DNA of 64,000 nt from Pyrenula massariospora (lineage: Eukaryota; Ascomycota; Eurotiomycetes; Pyrenulales; Pyrenulaceae): positions 2,709,230-2,773,229 of the forward strand of contig JAGFMI010000001.1 in the NCBI GenBank assembly GCA_021030905.1, written 5' to 3'. This document shows, one piece after another, positions 1 to 64,000 of the stretch. Numbering within the stretch: position 1 is the stretch's first letter; every line of letters starts with the position of its first letter. The notes under the pieces are model-generated. The model searched no databases, was not told the DNA's origin, and worked only from the letters and a program-made list of their open reading frames with translations. The translations under genes and the position numbers were made by a program.

Positions 1-2
1 AG

Positions 3-170
3 TCTATCCATTCCAATGCCTTCCTAGATCTTAGAGACATCGAGTTTTCAGGAGTCCGTACGCTCGTATCTGTCATTAAGGTCTAATGCTGTAAAAGTGA
101 GACGTACGTGAACTTGGACTTAGATTTATCAGGCCAACGTCTCCGTTGCGTTTTCCCAAGGCTCTATAGC
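3..170 (+). pseudogene. F-box/LRR-type gene remnant, left edge
   Basis: Frame 3 from base 3 reads an LRR-like tail containing DLRDIEFSGVRTLVSVIK, followed by TAA at 84-86. The complete F-box/LRR protein encoded at 41991-43960 has STVEDIEFSGALLHVNVICE at a comparable place, with the identical core DIEFSG. After the stop the same frame continues with CCKSE, which lines up with TCKSL in the intact gene. This suggests a nonsense-broken copy or the 3' end of a paralogue whose body lies left of the window. An intron covering the stop cannot be excluded. The similarity is short, so the assignment is tentative. Confidence 0.35.
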
Positions 171-1013
171 TCTCACCGATGATGTTACAAATCTTTAAAT
201 TGTGAACACTAGTATCAAGGCTGTTCGCCTCAACCGGAGTCCTACTGGCTATGCATGGTATTTCGTGTCCTGAAAGATATCCAAGAAGGCCTGATGGGCC
301 ACCATAAGCCACATCTTATGCTCACCTAATTACAACTAGTGTTACCGCTAAGACCACTTCCGAATACTTCCCGAAACCTTTCAGCCAGATAATCAGGTGC
401 AAAGTAACAGGCAATATTTTTTCACTTGTCTTTTTATCGTTCCAGCCATGGTGACACAAACTTTCTCAATCTGGTTGGTGTGGATGTCATGTGGTTTGCC
501 GCGGAAGTGGCGTCTTGCTCGGCTGAAGTCGAGCTCTGGAGCCTCCGCGCTTCAATCATCGTACATTTGGTCGATTTGTTTGTTGTTCCTTCCGCTTGTG
601 CTCTACATCATATTAGCTTGATGATGCTTTGGTTGCCATTGCTTTTTTCTTCTCCTATGGACTTTTCCAATCGCCCGCAATGCGGCATGCGCTTCTGATA
701 ATATTTCTTCGATTATAAGCCTAGTTCGAGCGATTGAATTTCCAGTCATAGACACTTAAACTACACCTCTAGAGTTGATTTTCTGGAGGTTGAAATCGCA
801 GATATTCCATCCTCTGAGCAAGATTCTCGGCTTTCCGACTCCAGGACCGCGACGATCTAGGCATCTTTTTCATCACTGAGGTCTCAAATCCTCTCAAAGT
901 CCCTTTGGCTCGCGATCGCCACGGAAGGCTTGCGAGCTTTGAAGTCTGAAACAGAAAATCATTTGAACGGGGTTCCTTTGACATATGAGACACGTCCGAC
1001 AGGACAGGCCGTG
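171..1013. other. intergenic, no convincing gene
   Basis: Short overlapping reading frames occur on both strands, but none has a plausible start, intron structure or recognisable motif. The right part must hold the promoter and leader of the HET gene that starts near 1014. Confidence 0.5.
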
Positions 1014-3235
1014 ATGCCAACATCAAGCCTTTGCTGCATCCCATTGCAGACGACTAGTGACGCAATCAATAGTTTGATCAAACCACGTACCTTGAAGAAA
1101 TACAAATATGCTCCTCTCACGGGCGAAAAATCTATTCGAATCCTCAGGCTAGATCCAGGAGAGCGAGACGAAAGCTTGCAAGGCTCTCTCATACAGGCTC
1201 ACCTTGACAGCATGGAAGTTTATGACGCGCTATCCTACGCCTGGGGCTCAAGTAAAAAGCCTTCGAGATTGTATACCTCAGATGGATATCTCTCGATCAC
1301 AAAATCGCTTTTCAATGCTTTGCGTGACATACGTTCTCCAACATCCACGATTATGGTATGGGCTGATGCAATATGCATTGATCAGAAGAATCTGAACGAG
1401 AGAGGGAGGCAAGTTGGTATAATGAAGGATATTTTCAGTTCTGCTTCATGCGTAATAGCGTATCTCGGGCCAGAGACTTCCAACAGCAAACTTGCGATGC
1501 AGACTATGCGCCAAATAGCCATGACCCTGCGGCGTAAGACTCTGCTTAAAGATGAAAATTTGTCAATATCTGAATGCGAGGAAAAAGCACCATGGCCTTC
1601 GGACCTGCCCTCAATTCCTGATTCTTGGGCAGGTGAACTATTACCGCCGATAGAGTCCCGCGAGCTCCTTGCCATTCAACAGCTATTGACCAACTCATGG
1701 TTTTACCGGCGCTGGATAATCCAAGAAGTGGTTGTGGCGGCTAGGCTGGACGTCGTGTACGGCGCCATGAGGGTTCAATGGTGCGATTTTTACTTTCAGA
1801 CTCGGGAGGGGACAAAAAATCTTAGTTCTGATGGTCTTCTAAGTCCGAAAGATGTCCTCGGGTTCTATTATCTCAATCATTTGAGCGAAATCCGCTCGGA
1901 ATTCCAGGGTAGCACGCGTCGGGATCTACTTGACAACATCGACACCTTTGAAGATTTTAAGTGCTTAGAGCTAAATGATCGTATCATCAGTCTTATGGGT
2001 ATATCTTCCCACACGATTCACATTGAAAAAGAGCGACTCTATGAGATAAGCTTTGAAGAGCTCTCTAGAGAAGTCGCAGCAGCTTCTATTGACCGAGTTT
2101 TATCGTCAATGCTCCCATATAGTGGATTAGACGAGGAAGTACCTTCACATTGTTCGTGGATCCCAGATTGGTCTAGTTTGGGCAAAGCTATTTCTCTCGC
2201 AACATACTTCATGAGTAGTGATTATGAAAGTCTTGACACAGACGAAGTGAGAAGCGCGTCGCCAAGTAAGTCAAAGAATAATTCCCATGATCAATCCCCT
2301 ATTGGATCTATTCATGAACATTATTCCCGTTCCGTCACTATATATTGAGACCTTCAGCCTTCCCTTCCGGTCATATTCGAACGGACATTTGGCTTTTACT
2401 ATCATAACAAGAAATGACTGTACCGATTGTATACAGACAACTGACTCACAGTATAGCACCATGTGAACGGAGCTCGCGGACTCCAGTAATCCAATTGAAT
2501 GCACGTCCCGAAGATGCCAACTTACTCTGGATCACTATACTGCACGTTGACAAAGTCTCGTCAATAATCCATCTAGCATTTTGTGACATAGATGCTGAAC
2601 TGGAAGCATGGAAGCAACGTTTCACTGAAATTTCAGATTTCTTACAGACTCCATCTTTTACCTTGTCTCCATTCGAAATCGCGAGTTTGGAATGGAGGCT
2701 GCCTGTGGCACACGAGGAGCAGAAAACGCAGGAGAACGGTCTTCCATGCGATGACATCAGCTGGCAACGGGCCTACGAGGCAGTCCGTGATTATATTGCT
2801 GAAGGAGGTGGATCGATCGACGACCTTAGGCCGTATCACAAGCTAGCCATGCGTGACAAGCTGAAGCCCAACGTCGCCAGCCTTGAAGAATATGCGGGTG
2901 AGGATTGCGGGAAATTGGTTCGTGATCAAACACCAAAAGAATGTACGCCATCGAGGTACGATTACGTATGGGCTGTATATGAGACTTGTGAACTTATGAA
3001 GCTCGGCTCCATTGCGAGAACAGACCGTGGATACTTTGCAAATTTACCAAGGACGACAAAAACAGGGGACTTGGTTGTTATCGTTCCTGGAGCCGAAATT
3101 CCTTACATAATCCGGAAAAGCATTGAGAGACCTGAGTACTATCGATTGGTCGGCGAGGGGTATGTCCACGGTATAATGAATGGCGAAGCACTTCAGCTGG
3201 AGGGAATTAAGGAAGAGAAGATAGCGCTATACTGA
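1014..3235 (+). CDS. HET-domain heterokaryon incompatibility protein
   Basis: This is a two-exon model of about 691 aa: exon 1 1014-2265 and exon 2 2412-3235, with a GTAAGT donor at 2266, and phase preserved. The frame is open to about 930, but the first ATG is at 1014. HET-family signatures are visible: YDALSYAWG near residues 70-78, VWADAICIDQKNLNERGRQV near 115-134, the following ASCVIAYLG, and a later WFYRRWIIQEV. The C-terminal part (residues 420-691) includes GDLVVIVPGAEIPYIIRK and YRLVGEGYVHGIMNGE, the usual ending of six-heptad-type HET proteins. In other fungi such proteins trigger cell death when incompatible strains fuse; the partner here is unknown. No NACHT, WD40 or other receptor module is attached. 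The exon junction is less certain than the domain call, because the acceptor at 2410-2411 (ACAAG) is weak. Confidence 0.88.
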
Positions 3236-4961
3236 CCCCTGGAGCCGCTTCAGATACGCGTCCGGTGATAAACCTTGGACCGCTAAAACTTCAGTTTCTT
3301 TTACTGACAGTGAGGTAGCACGTTTACACCTCATCTCAGTCATCTACAATATCCAAACCCAACGGGGACTTATTTGTCAATTCTAAACAACCAAGGATGC
3401 AGCCATCAACCCAGCCCTACGTGACTCCACCCCATCAAGCATTAAACGAGCGGAAAATCAATCTTTAAATCGACCATCCACAAACATCTACACTTCCCCG
3501 ACTCTCCCATTCTAATCGTATCCTCATCCGTGTATCAGGCCCCCAGATATCACCACGACAACTTCTCGCGTTCAAGCCCTAACAAGAGATCTCCAACACT
3601 GCAACAAAGTCGAATACCTATAGCTCTAGCCAAAGCTATGAGAGACAAGCCATTCAGCTCTTCTCCTGTCAAAACAAGCCATCGTCCTCCTCACCGCCCC
3701 CGTCATTCCCAACAAACCGACCTCATCCGTTAGCTAATACCAGTAGCCACAATCTTCGCGGAATAAAGGAGAGGCATTCGAATCGAACCCGCCTCTACCG
3801 AAGCCCAACATACCTATTTCACTCAAACCCTCTCCCGTCCAGGAACACCCAAGTAGGCACAAACCCATCGCCTCAACCCGCAAGCCCGAGTCCCACCACA
3901 CACATATATAACCCCCACCACCCCTCAAAATCCAAACGTCAACCCTCATGCCGTCCCGCCGGCAGCTGATCAAAAAACCTCATCCCCATCCTTTCCGAGT
4001 CAGATCTCCCGCTCCCACTAACCACCCCGCTTCTCAATCCACCCTCCTCCCCTCATGCGTCGCAACCAAACCCCACTATCTAGCCTCTTCACCCGCTGGA
4101 CTTAACTTCAACGCCCAATCATAATCACGCTCTCCACTTCACTTCGCAGCAGGAACCCACACACTCCACACACTACGCTCGGCTGGCAGTTGTTCTGCGT
4201 ATCCGCTAGATCTACGGCTTTGGTCCAAGGGCTGGTGACTGGATGTTGTGGCTGGTATGGGTGGCATGGAAGGGTTGGTGTGTGTTTCGTCAGCGTGGGG
4301 GATCTGGGATGGGGAGGAAAGAAAGGTGGGTCAGGCGGGATGCAGGAGGATTGGGTGCGGACTAGGACGCGATGCGAGGCGAGGGGATGATTGCTTTGCT
4401 GTATTGTGGTGTTGCGCATTCTTATTGGGAACGGGGGGAAAGCGGTCGGAAAGATTGTTCGGGGAGGATATGGGAGTGTTCGGGGAGGATATGGGAGGGT
4501 TCGGGGGGGGTCGGTGGTGCGACGGCTACTGTGATGTTGGGCAAGTATTTATATTGAAAACGGGGAGAAGGGGATTTGGGGAGTAGTCATGCTGTCAAGG
4601 AAGGGAGATGATGGAGTAGTGCTGGCATATCAAGACCTCAAGTTGACGATATCAATGCACAAGAGTAGCGCATGAACCGGGGGAAGTACATTCAGCGTTC
4701 ATCGGTGAAATGGGTATTCATTTCATTATCTGTGCGAATGTGGGCTCGCCCCATCCTGCAGAAGTAATATACAAACAAATGGTTCTTTCCAGCTATCTAG
4801 CTAGCTAGTTTCCCCACTCTCTAGCAAAACGCCAGCCCAACCTTCACCCTCTGAGGGGAAGGAAGTGCATCCCACCATCTATAAATCCGACAGGTCTGTT
4901 TTTGATCTGGTTGGTGAACCAAGATCTATATGTACCTCCACCATTCTCACCAATCCAAACT
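3236..4961. other. gene-free stretch with sharp C-rich to G-rich flip
   Basis: From about 3400 to 4180 the plus strand is strongly C-rich and G-poor. From about 4190 to 4600 it becomes G-rich and C-poor within a few tens of bases. Several open frames on both strands are by-products of this composition (long proline/threonine or glycine/arginine runs) and show no motif. Around 4791-4810 there is a short CTAG-type repeat. I see no supported gene. Confidence 0.6.
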
Positions 4962-5462
4962 CTACAAAAGCGCCGCAGCGCCCAAAACCACACCACCAAG
5001 AACCCCGCCCATAACCAGCTGCGGCGCCGCCGTAACAGCCGGCGCAGCTCCCGGACTCGACGAGCTCGTCGCGCTGCCCGCCGCAGCGGTGCTCAAGTGG
5101 CTCGCCAGACTGCTCGCCAAGCTGCTGCCCAGCGAGGCGCCGTTCGAGCCCGCCGCGGTGATGCTGGAGACGAGGGACGAGGGGTTGATGCCGAGGGAGG
5201 AGAGGGCGGAGGATCCTTCGCTGGCGATGGAGGAGAGGTCGGAGGTGACGGAGGGGGCGATGGAGGTTAGGTCGGAGGCGAGGGAGGATGCGTCTGGGAC
5301 GGAGGTTTGTTAGAGAGGTTGATTGCGGATTTGAGAGGGGGATTTGGGGGGCTTACCAGAGGCGAGAGAGGAGGCGAAGCCGCCGGCGTCGGTGGTTGAG
5401 TCGGGTGCTGCGAGGGAGGGAGCGGCGAGGGCGAGGGCGATGAGGAGGGATTTGAATTGCAT
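4962..5462 (-). CDS. small secreted Ser/Ala-rich protein, probably GPI-anchored
   Basis: This two-exon minus-strand gene is too interrupted to appear as one open frame. Exon 1 is 5462-5357 and exon 2 is 5293-4962, with a 63-nt intron (GTAAG donor, CCCAG acceptor) and phase 1 preserved, giving 145 aa. Residues 1-19 form a clear signal peptide (MQFKSLLIALALAAPSLAA). The middle is Ser/Ala/Leu/Gly-rich with repeated SSL, LAS and SIAS steps and a single His. The C-terminus is a hydrophobic tail (LVMGGVLGGVVLGAAALL) after a small-residue stretch, as expected for a GPI-attachment signal. Fungal cell-wall proteins of this size and composition are common but poorly characterised. The first half uses mostly C-ending codons and the second half mostly G-ending codons, matching a local composition flip near 5150. 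Function unknown. Confidence 0.8.
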
Positions 5463-8385
5463 TTTGGCGGGGTTTGTGGTGGTTGGATTTGTGGGTTTCG
5501 AGGTGGATTGTGTGTGAAGAGGGTTGAGGTGTTGCGGTGCGTAAGATTGATGTGTTGAGTGAAAAAATTTCGAGATTCGGCGAGATTAGATCTTGATCTT
5601 TATTGACTTGCCGACGTCACACAGAGAAGCCACAGCCCAGTGGGATGATGTGGCAGGGACAAAGAGAGTACGTTGGTGGAAGGTACGTAGGAAGTAAGAC
5701 TGAGGCAAGAGTGAAAGAAATGAATGGCGATGTCTCCCCCTTTTCAACCCCATCTCTCGACCCCATAATTTGAGACTCAAAAAAGATGACAGTTCCACTC
5801 GCCAAGCCGCGAAGCCTCGAAGGAATCGTAAAAGGCTCGCATCGTCTGACGAACCACATGGCCGCAGAAGGGAAAGCCTTGCGACCCCCTTATTTCCCGA
5901 CACGGTAAAGGTGCTGATGCAGGACTGGGGGCGAAGCTCTGAAACGAGGAACTAGGCTGACCGTGGCGGTGAGTGATGTCACAGGGGAAGTCAGATGAAA
6001 TAAGTTTTTCCGGACCGAACGCAACTTTTTTTAGATGCACACGATCTCATTGATTGCCACTTGTGGCGGTGATGGAGACGCGTGTGGCGCGGCTATGCAC
6101 CCACGAGTTCTAGATACGGGGATCTTCACGAGGACATGTTCACGATAGGCTCACGCTGCTGCCACGTACGTACGCTTATTGCGACGACATGATGCACGCG
6201 CCTGCCGGGAAGGCCGAGCGCGACCGAGCGAAGGTGCAAAGTCGCGAGATGCACACAAACGCCGACCTGCCTTGTTCGTCTTGTCTGACAGTCAGATTAA
6301 GCTTGATCAACATTGCGCTTGCAGCTGGGCATTGCTTGATTGACGATCTCCATGCAGATGGTCACGAATCGACCAGGAAACTCGCTGTATAAGATGCTTA
6401 TCTTTGTGCCAATGTCGATGGGTTATTGCGCCATCCATCATCTCAACATAAAACCCCGCGATGATTGATATCGGAGGGATGGAGAATTTCTGATTGGCAC
6501 CGAAAACTCTCAACATTAACACAAAGATAAGCAATACGTCAAGAGCGTGAGGAAAACAAGCAACAAGTCTCCGATTGCTTCACGGATTTGTTCGGCAGCC
6601 GGATGGATAACGATAATGTTGCATACTGACGAAATATGGTGAGCGATAGGCGGTGAACTTCTAGGTGCCTGCGATGAGTGACACAGTCAACGACCTGGAA
6701 CTGCAAAGCAGTCTCCGACAAAATGGCCGAAAGAAAGAGCAAGCAATAAACCTGAGAGAAATTGAGGAAGTAAGTCATATCATTATTCTCCCTAGAATCC
6801 TTACTTCTTCATACACTTTTCAACCCGATTTCTTATCGTTTGTTCAACATCCCGCACTTCCTCACGTTTCTCCACGTCTTTTCTGCCACCGCAATTGCCG
6901 CAAAGCTTGAACCGATAACTCATTTCTATCAATTTGAATTCCTGTACTAGCCCCCAATGGCGCTATCCACGCGATCGCGCCTTAGCCATCAATTCCGATC
7001 CGATCACCCCGTTAGCGCAGCCGCGCCTTCGAAGTGGATTAACGCGCCTGATGCGGGCTAGTGACCGAGCTGACAATGACGCTGGCCGCAGTGCAAACGG
7101 CACCCGCACCCGTAGTGACTTCCGCGGCGCTGAAGTCTGGATATACCTCACTGCTCGTGAGCTGCTGATGCTACTCCTGACACTGTCCTTAGCAGCGCCG
7201 GGAGTAATTCTCGCCTCACTTGGCTCGCGAGAGACGACACTAGTTATCGACCTGGATGCTCTTGGGAGAGTTAGTCGTGCCGGGTGCGCATGCCGAGACG
7301 TAGGAGCTAGCGAAGGAGGTGCCGTAAGACTCTCAGGAGACGTAAGAATCCCAGCCTGGCAAGTGCGTCAGTGAGGTTCCGTACATGTAGAGGTGTCGAC
7401 AGTGGATCAAGAATTGGAGCAGTGGAGGAGGTAAGGTGCGTACGTTGAGGGTTGAGCGTCAGGATCGGCAAGGGCTGTGGCTGCAATGGTAAAGAGAATG
7501 TGAACAGAGTAACGTATGGGAGGCTTTGTTTTCGCGTTGACGGAGAGCGTGCCTAACAATCGTGGCCATTATTTGTGTCAAACCCTTGTTTTCGTATTAT
7601 TGTGTATTAATCTCGAGAGAAATTAGCCATAGATTCTTGCTACTGCGCTTGTGCTCGTATGTGTTGATTTTGCATCGCTAGATGACCGCAGAAATGACTT
7701 CATTCTTGCTCGCTCTGCGGCTCAATGGCTTAAAGCAGGCTGCGGTGACGTCCTTCGCCGCAAGTGTGCCCATGTGTAGGAATAGTTGTATGTTAAATGA
7801 TCAGCAGCAACTTTCTTGAAAGGTTACATTGGTGTAGCTCGATGTGTCGCTACAAGAACGCTCCGTGGCCAAGTGTGCCTTCCATGATTTGATAATACTT
7901 CCATAATCCAACCTGGTCACTGATTGGGGTAGTCTCGTGCATGCTTGGTCGATGTGTAGTGTGAGAGGATGCTTCTCATCAGGCACAGTATTTTTGATCG
8001 ACTGTATATCTTAATGGGCAAGCGACAGAGCTGGTGATAGAGGTCCAAGCAGAGTCAGCAAAAAAATGTAATTAGGCGGTCTGGCTAAATTCTGGCGAGA
8101 ATCAATGTTAGCCCATTTCCGAAATAAATAGATGTAGCTGTCAAGGTATGTCCTGGTTTCGGAACTTTCATTGAGAAGCCCTTTTGTCGCTGATGTCTCG
8201 CATTTGCTCATGTCCTCTTATTGGCTCAGTGCACCTCCGACATCTCTAACACCGTCGTCATCACATTGAGTGCTCCCGCTGTACACCTATATCATTTTGT
8301 CCTTTCTTAAAATCCTTTACTTGTCCTCATGCATATCATTAACAAGTATCAATTGATCTGACGGTTGAACTTCGTCATGCAAGTC
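5463..8385. other. gene-poor stretch; one small inverted-repeat element
   Basis: I find no gene here that I can support. An open frame at 6934-7374 (plus) contains an internal hydrophobic stretch, MLLLTLSLAAPGVILASLG, but has no homology I recognise and its opposite strand is also partly open. An inverted-repeat element lies at 6394-6534 and is listed separately. Confidence 0.5.
6394..6534. repeat. MITE-like element with terminal inverted repeats
   Basis: GCTTATCTTTGTG at 6396-6408 is repeated in inverse orientation as CACAAAGATAAGC at 6520-6532. The similarity continues inwards, with AATGTCGA on one side and AATGTTGA on the other. The interval is about 140 bp, without coding content. This fits a miniature inverted-repeat element or its relic. 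No target-site duplication is obvious. Confidence 0.4.
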
Positions 8386-8631
8386 TCAGCCATTGCATTT
8401 CGTCTGCCCTGGTTCGGCATTTTCGTCTTCATGTTCTTCATCTAAGTTCGGATTACTGGTATGGCTCGAAGGCTCTATCTTGGTAGGACCGGCGATGCCT
8501 TCTGAATCTCCACCATCCTCTGATCTCACCACGACTTCTTGCAGTGGCGTAGTAGCGGGTGCCTTAGCAGCTCGCAATTTCGCTCTAATAATGGTGAGTA
8601 GGAGGATTGGAAGACTGTAGTGGGATGGCAT
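8386..8631 (-). CDS. small hypothetical protein
   Basis: An 81-codon frame starts at the ATG at 8631, preceded by CAACA, a reasonable fungal start context. Residues 1-19 include a hydrophobic stretch (SLPILLLTII), followed by a basic segment and then an acidic, Glu/Asp/Pro-rich tail. The frame is also open upstream to 8667, but only from a GTG codon. I do not recognise it. It may be a short membrane-associated or secreted protein, a terminal exon, or chance. Confidence 0.25.
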   Translation of the reverse strand: MPSHYSLPILLLTIIRAKLRAAKAPATTPLQEVVVRSEDGGDSEGIAGPTKIEPSSHTSNPNLDEEHEDENAEPGQTKCNG

Positions 8632-9922
8632 TGTTGATGGGCAGTTTCGACGGGAAATGGAGGCCACGGTAAAAAGCGACCCCAGAAGACCGAACGTGGC
8701 GCTTGAGACGAGATTTGTTCGGCTAATCTTGTATCTGCCTTTCTCTTCGAGATAGGAAAGAGAGGTACAGGACTTCGTGAGATCAGAATCTGGTGCGACT
8801 TTTAATTATGTTGGACCGGGCTCCCAATGACCGAAGAAATTTTCAAGTTTATCATGTCCCGATCACAAAAAAAAAGGGCATCGCCTTGTCTCAAGCTCTC
8901 GATCTTTACCCTTGCACGAAGTATGTATGAAGCAAGCTGAGCGGCACAACCGAGAAGCGTTTGGGCTCAGCTGCGGCACAGCCAAAACCCAACAAGCCGC
9001 AGGCCTTGAATCCGGATCCCACGAGCCTTAAAGGTGTAAGCATCAGAGCCATTTGGTCCGATGCGGAAGCTGTAGGGTTCATCACGGAAGAAATCCGATA
9101 GCTCAATGAATCATGCCATCTTTCTTCTATTTCAACGTCGATAAGATTTCTGGAACTCTTCTGTGGTGCGTTAGTCTAATTTCATGACATTATCTCCCGG
9201 GCCAATGCCCCTTCCGGGGATCCCGGTCTGCCTCGGCAAGACGCAAGGTCGGGCAGCTTCCGTACCTACAATCTTGCGAAGAATCGCAAGGCTGACTCGG
9301 TTTGATTTAGATTTCATAATAAAGGAGATTCAGGATCTTGAAATCTTGACATGGGGCCGTCCACCGATTGCGCACTGCATGGTTTGGGGCGTTTGCGGCA
9401 TTAGAATCCTTCGGAAAGAGAGACCAACCGTTGGGGGGAATCAAGCGATGGGATCGTGTTGGACGAAGCCATTGATCTCAAGATTATGGTAAGCAAAGAA
9501 GCATTGAGCAGATGGCAAACAGTAGCGGTGAGATCAGGGTAGAAGACCCTTTTTTAGGGAGCTAATTTTTGATATTTAGGCTTGGAGACGAGGTTGGGTG
9601 ATAGAAGTCGTGGGGCCACCTTCAGGCTCTTCAGGCTGATTATTAGCTGGTAGCGGGGCAACGATTTCTAGCCCCGGCCTGAGAGCTTCTTGCCAAGAAG
9701 CTCCCTTGGCGGACGGTCTCTTGACAAGCCGAGAGACCGCCGATGCGTCTTAACAACAACGTTTCTACCTGTGTCTTTGAAACGGGAACTCACCACTGCC
9801 TGTCACACACATCGTGACTATGTTACCAAGGCTGATTGTGAGGCGGAAAAAGAAGAAAATCATCGATAGAGATAGGACCATTACATATTTACTGAAGTGT
9901 ACCGACCGAAAACCCGGCTTCA
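8632..9922. other. intergenic with clustered stem-loops
   Basis: No supported gene. The segment 9650-9745 can fold into three consecutive hairpins (listed separately). An open frame at 9184-9492 has no recognisable feature. The stretch just before 9923 should contain the promoter of the next gene. Confidence 0.45.
9652..9745. other. three consecutive stem-loops
   Basis: Three adjacent inverted repeats occur without gaps larger than about 10 bases: CGGGGC...GCCCCG around 9653-9677, the near-perfect palindrome GAGCTTCTTGCCAAGAAGCTC (two 10-base arms around one base) at 9683-9703, and CGGTCTC...GAGACCG at about 9714-9738. This could be a structured RNA, part of a fold-back element or a terminator-like region. 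No known RNA family is recognised. Confidence 0.4.
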
Positions 9923-10977
9923 ATGAGTCTTTCAGGAACCTCTACAAGCACTACCATGCCTACGACTTCACCTAGACGGGACTCGGCAGCTGATGAGGTC
10001 GATTCAGTGAAATACCAAAATAGTAACATCCTCTATCAAGCACTTGACCAAGTTCCAACCGACAATCACCGCATCAACCTCGCAAGTGCAATCAAGCATT
10101 TGCAAGGCCATGAAATTAGCAAGGAGCAACATGGCCCAAGGTAGTAAACTTCTGAACCCTTGTTTGAGGCGGCATGAATAATGTTGGGGAAGATGAGCAT
10201 ACCACCTGACATGAATTTTGATACTGAAAGCTCGGTAACACTGCTAAACTTTTCGACTAAGATGTTCTACTACGACTACTATAAGCTGTTCCGGGAGGAC
10301 CTGGACTTTGACGACCCTGTGCAATTGAAGGAAACATGTCTAAGTTTGCGCTGGCTGCTCTAGGAGGCACATAACCAACGCCGCGAAAGCGTCGCTACGT
10401 CTAGCAATGTCACCAGCACTACTGATCCTGGCGACGGGCTCGAACTGGGAGTACTTAGCAGCCGTGGCAATCATGCTCATGAAAAGAGAGAACTCAACCT
10501 CGACTTGCCGACTTACAAGTCAAGCTATTGATCCATGCTGAAGATGGAGATCTAGTCGAATCCTATCACTTTTACATGTCTTACTTTCTTTCCGAAGCAA
10601 ACTCGGACCCAGACTCGGTCAATGACATCTACATGGACGACTGCTTCTACAAGTTCCAATGCACTATTCGTGAGGCTGTGGAATGCAATGGCTGGGAGTT
10701 TCACACGAGAAATATATGCGAACTCCACGGTGGCGGCCTGAAAGGACTCCCGATCGTAAACGAATACGGTCTGAGGAGGTTCCTCAAACAATGCGAAAAA
10801 GAAAAAAGACAGGAGATAGGCTTCCACATAACCTGTGCGGTTCCAGATCCGGATGAAGACCCTGAACAGGCAAGGCAACAGCCGAAGAGCCGCACCAGCT
10901 CCTCAATGTCAGCCTCACGGACCAAGAAACGGGGTGCGGCAGAGGCTGGCCCACGGCGCAAACGGACACGTACTTGA
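9923..10977 (+). CDS. unrecognised protein, four-exon model (possible pseudogene)
   Basis: Four open segments on the plus strand join in phase. Exons are 9923-10140, 10198-10318, 10364-10450 and 10525-10977, with introns of 57, 45 and 74 nt, giving 292 aa. The N-terminus is Ser/Thr-rich. The C-terminal exon has a well-behaved globular stretch (FYKFQCTIREAVECNGWEF, ELHGGGLKGLPIVNEYGLRR) and ends in a basic tail (TKKRGAAEAGPRRKRTRT) that resembles a nuclear localisation signal. I do not recognise the family. Intron donors at 10319 (GTGCAA) and 10451 (GTACTT) are weak. The alternative reading is a decayed gene with an in-frame TAG at 10361-10363 and a frameshift near 10520. Confidence 0.5.
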
Positions 10978-11143
10978 TGTAATCATGACTGAAATGTCTG
11001 ATGACCGGTATTTCTATCTATTCTGTCCGGTTCTTTCCGTACAGTGGAGTGCATGTAGCTCAAGTCTCCATCTCGGCAACCCCAATTCGCTCAGAGCTTT
11101 CAACGTTAAATGCCATAGCACAAAGTCATTGTCCCTCCCTTTC

Positions 11144-13468
11144 TCACTCATACTTCTTCCCCACCGCTACTCTCCGCCTCTCTTCCTGATTCTCCGCCAG
11201 AACAACCAACCCCACCCTCTTACCTCCATCCACCTCTCTCACTCCCACCCGCTCCCCCCACGTCCTCCCCTTCTTCACCCCCGCACTCACGTTCCTCCCC
11301 AAAACCCCTTCCCTCTCCGGCGTCGGCGACCCCAACGCCAGGACCAGCATCTCCGCCTCCCCGCGCCACGCGCCCGGAACACTCCTCTTCGTCAGCGACA
11401 CCACCACCCACGCCGCGGTCAGCAGCGCATGCAAACCCAGCACCGCGATAGCAATTTGGACTGTGACGGCCGAGCGGGAGAACCAGCCGTACCCAAAGCG
11501 CTGGACACGGAAGCTGATCTGCATCCAATCCCCTTCGGTGAAGCGGGACGCGAGAGCCTGCGCGAAGTTGCCGTCATCGATGTAGGAGGTGTTTCTGAGA
11601 CAGGTTTTTGCGTCGTTGAATTCGACTATCCCGCATGGATCCCAATTGAGGACGTAGAAGAGGGCGGTTGTGATGGAGCGGGGGGAGTAACGGGCCAGAG
11701 CCTCGGCGACGAGGGAGGCGATGATGAGGGATAGGCCGGCTGAGTACGGGTCCGCTACGTCGAGGAGGGTGGGAAGACTAGTTTGGTTAAGTTCGAGGTC
11801 GGAGTAAACGGACATGGAATTGTTATGGTCGATGGTGGTCAGCATGAACCATTCGACGTAGGAGAAGTTGTAGGGGACGTTGATACTGATGAATTCGGTC
11901 ATGTTTGTTAAGGGGTCTTCGGTCGCAGTCTCCCCAATCCCGTGACTTCCTGCAGTCGCATTGATGGTTGATGTGATAAGATTTGCCCAGTCTGCGCGAA
12001 GGTTGACCGGCTGGCCATCGTCCACAGTCGACGTTGTTGCTTTAACGAAGTCTTTGGGGTTTGGGTGGTCTTGGTATATTGAATACAGGTCGCTTGAATC
12101 AATCCAAATTCTGACAGGAACCCAATGAGCGTCGATCGGGCAGACGATGACGCTTCGACAGTCTGGTATGCAAGTACCATTCATGTAGTATTGTAGGGAA
12201 GACTTTTTAATATCAAAGGTGAAGACACCTCCTAGACCTTGTGAAGACGGTGTCGCCTCGAATTCTATCCATCGAAAATGAGGAATTGTCCAATTAGTTT
12301 TGGAGAAATCAAAGGCCTTTAGCATAGCAATCTCCGCGCTATGACCGCCGAACTGCCGTAGATGATCAATCTGCGAGGCGAGATATCTTGAACATTTTGT
12401 ATGTACTAATGGCTTGTACAATGTCTCTTTTCCATTGAGTAAAATCTCCAGCTTCTGCTTCTGATCGGGATCTTCAACGGTCTGGGCGTTCCTGACATCG
12501 CTTAACAGAAATGGCCCGCTATTGATTTTTGAGCCTCTATTGTCCCAGTAATCCCGAAGCTCACTAGCTAATTCGTTTGTCAAGGAGGACGCAAAAGTCA
12601 CACTGGAACCTGCGTCCTGAGACACATCTAAATCTCTTGGAGCGCTCGAATTGGAATCCCGAACCGAAATGTTAAAGAGTCCTCCCTTTAGTGTAATGTG
12701 TGGATCGCTGAACCATTCAGAGACTGGAGACAAGGCAGAGGCTGGGCAAGCAGTGTAATTGATCGCATCAGTTCGTGAACATTCTGGTTGAACTAAGGCT
12801 TTCGACATCTCGCTTGGCCAGTAACCCGATGTTGAAATATTTTTGATCATTGGCATCAGGGCTGCAGGTCTTGGACGGGTCCAATCTGGTCGAGGGACAA
12901 TTAGAATGGCGGAAAGAGGGCCCGACAACAGTGCAAATGAAGCAGCCGTGATGAGCATTAATCCTGTCATTATCTTTCCAAGCTGTCCACGTCCAGATTC
13001 TCGTCGTACCAGAGGAGCCCAGAGCTCTTTGCTAGTCAGGTAGCTGAATGATTGAATCTGCTGAGCGCCGAGTAAATGGCCGACGCTGACCCCAAAGCTT
13101 GAGACCAGACTTTCGCGGATTTGAGAAGAAACGATGGTGGTAAGCGACATGACGAGGATAGCCTCATGAATCCTTGCAACAAACTGGAATGCACCTAGCT
13201 TCGCAGTCATATTCTGAGTCGCTTGGTCAACCCAAAAGACATTTGCCGCATTAAGGCCAATGACGGCCACAGTTGAGGTAACGGCCAGGACATGAATGGC
13301 ATTTCGAAGGATTAAACGGCGATTGCTCTGCACCGCGACCTTCGGTTGTTCGTCTTCAGAATTCCATGCCAGAGGTGTAGATGCATCATCGGGATGCGTT
13401 GCCAAGTCCTCGCTTGGTTCGTTTCTTTTGAGACTACTAAGTAACGTAGCTTCGGAGGCACTACTCAT
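11144..13468 (-). CDS. large multi-pass membrane protein with glycosylated loop
   Basis: This single long minus-strand exon encodes 774 aa from the ATG at 13468; the frame is open up to 13546 but without an upstream ATG. A short GTAAGC...CGCAG intron just upstream may lie in the leader. Hydrophobic segments are visible near residues 55-80, 98-115 and 166-192 and again near the C-terminus (VQIAIAVLGLHALLTAAWVV). Between them is a loop of about 480 residues with more than ten N-glycosylation sequons (for example NMT, NYT, NWT, NGT, NFS) and several cysteines, which argues for an extracellular domain. A basic tail of about 90 residues follows. The layout is that of a widespread uncharacterised fungal membrane-protein family, and I cannot name a function. 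The last 300 bases of the coding strand are G-rich, part of a composition flip near 11440. Confidence 0.8.
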   Translation of the reverse strand: MSSASEATLLSSLKRNEPSEDLATHPDDASTPLAWNSEDEQPKVAVQSNRRLILRNAIHVLAVTSTVAVIGLNAANVFWVDQATQNMTAKLGAFQFVARIHEAILVMSLTTIVSSQIRESLVSSFGVSVGHLLGAQQIQSFSYLTSKELWAPLVRRESGRGQLGKIMTGLMLITAASFALLSGPLSAILIVPRPDWTRPRPAALMPMIKNISTSGYWPSEMSKALVQPECSRTDAINYTACPASALSPVSEWFSDPHITLKGGLFNISVRDSNSSAPRDLDVSQDAGSSVTFASSLTNELASELRDYWDNRGSKINSGPFLLSDVRNAQTVEDPDQKQKLEILLNGKETLYKPLVHTKCSRYLASQIDHLRQFGGHSAEIAMLKAFDFSKTNWTIPHFRWIEFEATPSSQGLGGVFTFDIKKSSLQYYMNGTCIPDCRSVIVCPIDAHWVPVRIWIDSSDLYSIYQDHPNPKDFVKATTSTVDDGQPVNLRADWANLITSTINATAGSHGIGETATEDPLTNMTEFISINVPYNFSYVEWFMLTTIDHNNSMSVYSDLELNQTSLPTLLDVADPYSAGLSLIIASLVAEALARYSPRSITTALFYVLNWDPCGIVEFNDAKTCLRNTSYIDDGNFAQALASRFTEGDWMQISFRVQRFGYGWFSRSAVTVQIAIAVLGLHALLTAAWVVVSLTKRSVPGAWRGEAEMLVLALGSPTPEREGVLGRNVSAGVKKGRTWGERVGVREVDGGKRVGLVVLAENQEERRRVAVGKKYE

Positions 13469-14318
13469 TAGAATCAGCCCTGCGAAGTGTTGAAGTAAGT
13501 CGAGCTTACCGTTTTGCAGGCGATGGGCGCTGTTTCCCCCATCCAAGGAAATTGAAGCTCATTTCCGCCACATGTCCACATGTAAGAAACGGCAGTAACA
13601 GATCGCTCAACGACCATAACAGCAACGGCGCAACTAGAAGAAGCTACTCGCACGAGATATTGGGCAAGTAAGGTCTGCATATTCTACGGCGTAGAGCCGC
13701 AAGGCTGCCTTTTCCCCCCTCATGATTGCTAAGCGCTGGCCGATGGGCCGCAGGGGCTAAAGTACGTGCAATCGTGCCGGCGGCGAGGGAGGAGACTGTG
13801 TATCGCAGTGCTCAGCCAGTCGCAGTGACTTTCTGGCTGTGCCGCAAGGTGACCCATGGCCACACGGCATTTAGGCTCTCTCGAAATCATCGAAAATGGA
13901 AGGCGCGAAAAGATGCGTTGGGGACTGGCCAAAGAGGTGAAAGGATGAGCACAAAGATTTCTGCACAGCGGCTGTGCCGCACATGGATAGGGCACGAAGG
14001 AGGGATGTTTTGGGATCGAAGTTTCAGTTTTGGCCCCCGGAGCAGGGAAAGAGAAAGATTGCGGGAGGGCCGGGTGGAATGTCGGTCCCCGTAGTCCCTC
14101 GCGCATGCAGCCTTATCACGGCTGGCTACTACTAACTCTCTGCCCTATTAAGCTGATGTGGATGCAATAAGGTCACGACACGCCACAACGGCCACTTGGC
14201 CTTACCCAGTCACTCAACCAAGAACCATTCGTAGCATCCAATATCAGCGGTTCACCACTATTTCAACAACATCCCCACCCCCAGCCATCCTCTCCAGCAC
14301 ATAGGTAACAAGCCGCGA
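13469..14318. other. intergenic, no supported gene
   Basis: Frames of about 125 codons are open on both strands over 13726-14106, but each is the mirror of the other and neither shows a motif. The left part probably contains the leader and promoter of the membrane-protein gene that is read leftwards from 13468. The 12-mer GGCTGTGCCGCA occurs twice, near 13833 and 13970. Confidence 0.5.
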
Positions 14319-14964
14319 TCAGTAACAAATTTCATCACCACTGTCGTCGTCGCCGCGACGCTTTTTTCGCCTGGATTTGACGGATCTTTGCTCATTGTAC
14401 CCAGCTACCAATCTTCGAACCCATCGCTTCCCGCGTAAGCACTTTTCGCACGCAAATTGTGGCCCCATATCGTTTAGATATCCTGGACCACAAGTAACGA
14501 TCGCGATTAGCGGTTCATGCGTAAACTTCCCTGACAAGTGACACAGCCCGACGCTATCATCCCCCCGAACCCATCTATCGTCGTCGAGCTTGCGCAGTAG
14601 ATCCCATGTTTTTTGAGACCACAAAGTTCTCTCGGTGATTGGGTTCAGGATACCAACGCGCTTTGCGACACTGGCAAGTCGCTTACAGCTCAAAGCAAGA
14701 CAGGTCTGAGAGCCCATATCGGGGTACCGGCCAGATTCATCTGTCAAACCAGCATACATGTCGCAGAGTATCTCGGTAGGGCATGATAAGAGGCATGGTT
14801 TTGGTAGGACGCATGGCTTTTGGTCGAGGACCTAATTTTAAATCAGTGATACTCCCAGTATCAAGTGAGGTCGTGGAGTCTTGGAGCATCGGACGTACGC
14901 TGCCCGGAATCTTGAGCAATGTTCCGGTTCGTGATGAATGGCGAGATGACGAGACAGTGGCCAT
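14319..14964 (-). CDS. small F-box protein, family copy A
   Basis: Exon 1 is 14964-14899 and exon 2 is 14831-14319, joined over a 67-nt intron (GTACGT donor, ATTAG acceptor, phase 0), giving 192 aa. The F-box lies at about residues 32-70: PCLLSCPTEILCDMY, then SQTCLALSCKRLASVAKR. Downstream are GLCHLSGKF and a CEKC pair, then a strongly basic tail (KSRRKKRRGDDD). F-box proteins recruit substrates to SCF ubiquitin ligases through Skp1; the substrate here is unknown. It is the first of two tandem copies (next one at 15580) and related to a third at 25232. This copy has an eight-residue insertion in the F-box relative to copy B and a shorter C-terminus. Confidence 0.78.
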
Positions 14965-15579
14965 GAGCAGTGGGAGCGAAGTTATAGTCGGACTTCAGAG
15001 AGGAACTAAAGGAGTATGAATGATGGAGAAGTTCTCACACGTGTGGGCTGTTGAGAGTAGCATGAGATTGAGAGTCTCTACGGGGGACTTGTGACAAAGA
15101 TTTATACTTACCTAGGTACCTACCTAGGTAGGTATTCGCGAGGATCCGATTGATTCGGGAAAATAATGTTGCTGCTTTTGAAATGAGTAAGGAGTAAGGA
15201 AGGTGCGGCCGATTCACTATGAAGTAAGGGAAGGTATGAAGGCGGAGATGCTGCAATCGATCAACTGACGGCTGGTTCTGGATTCCACGATACTTGGTTA
15301 CTACTTTACTGCTATGTAAACATTCCGCTCAGAGGTAATGACTGTAGTGACCAATAAAATAAAGTACTGCAGGAAAGGTCAATACAGTTTCACAGTGCAA
15401 GCATTATAAGGCAGAAGATCTTTTCAACAACATTGTATTGGATCCGAGACGACCTGACACTTCGCCCATCATACAGAGACAAGGAAACTTATAGGCCTTG
15501 CTGAAGATAGTCCGCTTGCCTCTGTTAGCATTTAGTGAATCTAGAGGTTCTCCCTGAGCCGCAGTCAACGCTAATCACA
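14965..15579. other. spacer between tandem F-box genes
   Basis: No gene seen. It contains a CCTAGGTA/GGTAGGTA simple repeat at about 15110-15134 that is self-complementary. The left end should carry the promoter of F-box copy A, and the right end the terminator of copy B. Confidence 0.5.
15110..15134. repeat. self-complementary CCTAGGTA simple repeat
   Basis: The 25 bases are built from ACCTAGGT and ACCTACCT units and can pair with themselves. A second, longer run of the related GTAG unit occurs at about 53449-53471. Confidence 0.6.
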
Positions 15580-16384
15580 TCAATAACTTTCGTCCAGGGA
15601 GTAGTGTATTTCCACCACCTTCTTTCCCTCCATCCTCTCCTCCTCGTATGCTTGCTCGAAAAGCTCCCATTGGTTGCTGAACTGGAATCTAAACCCACGC
15701 CACTGAGACAGAGAAATCTGAGACTGAGAAAGCTGAGACGTAAGCTTTTCATGTGCGATTTCACACGCCCTCTCCAAGACACGATGGCATTGATAGCAGG
15801 AGTTACCGTCGATGTCGAGATCTTCAATCCATACCGGTCCAAACTCTTCATTGTATTCTCCACGATAAGCGTAGTTGGTAAATTTCCGTGAAAGCTGACA
15901 CAGAAAGAGACCATTTGACTTTCCCTCTTCAGTCCAATCCATTTCCAGCAGTTGAAGCAATGGCCATACGTCGTTAGAGTCCAGTCGATCGTCCTTGAGA
16001 GGATTCTCAACGTGTATGTTCATCGCGACACGAGCTAGGAATTTGCAAGTCAGGGCAAGACACGTTTGAGAGTCATTATCGACCACAGCAAAGATTTCAT
16101 GAAGCAGTTCATTCGGAAGAGACGCTAAGCATGGCTTTGGTAACTTGGTGATCTACGGATTCGTACAGAAGTTAGCGATTCATTTGTTAGTTTTTTCGAA
16201 CACAGAGGCGCAAATGTTCCTACAGGCTTCATGCTGCTAAGGATCTATTTCCAAGTTAGCTAGTCCGCATAAAATGGAAGCTATTAAAGATGCGTACGCT
16301 CTCAGAGATTTTGAGGTCGTGGTCAGACTTTGTATCATCGCCAGATGCCGATGAGGACACATCCGAGGTCGACGGTGTAGGCAT
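15580..16384 (-). CDS. small F-box protein, family copy B
   Basis: ATG at 16384. Exon 1 is 16384-16298 (29 codons), a 21-nt microexon is 16244-16224 (ILSSMKP), and exon 3 is 16152-15580. All junctions are phase 0 and the product is 226 aa. If the microexon is skipped, the protein is 219 aa and still in frame. The F-box is textbook: LASLPNELLHEIF followed by SQTCLALTCKFLARVA. Then come FLCQLSRKF and a CYQC pair, with an acidic/aromatic C-terminus. The N-terminal leader is Ser/Asp-rich and probably disordered. It lies in tandem with copy A, same strand, about 0.6 kb apart. Likely an SCF substrate adaptor; substrate unknown. Confidence 0.8.
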
Positions 16385-17966
16385 GATTACTCAACGTATG
16401 CGGATCAGAATCCAGAAAGAATAGGTATTGATTTAGAACTAATACATCGCATCTTCCGAGAAGTGGAACTTAAACACGTGAAAGGAAATCGGAGCTCACC
16501 ACCGGGATGAACACGATTCTGAGACGGTGAAAACGGAGTGACCTCAGGGCCGACCGCAGAGCCGATAAGCACCGAAAGTTTACCAGTGAACCCTTGGATG
16601 CAGGTGAAAGCTCATTACGTCATATTTCGATCAAGATATTCTTTCAGCCCTACAAAACACTATCCAAGGGCTGTGATGTTAGTTCCCTACTTATTTATTC
16701 GCCTGGGATCATTACGAGAATATTGTCCCAAAAGAAAGTACAAAATCGACCAAAGATCTTAAAGAATACTGGTTGCACAGAGGTGACGTATTAGACGATT
16801 GCTAAAGAAAAAAATAATGTTTGTCCCTTTACTATTGCGAATTTCAATGCATGCTGTGATAATAATTCCAGAGCCGAATCACTTTCTTGTTTCCACATTC
16901 GGTGATTCAATCGTATTAGAATTGACCACTGCACCGACATTTTTACTTCCTATGACTTAAGGTTGACAATTAATGCAAGAGTTTCAAGGATTCAGAGATC
17001 ATAGACCACCCTTCCTGCCCTAAATCTTTGTTGGATACCCTAGTCCCTTTGAGGAATTCCAGGTACATTCGTTTGCCTTTGGATATAAGAATTGGAGACA
17101 CTGCGATTGTGAAGATTTGGTCGAACAGTCGTAGAGAAATGCGAAAACTTAGATATATCTTTTTGAGCCTGTACGGTCTTCTCTCTAGTGAATCATGAAT
17201 TCTTCAAAAGGGGGTCGGAGCGTGGTCGCCTTAAGGTTTCTTGTATCAGCTAGTCAAGGACTGATGGCCAAGAGACCACCCGGGACCACGGCACTGGATT
17301 TGGCTCTGCGAAAGCTTCTGGGGGCTGAAAGGACTCTAATTATATCCTAGCCTATCGCTTGTGCGACATGAGATCTAGAGCGATTTCGCCGATTGACCTT
17401 CCTCGATTTAGGGAAATCCTTGGGCTAATCATTGGTCAGAAGCCGGCCTGCTATCAGATCTACAACCGGCCGGCTCCTTAAGATGCGGGGTTGAGTCCTA
17501 ACTAACTAGTTTTCGTTTTAGGAATCAGCCACCAAAATTCTCACACAAATTTGACTCCCTAGATCTTCCTTGTTTGGTAAAGTACTCGGATTAGGCGGGT
17601 ACTTGCAAAGAGGCCCACCAGATCCACAGCGGCTCGACTTCCTAGGCCGCGGGGTTCAGTCAACTACTTCCCCATCGTCGCTTTATCTGCTGCTGAAATT
17701 CGCCCCATTTGGCCAGAAACTCGCCAGTGATTCGTCCTAGTAACACCACATCACGTACGGTAGTGATAAGCTGGGAGTGCTTAATCATAGTGGCACCACG
17801 GAACGGAACGAGGAAAACATGACGACCCTGAACATGCATTGCAGCGGGGTCAAGGGGTCCCCTGTCTGCTATTTACATCGGATGAGGAGCATTTCCTTTT
17901 TCATACCTTGAATATTGAAGTACTTTGAAAGTTGTGTCCACCCGAGTTTCTTTCTGTTTGATCATC
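16385..17966. other. intergenic, AT-richer, no supported gene
   Basis: Only short frames without motifs. An 8-bp inverted repeat (AGCCGGCC...GGCCGGCT) spans 17441-17475. The stretch just before 17967 should hold the promoter of the oxygenase gene. Confidence 0.5.
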
Positions 17967-19091
17967 ATGGGTTCTATACAAAGTCCCGAACCAACCCAAA
18001 AAGTTGTCAGCACGACCCTAAACTATCATTTTCCACTCGACCGCGACACCCTCTATACAATAGGTACTATCGATAGCTACCGTCGCAAGTTTCAGAGGCG
18101 ACCTACCAAAATCTCCGACATAAGAGGCAGGGAGGGGGATTTTACTCTTGAAAAGCAAGGCTTCCAGTTATGTCAGCTTAAACATAAGAATGCAGATCTC
18201 TTCTCCGACGACGAGAAGATCAAACAAGACTTCTATCCCGAGGTAGAAGCCCTCTTGAAAAAAGTGTAAGTCTGATAACCTCACCTTCCTTCACCCGACT
18301 CTTCTGAACCTGTTCGCTGAACCCCTCCCTTGTCCAGCACCGGAGCCACCCACACCCTCGTCATGACGCACCTCCTCCGCCGCGACAACCCGGAAGCCCT
18401 CCACCGCCTCCTCGCCGACCCCTCCCTCCCGGGCTCCACCCAAACCCACAAAGTAATCCCCGCCCGCTTCGCCCACGTCGACGTCTCCGCCGCCACCGCC
18501 CACGCCACCTTCCACCGCACCCTCCCCCCCTCCTCCTCCCCCCCGCGCCTCCTCAATTCCCGCTGGGCAATAATCAACGTCTGGCACCCCCTCGCGCCCA
18601 TCAAAAAGGACCCCCTCGCCCTCTGCGACGCCCGCACCGCCGCCGACGCCGACCTCGTCCCCATCACGTCGATGCTGCCCCCCAAAGACAGCACGGCCAG
18701 CGGGCTCGGGCAGGGCGCGCGGGGCACGCTGATCGAGGTGCTGGAGCTGCGGTACAACGCCAAGCAGACGTGGTGGTATGCGGCGGACATGACGCCGGAG
18801 GAGGGGATGCTGATCAAGATCTACGATACGCGGGAGGACGGGGGGGTGGCGAGGCGGACGCCGCACTCGGCGTTTGTGGATCCCGACGCCCAGGGGGACG
18901 CGACGAGGGAGAGTGTGGAGTTTCGGTGCTTGGTTGTTTGGGAGGATCAGCCGGCTAAGTGGTGGCTCGGGAGGATGAGCAGCCGGCTTGGTGGAGGTAT
19001 TGTAGGGTGTTTGCGCGGATGGGTTTGCAGCGTTGGTCGGGGTGTGGGGCGGTGTTATTCCTACTTACGGCGGGCGGTGTTGTGGGCGTAG
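17967..19091 (+). CDS. CmcJ/NvfI/AsaB-like non-haem iron oxygenase
   Basis: ATG at 17967, exon 1 17967-18265, 72-nt intron (GTAAGT, branch CTGAAC, CCAG), exon 2 18338-19091, 350 aa. The product matches the fungal family related to CmcJ methoxylation subunits and AsaB hydroxylases/desaturases. Visible signatures are RPTKISDIRGREGDF (45-59), a FAHVDVS stretch giving a H146-x-D148 pair, RWAIINVWHPLAPI (175-188), LALCDA, and TPHSAFVDPD with H276, followed by RESVEFR. H146/D148/H276 would be the expected iron ligands, by family knowledge. Substrates in known members are small molecules, often secondary metabolites. No synthase gene is nearby. Exon 2 is extremely GC-rich, with C-ending codons to about 18690 and G-ending codons after it. 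The last 45-50 residues (Gly/Arg/Trp-rich) extend beyond the family's usual end and may reflect a frameshift. Confidence 0.8.
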
Positions 19092-19871
19092 CTTTCCGGG
19101 TTCGGCGGATTAGCTGCAGTGTGCGGCGGTTGAGCAATCGTGTTGATGTCGATTCAGTAAGGGCGTTAACGTAGGTGTAGAAGACACGATGCTATGGAAA
19201 CTTGGTTCTCCTTTCCTTGAGGTCGAGCACATCATTTCACCGTGATGACCGAGCCTAAAGACTGTAATTATCAGCATGAGAGATGATCAGCACTAGTCCA
19301 ACGGGTTTCAAATACGTTCGCTGAAGTGATGCCAGCGCTCTTTATTGACGACCATCCACTCACTTGAGAAGGCGAGATTTGATGCCAAGCATTATATTCC
19401 CCCTGCCGAGATACTACACTTCTTATACGTTTACCTGCATACACTCATTATACTATAATAGCAGCAGCAACGTACTTCTTCGTTAAATAGCCGCTGCTCC
19501 GAGCTAGCCAAAACCTTTCACAGAATGCCTAGTTCAATCAATTCCCTCCAGAACCTCACCCCTCGCACTCACACACTCGCTCCAAAGTCATAAATCCCTG
19601 TGTTTGAAAACCTTGACTGGTGTTTGGCCCTCCGTAAAATCCGACAATGCTTCAAAGAAGCCAAGTCGTATTCTCTGCCCACGCACGCTAATAGACCATT
19701 CCTTTCCCACACCAAGCACGATCAATCTCCCCATCCCACCCCACATCTCCATCCCACCAGCCACAAATCCCTTCTTCTCAGCTCAAATCAGCTCTCACAC
19801 CACTCCCATGCCTTCCCTCTCATACTTCACTAGCATCCACCATCACAGAAGCCCATCGCGCAACCAATCCA
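19092..19871. other. intergenic, no supported gene
   Basis: No coding signal apart from short C-rich frames near 19600-19900. It separates two convergent genes and should contain both 3' ends. Confidence 0.5.
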
Positions 19872-21963
19872 TCACCCAACCGGCAACGCCGCCGGACTAG
19901 CCGCCCACCCCGACTGCGGCAGCGTCACGTTATCCCAATACTCCTGCTGCATCATCTGCGTGACGTCCCCGGAGTCGGTCGGCGGTGGTGTATCATACAT
20001 CGCGACGACGTCCGCTCCGGTATCGATGCCTGGGTCGATGCTAAGATCGACTTCATCGCCACCGTCCCCTATATCCACATCGTCCGGAGCAGCGACGTCG
20101 GTACAGAGGAGTGAATCTCCTCCCCCTCCGCTGTAGATGCCAGAATCTTCTTCACCGCCACCATAACCACCATCCCATATACCGGGATCGTCCGGAGCAG
20201 CGACGTCCCCGCCACCATAACCACCATCCCATATACCGGGATCGTCCGGAGCAGCGACGTCCCCGCCACTGAGTAAGTCTCCTCCTCCCATGTCCGACAA
20301 ATCAACATCGCAGATCCCGCTGGGGTCGATGTCAGAGCCGGTGACGGCTGAGGCGATACTGTTAATGGCGACGCGCGTGGCGAATTTGGTGAGGCTGTTT
20401 CTCTGTGTCAGGGCGTAGGCTTTTTTGAGGCCGGTGGAGACGGATCGGCGTTTTGTGTTGGGTTCTGGGGGTGTGGGAGGGGTTGGTGTTGAGACGAGTC
20501 TTTGTGGGGCGCGGCTGAGACGGGGGACTGGAGGGTGCTGGGGGTTTGGAGGTGGACGGGGGAAGTGGCTGGAGGGATTAGGTTGGGAGAGATATTGAGG
20601 GGAGGGGATGCCTTGGTGAGGGTTTGCGGGAGGTGCCGTGGTCTGGGGGAGGGGGAGGTTTGGGTCTGAGAATGATCGCTCAGGAGCTACTTGCGATGAG
20701 GCGTGGAGGGGATGTTGTGTATTTCCGAAAGCTGCGTATGCGGGCTGCACGCTGGCATAGGCCGGAGGTGGTGATTGCGGGACAGGTCGCCTTCGTATGG
20801 GTAAAGCAGATTGTCCTTGAGATGGACCGCTTGGTATAGTTAGCGACTTCCTCACGCTAGCATCTCTATGCACATGAAGTTTGCTCGCGTGTTGCAAGCA
20901 ATGAGTGCACAGAGTGAGCACTTCGCTGCACTGTCGACAGTTCATGGTGGACGGCATTTGTACCTCTGTATAATTGTTAGCACTTTGTCCTCCATGGTCC
21001 TAGAGAACATACGGTGTAAGCACATTGTGCATTGGCTAACGCCATAATTCTGCAAATCATCGACTCGCCGTGGCTTTAGCTGACAATGTCGGTATGATCT
21101 GGCAACTGCTTGATTGAGATGCTCCTCGGAATACACGTCGGCGTAATTGGTATGTGGATGCGATTGTAACTCTTGGGAGGATCGTAATGCTGGCATGGAC
21201 GTTAGATGCTGGGGAGATTAAGCGGCGACAATACGTACACTGTCCACAGTCCTTGCAATGGATTCCTGGAGCTTTACCACCGGGCTGTGAAATCTCGAAC
21301 GTCCACTTGCACATCTCATGGTGTTTGTTGTGTCTGTCACCGCTATTATAGCACCTTTGGCAGTGATATATCGCATCACCGGCCATTAAATAGCAAGCCT
21401 TGCAGAAGTAAGCCTGTTGGCCCACCGGCAGAGCTAAGCATTGTCAGCGAGGTACCACACTATGAACAGTAGCTACAAGTACTTACAATTTGAGCAAGAA
21501 CTGCAATGATTGACTCCTGCAGTGCTGCAACACGATCCAATCATACCGGGTGGATGCCGCAGCTGATGCGGCGGCTCGAAAGCTCTGAACGTTCTGTGAT
21601 TGTGAAGATTGATGCTCTGATCATACCAACAGGCTCGGCAAAGTGAATAAACGCATTCGAGGCACGAGAATCTGGATCGAACTCTTTTGTTGCATTTGGC
21701 GCACTGTTGCTGCTCTGCGACAGATGCCACGTCTTGTTGGTAGCCGTGCATTGTGACAAGAGCTGGCTGGTGAGTCGGCTGATGGGCAGTGCTGCATTGC
21801 GTACAGTAAGGTAGTCGACAGTACGTGCACTCAATGAAAGGATAGGTGCTTTGGAGTCCTGTTCTATCAGCCTTACGGTTGCCAGTCCTCTCAGATTCTC
21901 CCCACCTTTAGAGCATAAGGCACAAAGTCTTGAAAAAGATTCTGTGCTAATACACTGCGACAT
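19872..21963 (-). CDS. cysteine-rich ZZ-like zinc-finger protein, 5 exons
   Basis: Assembled on the minus strand: exons 21963-21906, 21858-21487, 21433-21239, 21189-21013 and 20965-19872, introns 47-53 nt, all phase 1, 631 aa. The last three introns have good donors (GTAAGT, GTACGT, GTATGT); the first (GTGGGG) is weak. The N-terminal 250 residues contain tandem Cys/His clusters typical of ZZ or B-box-like fingers: ECTYCRLPYCTQCSTAH, CAKCNKRVRSRFSCLEC, FCKACYLMAGDAIYHCQRC with a trailing HNKHHEMC, and then HCKDCGQC. A further MNCRQCSEVLTLCTHC opens exon 5. The C-terminal half is a long Pro/Ser-rich, probably disordered region ending in an acidic Gly/Asp-rich repeat region. Such proteins usually act as scaffolds or ubiquitin-related adaptors; the exact role is unknown. 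An exact 54-bp tandem duplication lies in exon 5. Confidence 0.8.
20155..20262 (-). repeat. exact tandem duplication, 2 x 54 bp, in coding exon
   Basis: Bases 20155-20208 and 20209-20262 are identical copies encoding an 18-residue unit containing DVAAPDDPGIWDGGY. A diverged third copy follows towards the C-terminus (DVAAPDDVDIGDGG). The absence of any substitution indicates a very recent duplication or ongoing length variation. Confidence 0.9.
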
Positions 21964-22003
21964 CTTCAAAACTTGAGATGTCCTTGTTGGTACAGATGCC
22001 TGA

Positions 22004-22522
22004 ATGGTGGTGTCGTTTCTTCAGGCTGCTGGAACGTCAAGAAGCTGCTGTGGCTCGTGTTTAAGTGCAGGTTGTCGTCCAAGGTCACCTCCAGCCAGAG
22101 GATGCTGTGCCGTTCAGACAACACAGAAGCAGATCCACACGCGAGATGGCAGCCCTACCCATCAGCCGGGTCTGGACCCACTCGAGGTCCATGGCAGCTC
22201 GGTCGGTGCAGGACGCAGCCTGCTGAGCGTACCTGGCAATGATCATCGATGCATCACCTCATCTGGCACCTCCAGCTCTCAAGCGACGCCACTTGATCGA
22301 TTAGGAATCTTGAGCAAGGCTTGCGTTGGCCAAAGTTGTGGTGTATGGTCGGCCTGTCCCTCTCCATCTCCCAAAGGGGTTAAGCGCTTCGTGTGGCCGC
22401 TGTCCACGGAACCGCTAGATTCAGCCTTGTTTTCTAATTTAGCTCCACCAAAAGCAATTCGTCGGAATTATCCTCTTTCATGCAGTCTCTCAGGGGTTCG
22501 CCCCTCCTGTGCCAACCAATAG
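22004..22522 (+). CDS. uncertain Cys-containing ORF
   Basis: A 172-codon frame begins at an ATG at 22004, divergent from the zinc-finger gene, whose own start lies only 40 bases away. It contains a cluster CCGSCLSAGC and further cysteines but no domain I recognise. In another frame a coherent segment at about 22446-22637 reads NQANAIAARQAEELQALQIQ before a stop, which looks like a coiled-coil tail. A spliced gene joining the two segments is possible, but I found no clean donor. It may be a decayed relative of the neighbouring Cys-rich gene. Confidence 0.25.
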   Translation: MVVSFLQAAGTSRSCCGSCLSAGCRPRSPPARGCCAVQTTQKQIHTRDGSPTHQPGLDPLEVHGSSVGAGRSLLSVPGNDHRCITSSGTSSSQATPLDRLGILSKACVGQSCGVWSACPSPSPKGVKRFVWPLSTEPLDSALFSNLAPPKAIRRNYPLSCSLSGVRPSCANQ

Positions 22523-23163
22523 TACAAAATATCTTGCCTAATCAAGCCAACGCTATCGCGGCAAGACAAGCTGAGGAGCTGCAGGCTCTGCAGATTCAAC
22601 TGTCTACGAACACTGCTCAGGTTGACTCCACATAGTCAAATCCCCAGGCTCCACAACCTGCAAGACTCATGGCGCTGCTCATGTAGAGTCTATATATCGA
22701 TGACTGACCATAAATCTGTCATGTAATGCTGGATCAGGCTGCATCTCGTGCGAAAGACTAACGAGATGGAAAAAGCAAAGTCTACGACTTCAATGCACGA
22801 TAATTCTGTACAAAGCCAAACAGCCTCAAATATTCCGTGTCTCAGACTATATGCAGCCAACATGAGAGTGCGAGCACAAGCTCGACTAATAGCAAATCAA
22901 GGGTTGGTGGCAAACCGTACCATCACACCCATCTGAGCGCCCGAGGCTGCCACAATCAAGTAGGGTCCATGCAAGTCCCTGAAGCCCAGACCCATACTTT
23001 GGCCTGTGTGTTCTCGGAGAGTTTTTAAATTTGAGCGAGGCTCTGCTTCAGCTCTTCTGACATGTGACCCTTATCTTGAACAATACTTTAAGCTTTTTAG
23101 CTTGCTCATCTCGCGACGTTCCCCCTTCACCCAGGGTGCTAATCCGAGCCAGAAGAGCCCAAG
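22523..23163. other. spacer before LITAF gene
   Basis: Apart from the coiled-coil-like segment ending at about 22637, no coding signal is visible. It should contain the promoter of the LITAF-domain gene. Confidence 0.4.
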
Positions 23164-24073
23164 ATGAACCCAGCGTTCGAGAAATCCTCAGAAGGTATGT
23201 CTCTATCTTGTCGCATTCTTTCAATGTGTCCAAGTTGACTAGCATCTCAGGGGCTGGTCAACAAGCCGTTTCTCCAGGGCAGGTATACTTCCTCTGAGTT
23301 ACACTCATACGACTGACTATGCTACAGCGAACTCTATACATCTCCCCCCACGAGTCCCCCTCCAGCATTCTCACCCCAATATGGACACTCGCCAGCCCAG
23401 TCTCCACCTCAAATGACATACGCGAACCAGCAGAACGTCTCGCCCCAGCAATCCCCGCCGGCAGGCTACTTCTCACAGCAGCAGCAGCAAAAGCAACCAC
23501 AACAACAGATGCATCAACCGCCGCCGCAGCAATATCGCAACGCTACTCCCATTCCCATCCTTGGCATGTCACCTGCTCCCGTCGACTGCCCGCGCTGTGG
23601 TCAACGTGCCATAACCAACGTCAGTTATCACGCGGGTAATACAACACAGTAAGCCCCGTTCTAATCCAGCCCGTCTTACCCTTGAATACACGATTTCCGT
23701 TTTCCGCTGCGATATCTCATCTCCAACAACGTCTCAATCCTCATGGTGTGCTTTGGTCATAGTGGTTTTAATTTTTAGCGATCTCCATTCTCTTTCTGTC
23801 TAGAATATCCTGTCGAACACCAAAACCACAGAGGCCCCCTAAAATTAAACCCCTATGACCATAGTACCCACCAGCAAGCACTCAACCCAATACTAACGTC
23901 TCTCTCTCACCAGCGCCTGGGCCGCAGGTCTCTGCTGCTTCACCGGCCTGTTCTGTTTCGTCCCCTACCTTATGAACAGCCTGAAAGACGTGCAGCACCG
24001 GTGTAGCCGGTGTGGGACATTGCTGGCGACGTGGCACAAGAGCGGGGCTGTCGAGGTTCATGCGCACGCGTAG
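23164..24073 (+). CDS. LITAF-domain membrane-associated protein
   Basis: Four exons (23164-23194, 23243-23282, 23328-23648, 23914-24073) join in phase to give 183 aa. The last intron is 265 nt, long for this locus, with a perfect TACTAAC branch point. The N-terminal 105 residues are Pro/Gln/Ser-rich with a polyglutamine patch (about residues 74-84). The C-terminal LITAF domain is complete: CPRCG (111-115), a hydrophobic membrane-inserting stretch LCCFTGLFCFVPYLM (137-151), LKDVQH, CSRCG (161-165) and TWHKSG. C111/C114 and C161/C164 should bind one zinc ion. LITAF proteins are monotopic proteins of late endosomal/lysosomal membranes that act in protein sorting. The fungal members are little studied. 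Confidence 0.9.
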
Positions 24074-25231
24074 GGCTGGTTCTTGAATTCGATATGGCGT
24101 TCTGTTGTGAGGAATGGCGTTTCCAGGAAATATGGCGGGGAACTGTGGTGAGTTGGGGAGGGAGTTGTAATGAACGAATCTTGACGAACTGAGTTACGGT
24201 ATTGTATGCTAGGATATAAGATGGTGTATGTAGGATGCCATAATCCTCCAGCACGGGCTTAGTGTTAAGGGTTACTTGTATATGCTCGCTGGAGTTCGGT
24301 CTCATCCTCACTGCTTTCAATCACGTGAATTGGATGGCTCATTGCAAATCTCCGTCTCTGTCTCCCAAGGCTGGAGGCCCGCTGTAGAGCAGCACCTAGG
24401 ATACTGATCTCTCTGAAGATTGCCTCAAGATAACAATGGACAAAACCAAATTTCTAGCCTGGAAGAACAAATGCCATCCCTCATCCCACCAGAACTCAAC
24501 ATCTACATAGCATCCACCAAAAACCCCACCACTAGTCTTTAGACAATATCATATCTGTATACGGAAGGCACAACGGCAACGCCTACACCTATCTACCTTA
24601 CTGTACTTCTTCCCTCCTTCCCAGATTTAGCAGCTTAACAATCAACCAATCAATCAGTCATCCAGCATCGTCATAGCAATCAAAGCAATCACCGCACAAC
24701 TTCCCCACATCCCCCCTACAGCCCGGTCCGTTCAAGCCGCTCCCTCTCTCCCTCCCTTCCTTCCTTGCTTTCCATAGAGCTAGAGTTCACGACCCAAAAT
24801 TCTCGCCTGATGTGATAGGCGCGGAAAATGCGCTTTTGCGGAGCGAGGCTGCAGAGAGGTAGGTTTTTTGGGTGTGGGGGTGGGGGTTGGTCTCGTGTGG
24901 GATATGGTGTGGCGTGTACTGTATTGTACTGTACTGAGATGGAGGTGTGGATGGGGAAGGGGAATGGGGATGTCGGTTGGGTGATAGGATGGGATGCGAT
25001 GGCTAGGTGGATGGGGCGGGCTGACTGGGTGGATATTTCGTGTGGTTAGATCTACGTGTATAGCGACAGATACTGGTTTCCGACGGAAAGAGGTTTGTCT
25101 TTGGTGGGTTGGAGAAGGGGTGTGTGTTAGGTCAGTCGGTGGAGAAGGGGAGGGGATAGGTGATATCGAGAGGGCTTGATCGAGCGTAGATATTTCTAGT
25201 TTGCTCGGCAGCTTCCAGCTATACTTACTAG
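24074..25231. other. intergenic with C-rich to G-rich flip
   Basis: The plus strand is C-rich from about 24450 to 24790 and G-rich from about 24830 to 25180. An open minus frame at 24780-25244 (Pro/Thr/His-rich) is a composition artefact, beginning inside the last codons of the next gene. No supported gene. Confidence 0.55.
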
Positions 25232-26040
25232 TCAGGGGAGCCATATCGGAACCACCTTTCTCCCAGCCTTTCGCTCTTCATCATAAACCTCTGCTTTTGC
25301 GAATTCCCAAATGTCGAAATCGTCTTCATCACTGCGTATCTCGAAGCGACCCCCGCGTCGCCAAAGAAACCCATCATCCACCAGGTGCATTCCCGCAACT
25401 TTCAACACTCTGTCAGCTACCTCCCAACACTCATTACAGACAGGTTTATTCCTATCTAAGTCGAGACCGGTATCTTCGATTTGCAAACCTGCGAACGCTC
25501 CACATACAAACTTCCTCGACAGCTGGCACACCGATACATCAGGATCATCGACCCAACCGCTATCGAGCAGCTCGAGAAGATGTTGAGGTGCAGCTTCGCA
25601 TAAGAGGTCTTCTCTCAGAGGGTTCTCCACATGGATTGATCTCGCGATCTTGGCCAACGTTTTACAGGTGAGTGCAAGGCAGATCTGGGCGGCATTATCG
25701 AAACTCCCGTGCATGTTTCGGGGATTGAGCCAGAAGAAGATCATATGCAGCAGTTCAGTCGGTAGAGAGAGGATATTGGCTCTTCGGTGATCGCATGGCT
25801 GCTTGTGGGCTTGATTTGGTTGTGGAGGGAAGTAAGAGCAGATATAGGTTTGGTCGCAAGCTCTAGGAGCATAGAGTGGCGGATGTGATTCTTCATCAAG
25901 AATCTAGTAGGATTGGTTAGACGCCAAGTGTAGCAGGGGTTTTGTTTCTCTCAACCTACATTCTGCGGTAGTTGGAAGTAATTATCGCAGTCATAGTCAT
26001 AGGCCATTCCGCTTGCATGGGAAACGCTTGAAGGAGGCAT
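25232..26040 (-). CDS. small F-box protein, family copy C
   Basis: Exon 1 is 26040-25960 (27 codons) and exon 2 is 25903-25232, joined over a 56-nt intron (GTAGGT donor, ACTAG acceptor, phase 0), 250 aa. After a Pro/Tyr-rich leader comes the F-box: LSLPTELLHMIF and QICLALTCKTLAKIAR, then HVENPL as in copy B (IHVENPL in both). Downstream are VCQLSRKF and CNEC. The C-terminus is acidic and ends RKVVPIWLP. It is closest to copy B at 15580-16384 but about 9 kb away, so the family has spread beyond simple tandem duplication. Likely SCF adaptor; substrate unknown. Confidence 0.82.
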
Positions 26041-26478
26041 CTTGTGGATGACAAAGGAGAAGTGGTATGTTCAAAGCTGGACTGAGACCGTGGTTAGTTT
26101 TTGCGGTGGTTGCTATAGAGCAAGCTGCAAAATTGGTGAAATTGAGGATATGCCGTAGGTGAGTCAAAGTCTTCACTCGGCATAACCTCGGAGCCACAGG
26201 TTGGTTGAAGGGAAGGAGCAAGGTGAGCCTGAGGAAAGAACGACCGGTGATAGGAAAAAGTTCACGCATTCACTAAGGCCGAGGGATTCTCTATCGTCCC
26301 GTCGTCACTCTAACCAGGCTATCTTTAGTAGTTCTAGTACTAGGGTTCTGGCTTCAATATCAATTTTGTTGGAAATTGCAGCTCATCAACATGCGAGAGC
26401 TTCGTCCTTTCAAAAGGCAGAATACCAGCTCCGAGAAAGACAAGAGTGAGTCCTAAGAATGCTAGAAAATAAAGAACA
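26041..26478. other. intergenic, no supported gene
   Basis: Short overlapping frames only. It should hold the promoter of F-box copy C and the 3' end of the HET gene read leftwards from 28839. Confidence 0.5.
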
Positions 26479-28839
26479 TCAGCGCAAAGACCGCCATGAG
26501 CAGGTACCAAAGATCCGTCGAATCCGGTCGTGCATGGTCGCACGTGGAGTTTCCGTCGGTTCATGATGGCCTAGAGAAAGCCACTGAGGTGGGAAGAGAC
26601 TCTGCCCTTCGACAGAAGGGGAGAATCGAAGTAGCACACGGTGCCCACTGCCCTCGGGAAGAAATAGAACGGTCACTGCATCTCTTATGTTGAATACTCG
26701 TCTGCCAGATTCTCGGGTCGTTTCGTTAATTGCTGTCATAGAGCCATTTACCGCTTCCGTGGAGTCATTAAGCGCTGTCGTAGAGCTTGTTTGGGATGTT
26801 TGAGATATTTGAGATGTTGTTGATTGTTTGTAGGGCCATGCCTTTTGATCCGACTGCCAAGCTTTGGAGCCGCTGAGATTAAGGTTGGTCGCTCCGACAG
26901 GTCCATCCTCGCATTCCGCTCGTTGATAGTTGAGTTCTTTCAAGCGACAAGTGGGAGTGGGGAATTGTGACTCCCACATCGCCTTGTTTGCACTCTTTGT
27001 CGACAATTTCAATGGTCTAAAGCAATAATTGTGCATCCGAGAGAGATATACAGTTGGTTGCAATGCCAAATCATATCCAAATAAAACGACGTGTTTGTAT
27101 TTCTCATCGAAAAAGTTCTGTAAAAGGAAACATTCTGGAGACAAAATGTGAGGCTTACTATGAGATAAATCAATCTGCAAGGCTCTAGAAGCCATCATCC
27201 GAAGAGAGAATGATGATTCTTTCAGTTGGGGTCGCATAGAATTGTTTGGTGGAGACCCGTTCAGATCATGCCTTGTTTCAGCGAGCAATATTCCAGGGAC
27301 CACATATAAGCCCAAATCGTCATCCATGCTAGATCTTCGTACACAGGAGGTAGATTTTATCGAGCTTTGTGTAAGGTCTGCATTTTCAGGTAGCAGACAA
27401 CACTGCGGCCCATTTGTAAAATAAGGATCGAGCCCATAGATGCTGCGATCCCCTGCTGGTGCCCAACGCACAAGAATGTTTGAACGTTTCTCTGTGTCCC
27501 AATCCCATCGTTGTAGAAACCGATTGTAGATACCACATCCCATTTCATCCATCAAAACCCTTTCGTACTGGCCCTCAGCGGTGCTCACAAAGAAGGCAAC
27601 CACGAACTGGGGCGGTAATGAATCCACAACAAGGTCATTGGTTTCATCATCATGTATGAGATGACCCAAAACAGCACCGAAGACGTCCATGCAATGTCTC
27701 CAGACAACAAAATCTCCAGACAGCCCTTCTTTTGACATTGAAAACCCACCGACTGCCGAGACAAATTGTTCATAAGAAGTGCCAGCGAAAGACTCTGGTG
27801 ATTCGGCAAGCATACCAAACGAGGGTAAAGGCTGACATGACCATGCAAAAATGCTAGAATCTTGAGAGGTCCTGATCAACTCCTCCTGCAGTCTTAGGAA
27901 TGCCTTATCCCCTTCTCCGTACAACAACGGCATGTTAACCTCGAAGATACCCAAGAGGCTGTATGTGCGATCCTCAGCACGCGTCGTCTCTCTTCCAGCT
28001 GCCCAAGACATCTTTTCAGCGATGCAGAACTGGCCTGGGTCCAATCCAAATAGAAGCGGTCCAGAAGGAATATTCGTTCTTTCGTGAATCTCGTATGAAC
28101 GATCCTCCCTCGACCCCAAACATATCCAGGATCGATCAAAGAAGAACAACTCTCGTGGTGAGAGAAGCTCTTGCAATGTCCAGCCACGAGTGAACCAAAT
28201 GCTATCCGCAATCCTTGTTAAGTGAATATTTTTAATGTGACGCTCAGCTTCGACCTCATCCATAAGGTTGAAAGCTATGCCGCATTCTGTACACTGACCA
28301 ATGTGGTAAAGACATACGTGCAGATAGAGACGCTGCTTGTGGTGGAATTTTTGACCACAGTCCTTGTACCCACATATCCATTCGTTGGTCTTGGGATCTT
28401 GTTCTTGTTGGAGTGGAGTATCTAAGAAGTGTAATAATGTCTTCCAAAACCGGTCATCCAAGGAGTCACAGTTGTTGCTATTGTCCGTATCACCGCGCAT
28501 CTCAACCTCACCGGCTGTAACATCAGAAAGATAAACATAACAGATTTTTGCTTGCTTGTACCAGTTGTACATGCTGTTAATCGCTTCTGAGAGTTCTGCA
28601 CTGCTGCTTTTGTCGATGCAAGAGGTGTCCACCCACGCATAATCCAACTCGTTGCGCTTAGCTTGCTCGCAACACGTTGCAATTTTCCTCCAGCCTGCCA
28701 TTTGGTGATGTCGCCTCTTCATAACATCTTTGAAAGTGACCTCTCCTTCTTCCCATCTGTGAGAGAGAATGGCATATGGCGGCGTATTAGCGCCTGCAAA
28801 GGCTTCTAGCTTGTGTGTTTCGCAGTTCAAGAGCCACAT
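26479..28839 (-). CDS. HET-domain protein with two inserted C2H2 fingers
   Basis: Single exon, 786 aa, ATG at 28839. The N-terminus is a HET-E/D-type HET domain: MWLLNCETHKLEAF, YAILSHRWEEGEVTFKD (22-38), LDYAWVDTSCIDK (65-77), EAINSMYNWYKQAKICYVYL (85-104). The domain then breaks off for about 100 residues and resumes with SIWFTRGWTLQELLSPREL (213-231). In ordinary members these two parts are only 20-30 residues apart. The inserted segment holds two C2H2-like fingers: C156, C161, H174, H179 and C183, C186, H201, H206. After the HET domain come WAAGRETTRAEDRTYSLLGI and NMPLLYGEGDKAFLRLQEEL, the family's usual continuation. The C-terminal half has no recognised repeat or NACHT domain. The predicted role is allorecognition-triggered cell death; the function of the fingers is unknown. 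Confidence 0.92.
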   Translation of the reverse strand: MWLLNCETHKLEAFAGANTPPYAILSHRWEEGEVTFKDVMKRRHHQMAGWRKIATCCEQAKRNELDYAWVDTSCIDKSSSAELSEAINSMYNWYKQAKICYVYLSDVTAGEVEMRGDTDNSNNCDSLDDRFWKTLLHFLDTPLQQEQDPKTNEWICGYKDCGQKFHHKQRLYLHVCLYHIGQCTECGIAFNLMDEVEAERHIKNIHLTRIADSIWFTRGWTLQELLSPRELFFFDRSWICLGSREDRSYEIHERTNIPSGPLLFGLDPGQFCIAEKMSWAAGRETTRAEDRTYSLLGIFEVNMPLLYGEGDKAFLRLQEELIRTSQDSSIFAWSCQPLPSFGMLAESPESFAGTSYEQFVSAVGGFSMSKEGLSGDFVVWRHCMDVFGAVLGHLIHDDETNDLVVDSLPPQFVVAFFVSTAEGQYERVLMDEMGCGIYNRFLQRWDWDTEKRSNILVRWAPAGDRSIYGLDPYFTNGPQCCLLPENADLTQSSIKSTSCVRRSSMDDDLGLYVVPGILLAETRHDLNGSPPNNSMRPQLKESSFSLRMMASRALQIDLSHSKPHILSPECFLLQNFFDEKYKHVVLFGYDLALQPTVYLSRMHNYCFRPLKLSTKSANKAMWESQFPTPTCRLKELNYQRAECEDGPVGATNLNLSGSKAWQSDQKAWPYKQSTTSQISQTSQTSSTTALNDSTEAVNGSMTAINETTRESGRRVFNIRDAVTVLFLPEGSGHRVLLRFSPSVEGQSLFPPQWLSLGHHEPTETPRATMHDRIRRIFGTCSWRSLR

Positions 28840-29963
28840 TGTACTGTCAATGAGGACCAGAATCTATGCACCTTGTTCCGTTGCAAACTTCGACCTATGC
28901 AAGAAATTTTCTATGTGCTTCGAGTAAGGACTTTGCTTATAGCAATAGGTGAGGGGCTTCTGTTAAGGCCGTATTCTGATTCGACAAATGCGCACAGTCG
29001 CATCAGGATTGAATAGCAAGGGATAAAGCCACGATTAAGACTGGAACGTAGAATATTGAGCAGAAAAGATGTTGAAGCAGAGAATGAAGAGGTTCTCGAC
29101 CAGATTGTGGGGGCGCTTAGATGTTTCATCTTGTGCGACGTCGCTGCCTTTTCTGCCACACAAGGCTCTGCATATCTACTGACAGCGACGTAGCACGACG
29201 ACTTCTGCAGCACTTTCTCGTCTCATACACCATCTTCGATGTATTCAATGGCCACGCCGGACCTTCAAATATGGTGTGCATGCTCTTTGCAACATGGTTC
29301 ATAATGGCCACCGTAAGAATTTTCAAATGAACACCTCCGGCTCTGCTAGACAGCCGACGTGGCCGCCGACTCTTGGCATGCACTCCTCCACATAATTTTG
29401 TGCTGCAAGGTACCCCACCTCCCCCAACTATAAAACGGCCAGTAATGACCAAGTAGGGAACATCTTTTTCCCATCCAACTAAAATATTATGCTCAGTACA
29501 TTCAATTCCTCCATCTATCTTCAAAATGTCTACCACCATTCTTGACCTTCAACCCGTCTCGACCTGAGCACGTGACCCATCATAGATCAAATAGTTTAGC
29601 GCCCTGACCGGCCAGATTCCGAACATGAATTCCTTGCCGCCTTAACTATTGGACTTGGGATGGTCCAATTTTTGAAGCGCGATGATGGTACTAACCAATC
29701 GTTTGTTTATGGCACAGCTTGTGGCGCAGAAAACCCCTCCGCCGTTGGGATCGCAGCCTTTCCTCTTCGGGCCCATTCCGAACGTGGCTCATAGAAGCGG
29801 CTCAGGTCCATACAACATTGAACTGCCGACGAGGCTATCCAGGCCATGGGCGTCACTAGAACAAAACTTTGCTCTTTTCAAGCGCTCTTTTTGCGCTTGG
29901 CCCTAGCTATGCTACCTGAATTTGAGCTTTGCAGTCATCCACTCTGCTCTGTATCTAGACACC
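28840..29963. other. intergenic, no supported gene
   Basis: Frames at 29126-29539 (minus) and 29682-29906 (plus) have ATG starts but no motif or splice support. The left part should hold the promoter of the HET gene. Confidence 0.45.
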
Positions 29964-31452
29964 ATGAACTATGATATCTTTCTCTTCCTAATCTTCTCAC
30001 GACTCGTCATATCTATTCCCTTCTATTTCTGGATCGACGACTCATGCCGTGCCCAAATATACCGCGACAACCCATTCCGCGACAGCATCTTTCCTGCGCG
30101 AACGATGACCGAGCAGGCCTTCTGGAGGCTCGACTATACAATCACGACCACACCTAACCAATATATAGCCGACATCTTCCAGAGGATCTTCAAGGCCAAC
30201 ATGACGATCCCCGACGAGGAAAACCAAAACGTCGTAAATAGAGTTAGAAGTTAGCCGTCTATCACCCATACTTATCCCGGATCGTCGGCTAACGGATGAG
30301 ATTGAGATCTACTGCACGTCCTTGCGAACATGCGGCAAACGCCCCATCGGTACCGCCGCCACTCAAATCTCCGGTACTACTGCGACAACGACCCGCAGAA
30401 TCCCAATGGCGGAGAGCGGTGGACCATCCGTCGCGACCCGCCGAGCCCGCCGCGGCATTATAGATGGCAGAGGACCCGCACTACGCGTTTTAGGAACGGC
30501 GATGAGCCGTATCAGGAGTGGGAGGATGTGACGAATGGCGCAAGTCTTTCCACTCTTTGTGAGAAGAAGGTTGTATGTTAATAAATCTTGTCATAGGTCT
30601 TCATGGGGCCCAGTCTTGGCTGCCATCAGGACAACGTCCAGGCGAAGACGTACCTCCCGATTTCTGATCCTGATCAGGATGCGGATAGGGGAGAAGATCC
30701 CGTAATCAATCCGGGCTCGATTGCACAGCACAAAGTGAGGGGTGTGACCACAGTCAGTGCTTGGCATCTCCATCCCTTCGCTGCCACGTTTCCTTCGTAT
30801 TAACATAAGGTCATCACTTCCAGGTCTGCGCCCGACAGATGGAAGGCCGCCTTCGTTCATTTCAGGACCTACCTGAAGAACTAGACATCGCAAGCATGAC
30901 GATTCAAGTGCAGGAAAATGAAGGCAACGCCGGCATAAACGCCTTCCGATCTATGACGGCGTTCGTCCTCATCCACGAAGTCCGTCTTTTCCCCCACTCA
31001 AACAAGCCCCTTTTCCCCTTCCCTCCCCATCCCCCAGACCTCCTCCAACTAAACAACTCACCAAACCCCAAACCTCCCAGTTCTACCGCCTCTACTTCTC
31101 CTACTTCTTCTCCCCCACTTACCCGCACCCCAACCCCCTGCCCGGCCCCGACCTCGGCCCCGACGTCTCCGCCTCCAACTTCCGCAGCGTCACCGCCGTC
31201 CGCACCTCCGCCGAAGCCGTCCGCAACCCCGCCGCCTACGCCTACTTCGTGCTCCTGATCGCGCTCGAGGCGCGGCGGTGGGTTCTGGACACGGGCCCGG
31301 ACACGCCGCCGGATTTTGCGGATGTTGGGAGGCTGCGGTACGTGTTTCCGCCACCGCCGCCGCTTCCGCCGCCGCGGGGTCCGCCGGGGGAGAGTGAGAG
31401 TGATTATACAGATTCGGATACGGATTCGTCGGGCAGGAGTGTTAATTGGTAA
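29964..31452 (+). CDS. secreted zincin-like family protein, copy 1 (degenerate site)
   Basis: A five-exon model: 29964-30249, 30307-30527, 30597-30752, 30824-30979 and 31081-31452, 396 aa, all phases consistent. The first donor (GTTAGC) is weak but its branch point (CTAAC) is good. The N-terminal hydrophobic segment (IFLFLIFSRLVISIPFYF) is a signal peptide or anchor. Family features shared with the downstream copy are: SNLRYYCDNDPQ, EPYQEW, GVTTVCARQ, and a C-terminal NPAAYAYFVLLIALEARRW that corresponds to the conserved N-x-D-x-Y-A-L-F-A segment of fungal secreted HEXXH proteins. Where active members have HEXXH, this model reads FVLIHEFYRLYF, so the second zinc histidine is Arg. The Pro-rich, Ser/Asp-rich tail after residue 350 is an extra. 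Exon 5 switches from C- to G-ending codons near 31260. A GTAAGT overlaps the stop codon, so one more tiny exon is possible. Confidence 0.62.
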
Positions 31453-32340
31453 GTCTTGAGTCGTTGGTGGCTTCGGGGTCCAGGGGAGATGGTTATGTTT
31501 CTACGTTTAGCGTTCCTAGATGGGGTTTTCTTTCATTGAACTCGTTAACCGGGGGGGACGGAGAGAGCGGCAAGTGCTAAGAACCTTCTCTCTCTGATTC
31601 TAGCAGGTGAGCGCTACCGCCCTGAGCTCGTGTGATCCAGGTGACGAGAGGGCGTAGAAGGTTGCAGAACAAACGATATAAGCAACAAGATTTATTGTAT
31701 CTGTAATCATCAGAATAGCGGAGGACTTCCTGCGACACGAGAGTAAGCTAACTCGAGCTCACATCGATGATGTTACAAATTTTAGAAGATAGAGGTGCAT
31801 GAGTGTCGTGAGATGTGCACCGACTGTCTGTCGGCAACCCGTATCACAATTGTCCCTATCAGCCAATTCCTTGAGTTGGGGCTTGAATTTCATTGCTGCT
31901 CTTTAATTATCGGTGATTACATCGTACCTACCGTCACCTGTAAATCTGTCTCTAGTCAGCCCACCAAGTGATCATGAAGTTCGGCTTGTTGCCGATTGGC
32001 CCGGATTCCCCAAAATGGGGCTGCTTGCATCAACGATCTACACAGCCTAGTCAGCCGCTCCACGTTACAGAGCCTCACCACAATCTTGAGGACTGTTCAG
32101 TGGCGTCTAATGTGGCAGTGCTGTTGACTACCGCGTTGTTTTCGTCGTCTTCGTCGCAGCTACCGCTCTTTTACCGTCCCGATACGAACTACGTTTCCAC
32201 CTAGATAGCTCCGAACGACATGTTCGGTACTTAGCCGTGCAATGTTGGCAAGGTATTCACGCAGGTATAGATGAAATCCCCTTGCTACTTGGCTAGTGGC
32301 TCATGAAAATGTTTGTAACGCTCTGATCTTCAGTGTAGAT
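31453..32340. other. spacer between the zincin-like paralogues
   Basis: No supported gene; a frame from an ATG at 31974 (77 codons) has no features. It should contain the promoter of copy 2. Confidence 0.45.
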
Positions 32341-33628
32341 ATGAGGATCATGTGCATAGTGTATGTATTCTTGCTCGCGTTTTCTGCAAAATGGACTTTC
32401 AGTTCGCCCTTGACTTATTGGATTGATCAAAAATCATGCTATGAAGATCTTGACTTTTCCTTTGAAAGCGCATTTAGCGTGTTTCAATCAATGGTAATAA
32501 ATGCAAGAGATAGGTTGCGTCGAGAGGATCCACTGCAGATGAGGTATTTTAACCAACTTTTCCTAGGTTCGGAGTTCGAGAGAGAGGTATTGCTCGGTAA
32601 GTCACTATTCGACGATTAAATTATGCATATTGCGCTTCGCTCCATCTCATTCTCAAAATTTAGAGCGCTTGGAGAGCATATCCTGGCCCTCTTGGAAAAA
32701 GACCAACAGTCGTGATCAAGCGAATTTCCGATACTACTGCGATGATGACCGTGGCCGTGGGACCCCAGACCCGCCTAGCAACTCCAGATGGAAGCTCAGA
32801 GAAGACCCGCCATCGTGTCCGGATTACTATACACCACAGCGAGAGCGTCGCATGCCTGACCAAGTCGCGTCCTGGCCGAACGAATACCAGGAATGGTACG
32901 ATAACGACAACAAGATGTGAGGGGAAAAACACGCATATTCATTTTTGCACACCTCCACTCACAACGGTGTCTTTTCAGATGGGCAGGCGCTAATTCCGGC
33001 TGCATGACACGGGGTTTTTCTCGAGGCGCGACGTATCGATATGCAATGCAGCAGACCCAAGACGAACCGCAACAGAATCCAATTAGGACGACTATAACGG
33101 TGTGTTGGTGTTTGTTTTCCACATCCACCGAAATGTGTTAATTGCGATATCTGTGTTCTAGGTGTGCTACTGGCCACTTCGATCCTGGGAGGCCGATCAG
33201 ACAATGCCTTCAACGACGATGTGGTGGGATGGCATGTCCGTAAATTATGACATCCGCAAGGTTCCTGCTGTTCTCTTGCTCCAAGTCCGTTTCCCTTGAT
33301 CCTGTCACTCCCCGTCTTTTGTATTAATAAGTGGCACTCTAGACGCTCCAAGGAGCGCCATTCGAAAGTACGCCCGACCTTCCCAGTCGTAATTTTGCGA
33401 CATTATTCTCACATTCACCCAGTGAATCACCAGCCCGAGCCAGCCTACACCTCCGAGCCGTTCGGAGACGAAACCGAGGAAGCCTTCGACTGGACGGGCG
33501 CGACAGGTCTACACCCCTGGCTGAAGATTCACAACCCGACCAATTGGGCCTTGTTCTGCCTCTTGGCCCTTCTCGCAGACCGCGGTTACCAGGTGGATAC
33601 GGGTGGGCTTATGCACAAGATAACATAG
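32341..33628 (+). CDS. secreted zincin-like family protein, copy 2 (no HEXXH)
   Basis: Six exons: 32341-32596, 32664-32916, 32979-33099, 33162-33284, 33343-33367 and 33423-33628, 327 aa, introns 55-67 nt, with all phases consistent. The ATG at 32341 opens a signal peptide (IVYVFLLAFSAKWTFSS). Conserved with copy 1: ANFRYYCDDDRG (copy 1 SNLRYYCDNDPQ), NEYQEW, TTITVCYWPL (copy 1 GVTTVC) and the C-terminal NPTNWALFCLLALLADRGY. The place expected for HEXXH reads VLLLQTLQG, so both histidines and the glutamate are absent: if expressed, it is a pseudoenzyme. An alternative 3' end splices from 33603 to 33643 and adds a tail with four cysteines to 33851 (388 aa). The family assignment comes from remembered architecture of fungal secreted zincins, not a search. 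Confidence 0.6.
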
Positions 33629-33642
33629 GTCCTTTTTTTCAG

Positions 33643-33851
33643 GCCCCCTTCGCCCCGCTCCGCAGGACCTAGTAACAAAGGGCTACTATGGAGTTGCCTT
33701 TGTTCGCGGGGCCTGTGCAGCTAACTTAGCCGCCATAACGGCGTATGGTAGACGTTATGTGGATTCCGCATCTCACAGCTGTGGCAGGACCGTTGAGAAT
33801 TTCTGTCAGAAACACGCTAATACCTACTGCCGGATAGTACGCATACAGTAA
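33643..33851 (+). other. candidate additional exon encoding a four-cysteine tail
   Basis: A strong acceptor (TTTTTTTCAG) ends at 33642. The following frame stays open to TAA at 33849-33851 and reads like secreted-protein sequence: GYYGVAFVRGACAANLAAI, then spaced cysteines in SHSCGRT, NFCQKH and NTYC. A 40-nt intron starting at GTGGGC (33603) would connect it in phase to the zincin-like copy 2. It could equally be a decayed exon of a separate small cysteine-rich gene. Confidence 0.35.
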
Positions 33852-34694
33852 TATCATTTCTACGAACATTCTCTATGGCAAGCATCTACCGCATTATGTA
33901 CCACACGGCTTTCTTTACAACGATCTCATAGCAAACAGTCTTACATATAAATAAATGTACATATACATGTCTGCAGGCAGTCACACATACAACACACCAC
34001 AAGGGCCTATCTCGACACACACACAAACACACATGGATATACACAAAAACTCATCTATACCCAACTCGCAGACAGAATCACATACAACCCCCCCCAACGG
34101 ACTAATATACACTGACCTCCACACACGAACACACAAAATTAAATCTCTAAGCAGAACCCCACACAAAAACACATACTCACACAAATCCCATCTTCAGACA
34201 GCATCCAAGATCAAGTTCTATATAGACATGTCTTCCGGATATGTGAATAACACACGCGTGCAACCAGCCACCATGCAAAACTCATAGCACGGCGTATCAC
34301 AGACCCACACCGCACCTACTTAGGCGCCGCTCCATATATGCGTGAGCTAGCGGTTTCCCATCGGAGAACATCCCCAGATCGCGTCAGGGCTTCAGAGGAA
34401 CAAAAGAACAATGGTGGACGAGTGGTAAGACGTTACTAATGTGGAAAACAATAGCTCTTACACTTCTTATTCACTTCCCTAATCTGCCATAACATACCTA
34501 GGACACCCACATCCTAAACCTCCACCCATCCCTACGCGTCCCCATCTACCACTAACCACCCACCCACACTCCCCGTATCCCCCAAGCCCCAAGACGAACC
34601 GTTTACGACCCACACGGTTTCGGTTTAAGATAGACGGCGATAGCGCAGAGCTTTACGACACGATACGATACAATCTATCCATTACCCACGTAAA

Positions 34695-34729
34695 AGCTAG
34701 AAGCTAGAAGCTAGAACCTAGAAGCTAGA
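34695..34729. repeat. AGCTAGA tandem repeat
   Basis: Five 7-bp units of AGCTAGA, one with a substitution (ACCTAGA), run head to tail. Confidence 0.8.
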
Positions 34730-34765
34730 CGGTCCTTGCTTTTGGGAATTAAGTTGCGTGGAATG

Positions 34766-34803
34766 GGAGATGAAGATGAAGATGGAGATGGAGATGAAGA
34801 TGC
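34766..34803. repeat. GAAGAT/GGAGAT hexamer repeat
   Basis: Alternating GATGAA and GATGGA units form a purine-rich microsatellite in the G-rich half of a composition flip. Confidence 0.8.
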
Positions 34804-35647
34804 ATGGCTCCTAAATAGGAGCATTTGGAGGGGTCACGTTGACTAGGTAATGGACTTTCTCTGGGTTTAGATATATAAGCTACGTAGACCATGGGATGAA
34901 TGAGCAGGAACTTTTTTTGTTATGGCGGTCGATGGGGTGAGTGGTATGCACGGCGGCTACGGATTGGATTGGATTGTTAGTGCACGGCACGGAGTTGGGG
35001 TTTGGGGGGTTTGTGAGCATAGCATCGCACCAGACGGGTGGGGTTGTTCGGTGTATCTCCTATCTTTCTTCCTGGTTGATGGTGACGGTCTTATCCTTAA
35101 AAAAAGATAATGTTTTTTAGGGGTTCAGCGTTGGGAGGTTTCTGCGCCGCGGGGGAGTTTGGAAGAAAAGATTCAATCCAGCTTTGTTGACATGTCTAAT
35201 TTATTTCAAGCGATCTCTAACGAGAACCTTACGCTGATTAAGTTTTAATTTAGTTGATTAGTATCTATGGTAAGGTGAAGAGCCCTTCCCAACGTCCTCT
35301 GAGATGTCGATGATATTCTTCTAACATAGAGCGAGATATACCTGACCAATAGACAATAGAACGAGAAAGAACAGCCGAGTGTCGCAGGATACCCTCCGCT
35401 ATTCTGCAGGTTACAGGCCCAGTAGCTCTTGAATTATACATTCTTGGTCTTTTGACAACAGAGAAGACTTATAAAGGGATCTCGAGACTTTAATACCCGT
35501 AGGGTCGTAACGCCATCCCAGATTGCTTAAAGGCATTGCAATCAACACTCGTGATGATGGTCATAGCAAGGATAATGTCCAAATACCCTCGCTTGATCGT
35601 GGATTTGGCCGATATGCTCGTGAAAGAAGACCACAGTGCTTGCGAGT

Positions 35648-37606
35648 TTAAATGAACACTGCTGCTTGACGATTCACTGATTTAGTGCGCTGGTGGCGCC
35701 TTTCCGTCGTATCATGCGATGTTCGTCGACTCAATCGTAGCGGCGACGGGCTTTGCGACCTAAGGAGACTAGATGCTACGCTTATATTGGTAGGTACAAC
35801 ATGTCGTGAACTAGTCTCTTTCCGCAAGTTGCTTGAGCTTCCAAGCTGGATCTTGGCTTCTGCAATCCTCTCCGGCAATGGGTCGGCACCGTCTTTTGCT
35901 TCATTACCCAGGAGCTCCTCCATATCTTGCCAAGGAATTGTTCGCACATAGGTAGAGAATCGACTGCTGTAGGAGGCCTTGTTCTCTAACATGGTGTAAA
36001 ATCCAAAAGCAATGACGAGAGCAGAGGCCAAAATACCGATCCCATATGATAGCCAGAGCCGTTTCCATGAATAGCTATATCTGTTTTGTGAGCGCCAGAT
36101 ATTTCCGGTGATATTTTGGCGTTGAGTGAGAGCACTGGAGCTAAACATGGACATCGTCAAGTTTTCGAACAGCTGCTCGAGTTGTGGCGCTAAGGGTCCA
36201 TTGTTTTCGCTTTCGTGAAATATTCCGCCTGTCAGACCAGTAATTCCTGGCGAAGGAGTCTCTATAGAGGAGTTCAAGGGAGTCAATTCATTAGAGTATG
36301 CGAGCCGGGTGTCCACGATCAGTGGCGGCGCGAGATTCTGTGAGTACATAGAGAGGGCACCAGCAGTGATCCGACCAAAAATAGCCATCATAGTTAGATA
36401 ATTGAAAATGCGAGTTTCGGACGTCTTTTCGATGCTACTCATGAGTAGTTCACGTGTGTTGATTATCGCTGTCGACGGGCTAACGCTCATATTAAGAACC
36501 TGTTGAGTATCTGAGAAGTTAAAATTCACCGAGTATGTGGAATCTTGTAGTTGACAGGATGTAAAGTTCCACACAGGGACTGGATGACTGTCATTGGATA
36601 GATTCCAAACTGTCTGGACAGCCACAACTAGCGTCGGAGGTGTGCCGTCAAAGAGAATGGTCATGTCGTCATTGAAAGCTTGGACTTCATCACAGTAGAT
36701 GTAACCATCTGGACTCAACGGAAGCGGAATGTTCCTGAAGTCAGCATGGAAGTTCTGTGGTGGTTGGATTGAGGAGCTTAGGAAGGAAAGATAATATACA
36801 AGGTTGTTGTCTGCTAAAGAGTGATTATTGTTCGCTAAAAAAGGATTGTCATTCGGGTAAGGACACTTCAAGAGTAAGTCGTTGTCTTCTACATGAAAGC
36901 TTTCGCAATGAAGCGTCGGGCCAGGAAATTGCAAAAAGTATGAAGAATTTGGCGTCGATTCTGGGATCAGCGGGATCTCTCCTGTTAACGATGTTGTTGT
37001 TGCTAGGGTATTAACGATATTTCGAGGTGTGAGTCCATCGTAGAAGCTAGAAATGCCATCAGATGTATTAGGGGGAAATAAAAACTTTCCCGGCATTCCA
37101 TCTGTGTAGACTAATGGCTCGGTCCAATTAAGAAACGGAACGCTGAGCCTAGTTGAGTTTTTGGCAAAATCAAGGTGGACCGAGAGTGTTCCAGGAGGAA
37201 ATGCTGTGGCGATCCACAACAACCATAAAAGAGCGGCTGGAGCCACAAGGGTTGGGTGCTGTAATATACACTTTAAGTTGAATAGCTCCATCCCGGACGA
37301 TGGAAGGGATGAGAGTGAATCAATGGCGGTAATTGTGAGCTGTTGCCGCATTAACAGGCGCCAGAGTACTTGATCGTATGCTGCGCCAATAGCTATCGCG
37401 AGAGCGGCCTTGACCAGGAAGGCAAAGACTGTGCCAGCGTTCAAGTTCGTCTGTTGGCTGAGAGCAGTATGTGATACGTACTTATCGTCTAGGAAATTGT
37501 AGAAAATGTGATGTCCGATCACGAAAAGGATGGCCGTGGTGAATGATACAGGCATAATGATGCGTGCATCAGTGAGCGTATCCCACATCTTGTTACACCG
37601 TCCCAT
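35648..37606 (-). CDS. large membrane protein with glycosylated ectodomain
   Basis: Single exon, 652 aa, ATG at 37606. Hydrophobic segments are near residues 16-36 (MPVSFTTAILFVIGHHIFY), 57-82 and 112-135 (LVAPAALLWLLWIATAF). A loop of about 400 residues carries more than ten N-glycosylation sequons and several Cys. A last transmembrane segment near residue 545 (YGIGILASALVIAFGFYTML) is followed by a Ser/Arg-rich cytosolic tail of about 85 residues. This topology (three N-terminal spans, big lumenal or extracellular loop, one C-terminal span) is common in Pezizomycotina and functionally unassigned. It resembles in layout, not clearly in sequence, the 774-aa protein at 11144-13468. No enzymatic motif is visible. 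Confidence 0.85.
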   Translation of the reverse strand: MGRCNKMWDTLTDARIIMPVSFTTAILFVIGHHIFYNFLDDKYVSHTALSQQTNLNAGTVFAFLVKAALAIAIGAAYDQVLWRLLMRQQLTITAIDSLSSLPSSGMELFNLKCILQHPTLVAPAALLWLLWIATAFPPGTLSVHLDFAKNSTRLSVPFLNWTEPLVYTDGMPGKFLFPPNTSDGISSFYDGLTPRNIVNTLATTTSLTGEIPLIPESTPNSSYFLQFPGPTLHCESFHVEDNDLLLKCPYPNDNPFLANNNHSLADNNLVYYLSFLSSSIQPPQNFHADFRNIPLPLSPDGYIYCDEVQAFNDDMTILFDGTPPTLVVAVQTVWNLSNDSHPVPVWNFTSCQLQDSTYSVNFNFSDTQQVLNMSVSPSTAIINTRELLMSSIEKTSETRIFNYLTMMAIFGRITAGALSMYSQNLAPPLIVDTRLAYSNELTPLNSSIETPSPGITGLTGGIFHESENNGPLAPQLEQLFENLTMSMFSSSALTQRQNITGNIWRSQNRYSYSWKRLWLSYGIGILASALVIAFGFYTMLENKASYSSRFSTYVRTIPWQDMEELLGNEAKDGADPLPERIAEAKIQLGSSSNLRKETSSRHVVPTNISVASSLLRSQSPSPLRLSRRTSHDTTERRHQRTKSVNRQAAVFI

Positions 37607-39377
37607 GGTCGAATATGAAGATAAAAGAGAGAGAGAGAAGAAGAAATTGAAACTCGCTAGAGAAGACTACTATTAATGGATGTCGCTTGTATGTAGCAGA
37701 CGTTGCTAATTGTGCACTTTTGTGAAGTGCTAAACGAGGTGCCCGATCCATGATCGTTGCGACTCGGCTACCGGAATGGCACGCCGGTGGACGTACCGTG
37801 CAGAGAGTATTTTTTGTTGCACCTGCATCCGAATACCTCAGCGGCCTTGTCGATCAGAACGGAGACGTTCCGAGTAGAAGATTTTTTTGTACGACCTCGG
37901 ATGGAGTGCCGGAACCTTGCGTGAAGACATGTTAGTCCATCCGAGTAGCTTTCTCCCTGGGAGGTACATATCCTGGCCCGCCATCCCGCTAAACTCTGAT
38001 TGAAGAACAGAAGAACCCTGGGAAAATATATTAGCAAGGCTTCGGAATGAATGGCAGATGTTCAAATAGTCTTACTCGTGCCAAGATGCAAATGTCTAAA
38101 GAGAATATCTCAAGGCCTATTAAGGATTGTCTCGCCTTTTCACCTCATGAGAGATAATTAGGCACTGAGTCCGCAGCTTATGAAAATGTGTCCACCTAGA
38201 AGAGTCACACCAAGGACCATCATCAAAGCAGTAGTGACGAAGAGAGCCTACCGTCAACAGGTCCTCAATCAGGACCTTACAGAAGCGCACCCAAAAATAA
38301 AAGCGGGTGCAGATCACTCGGGCGGCCCGAAGCTCGGCTACGCATGTGTGAGGGGCGCCGTGGGGGTATGATTGTTCACATCCATGAACCCATCGAGTGA
38401 ACGGACCAAGGCTCCTCTTACAGTGTTGCAAATTGTCCACATCTCATTCGACAGTCCGTGCAGCATATCGGATCACCGTCATGAGGCTGTGCTCGCAAAG
38501 TTCCTGCCCTTGAAGACATTCTCGGCTTGCCGCACATAGCATCGAGAAGCTTCCGTCTTTTTTCGAGGATCTCATCTGCCCATTCGTCGGCTCAAGACGT
38601 CACTAGCCGTACGTGATGCTCAATCTTGAAACATCAATAGGGGTCTCAGGGGAAACGGTTGCAGGTACCAGGAAATGCTCTCGAGTATACCTTGTCACCT
38701 TCTTTCATGGGCGAAATCGAGATCCACCCTTCCTGGAGGGTGCCCGCTCTTACTGTGTACATTCTAGGGTGAGAAATAGATTAATAGAAGCTTGAGGCTG
38801 GTTGCACCTGTACGAATAGTGCTGTGCGTTGTTGAGCCTGCCTGTGGCCCCAAGTCGTCCTCTCAGGCAACAGCGGGCCCTGGCAGGCAACCGTCGCAAA
38901 CCACGCAAACCGTGCAAACCTCCAGAACAAACAGCCATTTCCCGCAGGCACCCACCACAAGCCTCTACACTATAAAACCCTCCTCCTCCCCCGATCTATT
39001 CTGTTTCTCTTCTTCAACTTCTTTTTGGCCCTGTGGCTAAGATCAAGTGTAGTATCTGTTCTATCCAGTTTGACCGCTGAATTCGCCACTCTCGGTGGTT
39101 CCGATTGAATCGGTCTTCACATTTTTGGACTTCTGCCATACTGATCGGGAATCTTGCTCTCGAGGCCTTGGCTGGTCGTGTCCGGGGCCTTACACTGTTG
39201 CCCTGTGATGCGCATGATGTTTCCAAACAGCTAGCTGGTCTTGACTGCTTCGGAGGATGGCGCTGTCTTGGGACTGCAAGAGGTATAGTGAGGGGTCGAT
39301 TTGGAAGCACGCGACAAGTCGTCGGCGGTAATGGATGCTCATAGATAATCCACATACATTCTTTTAGATGCATCTCT
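37607..39377. other. intergenic, no supported gene
   Basis: Frames at 37750-38440 overlap on both strands without motifs. The left end should contain the promoter of the membrane protein, the right end the 3' region of the MFS gene. Confidence 0.5.
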
Positions 39378-41177
39378 TTAATCCTCCGTGGCGGCTCTCT
39401 TGCTTCTCTTCCTGATCCCGGGCCCAAATCGGTAGAACACGTACGGAATCGGCGTCATAAGCAAACTAATGCATCCGAGCAGGGTAAGCGTCCAGTGTAC
39501 CCCGAGACTCTTATACATCGGAATACTAAACACCACCGCCCCTCCTGCTGCCACATACCGCACAAAAGTCGCGCCGACAAGCGCACTCGCTGCAAACCTT
39601 TCAAAGCTGTCAATCAGATACTGATAACTGCTAACGAATATCATCAAGATACCTGCGCCGAATGGTATACTGCTGACAAGATCGGACCATGGGCCGATGG
39701 ACGCGTAGTTCGTCCATGCCATCCAGAACAGGGAGATGGGGATAAGCGGAGCGCCGATCATGGAGAAGACGAGGCGCTGTTCGGGAGGGAGGCGGTCGAT
39801 ATGTTCCCCGGAGTGTGATCGAGCGAGAGAGAGTTTGTGCATGTACTTGTGGTATATGACGGGGACGAGGAGCATGTTGAGCATGAAACCGATCAGAATT
39901 CCGAGGAAGGCAGTGCCAGTAAGGCCGGTATTGAGCTTGAAAGTTTTGGTGTAGATGAATTCGTAGCCGCTGAGGAAACCGAAGAGGAGGATGTAGATGA
40001 CGGTCAGGTAGAGAGTGATGAGGTCGATGATAGGTTCTTGCGCGAACATGACGAAAGGACGGTAGATTGCTTGAAGGAGGCGACGCCAGATAGTCGTTTC
40101 TCGGAGCTCAACTTCAGCGCGGTAACGAGTGTCGGATGTGAGACTACGGAGGTGGGCCGCTTTCCATTTCAGGAGAACCGGAGCGTAGGTTTCAGGCAAG
40201 AAGAGGAGAACAAGAACCAAGACTAAGCCAGACCAGATGAGAGATATCCATTCGGTCCAACGCCAAGAGAACACATGAGTCTGGCCTATCCAGCCTCCAA
40301 GTACTGGTCCGAGTACAGGTCCGGCAAACGCACCAAATGCGAATATGGGAAATGCATATGTTCGTTCCTGTAAGTTAAAAAGATCAGATACGCTGCCACC
40401 AGCTGTTGTCAATGGCGTGGCGGCGAAGTAGCCGGCTAGAAGCCTGAAGACTAGTTGCGCTCCGATGTTTGGTGCAAGTCCTGAAGCCATGAGAAAGATC
40501 ATGTACAATGCCATCGTAACAATGTAGACTGGGTTCCGGCCGACAGCCTCGCTCACAGGCCCAGACGTGAAACTGCCAAATCCAAAGCCGACCAAAAACA
40601 AGCCCGTTGCAAGCGACTCGGTGACTTCACTGACTCCGAACGTCACCTTGGCCTCTTGAATGACAACAGAATCAATGCTCGAAGCTATTCCAACAACGAA
40701 TCCGATCTGCGAGACAAGTAAGACACTCGTCCAGCGCCTGAGGTTGGACCAATTATGTGGATTGAGCGTGTCGGTCTCGTTCTGAAATCCGACTACAAAC
40801 GCTTTGCCTAGCTCTTGATTTGTGCTTCTGGTACGGACATTGATCCCACTCAGAGCTCTACTTAGCCGGGTCTTCGTAGAAGTTCGTGTGGCTGCCGCGT
40901 CAAGAGTTTCTCCACGGCTTAGGGAGGTCGATGAAGACGAGTCTGACCTCATTGGCGGGCTTTTGGAGCTCGTGTGATCTTTCTCAGGGTCCTCGCCTGT
41001 GCCCTGCATCAGCGAAAGAGGTCGTCCGCCCTGTTCCAAATCTTCAGGTCTCCGTGGCGTCTCCCATTGCGTAATCGCAATCTGCTGCTCTGGTCCAGCG
41101 GCAGTCTCTAGCCCGTCTTTCTCAATTTGTCGTTCCAGGTGTCTTCTGAAATGTCGATACTGAAGTACGGATTGCAT
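39378..41177 (-). CDS. MFS transporter, DHA1 multidrug/polyamine type
   Basis: Single exon, 599 aa, ATG at 41177. A hydrophilic N-terminal extension of about 145 residues (Ser/Thr/Arg-rich) precedes twelve expected spans. The pre-TM1 motif NPHNWSNLRRW (139-149) is typical of the TPO1/FLU1/CaMDR1-like DHA1 exporters. Motif A follows TM2 (GPVSEAVGRNPVYIV, 206-220) and the antiporter motif C lies in TM5 (FGAFAGPVLGPVLGGWIG, about 281-298). FLPETYAP closes the N-terminal half before the central loop. Such proteins export drugs, polyamines or secondary metabolites with protons at the plasma membrane; the substrate is unknown. A short intron-like region upstream (41178-41230) may be leader. Confidence 0.93.
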   Translation of the reverse strand: MQSVLQYRHFRRHLERQIEKDGLETAAGPEQQIAITQWETPRRPEDLEQGGRPLSLMQGTGEDPEKDHTSSKSPPMRSDSSSSTSLSRGETLDAAATRTSTKTRLSRALSGINVRTRSTNQELGKAFVVGFQNETDTLNPHNWSNLRRWTSVLLVSQIGFVVGIASSIDSVVIQEAKVTFGVSEVTESLATGLFLVGFGFGSFTSGPVSEAVGRNPVYIVTMALYMIFLMASGLAPNIGAQLVFRLLAGYFAATPLTTAGGSVSDLFNLQERTYAFPIFAFGAFAGPVLGPVLGGWIGQTHVFSWRWTEWISLIWSGLVLVLVLLFLPETYAPVLLKWKAAHLRSLTSDTRYRAEVELRETTIWRRLLQAIYRPFVMFAQEPIIDLITLYLTVIYILLFGFLSGYEFIYTKTFKLNTGLTGTAFLGILIGFMLNMLLVPVIYHKYMHKLSLARSHSGEHIDRLPPEQRLVFSMIGAPLIPISLFWMAWTNYASIGPWSDLVSSIPFGAGILMIFVSSYQYLIDSFERFAASALVGATFVRYVAAGGAVVFSIPMYKSLGVHWTLTLLGCISLLMTPIPYVFYRFGPGIRKRSKRAATED

Positions 41178-41990
41178 AACTGCGTAAGGAGGGCCGTAGA
41201 CTTGACGGAGGATCTGTGAAGACGCCCTGAGTGCAGAGTGTTAGCTTCAATGCTTCAGCTCGTAAGAGAAGGCAAGAAACGCACCAGCCGTCTGGCCCAG
41301 CGACTGCTTTTACTTATCGTCATGTTGACAAGATAGGTAAGGGAACAGAATCGGCTATTTCGGCCTAGTTCTGCGGAGCGGCAGTAAAAATTCTCAACGA
41401 CGGAAATGTCCGCTGAGGAGTTCTTCTGGAGGAAGTTCTTAAATCACCAAAGCTTGTGAAGGCACGAATTCTGATTGGCTCAAAGCGCCAGTGCCTCGGA
41501 GAACGACTTTCCCTGCAGTTTTACCTGAGCAGGATTTCCTTCAAGCTGACTACACTTATTTGGAATATGAAGACTCTTCTCTCCACCACAACACTGTCGT
41601 GCGCGAGATCTCTCCCCAATGCGTATACAGTGCCCAGTTCAAGTTCGGTGGGGTTGTTAGGTGTCAGAATGGGACTGCACGCCTAACCCCGGAGAGCAAC
41701 ATGCAGCTAGCTGCTCTCGTCACCCACTTGATCATATCAAGTACCCAATGCCGCAACACTGCTTGAGACGAGCGCAACATGCGCTACGGGTAGGGAATAC
41801 ATGTCATGCACTATTTTAAATGGCAAGGAAGACGTGGGGTAGCTGTAGATCGAAGTCGGCCATGACATGTCATGAGGAAGCTCTGGTTGCTGCTTGACGC
41901 ACCACTTTAGCCGGTGCCGAGTTTTGCCCGCATCCATCCCACTCACTACCACAACAATCAACGTATCGTGCGTACCCGCTGAGAAGCCAA
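41178..41990. other. intergenic; one unexplained plus-strand ORF
   Basis: A frame at 41491-41766 opens at GTG and reads PEQDFLQADYTYLEYEDSSL and later SPQCVYSAQFKFGG. It looks protein-like but has no ATG, no domain and no clear splice partner. It could be an exon remnant. Nothing else is supported. Confidence 0.35.
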
Positions 41991-43960
41991 CTACTCCAGC
42001 CAAGGTGGCGGAGGCGCAACCATATCCTCCGCCCTCAAGCCCGCAGGAGGACCGTCATCTTCAGAGTCCACGGACTCACCCGCCGACTCTGAGGATTCAT
42101 CCTCGAATCTTAGCGGTTCATAGTCCTCGTCCATCATTTCAAGTACCTCGGAGTCTGGGCTAGTAACTTCTCCTATTATTCCCAGCCTTCCCCCCCTCGA
42201 TGATCCCTTCTCCCTCGCTGGTTTTGCCCCAGACTTCTCATCATACGCCGAGTCGTTGATATGCCAAGTCCACCTCAGATCTACTCCTGCTTTCCCGGCG
42301 TCGTTTTCGATACGCGTTAATATACATTCTTCGTACCAGTTCTCTCTAAGATCAAGCTCGATTCGTTTCAGCATTGGAAGTTTTCCCGAGGCCACATCAG
42401 TAATAAGGTCCGACAAATGTGAAAATGGCTCCGTGAAAGATTTCTGCGCTTTTGGGACCATTGGATCATAAGTGAGATAGAGGTTTTGAAGGCTCGCTGG
42501 GAGGCGATCGGAAAGCTGGCCTTGCGGGCTGGTCGAGACGCCAAGAAAATCTGTTATGTGGAATGATGCAGTGTGAAGGTTTGTAAAAGATGTTAGGTCG
42601 ACTATCTCGAGGATCCTTTGAAGCTCCAACGTGGCACCTATGTCAATGTTCAGCCCGAGAAATGTGAGAAAGGAGGACAAAACGCACGATCTAGAAAGTC
42701 GTTATCTCTCGCATCTAAATCGTCCAACCACGTTTCTAACTGGTCACAGATATCATCAAACGGATATCGCTGAATACTGGCGATCTTGATCTCCTCCAAA
42801 TTTGCTTTCTGCGGGTGAAGGGCCTCGACGATCCTTGCAGGACTAAGGTAATACGGAACGTTCATGTTGCTTTGCGTGAGCTCAGATAAGGAGAAATAAT
42901 CGGGAGTCCTAAAGTCAAAGCATTTAAGACTCTTGCAAGTTTTCGCAAGTTCACAGATAACGTTTACGTGTAGGAGCGCGCCGGAAAATTCGATATCCTC
43001 TACCGTGCTTAGAGAAGGTCCGAGCTCGAGTTTTTGTATCTCGCTATCCTCACAACAGCACCTGTAGAATTTGATTTGTTTTAGCTCGGGCATATGGAAT
43101 ATGCTCTTCATAGTAGCTAATCTCCAGAATAGGACCGGTGGCCAGGCGGCCTTGACGCTTCCAGGCATCATGTACGGGTCGTGGATGCTCAATTCTTCTA
43201 GGTGACGGAAACTAGCTGGTAAACCATTTGACTCCAACGGACCGTCTTCAAGAAGACCGAGACTTTGAAGATCAAAGGTCCCACGTAGGAATCTCAGGCG
43301 AAAAAAGCCCTCGAATTCAGGTCCTTCGTCACTGCTGTCGCCCGCCAGAACGTCCCCTTCTTCCGGAAGATCGATCCGGAGGCTGCGAAGGTTGGATAGT
43401 AGAAAAAGTAGCAACGTAGCTTCTTCTTGAACGTGTGGAAGCTCGTCATCTCTGTATGACAGTTTGTCAAAGTCTTGCGTAGGTATTATGAAAGAGGGTG
43501 TGTCGTTGATGGAAAATCCTCCGCCCACTTCGGCTTTAATGCCAAGCATCGCGAGCGCCTTTCGCGCATGCTCATTAGACCTTGTGACTAGGTCAGTGCT
43601 AGACACAGATTCCGTCGGCGCTGGATCTCGTTCTGGATGGCCATGCACTCTATCTTTGGCATAGCCTTCGGATTCAAATTCAAAGCTAATCTGGCGGACT
43701 AGAGGGCGGAGCTGCACTGACGCCAAGACTGTCCTCAAGAAGAGTGGGAGATTCCAAGTTTCCAGGATGGCGGTGCGGTAAAGATGCTTCAACACGATAG
43801 TATGAATATTGCGAGATACTAGGGACAAGCTAAGGAGCGGCTCATTTGCAGAGAAATACCCATTCCCGTCGCGATTCTCGTAAGCTTTCTGTCGCTCGGA
43901 ATGGATAATGTTGATAATGCGGTCAAGAAGCTCCGTTGGAAGCGACGATAGCTTCGCCAT
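41991..43960 (-). CDS. F-box/LRR-type protein
   Basis: Exon 1 is 43960-42688 and exon 2 is 42637-41991, joined over a 50-nt intron (GTGCGT donor, CTGAAC branch, CATAG acceptor, phase 1), 639 aa. The F-box is at residues 4-55: LSSLPTELLDRIINII, then a longer-than-usual linker, LLSLSLVSRNIHTIVLKHLY. The rest has irregular leucine-rich segments (LRSLRIDLPEEG, LRHLEELSIHDPYMM, MPELKQIKFYRCC, LKCFDFRTPDYFSL) typical of fungal F-box/LRR proteins. The C-terminus is acidic and Ser-rich. Probable role: substrate receptor of an SCF ubiquitin ligase. It differs from the three small F-box genes elsewhere in the window. A fragment similar to its DIEFSG segment lies at the left edge of the window. Confidence 0.88.
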
Positions 43961-44706
43961 GCTGTAATTGATCAGCCCTGAAGTCTTTCAGAGCATAACA
44001 GGTATTTTATCATAGACTGTTGAGCTCTAGTGTCTGACGCCAGGTTCAAAGGTAAGCTGTAGACGGTCGATCGTGGGGTGTAGCATAGCGGAGCATCTCT
44101 GTCATATTCTGTTCGCGATCTCTTTCAAACACGGCTGGTTTTCATATCGCCAAGGACACATTTCCGCCAAAATTGATTTCGATTGACAATACTAGCCTCG
44201 GGGCTGGAAGTTGGGCGATTAGGGGCCGGTTGGGTGCAACACGAGGGGATTGTCACTTAGCCGCCAAAGCTCACTAAAGGAGAAGCACTCTAACCATATT
44301 AGGAGAGCTGGCGCCATCACCGTCCAACATCAATCCCAGGTAGGCGGGCTAAATTTCCCTTTAGAACACAGTACCAGTCAAGTTGGGAAAGTCTTAAGCC
44401 TGATGTAGCAGCTTTGCACGTCCACCGTCCGCCGGCAAGTGTTTATGCACTGTGGACCCAAGTTGGCTCGGCCAATCATGGGTTTAAGGCAGAGACGTGA
44501 GGCACTAGTCTAAACCAGAATGGGTCTCCATGACGCCAGGTGTATTGAAAGTCCGCTTTTGCTGTTTGCCTGTCATCGACGTGCAAGAATGATTTCAGCT
44601 AATGTTTCCCCAGTGCCCTCCGAGATATGGTTACATGAAAAGGTGCCGTGCCGTACCTCCAGCACCTAGGATATAAATGATTGGAAATAGTCTATCTATT
44701 TTTGTT
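43961..44706. other. intergenic, no supported gene
   Basis: No frame with motif or splice support. It separates the F-box/LRR promoter from the tyrosinase 3' end; both genes are read leftwards. Confidence 0.5.
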
Positions 44707-45928
44707 TCACGCATAGATATAACAGTAGGGACCTCCGATAGAACTCATCCCATCTCTAATCTTCATTGCCGGCGCATTAACCCCCAGATCAATAAGATCG
44801 TCCAATGTCGCGTTTCTGCTCGGAGGCGTATTCAGAATTGTAATGGTTTGCGATATTGTATACGTCCGTTTCTCTGGATCTTGATTTTGCCACGTCCACC
44901 ACGTCCGGTCAATCATCGCATGGTGAAGGAAGAACCATGGATCGCCGGGTGAGGTGTATAGATCTCCCCCGGGATCGCCGCCGATAGTGAAATGACCTCC
45001 GGCATGTGCGCCAAGGAATTCATTCTGGAAAACCCCGCCTTGAAGGAGGAAGCCAAACCAGTATATGTCGTTGTTTCGGGTGATGAGGCTGGAGACTTGG
45101 TCGTCGTCGGTATAGCGGGAGGAGACGTAAGAGGATATGTCGCGGCGGAGGCAGCGAGGGTTGTAGCCGAAACCAGTCACATTGTCTGGGTTCGGAGTGA
45201 TGTATTTTAGAGACGGGATAACGGGACCAAGATGGACAGTAAAGTTTTTGAATGGACCGCTGGTAACACAGCCGCCGCCTTGAGCGGTGGGGAGGAAGAA
45301 GCTCGGTTGGATATTGCTAGGGATGCCAACGTGGTCGTGACGAACGTATGAGCCATCGCCGCTCATGCTGGTGTTGCTTCCGTCGAGAGACGGGGATGAC
45401 TTGGGGTCGTTGGCCCATTTGGCCCAGTTGTGGTACTCCATCGTGTCAGGAGAGACTCTTTGACAGTAGCCGACGTTTACTTACAGGCTGGTAGCCATCA
45501 TAGCCGCATTCTTCTCTCAGGGCTTTTTCATACGTCCATACAAAGTATCTGTGCCACGACAGAAAACTGCCCGTGGCATGAATGCTCAATGTTTGGTTCA
45601 TGTGTGTGGCCACAAAGTCATCGTATCGGCTTCGCGCTCCAGGTACCTGGCTTTTTGGAGTTTTCGACGGCTTTGACGCAAGACACAACACTGCATTGAT
45701 ATAATTTGTTCGCTGCTGAGACGTGAAGGTTCCCCATTCTTGCCGTACCGCGGTGTTCTCAAGTTTACAAGAGTTAGACGGATAACCTTTCTGTCGAGCA
45801 TTGGCCTCGAGCTTGACGAGGGCTTTCGCTGCTAAGACATCATTCTGTTGAAAGTATTTCGGATAGACAGCTCCATCGACAAGACAAAATGCAACTGGAA
45901 GTAATAGAACGATGCATAAGAAGCGCAT
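44707..45928 (-). CDS. secreted tyrosinase (type-3 copper oxidase)
   Basis: Exon 1 is 45928-45485 and exon 2 is 45435-44707, 49-nt intron (GTAAGT donor, phase 0), 390 aa. The frame is open further upstream but the first ATG is at 45928 and gives a signal peptide (MRFLCIVLLLPVAFCLVDGA). The CuA site is YDDFVATHMNQ...IHATGSFLSWHRYFVW, with H109, H117 and H126. The CuB site is GAHAGGHFTIGG (H292, H296) and GDPWFFLHHAMIDRTWW (H319). The copper ligands are thus complete. The protein is shorter than the melanin-type tyrosinases and lacks a long C-terminal cap, ending in SSIGGPYCYIYA, as in the small secreted fungal tyrosinase-like proteins. Expected reaction: oxidation of phenols to o-quinones, extracellularly or at the cell wall. 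Confidence 0.93.
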
Positions 45929-48705
45929 GGCGATGCAATAGATAGAAATCAAATCACTAATGAACGCAACAATATAGGAAATTCAGTTTCTGCCCAGCTA
46001 AGCTGACTTTCAAGACAGGAAGAACATGTCTGCGAAGCAGGAGTCAAAGATAATCTAGGAGACCGGTCTATACTTACGCCGTACAGGATAGATAGTTGAT
46101 GTCAACTACCGAGCGTTTTCGTGGCTGCGCCACGCCGCAGATTCTGGAAGAGATCAAACTCGAAATTAGGACCTGATCCCATGGCATGAGACGGATGGGG
46201 CTGAGGATCAGCGAGTAGATAGAGCTCAGACAGATATGTGGAGCCTAAAATACCTAGGAGTGGTGTTGACCCACATGATCAGCGGTGGAGACAGCCTTAC
46301 CGGGTCATACTCTAGAGGTATAACAGCCAATGCCGAGTTCCTTCTCTTTTTCAGCTTCAAGGGAAACCTCAAAGCCTACTCGATGCCAGGAAATCCTTCC
46401 CTGTATATGCGGTGTAGATCAAATCCTTCTGGAAGTGTGCTACTCAAGAAGGAGTTAGAGTTAGTTGCACCGAGTCTTTCCGTACCACGGGACTGGGAAG
46501 GACATCCTTCAGCCAGCAGATACTCGTAGGTCGACAGTCAAAAGGCACGGGGTCACAAAGTCACGGCCGCATGAACGGTTCATAACCTCCTTTCAGCCGA
46601 CGGTAATAGTCTCATACCTAGAAATGAGTATAATCACTTTGCAGCTCTTTCAAATCAAACCTTGCTATCCAAAGACTTTCAAGCATGATCTGTGACAGGG
46701 CGATGAGATTATAGGAGCTAGGCAGGGTTGCCAGGTCATTTCTCGAAGATATTGCAGGCCTATGGTAATTTCCTGGTCCCATCCAGAAAATGTGGGGAAT
46801 GAAACCCGGCGCGGAGACCAAAGAGGTAGAGTTTCTCGATCAAGGCCATTACGCGAGGATGGCAGAGAATAGGCGCTGCGACTGGCAAAGCTTGCATTGA
46901 GGATTGAGGGGAAAGGTCCCCATGCTGCAGGCTCTGCCAACCACAAGCCAAGCGCACCGGCTGGCGTGGTTTGCTTGCCGGGAAGCTGAAAGATCGAGCA
47001 AGTGATCAGAAAAGTTTTGATCGCGATAAAGGGCGTATTTAAACAATTTCACGACACATGTTGATGTACAACTGACGCCACATTGTGTTGCGGCCTGTCT
47101 CATGCTCGTGGGTGATGCAAGTTGTCTCTGGGAGTGGCTGAAAGACAGACCACGCGTGGCTAGTTCAGTTCAATATCTGTCGTGTAACAGGGTGACGCAT
47201 TGTACATTGGCCTGCTGTCCAAGCGGTCAGGTTCCGTAGCAGCACACGTGTAACTGGCTTGCATCGCTGGGGTGAGACAGGGATCCCTACGGTCCCTTTC
47301 TCGAATGGAGAGACGTCACACGGCTCGGGAATTTGGGGGCAAGGTTTTCGGATTGGTATGAGAATAGAGTTGTGCAGCCCGTGTCGTTGATAGATGAGCT
47401 TGATGTTGAGTGAAAGCAAAGGGCAGGGCAAACGGAAGTCAGCATAGTGGGGTTGGCGGCCCGCGGGGATGGGCGGAACGGGGCTGAGCCGCGACACGCT
47501 CAACTCACCTCAACTGACCTCTTCAACAACCAGCATCCGAATTGCAACATGGCCTGCGCTAGCCCTGCGTTAGGAATCCCGTTTCTCTCTTGGCCACTGT
47601 ATGAGCCGCCCATGCGTTGAACCTTCTTCAGATGTGTGCCAGACTTTCAAGGAAACCCCTCGACGACCTGGATCATTTGACGGCCTTTACAAGGACAGAC
47701 GGCTCGCAGAATTCCTACACGGGATCTGATAGTCTTTGCTTGCGATTTGTCTCAAACAAAAGATGTCGTGGGTGAAGATTCGACACCACGAGAATTTGAA
47801 TAGCGATTCTTCGCTCACAAAACGCCTGGGCACGTTGACGATCTTCGCCGCGCATGCCTTACCAATTCTGCTTTCCCGATGACGATCCGACCTAGTCGCG
47901 ATAAATTAGAGCGCCACGAAACCTGGTTGGATCGACGAAACCATGTTCGTGCCACCTTTCACTCAACGGAAACTAAGTGCAGATGAGATTGGCCAGTTGA
48001 CGTTTAAACAATATGAGGATCCAATGGCGTTCGCAAAACCGACAAGCATGGCACAGAGTGTGGAGACTATTGTCACTTCGTAGTCCGCCGCACAATTCTC
48101 GCACATGCATGGCCTACGCCGGATGTCAGGCACGGATGTGAACTGCGGGAGGCCTATTCTCTTGATCCAGTAGCATGCTCATGCTCTTGGTAGTATGACA
48201 GCTCAATCGCTAGTTTGATCGAACCAGTTACAAAGTCCTCTTGAATGTCGTCGCAGTCAAGTCGCACCACTTGCAAAGGGGAGAGATGCGCAAATATGAT
48301 TCCAATCTTGACCGGGCCGGAAATTCAACAAATCCAGTACTCCACTCGCTAGAGGGCCGTTTTCTAGAACTTGTCCAGACTGGAGAACCTTGGAAGGCAG
48401 TTTTCCGTTAGCCAGTAGAATTTCCCTTTTAAATAGCGTTAACGGTTCACACCCTGGCCCAAGTCACGTTGCAGAATGTCAAACTCAGAGATCATCCTTG
48501 GCATTTCTTCATACTAAATTTCTTGCGAATTCAAATGTATGGAAACTCGCAGCTTATATGAGCTGCTCCCAACCTCGACCTTTCATGCTCCCCATGGTTG
48601 GTGGATTGTAGTTGGAATTGGGTAGCGATAGCTTTCCAATGCAACATTCTTAAGTCGGCGTCATTCGCACGTCTAACGTATCAAAGGTCAGCGACCAACG
48701 ATACA
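45929..48705. other. 2.8-kb gene-free stretch
   Basis: Only short frames without motifs on either strand. The left end holds the tyrosinase promoter, the right end that of the rhodopsin-like gene. I see no transposon ends or simple repeats of note. A heavily decayed element cannot be excluded by eye. Confidence 0.5.
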
Positions 48706-50242
48706 ATGGCGCGTCTGGTTGTGAGGCAAGGCACGGTGGCTGGTCCACCACCCAACTTCCCTCCTTCGTATTACCAAGAAACGAACAATCTTGGTGTCGT
48801 TGGCATTCCGGCTATATTTACAGGAGTGGCTTTGATGACCGTCTTGTTCCGTTTATATGTCCGAGGACGGGTATTGAAAGCAGTTGGCAGCGATGACTAC
48901 GGTTCGTTTGAATGGAAAATATGCAAATCAACGGCTAACAGAGTATTGAAATAGTCATTTTGCTGGCAATGGTAGGTCACCGACTCCTATGATCTGCAGA
49001 TTGATACTCATTCAAGGGATAGAGCGCCTCGATTGTCGTTCTACTCACCCAGAGCTTTTGCATCAAGTATGGCCTGGGACATCATGCGCCAGCTATCACT
49101 GTGAACGAACTTGAACCTTTATTCAAGTGGAGATTCGTCGAGGGTATCTTCAACGTCACTGGGGTCAGCGCGGTCAAGATATCGGTGGGCTTGGCGCTCT
49201 TGCGACTCTTCCAGCGGAAAATCCACCGACGCTTCCTGTGGGGGATGATCATCTTTCTCGTCATATTTACCATCTCATCTATCGGTACCATCGTGTTCCA
49301 ATGCATCCCGGTCAACGCTACATGGGATTTCGAATTGAGAATGCGGCCCGGCACTAAGTGTTACTCGACTGTGATTTTTCGGAACATTGGCGTCTTCAAC
49401 AGTTGCAAGTGTTCCCGAAATGATCTATTCGCTTCGCTGACTGCTACAGCTGTCAACATTGCGACCGATTTCCTATTTGCTTTCATGCCCGCGCCATTGA
49501 TCTGGCAGCTTCAGATGAATATTCGAACCAAGATTGCCTTGATATGTGTCCTGGGACTTGGATTGTTGTATGTTCCTGCTGGATTTCCTCGTCCTTGCCG
49601 AGCTTATATTTCAAGTGCGTCCGCTGCGTCCATCGTCAAATGCGTTTATCAGTACAACTTCTTCAAAACTGTCGACTGGTCATTGTAAGTTTCTGCAAGA
49701 AGTAATACCCTTTTATTAAATCCCTTCACCATATTGCCTTGCACGTACTGAAGAGTCCATTGTATAGTCACGATACGTTCATGGTATTCAGCATTATCGA
49801 ATTGAATGTCGGGATAATCGCAGCCTCTCTTCCCACCCTCAAGGCAATGCCTTTCTTCCATTGGCTCCTCAAGACCGCCCGAGCCATGACAAGCGGCTCC
49901 GGATCTCAGCCACGGCGACCATACAATGGCTCATCGTCGGGCTATCTAAAGCACACTGATCGGTCGGGAAGTCAAGCAGGCTCGTACATCCTTGAACCGA
50001 TGCCCAATCGCGCTGGCCCGCGTAGCAAAACGAAGGATTTCTATAATGTCCACGTCACAAGTGGAAGTTTAACCCTCGACGAAGAGGCGGATTATAACAG
50101 GTACTGGGAGAATTCGTTGCCAAAGTCAAGCGATGACGGTATACTACCCCGACAGGGACAGGTACCACCGCCAGAGATGGGTATTATGAGAACAACGGAA
50201 GTTAGGATCTCGAACGCTGAGCGATACAGCAATCGTATCTAA
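48706..50242 (+). CDS. Pth11-like rhodopsin-domain membrane protein
   Basis: Six exons: 48706-48901, 48955-48971 (17 nt), 49023-49401, 49450-49567, 49616-49684 and 49768-50242, 417 aa; all phases fit. Two introns (48 nt each) are multiples of three and stay open, but splicing restores the family consensus IGVFN-TVNIATDFLFAFMP and GLGLFASAASIVKCVY. Family hallmarks also include DDYVILLAM after TM2, YGLGHHAP, VTGVSAVKISVGLALLRLF and SIIELNVGIIAASLPTLK. Seven transmembrane helices are expected, then a 120-residue cytosolic tail rich in Ser/Arg. Related Pth11-type proteins act as surface receptors or sensors in fungi; the ligand here is unknown. The microexon of 17 nt is unusual but common in this family. 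Confidence 0.9.
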
Positions 50243-51010
50243 AAGTCAGTGACTTTACGACAACGTGTACCATCAGCTCACGAAATACAGTCCATAGATC
50301 ACCAACGCACGCGCTGGGTTTGATTTCGACGCCTTTTTCGGAGCTGAGCCAGTCGGTCGGCGCTTGGAGTTTTCCAATTGTACAATAAGAAATACTAGAG
50401 ATCCTCACGGATACAGCAATGATGATGATGATGATTCACCACGGTCGGGGGTTGGCTGTGCTTTGTGATCCTGCAGGCCATTTCGGCCCCGGAACAGGCA
50501 TAAGGCGCGATGTTAGAACTCAATCGAGCGATCATTGATATTCATTTTCAGCGTCGGCTTGAGAGTTCTAAAGCAGCTTCAGCAGAAATACATAATTTCA
50601 TTGCTCTCAAAATAAGTGAATGCATGCATCATGGTCGATGGGGGTGTGACTTTGCCTGGTGGTCTAACAATGGGGGACATCACTTAGTACTTTGCGCCGC
50701 ACCGCGCCTGGTCGCGTTTTTGCGGCTGCCTGATGCCAAGCGTCCGGGGATATGATTTTCCCCACGCTCGGACCCGAAATCACGGAGGTTCGGAGCTGAG
50801 GCAGAACCGAAGCTCCGTGGGTGGAACTCCAGCGGGTGAGAAGACCCCCAGCGGAGACCATCAAGGGTCTTGCGCGTTGGTTCATGACATGATTTTCTCT
50901 GCAGGTACCAGGCTGACGCGATTTCCGCTGCTTCTACATCACACATACTCCACTCAAACCATGAGACTGCGTTCTCTTCTAGGTAGCTCTTAATCAGTTT
51001 TGCTCGTTAC
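50243..51010. other. intergenic; GAT microsatellite
   Basis: Contains a short GATGATGATGAT run near 50416-50431 and no supported gene. The right end is the promoter of the Zn2Cys6 regulator. Confidence 0.5.
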
Positions 51011-53339
51011 ATGTCGAATATGGCAGGGCTTGTGGCTTCAGATAATATGCACGAGTATGGCTTCGCGGATGGAGAATTTCAATTAACGGCGGGGTCTCGA
51101 GCTAGAGGTCCACGACAGCAGCGAGCTTGTGAGACATGCCGTCACCTCAAAGTAAAGTGCATCTTCGACGATAGCCATCCAGATGGGCCTTGTATCAAAT
51201 GTGCTAAGCTCCGACAACCATGTACCATCCGTCCATATTACAGAAAGAAGCGCGCCAAGAAGGCGGACACGAGAGTAGCTGATCTTGAAAAGAAAATGGA
51301 AGCTCTGGTCGCGTCCTTGGAGGCGCAAAGGAAAGGCCCTCCGCCGCTCACGGAGCCGGGGAATCCCTTGCATGGCAAATTGGCGACTAAAGAAACTCCA
51401 ACTTCATCTCATGAGACAGCAGCTCCCTCACTCTCGGCCGATCACTCAGAACACTCTACCAACTCCATATCAGCGGACGACCCAGGTACTCCACCGACCG
51501 AGTACGAGTTGGAGTCGGTAAAGAAGAAAAGCTTTGTTCACTATACCTTGCCGGACTTCTCTGACTATGTAGATGTCATTGACCGACAGTTGCTTAGCTT
51601 AGAATTGGCCTACGAGATGTTTGATCAATATGTCGACAGGTCCCAATATCTTCCCCTCGTTGTGTTCCCACCAGGCACAAAGGCAGAGCATATTAGACGA
51701 CAGAAACCTCTCCTATTCCTCAGCATCCTTGCTGTGTCTAACAACGCGACAATTAAATTGTCTAAGACCTTGGGAAGGGAGCTCAACAAACTCATTGCCA
51801 TGCAATCCATCGTGGAAGGGAAAGCTAGTCTCGAGCTCCTTCAAGCGATTCTCATCAATATCGGCTATATTCCCCCTCCCGGTTTAAGGGAAGGGAAGAA
51901 CTACACATATCTTGTCGGCCTCGCTACCGCAATGGCCGAGGATCTCGAACTTGGGAAGAGGACTGAATCTGCGTACATCTTTCAAGACGCAAAGAGGCAT
52001 TTTGACGATATTTGCGAGTTGCCACCCCCAAAGGCTAGCGAAATCGAGCTACGGCGGACATGGCTGGCGGTGTACTACGTCTCATCAACAACTTCTACTC
52101 TTTCACGGCGGTCACTGGGACTTCGATGGAATCTCCATACAGATGATTGCGTCAAATTCCTGGAAAACTGTCCTGAAGCTCTACCGTCGGATAGATTTTT
52201 CTGCTATCTTCTTCGTTGCCAGCGCATTGTTGAAGATGCACAGTTTCAGCTCGGTCTTGACGGAATACAGGACCTAGCTTCCTTTTCAGATGCCAAGACT
52301 TCATATCAGTTGCGGGGGTTCGATACTCGGATTGCTGAATGGCACTCTGACTCATCATCCTTCCCACAAAAAGGTAAACCCCTTATTGGGCATGCAGAAC
52401 GTCCTCCTAATTCAAGCTCTAGATGTTGCCGATCTACTCCGAGCCGTTACTGGTATATACGTTCACGATATCTCACTCAATCAAAGTGAGGGTGGGGCAA
52501 GTTGGAAATGCCCAATGGCGAGAGCGCTGGATGATCCTGGAGAACCGCAACCAATTTCCTCAACACACTCGTGGTCCATACTCTCCTGTCTTCAATACGC
52601 TCATCAAGCATTTGAATGTATATTCGCCTTGCCGATGGAAACGCTAAAGGCTCTTCCCACCCTTATACAGGTTCGAATGTTTTTCGCCGGCATCGTTCTA
52701 GTCCGATTTGAGACCCTACTCGACACAGCGAAAGATCTGCCTCTTACTCTAGACGACCTCAAAGTCACATACTACTTGTCCCGATTCCAGGTAAGCCCAA
52801 GCATCCCAATGAAAGAATGTCTCGCGCTGCGAATGCTGATCCCACCACCATACAGCTCCTCCTCAAAGAAGCCTGCTCTTCCGACGGCGGCCGCACCCTC
52901 AACCTCACCTACCTAATCGTCACCCGAATCAACCAATGGCACCACGTAGTTTCAAAATACCGAGCCGGCGGCTCCAAATCCGATGTCCCCCTCTGCTCAG
53001 ATGTAATCCCTCCCCCTTCCATACTATACCAAACTCACCACTAACAACCTCCCCTCCCAGCCCACCACCAACGACTCTGCTCTCCCCGAAAACTTCTGCC
53101 CCGTCACCAACCCCGCCGCCGCCGCAAACAGCACCACCACCTCCACCCAATACACCAACGCCGACGGCCTCGCCGCGCCGATGCTGCCCGAGACCCCGCC
53201 CCCGACCTTCGACCTGGACATGATGGATTTCGGCATCGACCCGGCGAACCCGGCCGGCGGGTTTGACTGGATGATGGAGGGCATGGGGATGGGGATGGGG
53301 TGGATGACGAGCGGGTTTAATTTTAACACAGCGCCTTAA
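51011..53339 (+). CDS. Zn2Cys6 fungal transcription factor
   Basis: Exons 51011-52373, 52417-52790, 52856-53002 and 53061-53339, introns 43-65 nt, phases consistent, 720 aa. The binuclear zinc cluster is near the N-terminus: C40, C43, C50, C61, C64 and C71 (CETCRHLKVKC and CIKCAKLRQPC), spacing C2C6C10C2C6C. A basic linker (RKKRAKKADTR) and a short coiled coil (ADLEKKMEALVASLEAQ) for dimerisation follow. The middle region has helices of a fungal regulatory domain (ELGKRTESAY, ELPPPKASEIELRRTWLAVY). The C-terminal exon is Thr/Pro/Met-rich with DLDMMDFGIDP and repeated GMGM, a plausible activation domain. It lies 0.8 kb downstream of the rhodopsin-like gene and could control the neighbouring tyrosinase or MFS gene. 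The 43-nt first intron is the least certain junction. Confidence 0.9.
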
Positions 53340-54978
53340 TACGGTCTAGGGTGGGTTTTTTGCTAAAGCTGGGCTTATTGGGATGCATTGTATAGCATTG
53401 CGCTGGATGGCGTTCTGTGGGTCGGCGGCGTGACCCCACCTACCTTATGTAGGTAGGTAGGTAGGTAGGTGGACGGGCCATGCCATTCATGCAGGGTTGT
53501 CTGCCAACGCGGATGCAAACGGGCTTGAATGTCATTATAGGCTGTTAAGGCGGGTTTTGGCATCATTTTTGGCGGAGGACCGCTTTCTGCTTGCTATCGA
53601 GATTCTCTCCTCTTCTCCTCTGGATGCATAGCATTATCTAAATACCAGATATTGTTCTATTATTTCTCCTCGTTTGCGTCTGAGCTGCGACCCCCCCGAA
53701 CGTCACGCCATGCTAGTCTCCCTCAAACTCACCGTCACGACTCAACACGAAGCGTGACTTCGTCCCCAAGCCGCGCGATCATGTCTTGGCATGATGTTCC
53801 ACTCTTGGCAATCGCGTGCAAGTCAGCACACCACAGCACACACATGTGCAGACCTACCCAAAGCATGACTTTTCAAATAGCGTCCTGCCAACATGATTTG
53901 TTCACTCTTTCTTCTTTTTCCGTTCATCACTCAACCTTACCTCACACCATCCTTCCATCCACCTACCGCCTTCCTACAGCGCAACCTGACCAAGAAGAAA
54001 GTTCCCACGCTATTCGGACATCCCCGCCGTGGCCAATCCTCTTATCCTTTTCGCTCACCTCTGAAAAAAAAAAATTCACGACATACCAAAACCCGCCTGC
54101 TCGCCCGGCTCAACGATGCTCACTATCCCCTTCCTCCCACCGCCCCACCACCCCCCAAGCAGCCCTCACACTCCCCCTCCCCGCTACGAATTGCCCCACT
54201 CCACACCCCAACAGCCCCTTGCGATGTCCCCACTCCCTACCATAATCCCTTTACAGGCCCCTCTACTCTCCATCCCACACCCCAGCACCTCAACGACGGC
54301 CGTCCTCATATCCGGTCCGGTGGGATTGCAAAAGCCGCCCCGCTCTTCGTTCCGGCGTTAGTGGGAGAGAGAGAGGTGGGGATGGTGAAGGAGTGTGAGG
54401 GTGAGAGGAAGATGAGATTGAGGAGCGGGTTGTGGGTTGCGTGTGGGCGGTGTAGTGGGAGAAGTAGGAGGGCAAACGGAGGAGAGCGGGGAGGAGATGG
54501 TGCAGGCGGGGAGAATGGGGTGGAAGATGGAGCGAGGGGGGTTGTGAAATTTCGTTGGAGGAGGGTTGAGGACGGTGTTCGGCAGGCCAGGGGCAAGGTG
54601 GTTCTGGGGAGGCAGGAAGATGGAGTTAGGGAGATGAAGATTTAGGTTGGTGGTGGGTTCCGCGATGGGGGTTGGATGTAGGGTGAGGGAGAGTTTCCTA
54701 TGTGGTTTGGACCGGCAGTGCTGCTGGAGGAGGGAGAGGTCGTGCCAATGGTGTGCCAGGCCAAGTTAGCCGTATAATAGGAGAAGCTCGCTACGAAGAT
54801 GATCGGTGAGAGGGTGATCGAGACTACGGAGGGATATCGATGGATGGACAGATGGATCATACCGTCTCTTTTCAAGAGAGGAGCTTCGATTCTTCGAGGT
54901 TCATTGTTATGCTCTTCCTGTCCTGACTATCTCTTATTTCGATTCCTCATCGTGTTGCCCTTACCTCGCCATGCGAGT
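53340..54978. other. intergenic with GTAG repeat and composition flip
   Basis: A GTAG microsatellite occupies about 53449-53471. From about 53680 to 54300 the plus strand is C-rich and from 54310 to 54740 G-rich. The open frames here (for example 53893-54645 on plus) are Pro/Thr/Ser-rich then Gly/Arg-rich and follow the composition. No supported gene. Confidence 0.55.
53449..53471. repeat. GTAG microsatellite
   Basis: About five head-to-tail GTAG units following TATGTAG. The unit is related to the ACCTAGGTA repeat at 15110-15134. Confidence 0.8.
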
Positions 54979-55121
54979 ATCCCCTATGCTGGCAAAAAGG
55001 TCGATGGCTTTCTTGACCCAATGACGGCATTGCCATTCCCCCTGTTGTGATCGGCGCTAGGGGATGGCAACGCCGCCATTGGCCCAAAAAAATCATCGGC
55101 CTTTTTGCCAGCATAGGGGAT
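54979..55121. repeat. fold-back element, ~59-bp imperfect arms
   Basis: The arm 54979-55037 starts ATCCCCTATGCTGGCAAAAA. The same sequence occurs in inverse orientation ending at 55121 (TTTTTGCCAGCATAGGGGAT). The outer 22 bases pair perfectly; further in, the arms differ mostly by C/T and G/A transitions. The loop is about 25 bases. Transition-biased divergence fits repeat-induced point mutation of a small inverted-repeat transposon relic, or a hairpin RNA gene. Confidence 0.75.
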
Positions 55122-58070
55122 AGCTGCTGTTTGAGCGAACTCCAGAGCTGTGAATTGTAGTTCGAAAAAGGTTTTGCCTAAGCATCACTTTAATTGTGGG
55201 AAAGGAGGAATTCAGATAGCGTAGGCCTGCATGCACCTCCATTGAGTGCGGTGGGTTTCCCGGGACAAGCCGGGGTTAACCCTCCGCGAGGTCCGGACCC
55301 CAATTGACTTCTCCAAGGCACAGACTATTCCAGCCGTTAGTCACGGGCACGTCTTATTAATCTTTTCTTGAAGAAGAGCCACCGATCTGGATATATTGGT
55401 CACGAACTCCGATCAGGTTGAAAGTGCCCAATGATGTGAAGAGCCTTTTCTGTGCCCATATTAAGCGAGATCGCAATGGTCCGCATGACCATGGGAAGCT
55501 TTTTCGTGTAGCTTAAAACTCTGCAGCACCACAGCTTTATCTGTCCTCATCTTCAATTTCTGAAATAATTGCTCTCGAGCTGCGTAGCGAGGTGTCTCAG
55601 AATGGCGTTGGCACGATTAAGATCTCCTGGGTGGCTAGAAGAATATTGATTAGCGATCAATCAGTTCGGAGGAATACTCTTGATTCATGTTCGACACTCA
55701 GCGCGGTGAGTTCTCTGCCTAGATTTCTTCCGGTCTCTGTGTAATTTGTTTATCTGAGGAATAGCTGCGCCATGGAGAGAGAAATTTGCCCTGTAATCCA
55801 TTTGAAAGGCCTCGATGTGCGCAAGCGAGTGATCAACGAACACTCGTCATTTTCCTTTGCCAGACATCTTGAGATACTCCTGCTGACCGATTACCTAGAA
55901 TTGAAGCCACCTTCGTATCGGATGTTGTTTTGTTTAGCATACCTGTCCCGGACAGGTGGTCCAAAGAGATCCAGGAGCGTTAGCCTGAAGACCTGCATCG
56001 GGACCTCGACGGCTCCCTTAGCTTTTCATCCAAGCAATAACTTAGTGTCGGAAGAGTGGTCGCTTATCTGGGTGACGGTTTGCACTTTTTCAGAAGGTGT
56101 TTACCAAGTGACCCGTTGGAGAATCGTCGGTGTGATGTGCCTTGTTAATGACGCTCTCAACTTTCGCCGATCCTTCGGTATCCTCCTTTGCTTCCGATGG
56201 CTCTGCAAGCGATGGTCCCCCTCCATTGTTATTACCCTAGCCAATCCTGCTCCTGCAAGTCATGTTCGATCGCCCGCAATCCTGTCGCGGTCCCCGCTGC
56301 CACGATCGAAAACCGATACCATCGGTAGGGAACAAGGAGATAGCTGCATCGAATCTTTTTGTAGTAGGTAGGTCCGTGCCGCATGCTCGTGAAATATGTT
56401 CGATCCCGCTAGGGTATTGTATTCTTATTAATTATTGAAGACCCCGAACACTATTTGTACTCACATAGGCACGCATCAGATTTCTCTCCCATTACAGCCT
56501 TATCGATAGATATCCAACCTTGGAGATTCAAAGCGCCTTGATCGGTGTAGTCTTAGATGTGTTCATCTTGGATCTTTCCCCCGTCCGATATTTCACCTGC
56601 TTGAGAATGGCAGTCCGCCGCAAAGACCAGCAAGTCTTTCTTGCCATGCAGCAGACCAGCCTCCGATCAGAAGAACCTGAAAATCGACACACTCGATCCA
56701 CGTGTTGCTCGAGGGCGGTTGAATTCATCCGGATCAGCAGCGCTGTAACGTTAAGTCTCTCTCTGACATTCGAATGAGAGAAGGAAGCCTGAGAGCACAG
56801 GGAGCGACGAACGTATCCGAAGATCGATATAGTCATGAAGGACTGCTCAAGGGATCTACCGCAGTGGAAAAAGAGAGACATTGTCGTTGTTGTAAAGGGC
56901 TGTTGGCGAGAGGTAGCGCTGCTCCTATGCATGGAAGGTGCGATGGGGCCTGTACAGCCCGTCTAGCAACGATGCCATGAGCAATTCTAACAGTCACCTT
57001 TTACGGATATGGATGCTGTTTCGTTTCGACTTTTTGTTATAAGAATTACCGTCGACCTCATCTATTCCTTTGTTCGATCTTTGGATCGCGAGATATGGAA
57101 TCCGTTGCACGTGTCCGAAAATTTCGATGAATCCAGCCCTGGGCCTCGAACTGCAGCAGGAAAGGGTGAACTTAATTCCGCTGGCACTTACGATGAGAAT
57201 ATTCTACCGCCGCGCGAGCGAGCATAACCTGAGAGATGCTTCGAACAAGAAGTAATGGAATATGATGGACTATGATGGAAAAGAGGCTATTGAAGATGCA
57301 GGGGCTAGGCGTAAGTGCCCTCGACCCCTGGCTTTGGTTAGGAAAGTTTGTGCTGATACCTCTGTGCACGGGACGGGTACCCCTACACGGATCAAAGTAC
57401 TACCGATGCTATTCAAAATGCTAGGAGGGTGGGCCAGCACACGCCTCGTGTCATGAGAAGACTACAGACACCTCGATGGATGAGAGAACAATGGCCTATC
57501 ACTGTATCGGCAAGAAGACCCATCTCGACCTGGAGAGCGTCGGGCACTCCTGCACGAATGGTTCTGTCTACCAAAGAGTTCTGTCTGCTGGATAGCTCTA
57601 CGAGTTCCGGACTGTGGCTCACCACCCTCAACCAAATATCCAGAGCAGCCACGAGCTCGACGATCCCGCCTGCGCCCGCCTGCCCCCTTTCCTTCAGCCA
57701 CCGTTTCCCCGACTACCTTACCCCAACACATACGTCGAAGCTTTAGGCAGACGGCGCCAGCAGCGACCTCCTTACGCACAAAAATCTCATTTCTGAGGGC
57801 GTCGCCAAGAAAGTGCATATTTGCTCGTCCGGACCCGCACAGAGCCATGGACAGGAGAGAGCTCCCGCTCCTGCCTTTGCAGATGGCTTATAAAGAACGT
57901 ACGGACCTTCCACATGCACAAGAAACTACCTAAACATTGTGAAATATTGTAGAATTCGCGCAAAATTGACCACTTTTTGAGTCTTACTTAGAAATTGGTC
58001 ACTTTTGTCGTATTCTTACTTTCTGTATACATAAATTTGTATTCAGACTCTATTTCCATGATCAACAGCC
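55122..58070. other. 2.9-kb stretch with only uncertain ORFs
   Basis: The longest frame is 55772-56371 (199 codons, ATG, listed separately). Frames at 56520-57850 overlap on both strands. Nothing carries a recognisable motif. The right end should contain the promoter of the gene at 58071. Confidence 0.45.
55772..56371 (+). CDS. uncertain hypothetical ORF
   Basis: ATG-initiated, 199 codons. It reads HLEILLLTDYLELKPPSYRM and later WRIVGVMCLVNDALNFRR. It has no domain, signal peptide or intron that I can name. The composition is balanced, unlike the C-rich artefact frames nearby, and no long competing frame exists on the other strand. It may be a real orphan gene or chance. Confidence 0.3.
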   Translation: MEREICPVIHLKGLDVRKRVINEHSSFSFARHLEILLLTDYLELKPPSYRMLFCLAYLSRTGGPKRSRSVSLKTCIGTSTAPLAFHPSNNLVSEEWSLIWVTVCTFSEGVYQVTRWRIVGVMCLVNDALNFRRSFGILLCFRWLCKRWSPSIVITLANPAPASHVRSPAILSRSPLPRSKTDTIGREQGDSCIESFCSR

Positions 58071-59348
58071 ATGCCACCTAGACGGCGCAATGCATTGAGG
58101 CCTATTGCGAGCAACCCATATCCGCTCGGTGGGATTTATGATCCATACCCGCACCAGAATCAAAGCGGTGAAACACAATATGGCCAGCAATTCCCGTTAC
58201 CAAGTAATTTGCCCCAACATGGCCCTGGAGGCCTTCAGCATCATGGAAACGCCATAGTGGTATATGGGGGCGAGCATCCAAGCTTTTTGCCAGCTTGTAC
58301 AATGCCTCCTCCTCCTCCTCCGCTAACCTGCAACAACATCGGTCGGTTGATGGAATCCCATGCACCGACGGGCCAGCCATTTTTCACTGCAAATGGCAAA
58401 TTGATCAGCTTTGCTAATGGAATCGAACCAAAGACGTCCCCCATATCGTATGACGAACTACGCGATAGAAACCTTTGGATCGATTCAACCTGGAAAAGGC
58501 ACATGGCCAATCTCGGACACAATTTCTGGGGCGGTGCCACACAGCACCCGGAGACTCAGGTGATGCTACAGCACATTGCTGAGCACGCTGAAAATGAGGA
58601 ATATTGGCCGCTAGGGAAGCGGGACTGGATGAAGCGTCATGGGAAGCAACTCGGTCTTTGCACAGAACACGCGTGTCCTCCATCCCCGCCACTCTCGTCG
58701 AGCACACAGACATCGGACTCAGCGGTCACTACACAGCATCCTTCTTCCGGCGACATGGACCCCCAGCGTATCGATGAGATATGGCACCAAAATCTGGCAG
58801 AGCTGGGCGCAATCGACTCGTCTCCGTCGCAGGCTTTGACACAGGACGAAAGTGCTCCAGCCAGCCACCGCCAGTTGTCGCTGGATTCAGTCATCAACTT
58901 GGCTGTCTCCTCGGAGGCAACAGGGCAGGATCTCTTGGTACAGAGCACCAACGACGTGGCCATCGATGGCCAGCGCCCGCCTTCCGCAGGGATCCAACCA
59001 GCGGATAGCAGTGAGACCGCAACTTTGACGAAGCAGGATACCTTGCCAGCCACAGTTCGGCTTGATGAATACCTACCAGACGCGGCGGCCTTTCCAAACG
59101 ACTTCGACCTTCTCCTCGGTCTCCACAACTTGGGCTACAAATCTGGCGCGAACAATGAAGGCGAGATCGGCGAACCCAAGAACGAATCCAAAGCCGGGGA
59201 ATCTATCGGCTGTCTGTCCCCACAATTTGACGACTGCCTGCGCCAGTTTGTGGAAGACCACCGTGACCAGACTGGATGTTCGCCACCGGGGCCTGCTGAA
59301 CCTTATCAGGACCTTTTTGAGCTGGGTGGGGGTGGATGCGTGCTATAG
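58071..59348 (+). CDS. hypothetical protein, single exon
   Basis: ATG at 58071, 425 aa. The N-terminal 110 residues are Pro/Gln/His-rich with a run of seven prolines (about residues 79-85). A more ordered segment follows (IGRLMESHAPTGQPFF, ELRDRNLWIDSTWKRHMA, MLQHIAEHAENEEYWPLGKR). A shorter related-looking phrase, DEIWHQNLAELGAIDSS, appears near residue 235 and parallels WIDSTWKRHMANLGHNF, hinting at an internal repeat. The C-terminal third is acidic and ends in GGGGCVL, with a CxxL-like tail that could resemble a prenylation motif but does not fit CaaX well (the Cys is third from the end). I do not recognise the family. Probably nuclear or cytosolic and largely disordered. Confidence 0.72.
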   Translation: MPPRRRNALRPIASNPYPLGGIYDPYPHQNQSGETQYGQQFPLPSNLPQHGPGGLQHHGNAIVVYGGEHPSFLPACTMPPPPPPLTCNNIGRLMESHAPTGQPFFTANGKLISFANGIEPKTSPISYDELRDRNLWIDSTWKRHMANLGHNFWGGATQHPETQVMLQHIAEHAENEEYWPLGKRDWMKRHGKQLGLCTEHACPPSPPLSSSTQTSDSAVTTQHPSSGDMDPQRIDEIWHQNLAELGAIDSSPSQALTQDESAPASHRQLSLDSVINLAVSSEATGQDLLVQSTNDVAIDGQRPPSAGIQPADSSETATLTKQDTLPATVRLDEYLPDAAAFPNDFDLLLGLHNLGYKSGANNEGEIGEPKNESKAGESIGCLSPQFDDCLRQFVEDHRDQTGCSPPGPAEPYQDLFELGGGGCVL

Positions 59349-59868
59349 GGAAGGGAGATGAGCTGGAGTGAGATTCTCTGTGCTAACTACGTCACATAAT
59401 ACTACCAGATTTTCAGTTTTGCTTTGTTTCCCTTTCTCTTAGCGCGTACGGCGTACTAATCCTTAATTCTGTTGGATCCGATTGGTGGTTCTATTTCAGT
59501 GTCTCGAAAAAGCGCATCTCCACTCTTTGGGTAGGATCAGATTGGATTCGTCTACCCTAGTCATTTAGATCGTTCTCTAGATTATATTGCTATTAGAACG
59601 TGTGTTGCCGCTCCTTAGGTACAAGTTAATTAGTTGGTTAGTTCGTCCCCCGGCATGATGATTATGCCGGATAGAAAATTGCACACGTTCTTCGAAATCG
59701 TTGCTGTAAAATACAAATCGATCCTCTTACTCGCTGGACAGATAGGCTCGTCGTTATCTCCCCATAATATCTCATTTTCCCAGACATTGCTCCATCTTCC
59801 TCCCCCAAGATCCCACAACACGCCGCGGTATCCGTCCTCGCCCATCCTCACAAACCCACCCCCTCAAC
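59349..59868. other. convergent 3' spacer
   Basis: AT-rich 3' flanks of two convergent genes, followed from about 59770 by C-rich sequence continuing into the next gene's 3' end. No gene seen. Confidence 0.5.
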
Positions 59869-61249
59869 TTAAAGCCGTCCAACCCCCAAAACAACACCCC
59901 CCTCCCCCTCCCCCTCCCCCTCCCCACTCACCTCCTGAACAAGCACAACTCTCCTCCGCTCCCTCCCCCCCTCTTCACTACCTGGCACCTCAAACTCCCC
60001 CACCCCACCCCTCCACACCCCCACCTCCCTCGTCCCCCTCACAACATTAACATACACAACCCTCCTACCCCCCAACTCGCCCCCCCGAATCGCAACCTCA
60101 AGCCTCCTCTCATCGTACTCGATCAGCGAGACGAGGCCGGAGAGTTTGCGGGGGCCTTCGATTCGAACGGCCTGGCGGCCGGGGATAGGATCGACAGAGA
60201 CGGAGGTGGTGCGGGAGGCTTTGCGCCCGCGCTTGACGAGCGCCTTGAGTTGGGACTCGGTGGAGAGGGGGCTGAGGGAGCCGGCTGCGCCGTTGACGAT
60301 TAGGCAGGGGGTGCCGAGGCGCGGCCAGGCGAGGCGGCGCGCGTAGGACCACTGCCGGCGGTTGGCGGCGGGGAGGGAGAAGGTGTCGGTCCAGCCGCCT
60401 TCGGGGTCGCCGGCGGTGTTTAGGAGAGCGCCCTCGTTGTCCCTGGTTTTTTGGGTTGGGGGGTCAGTGGGCTGTTTTTGGGTATGTGAGGGGGGGAGGA
60501 AGGGAAGGGAGGAAAATGGGGGTTTGGGTTGAGGGTGGGGATTTTTTCTGTTTGGCTTACCAGTACGTAACATGCCAGCTCAAAAACAGCACGTTGGGGT
60601 CGTACGAGTGGCGCAGGAGGGAGAGGAGGTTGTTGTTCACGGGGACGCAGGCGGCGGAGGACTGGGACTGGAAGAGTTCGAGGACGGTCGGGCGCGAGGA
60701 GGTGCGGATGTGGATTGGGCACTGGCAGCCGGGGGGGTGGGGGTCGAAGCGGGTGTAGGATGGCGGGGGGAGGGCGTCTTCTGGTGGGAGGAGGTCGGTG
60801 AATGTTCGTGGTGCGGCTTGGGTTGGTGCGGGAGGTTCAGGCTCGGTCGTAGGGGGTTGTGGCGTGTTTGAGGAGGAGAATGCTGGAGGGGCGTCGGATG
60901 GTGTTGGGTTTGAGAGAGGGGGGCCGAAGGATGTGCTGGTCGCGGGGATGATTGCTGGGCCTATTGCGTCGAGGGCGGGTGGAGGTGGGACGGTGGGAAG
61001 TGGGTGTTCTGCGGTCGAGCGGGAGAAAGGGTTTAGATTGACTGCGACGGAAGGCTGAGGAGGTGAAGGGAGGTCTTCAGTGAACGGTGGAGGGGCTAGT
61101 AGAGGTGCCGTTGGCGGGTTTTGCGTGACAGGGAGGGTCTTGGCCGGGATGGCGTCTTCCTTTTCCTGGTCGTGGTCTTCATTGGAGGCATCTTTTGGCT
61201 GACAAAGGCTGAGAAGCTTGCGGAAGAGGGATCGGTGTTGATCGCTCAT
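59869..61249 (-). CDS. proline-rich protein with unrecognised globular core
   Basis: Exon 1 is 61249-60561 and exon 2 is 60442-59869, joined over a 118-nt intron (GTAAG donor, CCAG acceptor, phase 2), 420 aa, ATG at 61249. Residues 1-170 are Pro/Thr/Ser-rich and probably disordered. A globular core then begins with a short HPPGCQCPIH motif and continues across the splice site (FLSWHVTYW-DNEGALLNTAGD), with PIPGRQAVRIEGPRKLSGLV further on. The last 40 residues are Arg/Glu/Gly-rich, ending in a GEGEGEGEGG repeat made by a CCCCCT microsatellite at about 59898-59926. Codons are C-ending in the first part of exon 2 and G-ending after about 60120. I do not recognise the domain; function unknown. 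Confidence 0.7.
59898..59926. repeat. CCCCCT microsatellite inside coding sequence
   Basis: Four to five hexamer units, plus strand; on the coding minus strand it encodes alternating Gly-Glu near the C-terminus of the proline-rich protein, so its length may vary without frameshift. Confidence 0.85.
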
Positions 61250-61957
61250 GGTTTAGTGCTGAAGTGCAATCCGAGATTTGCGTGAGTTATCCAGAGGACG
61301 AGGAAAGAGCGGGCTAGTGTGTGAGAAAATGATGGAAGGTATAACGAATACAGTCGCGTCTCGCCGTGAAATTAAGAATGAAAATGTGAGCAGAACAGAG
61401 GAAAAGATAGTAAATCTGTGACAGAAGGTTGAATAAATCATCTTGATGTATGGACTGACGATTCACGACGTCAAAAGCCACAATGCATCAGCCCGGGCGC
61501 CTACCAAAGTTCATCCCATCAACCCAGCCAGCGCCTGGCCCCAAGCCCCAAGCCTCTTCTAACCGTAAGAACGAAGAAGCGACCGTAAGGACGCCACAAG
61601 CGCCATAAAAGCCTTACGCCTTTTTGAAGCTGATGGTCCATTCGTTCAAATCAATTTTAGCTTATGGACCCTTAGTGACAGGTCTCCAAACCTACGCCAT
61701 GAAATATTGCGCGCTAGCCCGATTGGAGAAGATCGTGATTCCAAAACATCGGGAAGGATTCAAGGGGCCAGAGGGGCGGAAATCTGCGTCAAGCCTCACG
61801 CAACCTTATCTGGTATATAGTGGTCGACCTGGGTCGTTTTTGGATATGGGTCATTAAATGTTGCTTTGCAGTCAAATCTTAGCTAAACAACCTCTGACAA
61901 TCTATCTTTCCTCCTCCGCTCCACGACCATGTCCCATGAGCTCCCTCTCCTGCTGGA
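61250..61957. other. intergenic, no supported gene
   Basis: Contains the promoter of the proline-rich gene on the left and the 3' end of the phosphatase gene on the right. A 77-codon frame at 61624-61857 has no motif. Confidence 0.5.
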
Positions 61958-64000
61958 CTAGTATGCTATGAACATCTGATTGAAGTCATTCCTCACTGCC
62001 CACTCGCCAGTCTGCGTGTTGTGCGTCAAATTGGTCATCGATACATTTCCCATCTTCAAGTATCCGGATTCAACGGTTCCACCTGCTACCGGTCTGGTTA
62101 ATCGATTCGCTCCGGCCCGGACGGTAAAGTTCCCAAGACTGATCTCAAGTGGGTTGCGGGTTGCGACGGTCGGACAGCCTAGCGACCTCATTAGCGACGT
62201 AGCTCTGACATATCTCCAAGAGCATAAACTCACCAAAGTAGTATGCGGTAATGGCGTCGGGCGAAATTTGCATTTCAAAGTAACCGCGATAGTAGCCCTC
62301 GTTCCACATCAGTTCCGAATTGTCTCGTACCAATGTGGAAGCCTGCTTGTTAGCACTTGCGATGGTTCCGCCAAAGCCAGTCGAGGAGACAGCGGTGCCT
62401 GCGAACTCGACACCTACAGCGCCGGCTCCGCTCGATGGGTCGTACTCGTGCGTGTCGAGCCACACGAGGTCGGACACCTATACCCAAATATTCGTTAATA
62501 CTTAGAAAGGCAAACAATTGACTGGACTTCACTTACCCAGTTGGCATGGCTATCGCCAGAAAGCATCACATTATTGCCTATGTTGTTGTCGTACATTGTC
62601 TGAAAGGTGCGGTTCCGATTCGATTGGTACCCCTGTTGATGCAGGCTGTCAGCGGGCTTCTATTCGGAGCTCTTTCGATTACATACGTCCCACTGGTCGC
62701 CATTGTATGGATTTTCAAATGTGCCGAACCACGAAGTGATATTGATCCTAGAGAATACAACTTGGTTTCCAATGACTCTCCACACCGCGCCTCGCTTGTT
62801 AGAGTTGATCAGCGAATTATAGAACCAATTTTCCTGATGCGAACCCATCATCGTTCGGCCGGCGTCGTTAGAAATGTCGAAAATGTAGTCATCGTTCCAA
62901 TCCAGCGTCGTGATACTTCGGTCATAATTTCTTGTATCGAGCATGATGAGGTCGAATAGCTTACCCATCTGGAAAGTCCTCCAGATGCGGAGATTGTCAT
63001 CCATGTCGGCCTGGCGGATCGGCATCCATTCGAAATATGCGCGTACAGCATTCATCTTACGCTGATCAACGCTGACTCCGCCGTCTTTGACAAATGAGTC
63101 CTCGGTATTGTTGAGAGCGCTGGCACCGTCTCTGTAGCCGTTGTTTGAGACCTCTGTTAAAAGTTAGTTAATCTGCAGAACGATACCAACGGCCGGTATA
63201 CCGTGATCATCCCAAACGGTGATCCAGGGATATTGCTGATGAGATAACACCAGGTCGAGGTCCGTCCGGTATTGGGCAATCCTCGTCCTATAGTCATATA
63301 GGGTAAAGATTGTGTCCGAGGGGTTAGTAGCGCGTTGGTCTACCCCGATCTTGCCCTTGCCGGTCTCGTAGATATAATCTCCTAAATGGATAAAGTAGTC
63401 TACGTCGTCTTTTCGCGCGGCATTGCCATAAGCGTTGAAATAGCCGTTAGGGTAGTTGCTGCATGAAAAGACCGCTAGACCGATATTGGTGGAAGCATCA
63501 TCTGCTGTTGGGCTCGTCTTTGTGCGACCGACTGGGCTTCGATTGCCGGATCCACAGACCTCGAATTGGTAATAATAGGTGGTGAATGGAGACAGATTCC
63601 CGGCTTCAACCTTTGATTTCCGATTAGAGATAGATGCTCTAGTTGGGGATTTATCTACTTACCTTCACAGTGTAGTCAATATCTGAAGTTGTATAAGCAG
63701 TGCCCGAGTCTACGATGCTCGAAAAGTTTTTGTCGGGCCCAACACGGTAGTCAACACATACTGTTTGACTGGAGCCGTCGATATACCTCTGCGTTTCGTG
63801 GCTGTACAAAGGTACCGTTCCTTCAACTGTCACGTTGGAATCATCATTTGCCAGCATCGGCGATATTCGTGTCCAAAGAATCACCGAGTTTGGAAAGGGA
63901 TCGCCCGAGGCAACGCCATGAGTAAAGTTGAGCGAGCCCGCTGGGACCGAAGAGTTTGCTTGTCGTCGGTTCAAGCTTAGGCCGCGTTTCGCAACCTTAG
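61958..64000 (-). CDS. PhoD-type alkaline phosphatase/phosphodiesterase, 5' end outside window
   Basis: Six exons are visible on the minus strand: 64000-63663 (partial), 63610-63202, 63153-62687, 62632-62537, 62477-62234 and 62178-61958. Five introns are 48-59 nt with phases consistent; about 590 aa are in the window and the N-terminus is cut off by the right edge. PhoD landmarks in order: LNFTHGVASGDPFPNSVILW (N-terminal PhoD domain), FSCSNYPNGYFNAY, DVDYFIHLGDYIYE, WITVWDDHE, DLIMLDTRNYDR, WRVIGNQVVFSR, NNVMLSGDSHANW and a FNQMFIAY end. The Asp, His and Cys residues that bind iron/calcium in PhoD enzymes lie in these motifs. Fungal members are secreted or wall-associated phosphodiesterases/phosphatases induced on phosphate limitation. 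Codon use is ordinary and the frame intact. Confidence 0.95.

Follow-up and report, generated by a model that had tools for sequence, protein, structure and literature searches.

The window, as the whole stretch of DNA analysed here is called, comprises 64,000 nt of Pyrenula massariospora (assembly GCA_021030905.1, contig JAGFMI010000001.1, positions 2,709,230-2,773,229, forward strand). Along it, C-rich blocks give way to G-rich blocks at a series of points, here termed flips, each lying within a two-sided footprint (Table 1). Eleven such points had been listed in an earlier note (4185, 5150, 11440, 18690, 20330, 24810, 31260, 34640, 53225, 54310 and 60120), and at all eleven the GC skew is negative to the left and positive to the right, whether taken over 150, 300 or 500 bp; the weakest sides at 150 bp are the left of 5150 (-0.16) and the right of 11440 (+0.08). 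The mean skew over the listed points passes from about -0.65 to about +0.5, and GC climbs from about 0.50 to a central value of about 0.62.

Table 1. C-to-G footprints in the window (window coordinates), their flips and settings
Feature	Positions	Strand	Flip	Setting and basis
Non-coding footprint	3326-4717	.	about 4180	C-rich 3326-4180, G-rich to about 4700; convergent gap between a plus-strand HET-type gene and a minus-strand gene; three phases about equally skewed
Footprint	4717-5590	-	about 5133	Small predicted gene 4962-5462, 171 bp upstream of stop
Footprint	11064-12100	-	about 11440	Long ORF 11147-13558, no family match; just under 300 bp upstream of ORF stop; right side weak (+0.08 to +0.26)
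Footprint	18274-19205	+	about 18683	CmcJ/NvfI-family oxidoreductase gene (NCBIfam NF041278, E 1.9e-45, residues 3-204 of window:18330-19088:+); C-ending to G-ending codons inside the domain
Footprint	19300-20781	-	about 20318	ORF 19875-20999, no family match; 443 bp upstream of end; gene finder's alternative 19588-20291 starts 27 bp short of flip
Footprint	23300-24300	+	about 23981	LITAF-like zinc ribbon, last exon 23915-24073 (zf-LITAF-like, E 1.5e-12 in window:23915-24070:+, E 6.1e-5 in preceding ORF); about 90 bp upstream of stop; gene missed by gene finder
Non-coding footprint	24300-25203	.	about 24807	425 bp past stop of minus-strand F-box gene
Footprint	30965-31500	+	about 31255-31292	Last exon of predicted gene 30603-31452, 160-200 bp upstream of stop
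Non-coding footprint	33800-35200	.	about 34687	961 bp past stop of minus-strand gene
Footprint	52750-53578	+	about 53210	Last predicted exon of Zn2Cys6/Fungal_trans gene (Zn_clus and Fungal_trans matches), 129 bp upstream of stop
Non-coding footprint	53600-54843	.	about 54348	Skew -0.57 to +0.80 (200-bp windows); highest step score of all window footprints
Footprint	59757-61348	-	about 60111	DUF1223 domain, match about 59935-60396 (PF06764, E 8.6e-19, residues 62-215 of window:59872-60579:-)

Flips were surveyed with 200-bp skew windows in 294 kb of this genome, excluding throughout the locus L001, which lies inside the window, and excluding the AT-rich locus L008 (GC 0.228) from the later flip survey and from the alignment of open reading frames described below. 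Under identical criteria, 33 sharp C-to-G flips were found against 11 in the reverse direction. Twenty shuffles of the 294 kb in 9-bp blocks gave no flip in either direction, and twenty gene-aware shuffles (codons within exons, 9-mers within gaps) gave a mean of 2.05 C-to-G and 1.3 G-to-C flips, with maxima of 4 and 3; both lie far below the observed counts, so that the flips are not the product of chance.

The genome-wide tally was made with patterns of C and G runs, after patterns that merely excluded G and then C (H/D-only) had proved unusable because AT-rich DNA dominates their matches. CCCCHCC followed by GGDGGGG at 270-300 bp has at least 879 matches, against at least 143 for the reversed pattern; stricter versions give 88:12 (270-300 bp), 92:9 (450-480 bp) and 7:1 (100-130 bp), all being lower bounds in which overlapping matches inflate both directions. 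Counting the steps, which had been proposed beforehand as a check, thus yields clearly unequal numbers, and the single-locus C-to-G flips are real and genome-wide. The claim that the sharp reverse never occurs was nevertheless overstated, given the 11 G-to-C flips, two of which lie in the window (14095 and 25203). Eight of these 11 are found at 500 bp or less from a C-to-G flip (1.2 expected at random), which indicates that most are the outer edges of the same footprints. Likewise, the switch had been placed within tens of bases, but the transition is nearer 150 bp: the mean absolute skew is 0.23-0.40 up to 75 bp from the centre and 0.45-0.64 between 75 and about 250 bp.

The location of the flips was assessed on gene models from a small purpose-built gene finder, whose sole check is agreement with Pfam and NCBIfam matches. 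Of 15 flips inside predicted genes, 13 lie 129-562 bp upstream of the stop. Moreover, the interval from 50 to 500 bp ahead of a predicted stop codon holds 12 of the 33 (random mean 5.5, p 0.002), and zones belonging solely to a 5' end hold two (random mean 7.4, p 0.01). Convergent gaps (25 gaps, 33.3 kb) hold nine flips and divergent gaps (18 gaps, 21.6 kb) none, a split with a chance of 0.011 by length; in this gap tally three of the 33 flips fit none of the gene and gap classes, and those at 23981 and 24807 are classed as tandem because the LITAF-like gene was missed. The empty divergent gaps are weak evidence by themselves (2.4 flips expected, Poisson p 0.09), and they leave divergent R-loops, one of the causes suggested earlier, without support. 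Footprints therefore show a preference for the 3' ends of genes or for intergenic DNA between convergent genes. The earlier view that the pattern ignores gene orientation and content holds insofar as plus genes, minus genes and non-coding DNA are all crossed, but not in view of this bias towards 3' ends.

A softer form of the same change is seen in the average gene. When 89 long ORFs are aligned at their starts and stops, the coding strand is biased to C on the 5' side and to G at the 3' end. Relative to the stop, the mean skew is -0.18 at -675, crosses 0 near -300 and reaches +0.17 over the final 75 bp; at least one of these ORFs (18294-19064, minus) is on the strand opposite to a matched gene, and some of the ends may be intron edges rather than stops. 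The mean G excess runs about 75 bp beyond the stop, and gene middles show almost no skew. A shift toward G at the 3' end is present in 61 of 71 predicted genes; shifts above 0.3 occur at the 3' ends of 14 of 33 convergent and 7 of 31 tandem genes, a difference on which no weight is placed (Fisher p 0.11).

Ordinary codon bias could produce a C-to-G step where a plus-strand gene using C-ending codons faces one on the minus strand, and convergent gaps do contain flips; as a general cause, however, this is very improbable and is refuted by flips inside single domains on both strands. The matched domains crossed include CmcJ, LITAF-like, aldehyde dehydrogenase, RRM and a tyrosine phosphatase region on the plus strand, and DUF1223, a glutaminase A hairpin and a kinase match below Pfam's cut-off on the minus strand. 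Codon use at fourfold sites is nearly even across all predicted genes (A 0.24, C 0.29, G 0.22, T 0.25), and gene-aware shuffling keeps only 2.05 of the 33 flips. Conserved domains on both strands, introns and non-coding DNA are all crossed by flips, so neither codon use nor the orientation of genes suffices to explain the steps, which was the other check that had been proposed. The change from C-ending to G-ending codons described for the coding parts was itself borne out.

Composition was profiled over 33 sites, one survey flip (L002:200, less than 260 bp from a locus end) having been removed and that at 11440, which fails the 0.25 cut on its right side, added by hand. Twenty sites are gene-assigned and 13 non-coding (23981, 20318 and the flip of L010 being assigned by hand), and the mean footprint is alike in both groups. 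It is symmetric and two-sided, reaching about 300-500 bp on each side of a centre of roughly 150 bp, in a profile whose centre is sharpened, and whose drop beyond 200-250 bp is exaggerated, by picking sites with 200-bp windows and re-centring them. GC within 250 bp of the centre is 0.52-0.62, compared with about 0.50 elsewhere. As had been remarked earlier, a C-to-G step reads alike on both strands, and the footprint resembles the outcome of a bidirectional process starting from a point.

At fourfold sites, C reaches 0.62 before the flip (A, G and T 0.12, 0.12 and 0.13) and G 0.55 after it (A 0.14, C 0.14, T 0.17), which amounts to a roughly fourfold base preference on each side, or a log ratio of about 1.4. 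The bias is present in all codon positions, including the second, and is least in first positions before the flip. Introns behave similarly, with C at 0.40 before and G at 0.45 after, as compared with 0.24 and 0.23 over 145 predicted introns. Dinucleotide ratios stay within about 0.2 of the genome's (the largest shift, in coding blocks, is AA, 1.29 vs 1.08) and C-run lengths follow a geometric distribution, both of which point to little dependence on neighbouring bases. T is not raised where C is lost. G lies below A in purine-ending twofold codons and in non-coding blocks, so that the drive is not simply one of everything to C, the loss of G being still predicted by the repair rule set out below. 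AT skew changes sign weakly at non-coding flips, from A above T to T above A, and is positive ahead of the stops of the 89 ORFs. No 6-, 7- or 8-mer at the centres exceeds the highest count of 60 shuffles. Tandem and inverted repeats were both rejected as a basis: the window has ten short tandem-repeat rows, and inverted repeats of at least 18 bp number 0, 0, 0 and 1 pair (21 bp, 86%) in the four regions tested.

These features make selection on RNA, for instance avoidance of C at transcript ends or a signal acting at the RNA level, an improbable cause. The 3' location, with a mean G excess reaching past the stop, would suit it, but second codon positions and introns are affected too, motif and run-length signals are absent, and some of the strongest flips lie in non-coding convergent DNA.

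The earlier statement that no system of this kind is described in filamentous fungi was too strong. McLean & Tirosh 2011 (PMC3315797) reported, for the majority of species in a fungal set, an average gene skew running from C at the 5' end to G at the 3' end; the list of that set includes Neurospora, Aspergillus, Chaetomium and Stagonospora. There, as here, the coding strand favours C in its early part and G at the 3' end, a pattern that extends to fourfold sites and beyond the stop, and the flips are probably the single-locus form of this averaged pattern, which is the closest known one. Nevertheless, that description is of an average gradient, with a significant trend in a fraction of genes, while the present footprints are two-sided, of high amplitude and visible at single loci, with a GC peak; the change at flagged loci is completed over about 150 bp instead of proceeding gradually along the gene, although the mean of long ORFs is softer. 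Footprints also occur, unlike in the 2011 description, in non-coding convergent DNA (13 of the 33 sites being non-coding).

That study left the cause of the opposite skews at gene ends open. One candidate is a bias tied to the phase of transcription: mutation or repair might not be the same under an elongating polymerase as under a terminating one, or antisense transcription might meet sense transcription near the 3' end, leaving the transcript C-rich and then G-rich. The known fungal average (PMC3315797), the placement of flips at 3' ends, the passage from C to G in the stop-aligned mean and the shift in most genes all speak for such a bias. However, the flips are symmetric, GC peaks at their centre, and those in non-coding DNA, at distances of several hundred to more than 1000 bp from any predicted stop, are just as strong. 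Gene middles carry almost no skew; furthermore, AT skew is flat and positive along genes in McLean & Tirosh, in contrast to the weak change of sign at non-coding flips here. On balance, we regard this reading as unlikely, if far from negligible.

Replication is the other process that swaps strand roles at a point. Bidirectional origins in bacteria show a negative-to-positive skew along either strand, and the usual explanation is C-to-T deamination on the lagging template, which would bring a gain of T and a lower GC. The centres might accordingly be licensed Mcm sites, placed at 3' ends by transcription, where the exchange of leading and lagging strands leaves opposite skews. The sign of the flips is that of bacterial origins and of yeast Mcm sites, at which skew rises subtly from negative to positive within 400 bp (Foss et al. 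2024, PMC10945306), and the 500 strongest yeast sites favour convergent gaps, as do the flips. The origin reading of the earlier note is thus upheld as regards sign and scale, which match the yeast average, but not as regards composition: T is not raised and GC goes up. The yeast rise, moreover, is drawn from averages of 1,100-site groups, mostly intergenic, and attributed to deamination; it is subtle, whereas the mean swing here is about 1. The abundant Mcm sites of yeast lie between genes or in genes with little transcription, as opposed to the 20 of 33 flip sites assigned to genes; lower-ranked ones favour divergent gaps, and the same paper argues against displacement of Mcm sites by transcription (PMC10945306). 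An origin at these centres therefore seems to us rather unlikely. The base preference measured here speaks against deamination; it points instead to C being favoured on one side and G on the other, almost irrespective of context.

The explanation tentatively favoured over both replication initiation and a transcription-phase bias, though held with less than even confidence, is strand-asymmetric biased gene conversion at recurrent breaks. Putative, possibly meiotic, breaks would recur in the flip centre, and heteroduplex would form on the 3'-ended strand, that is, the top strand to the left and the bottom strand to the right. If G-containing mismatches were corrected to the donor more efficiently than C-containing ones (G.G corrected and C.C escaping, G.T more than A.C), C alleles on the 3'-ended strand would be over-transmitted on the left and top-strand G alleles on the right, with ordinary GC-biased conversion superimposed to raise GC. 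The strand running 5'-to-3' toward the centre is indeed the richer in C within the footprint. The conversion reading is drawn from the symmetric, GC-raised footprint, the fourfold-site preference, the small effect of context, the similar behaviour of introns and the lack of a central motif. A local GC rise around the centre, coding sites included, is what break hotspots with biased conversion are expected to show, and it is present. As judged by sequence matches, the genome carries one Spo11-type TP6A_N match (E 3.9e-10, positions 25-62 of 62) and six MutS_V matches. Break-centred repair had been among the options of the earlier note; the two-sided footprint is compatible with it. The independence from genes stated in that note is not supported.

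Precedents fall on both sides. Usual GC-biased conversion treats both strands alike, without opposite preferences for C and G on the two sides, and breaks in the yeasts studied are mostly in promoter nucleosome-free regions. A promoter-type location is absent here, with no flip in the 18 divergent gaps and two of 33 in 5'-only zones; by the yeast precedent, flips that avoid 5' ends and often lie inside exons count against breaks. In Schizosaccharomyces pombe meiosis, C-C mismatches often escape canonical mismatch repair, in favour of the scheme, but a second, excision-based pathway repairs them, and its Drosophila counterpart is described as repairing all mismatch types about equally (PMC4154643), both of which count against the scheme, as does the very weak or absent GC-biased conversion in Zymoseptoria, for which fine recombination maps exist (PMC5844332). 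At human meiotic breaks, mutation types mirror across the break within about 2 kb, which is similar; those data, however, are rare-variant spectra with a partly deaminase-like context and no asymmetry in the central 100 bp, and a compositional flip is not among the features reported in the accessible part of that paper (PMC7615360). Among the listed matches in the open-access literature, considered by titles and abstract openings, there is no report of strand-asymmetric conversion producing GC-skew flips; a gerbil paper on "GC skew" is not comparable, as in the portion available the term stands for GC content.

In the broader form of this proposal, which we consider doubtful, the footprints would represent a second kind of biased gene conversion: breaks would recur near gene 3' ends, heteroduplex repair would favour C on the 3'-ended strand, and the two sides of each break would be pushed toward opposite bases, strongly enough to alter codons, introns and even the encoded amino acids across several hundred bp, at loci numbering in the thousands. 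Whatever the cause, the fungal gene-end skew is here seen locus by locus as symmetric footprints whose base preference can be measured. By extrapolation, 33 flips per 294 kb correspond to some thousands genome-wide, which offers candidate points for comparison with maps of breaks, origins or transcripts. If flips mark the starts of recombination or replication, such sites would be legible from one genome sequence, and codon and amino-acid use near gene ends can mirror DNA processes rather than selection.

All eleven abrupt C-rich to G-rich changes (C>G flips) noted earlier in the window take GC skew from negative to positive at 150, 300 and 500 bp. The window (C11:2709230-2773229) belongs to a genome of 37.8 Mb in 33 contigs with TTAGGG telomeres, and its gene content (HET, F-box, Zn2Cys6, fungal rhodopsin and tyrosinase) is typical of a filamentous fungus. 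Sequence outside the window was also read, namely 18 loci (10 kb each, on 18 contigs) and an unbroken 60 kb of contig C11; the joint analysis covers 294 kb, with AT-rich L008 excluded. This 10-kb locus (G000:C7:500001-510000) has a GC of 0.228, against about 50% for the genome as a whole, and is presumably an AT-rich island such as repeat-induced mutation leaves or centromeres contain. Flips were defined in 200-bp windows by |skew| >0.25 on both sides and a step score of 5, and all flip statistics refer to one genome and about 300 kb of sequence. The gene models (148, among them 96 with coding lengths of 450 or more) come from a small gene finder of our own and are approximate. C11 (3.31 Mb) has telomere arrays at both ends and thus looks like a complete chromosome; among the matches listed, TTAGGG arrays stand at contig ends in at least C1, C2, C5, C6, C8 and C11-C14.

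The joint analysis gave 33 C>G flips against 11 G>C flips (p 0.0006), or 18 against 3 at the stricter |skew| >0.4, and at least one C>G flip was present in 11 of the 18 10-kb loci. The earlier view that the reverse is never sharp therefore holds as a preponderance, but not strictly. A C>G flip is found <500 bp away from 8 of the 11 G>C flips (random expectation 1.2), which thus mostly represent the outer edges of footprints, the two-sided compositional blocks around flips. The excess extends genome-wide: pattern counts, which are lower bounds including overlapping matches, were 879 vs 143, 88 vs 12 and 92 vs 9, and 7 vs 1 with 100-130 bp spacing. Shuffling 9-bp blocks of the 294 kb produced no flips, and shuffles preserving codons per exon and content per gap produced about 2. 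Moreover, C>G doublets occur 0.6-1.7 kb apart with a sharp intervening G>C step (L002:5648-6268; 16179-17877 in the joined L020-L025) or with softer G>C steps (window 4180/5133, 23981/24807, 53210/54348), as if two footprints met.

Codon use and gene orientation are ruled out as the cause by flips within single matched domains on both strands. Around flips in 17 genes (up to 400 bp away), third-position skew reverses from -0.63 to +0.50, which bears out the change from C-ending to G-ending codons described earlier; second positions pass from -0.42 to +0.19 and first positions from -0.07 to +0.41. In introns near flips, C stands at 0.40 before the flip and G at 0.45 past it (0.24 and 0.23 in all 145 predicted introns), and the window's strongest flip is non-coding. 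A family scan of further flip genes, e.g. 11147-13558, 19875-20999 and 30922-31449, gave no family match.

Flips within matched domains and non-coding flips of the window (plain numbers, window positions; L, loci elsewhere in the genome)
Feature	Flip or locus	Gene strand	Observation
CmcJ/NvfI oxidoreductase	18683	plus	within matched domain
LITAF-like zinc ribbon	23981	plus	within matched domain
Aldehyde dehydrogenase	L011	plus	within matched domain
RRM	L005	plus	within matched domain
Phosphatase region	gene in L021	plus	within matched region
DUF1223	60111	minus	within matched domain
Glutaminase A hairpin	L020	minus	within matched domain
Kinase	L019	minus	within match below Pfam's cut-off
Non-coding	4180, 24807, 34687, 54348		skew about equal in three phases

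The 33 refined flips comprise 20 assigned to genes (sense-oriented) and 13 non-coding ones, and both sets give the same profile. Mean skew is -0.50 to -0.64 at -250 to -100 and +0.40 to +0.61 at +50 to +250; it is weaker over about +/-75 bp at the centre and decays by 350-500 bp; the sharp centre and the decay past 200-250 bp are partly selection effects, because sites were picked with 200-bp windows and then re-centred. Individual blocks in the window are about 240 to 1240 bp long, and GC is 0.52-0.62 within 250 bp of flips, vs about 0.50 outside. Fourfold sites have C 0.62, A 0.12, G 0.12 and T 0.13 before the flip and G 0.55, A 0.14, C 0.14 and T 0.17 after it (all genes: A 0.24, C 0.29, G 0.22, T 0.25). 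This composition does not fit cytosine deamination, which predicts T gain and GC loss. Dinucleotide ratios in footprints depart from genome values by about 0.2 or less, C-run lengths are geometrically distributed, no k-mer at flip centres exceeded the highest shuffle count, and inverted repeats did not explain the flips in four regions tested. A perfect 54-bp tandem repeat (20155-20269, 2.1 copies), within the minus ORF 19875-20999, adjoins a flip on the left.

Footprints are symmetric and raised in GC, show next to no context or motif, and occur in exons, introns and gaps; together these traits suggest a process spreading both ways from a zone and favouring C on the strand running toward it. 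As its cause we prefer, tentatively and at less than even probability, strand-asymmetric biased gene conversion at recurrent breaks. Left of a break, the top strand would be the 3'-ended one; preferential correction of G.G and G.T mismatches to the donor, relative to C.C and A.C, would then enrich C there and, by symmetry, G to the right of the break. In S. pombe, C.C mismatches often escape canonical repair, a second pathway repairing them (PMC4154643); the chain beyond this escape is one that we infer. In mouse single-strand annealing, mismatch type had little influence (PMC9001825). One TP6A_N (Spo11-type) match and six matches to MutS_V were detected in the genome and would permit meiosis without proving it.

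Flips had been thought to ignore gene orientation and content; they do occur in plus genes, minus genes and non-coding DNA, but are biased to gene 3' ends. By predicted context, 15 are intragenic, the 25 convergent gaps hold 9 and the 45 tandem gaps 6, with 3 unclassed, and none falls in the 18 divergent gaps of the 294 kb (2.4 expected, p 0.09, weak evidence by itself). Thirteen of the 15 in-gene flips are 129-562 bp upstream of the stop, one of these, in a short gene, being closer to the ATG; the other two are at 994 and 1467 bp. Overall, 25 of 33 fall from 600 bp upstream to 1 kb downstream of the stop (random 16.4, p 0.0025) and 12 of 33 in the stretch from 500 to 50 bp before it (random 5.5, p 0.002), whereas 5'-only zones are depleted (2 of 33, random 7.4, p 0.01). 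In studied yeasts, breaks form mostly in promoters, which flips avoid, and location is thus the main weakness of the conversion reading. Replication initiation at flip centres, which we think unlikely, would account for location and sign better than conversion, and yeast Mcm (replication-licensing) sites show a subtle skew rise of the same sign, the strongest favouring convergent gaps but the weaker ones divergent gaps (PMC10945306); composition and in-exon sites are left unaccounted for.

A mild form is found in most genes: the 3' end is shifted toward G in 61 of 71, with a change of >0.3 in 22, and 3 shift >0.3 the opposite way. In 89 long ORFs aligned on their ends, sense-strand mean skew is -0.18 at -675, zero near -300 and +0.17 over the last 75 bp, and has faded by 75-150 bp past the end. 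A transcription-phase bias, likewise unlikely as the cause, would account for where the flips lie; symmetry, GC peak and non-coding sites escape it. The averaged form of the skew is already published: a 5' C-bias and 3' G-bias in most of the fungi examined, a set that includes filamentous species, was described by McLean and Tirosh (2011), its cause being left between mutation and selection; in the consulted part of that paper (PMC3315797), no single-locus counterpart was found, whether in amplitude, base preference, GC peak, two-sided footprint or non-coding sites. Among the matches listed in one open-access library, no report of such single-locus flips appeared.

Finally, an AGGT-unit run (53435-53475) adjoins the Zn2Cys6 gene at its 3' end, and a complementary ACCT-unit run occurs in one of the listed genome-pattern matches (C6:454657). 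The window also holds two HET-domain (heterokaryon incompatibility) genes on opposite strands (1014-3235 and 26340-28839), with F-box matches between them at 25232-26040 and 15580-16384, the latter just below Pfam's cut-off.
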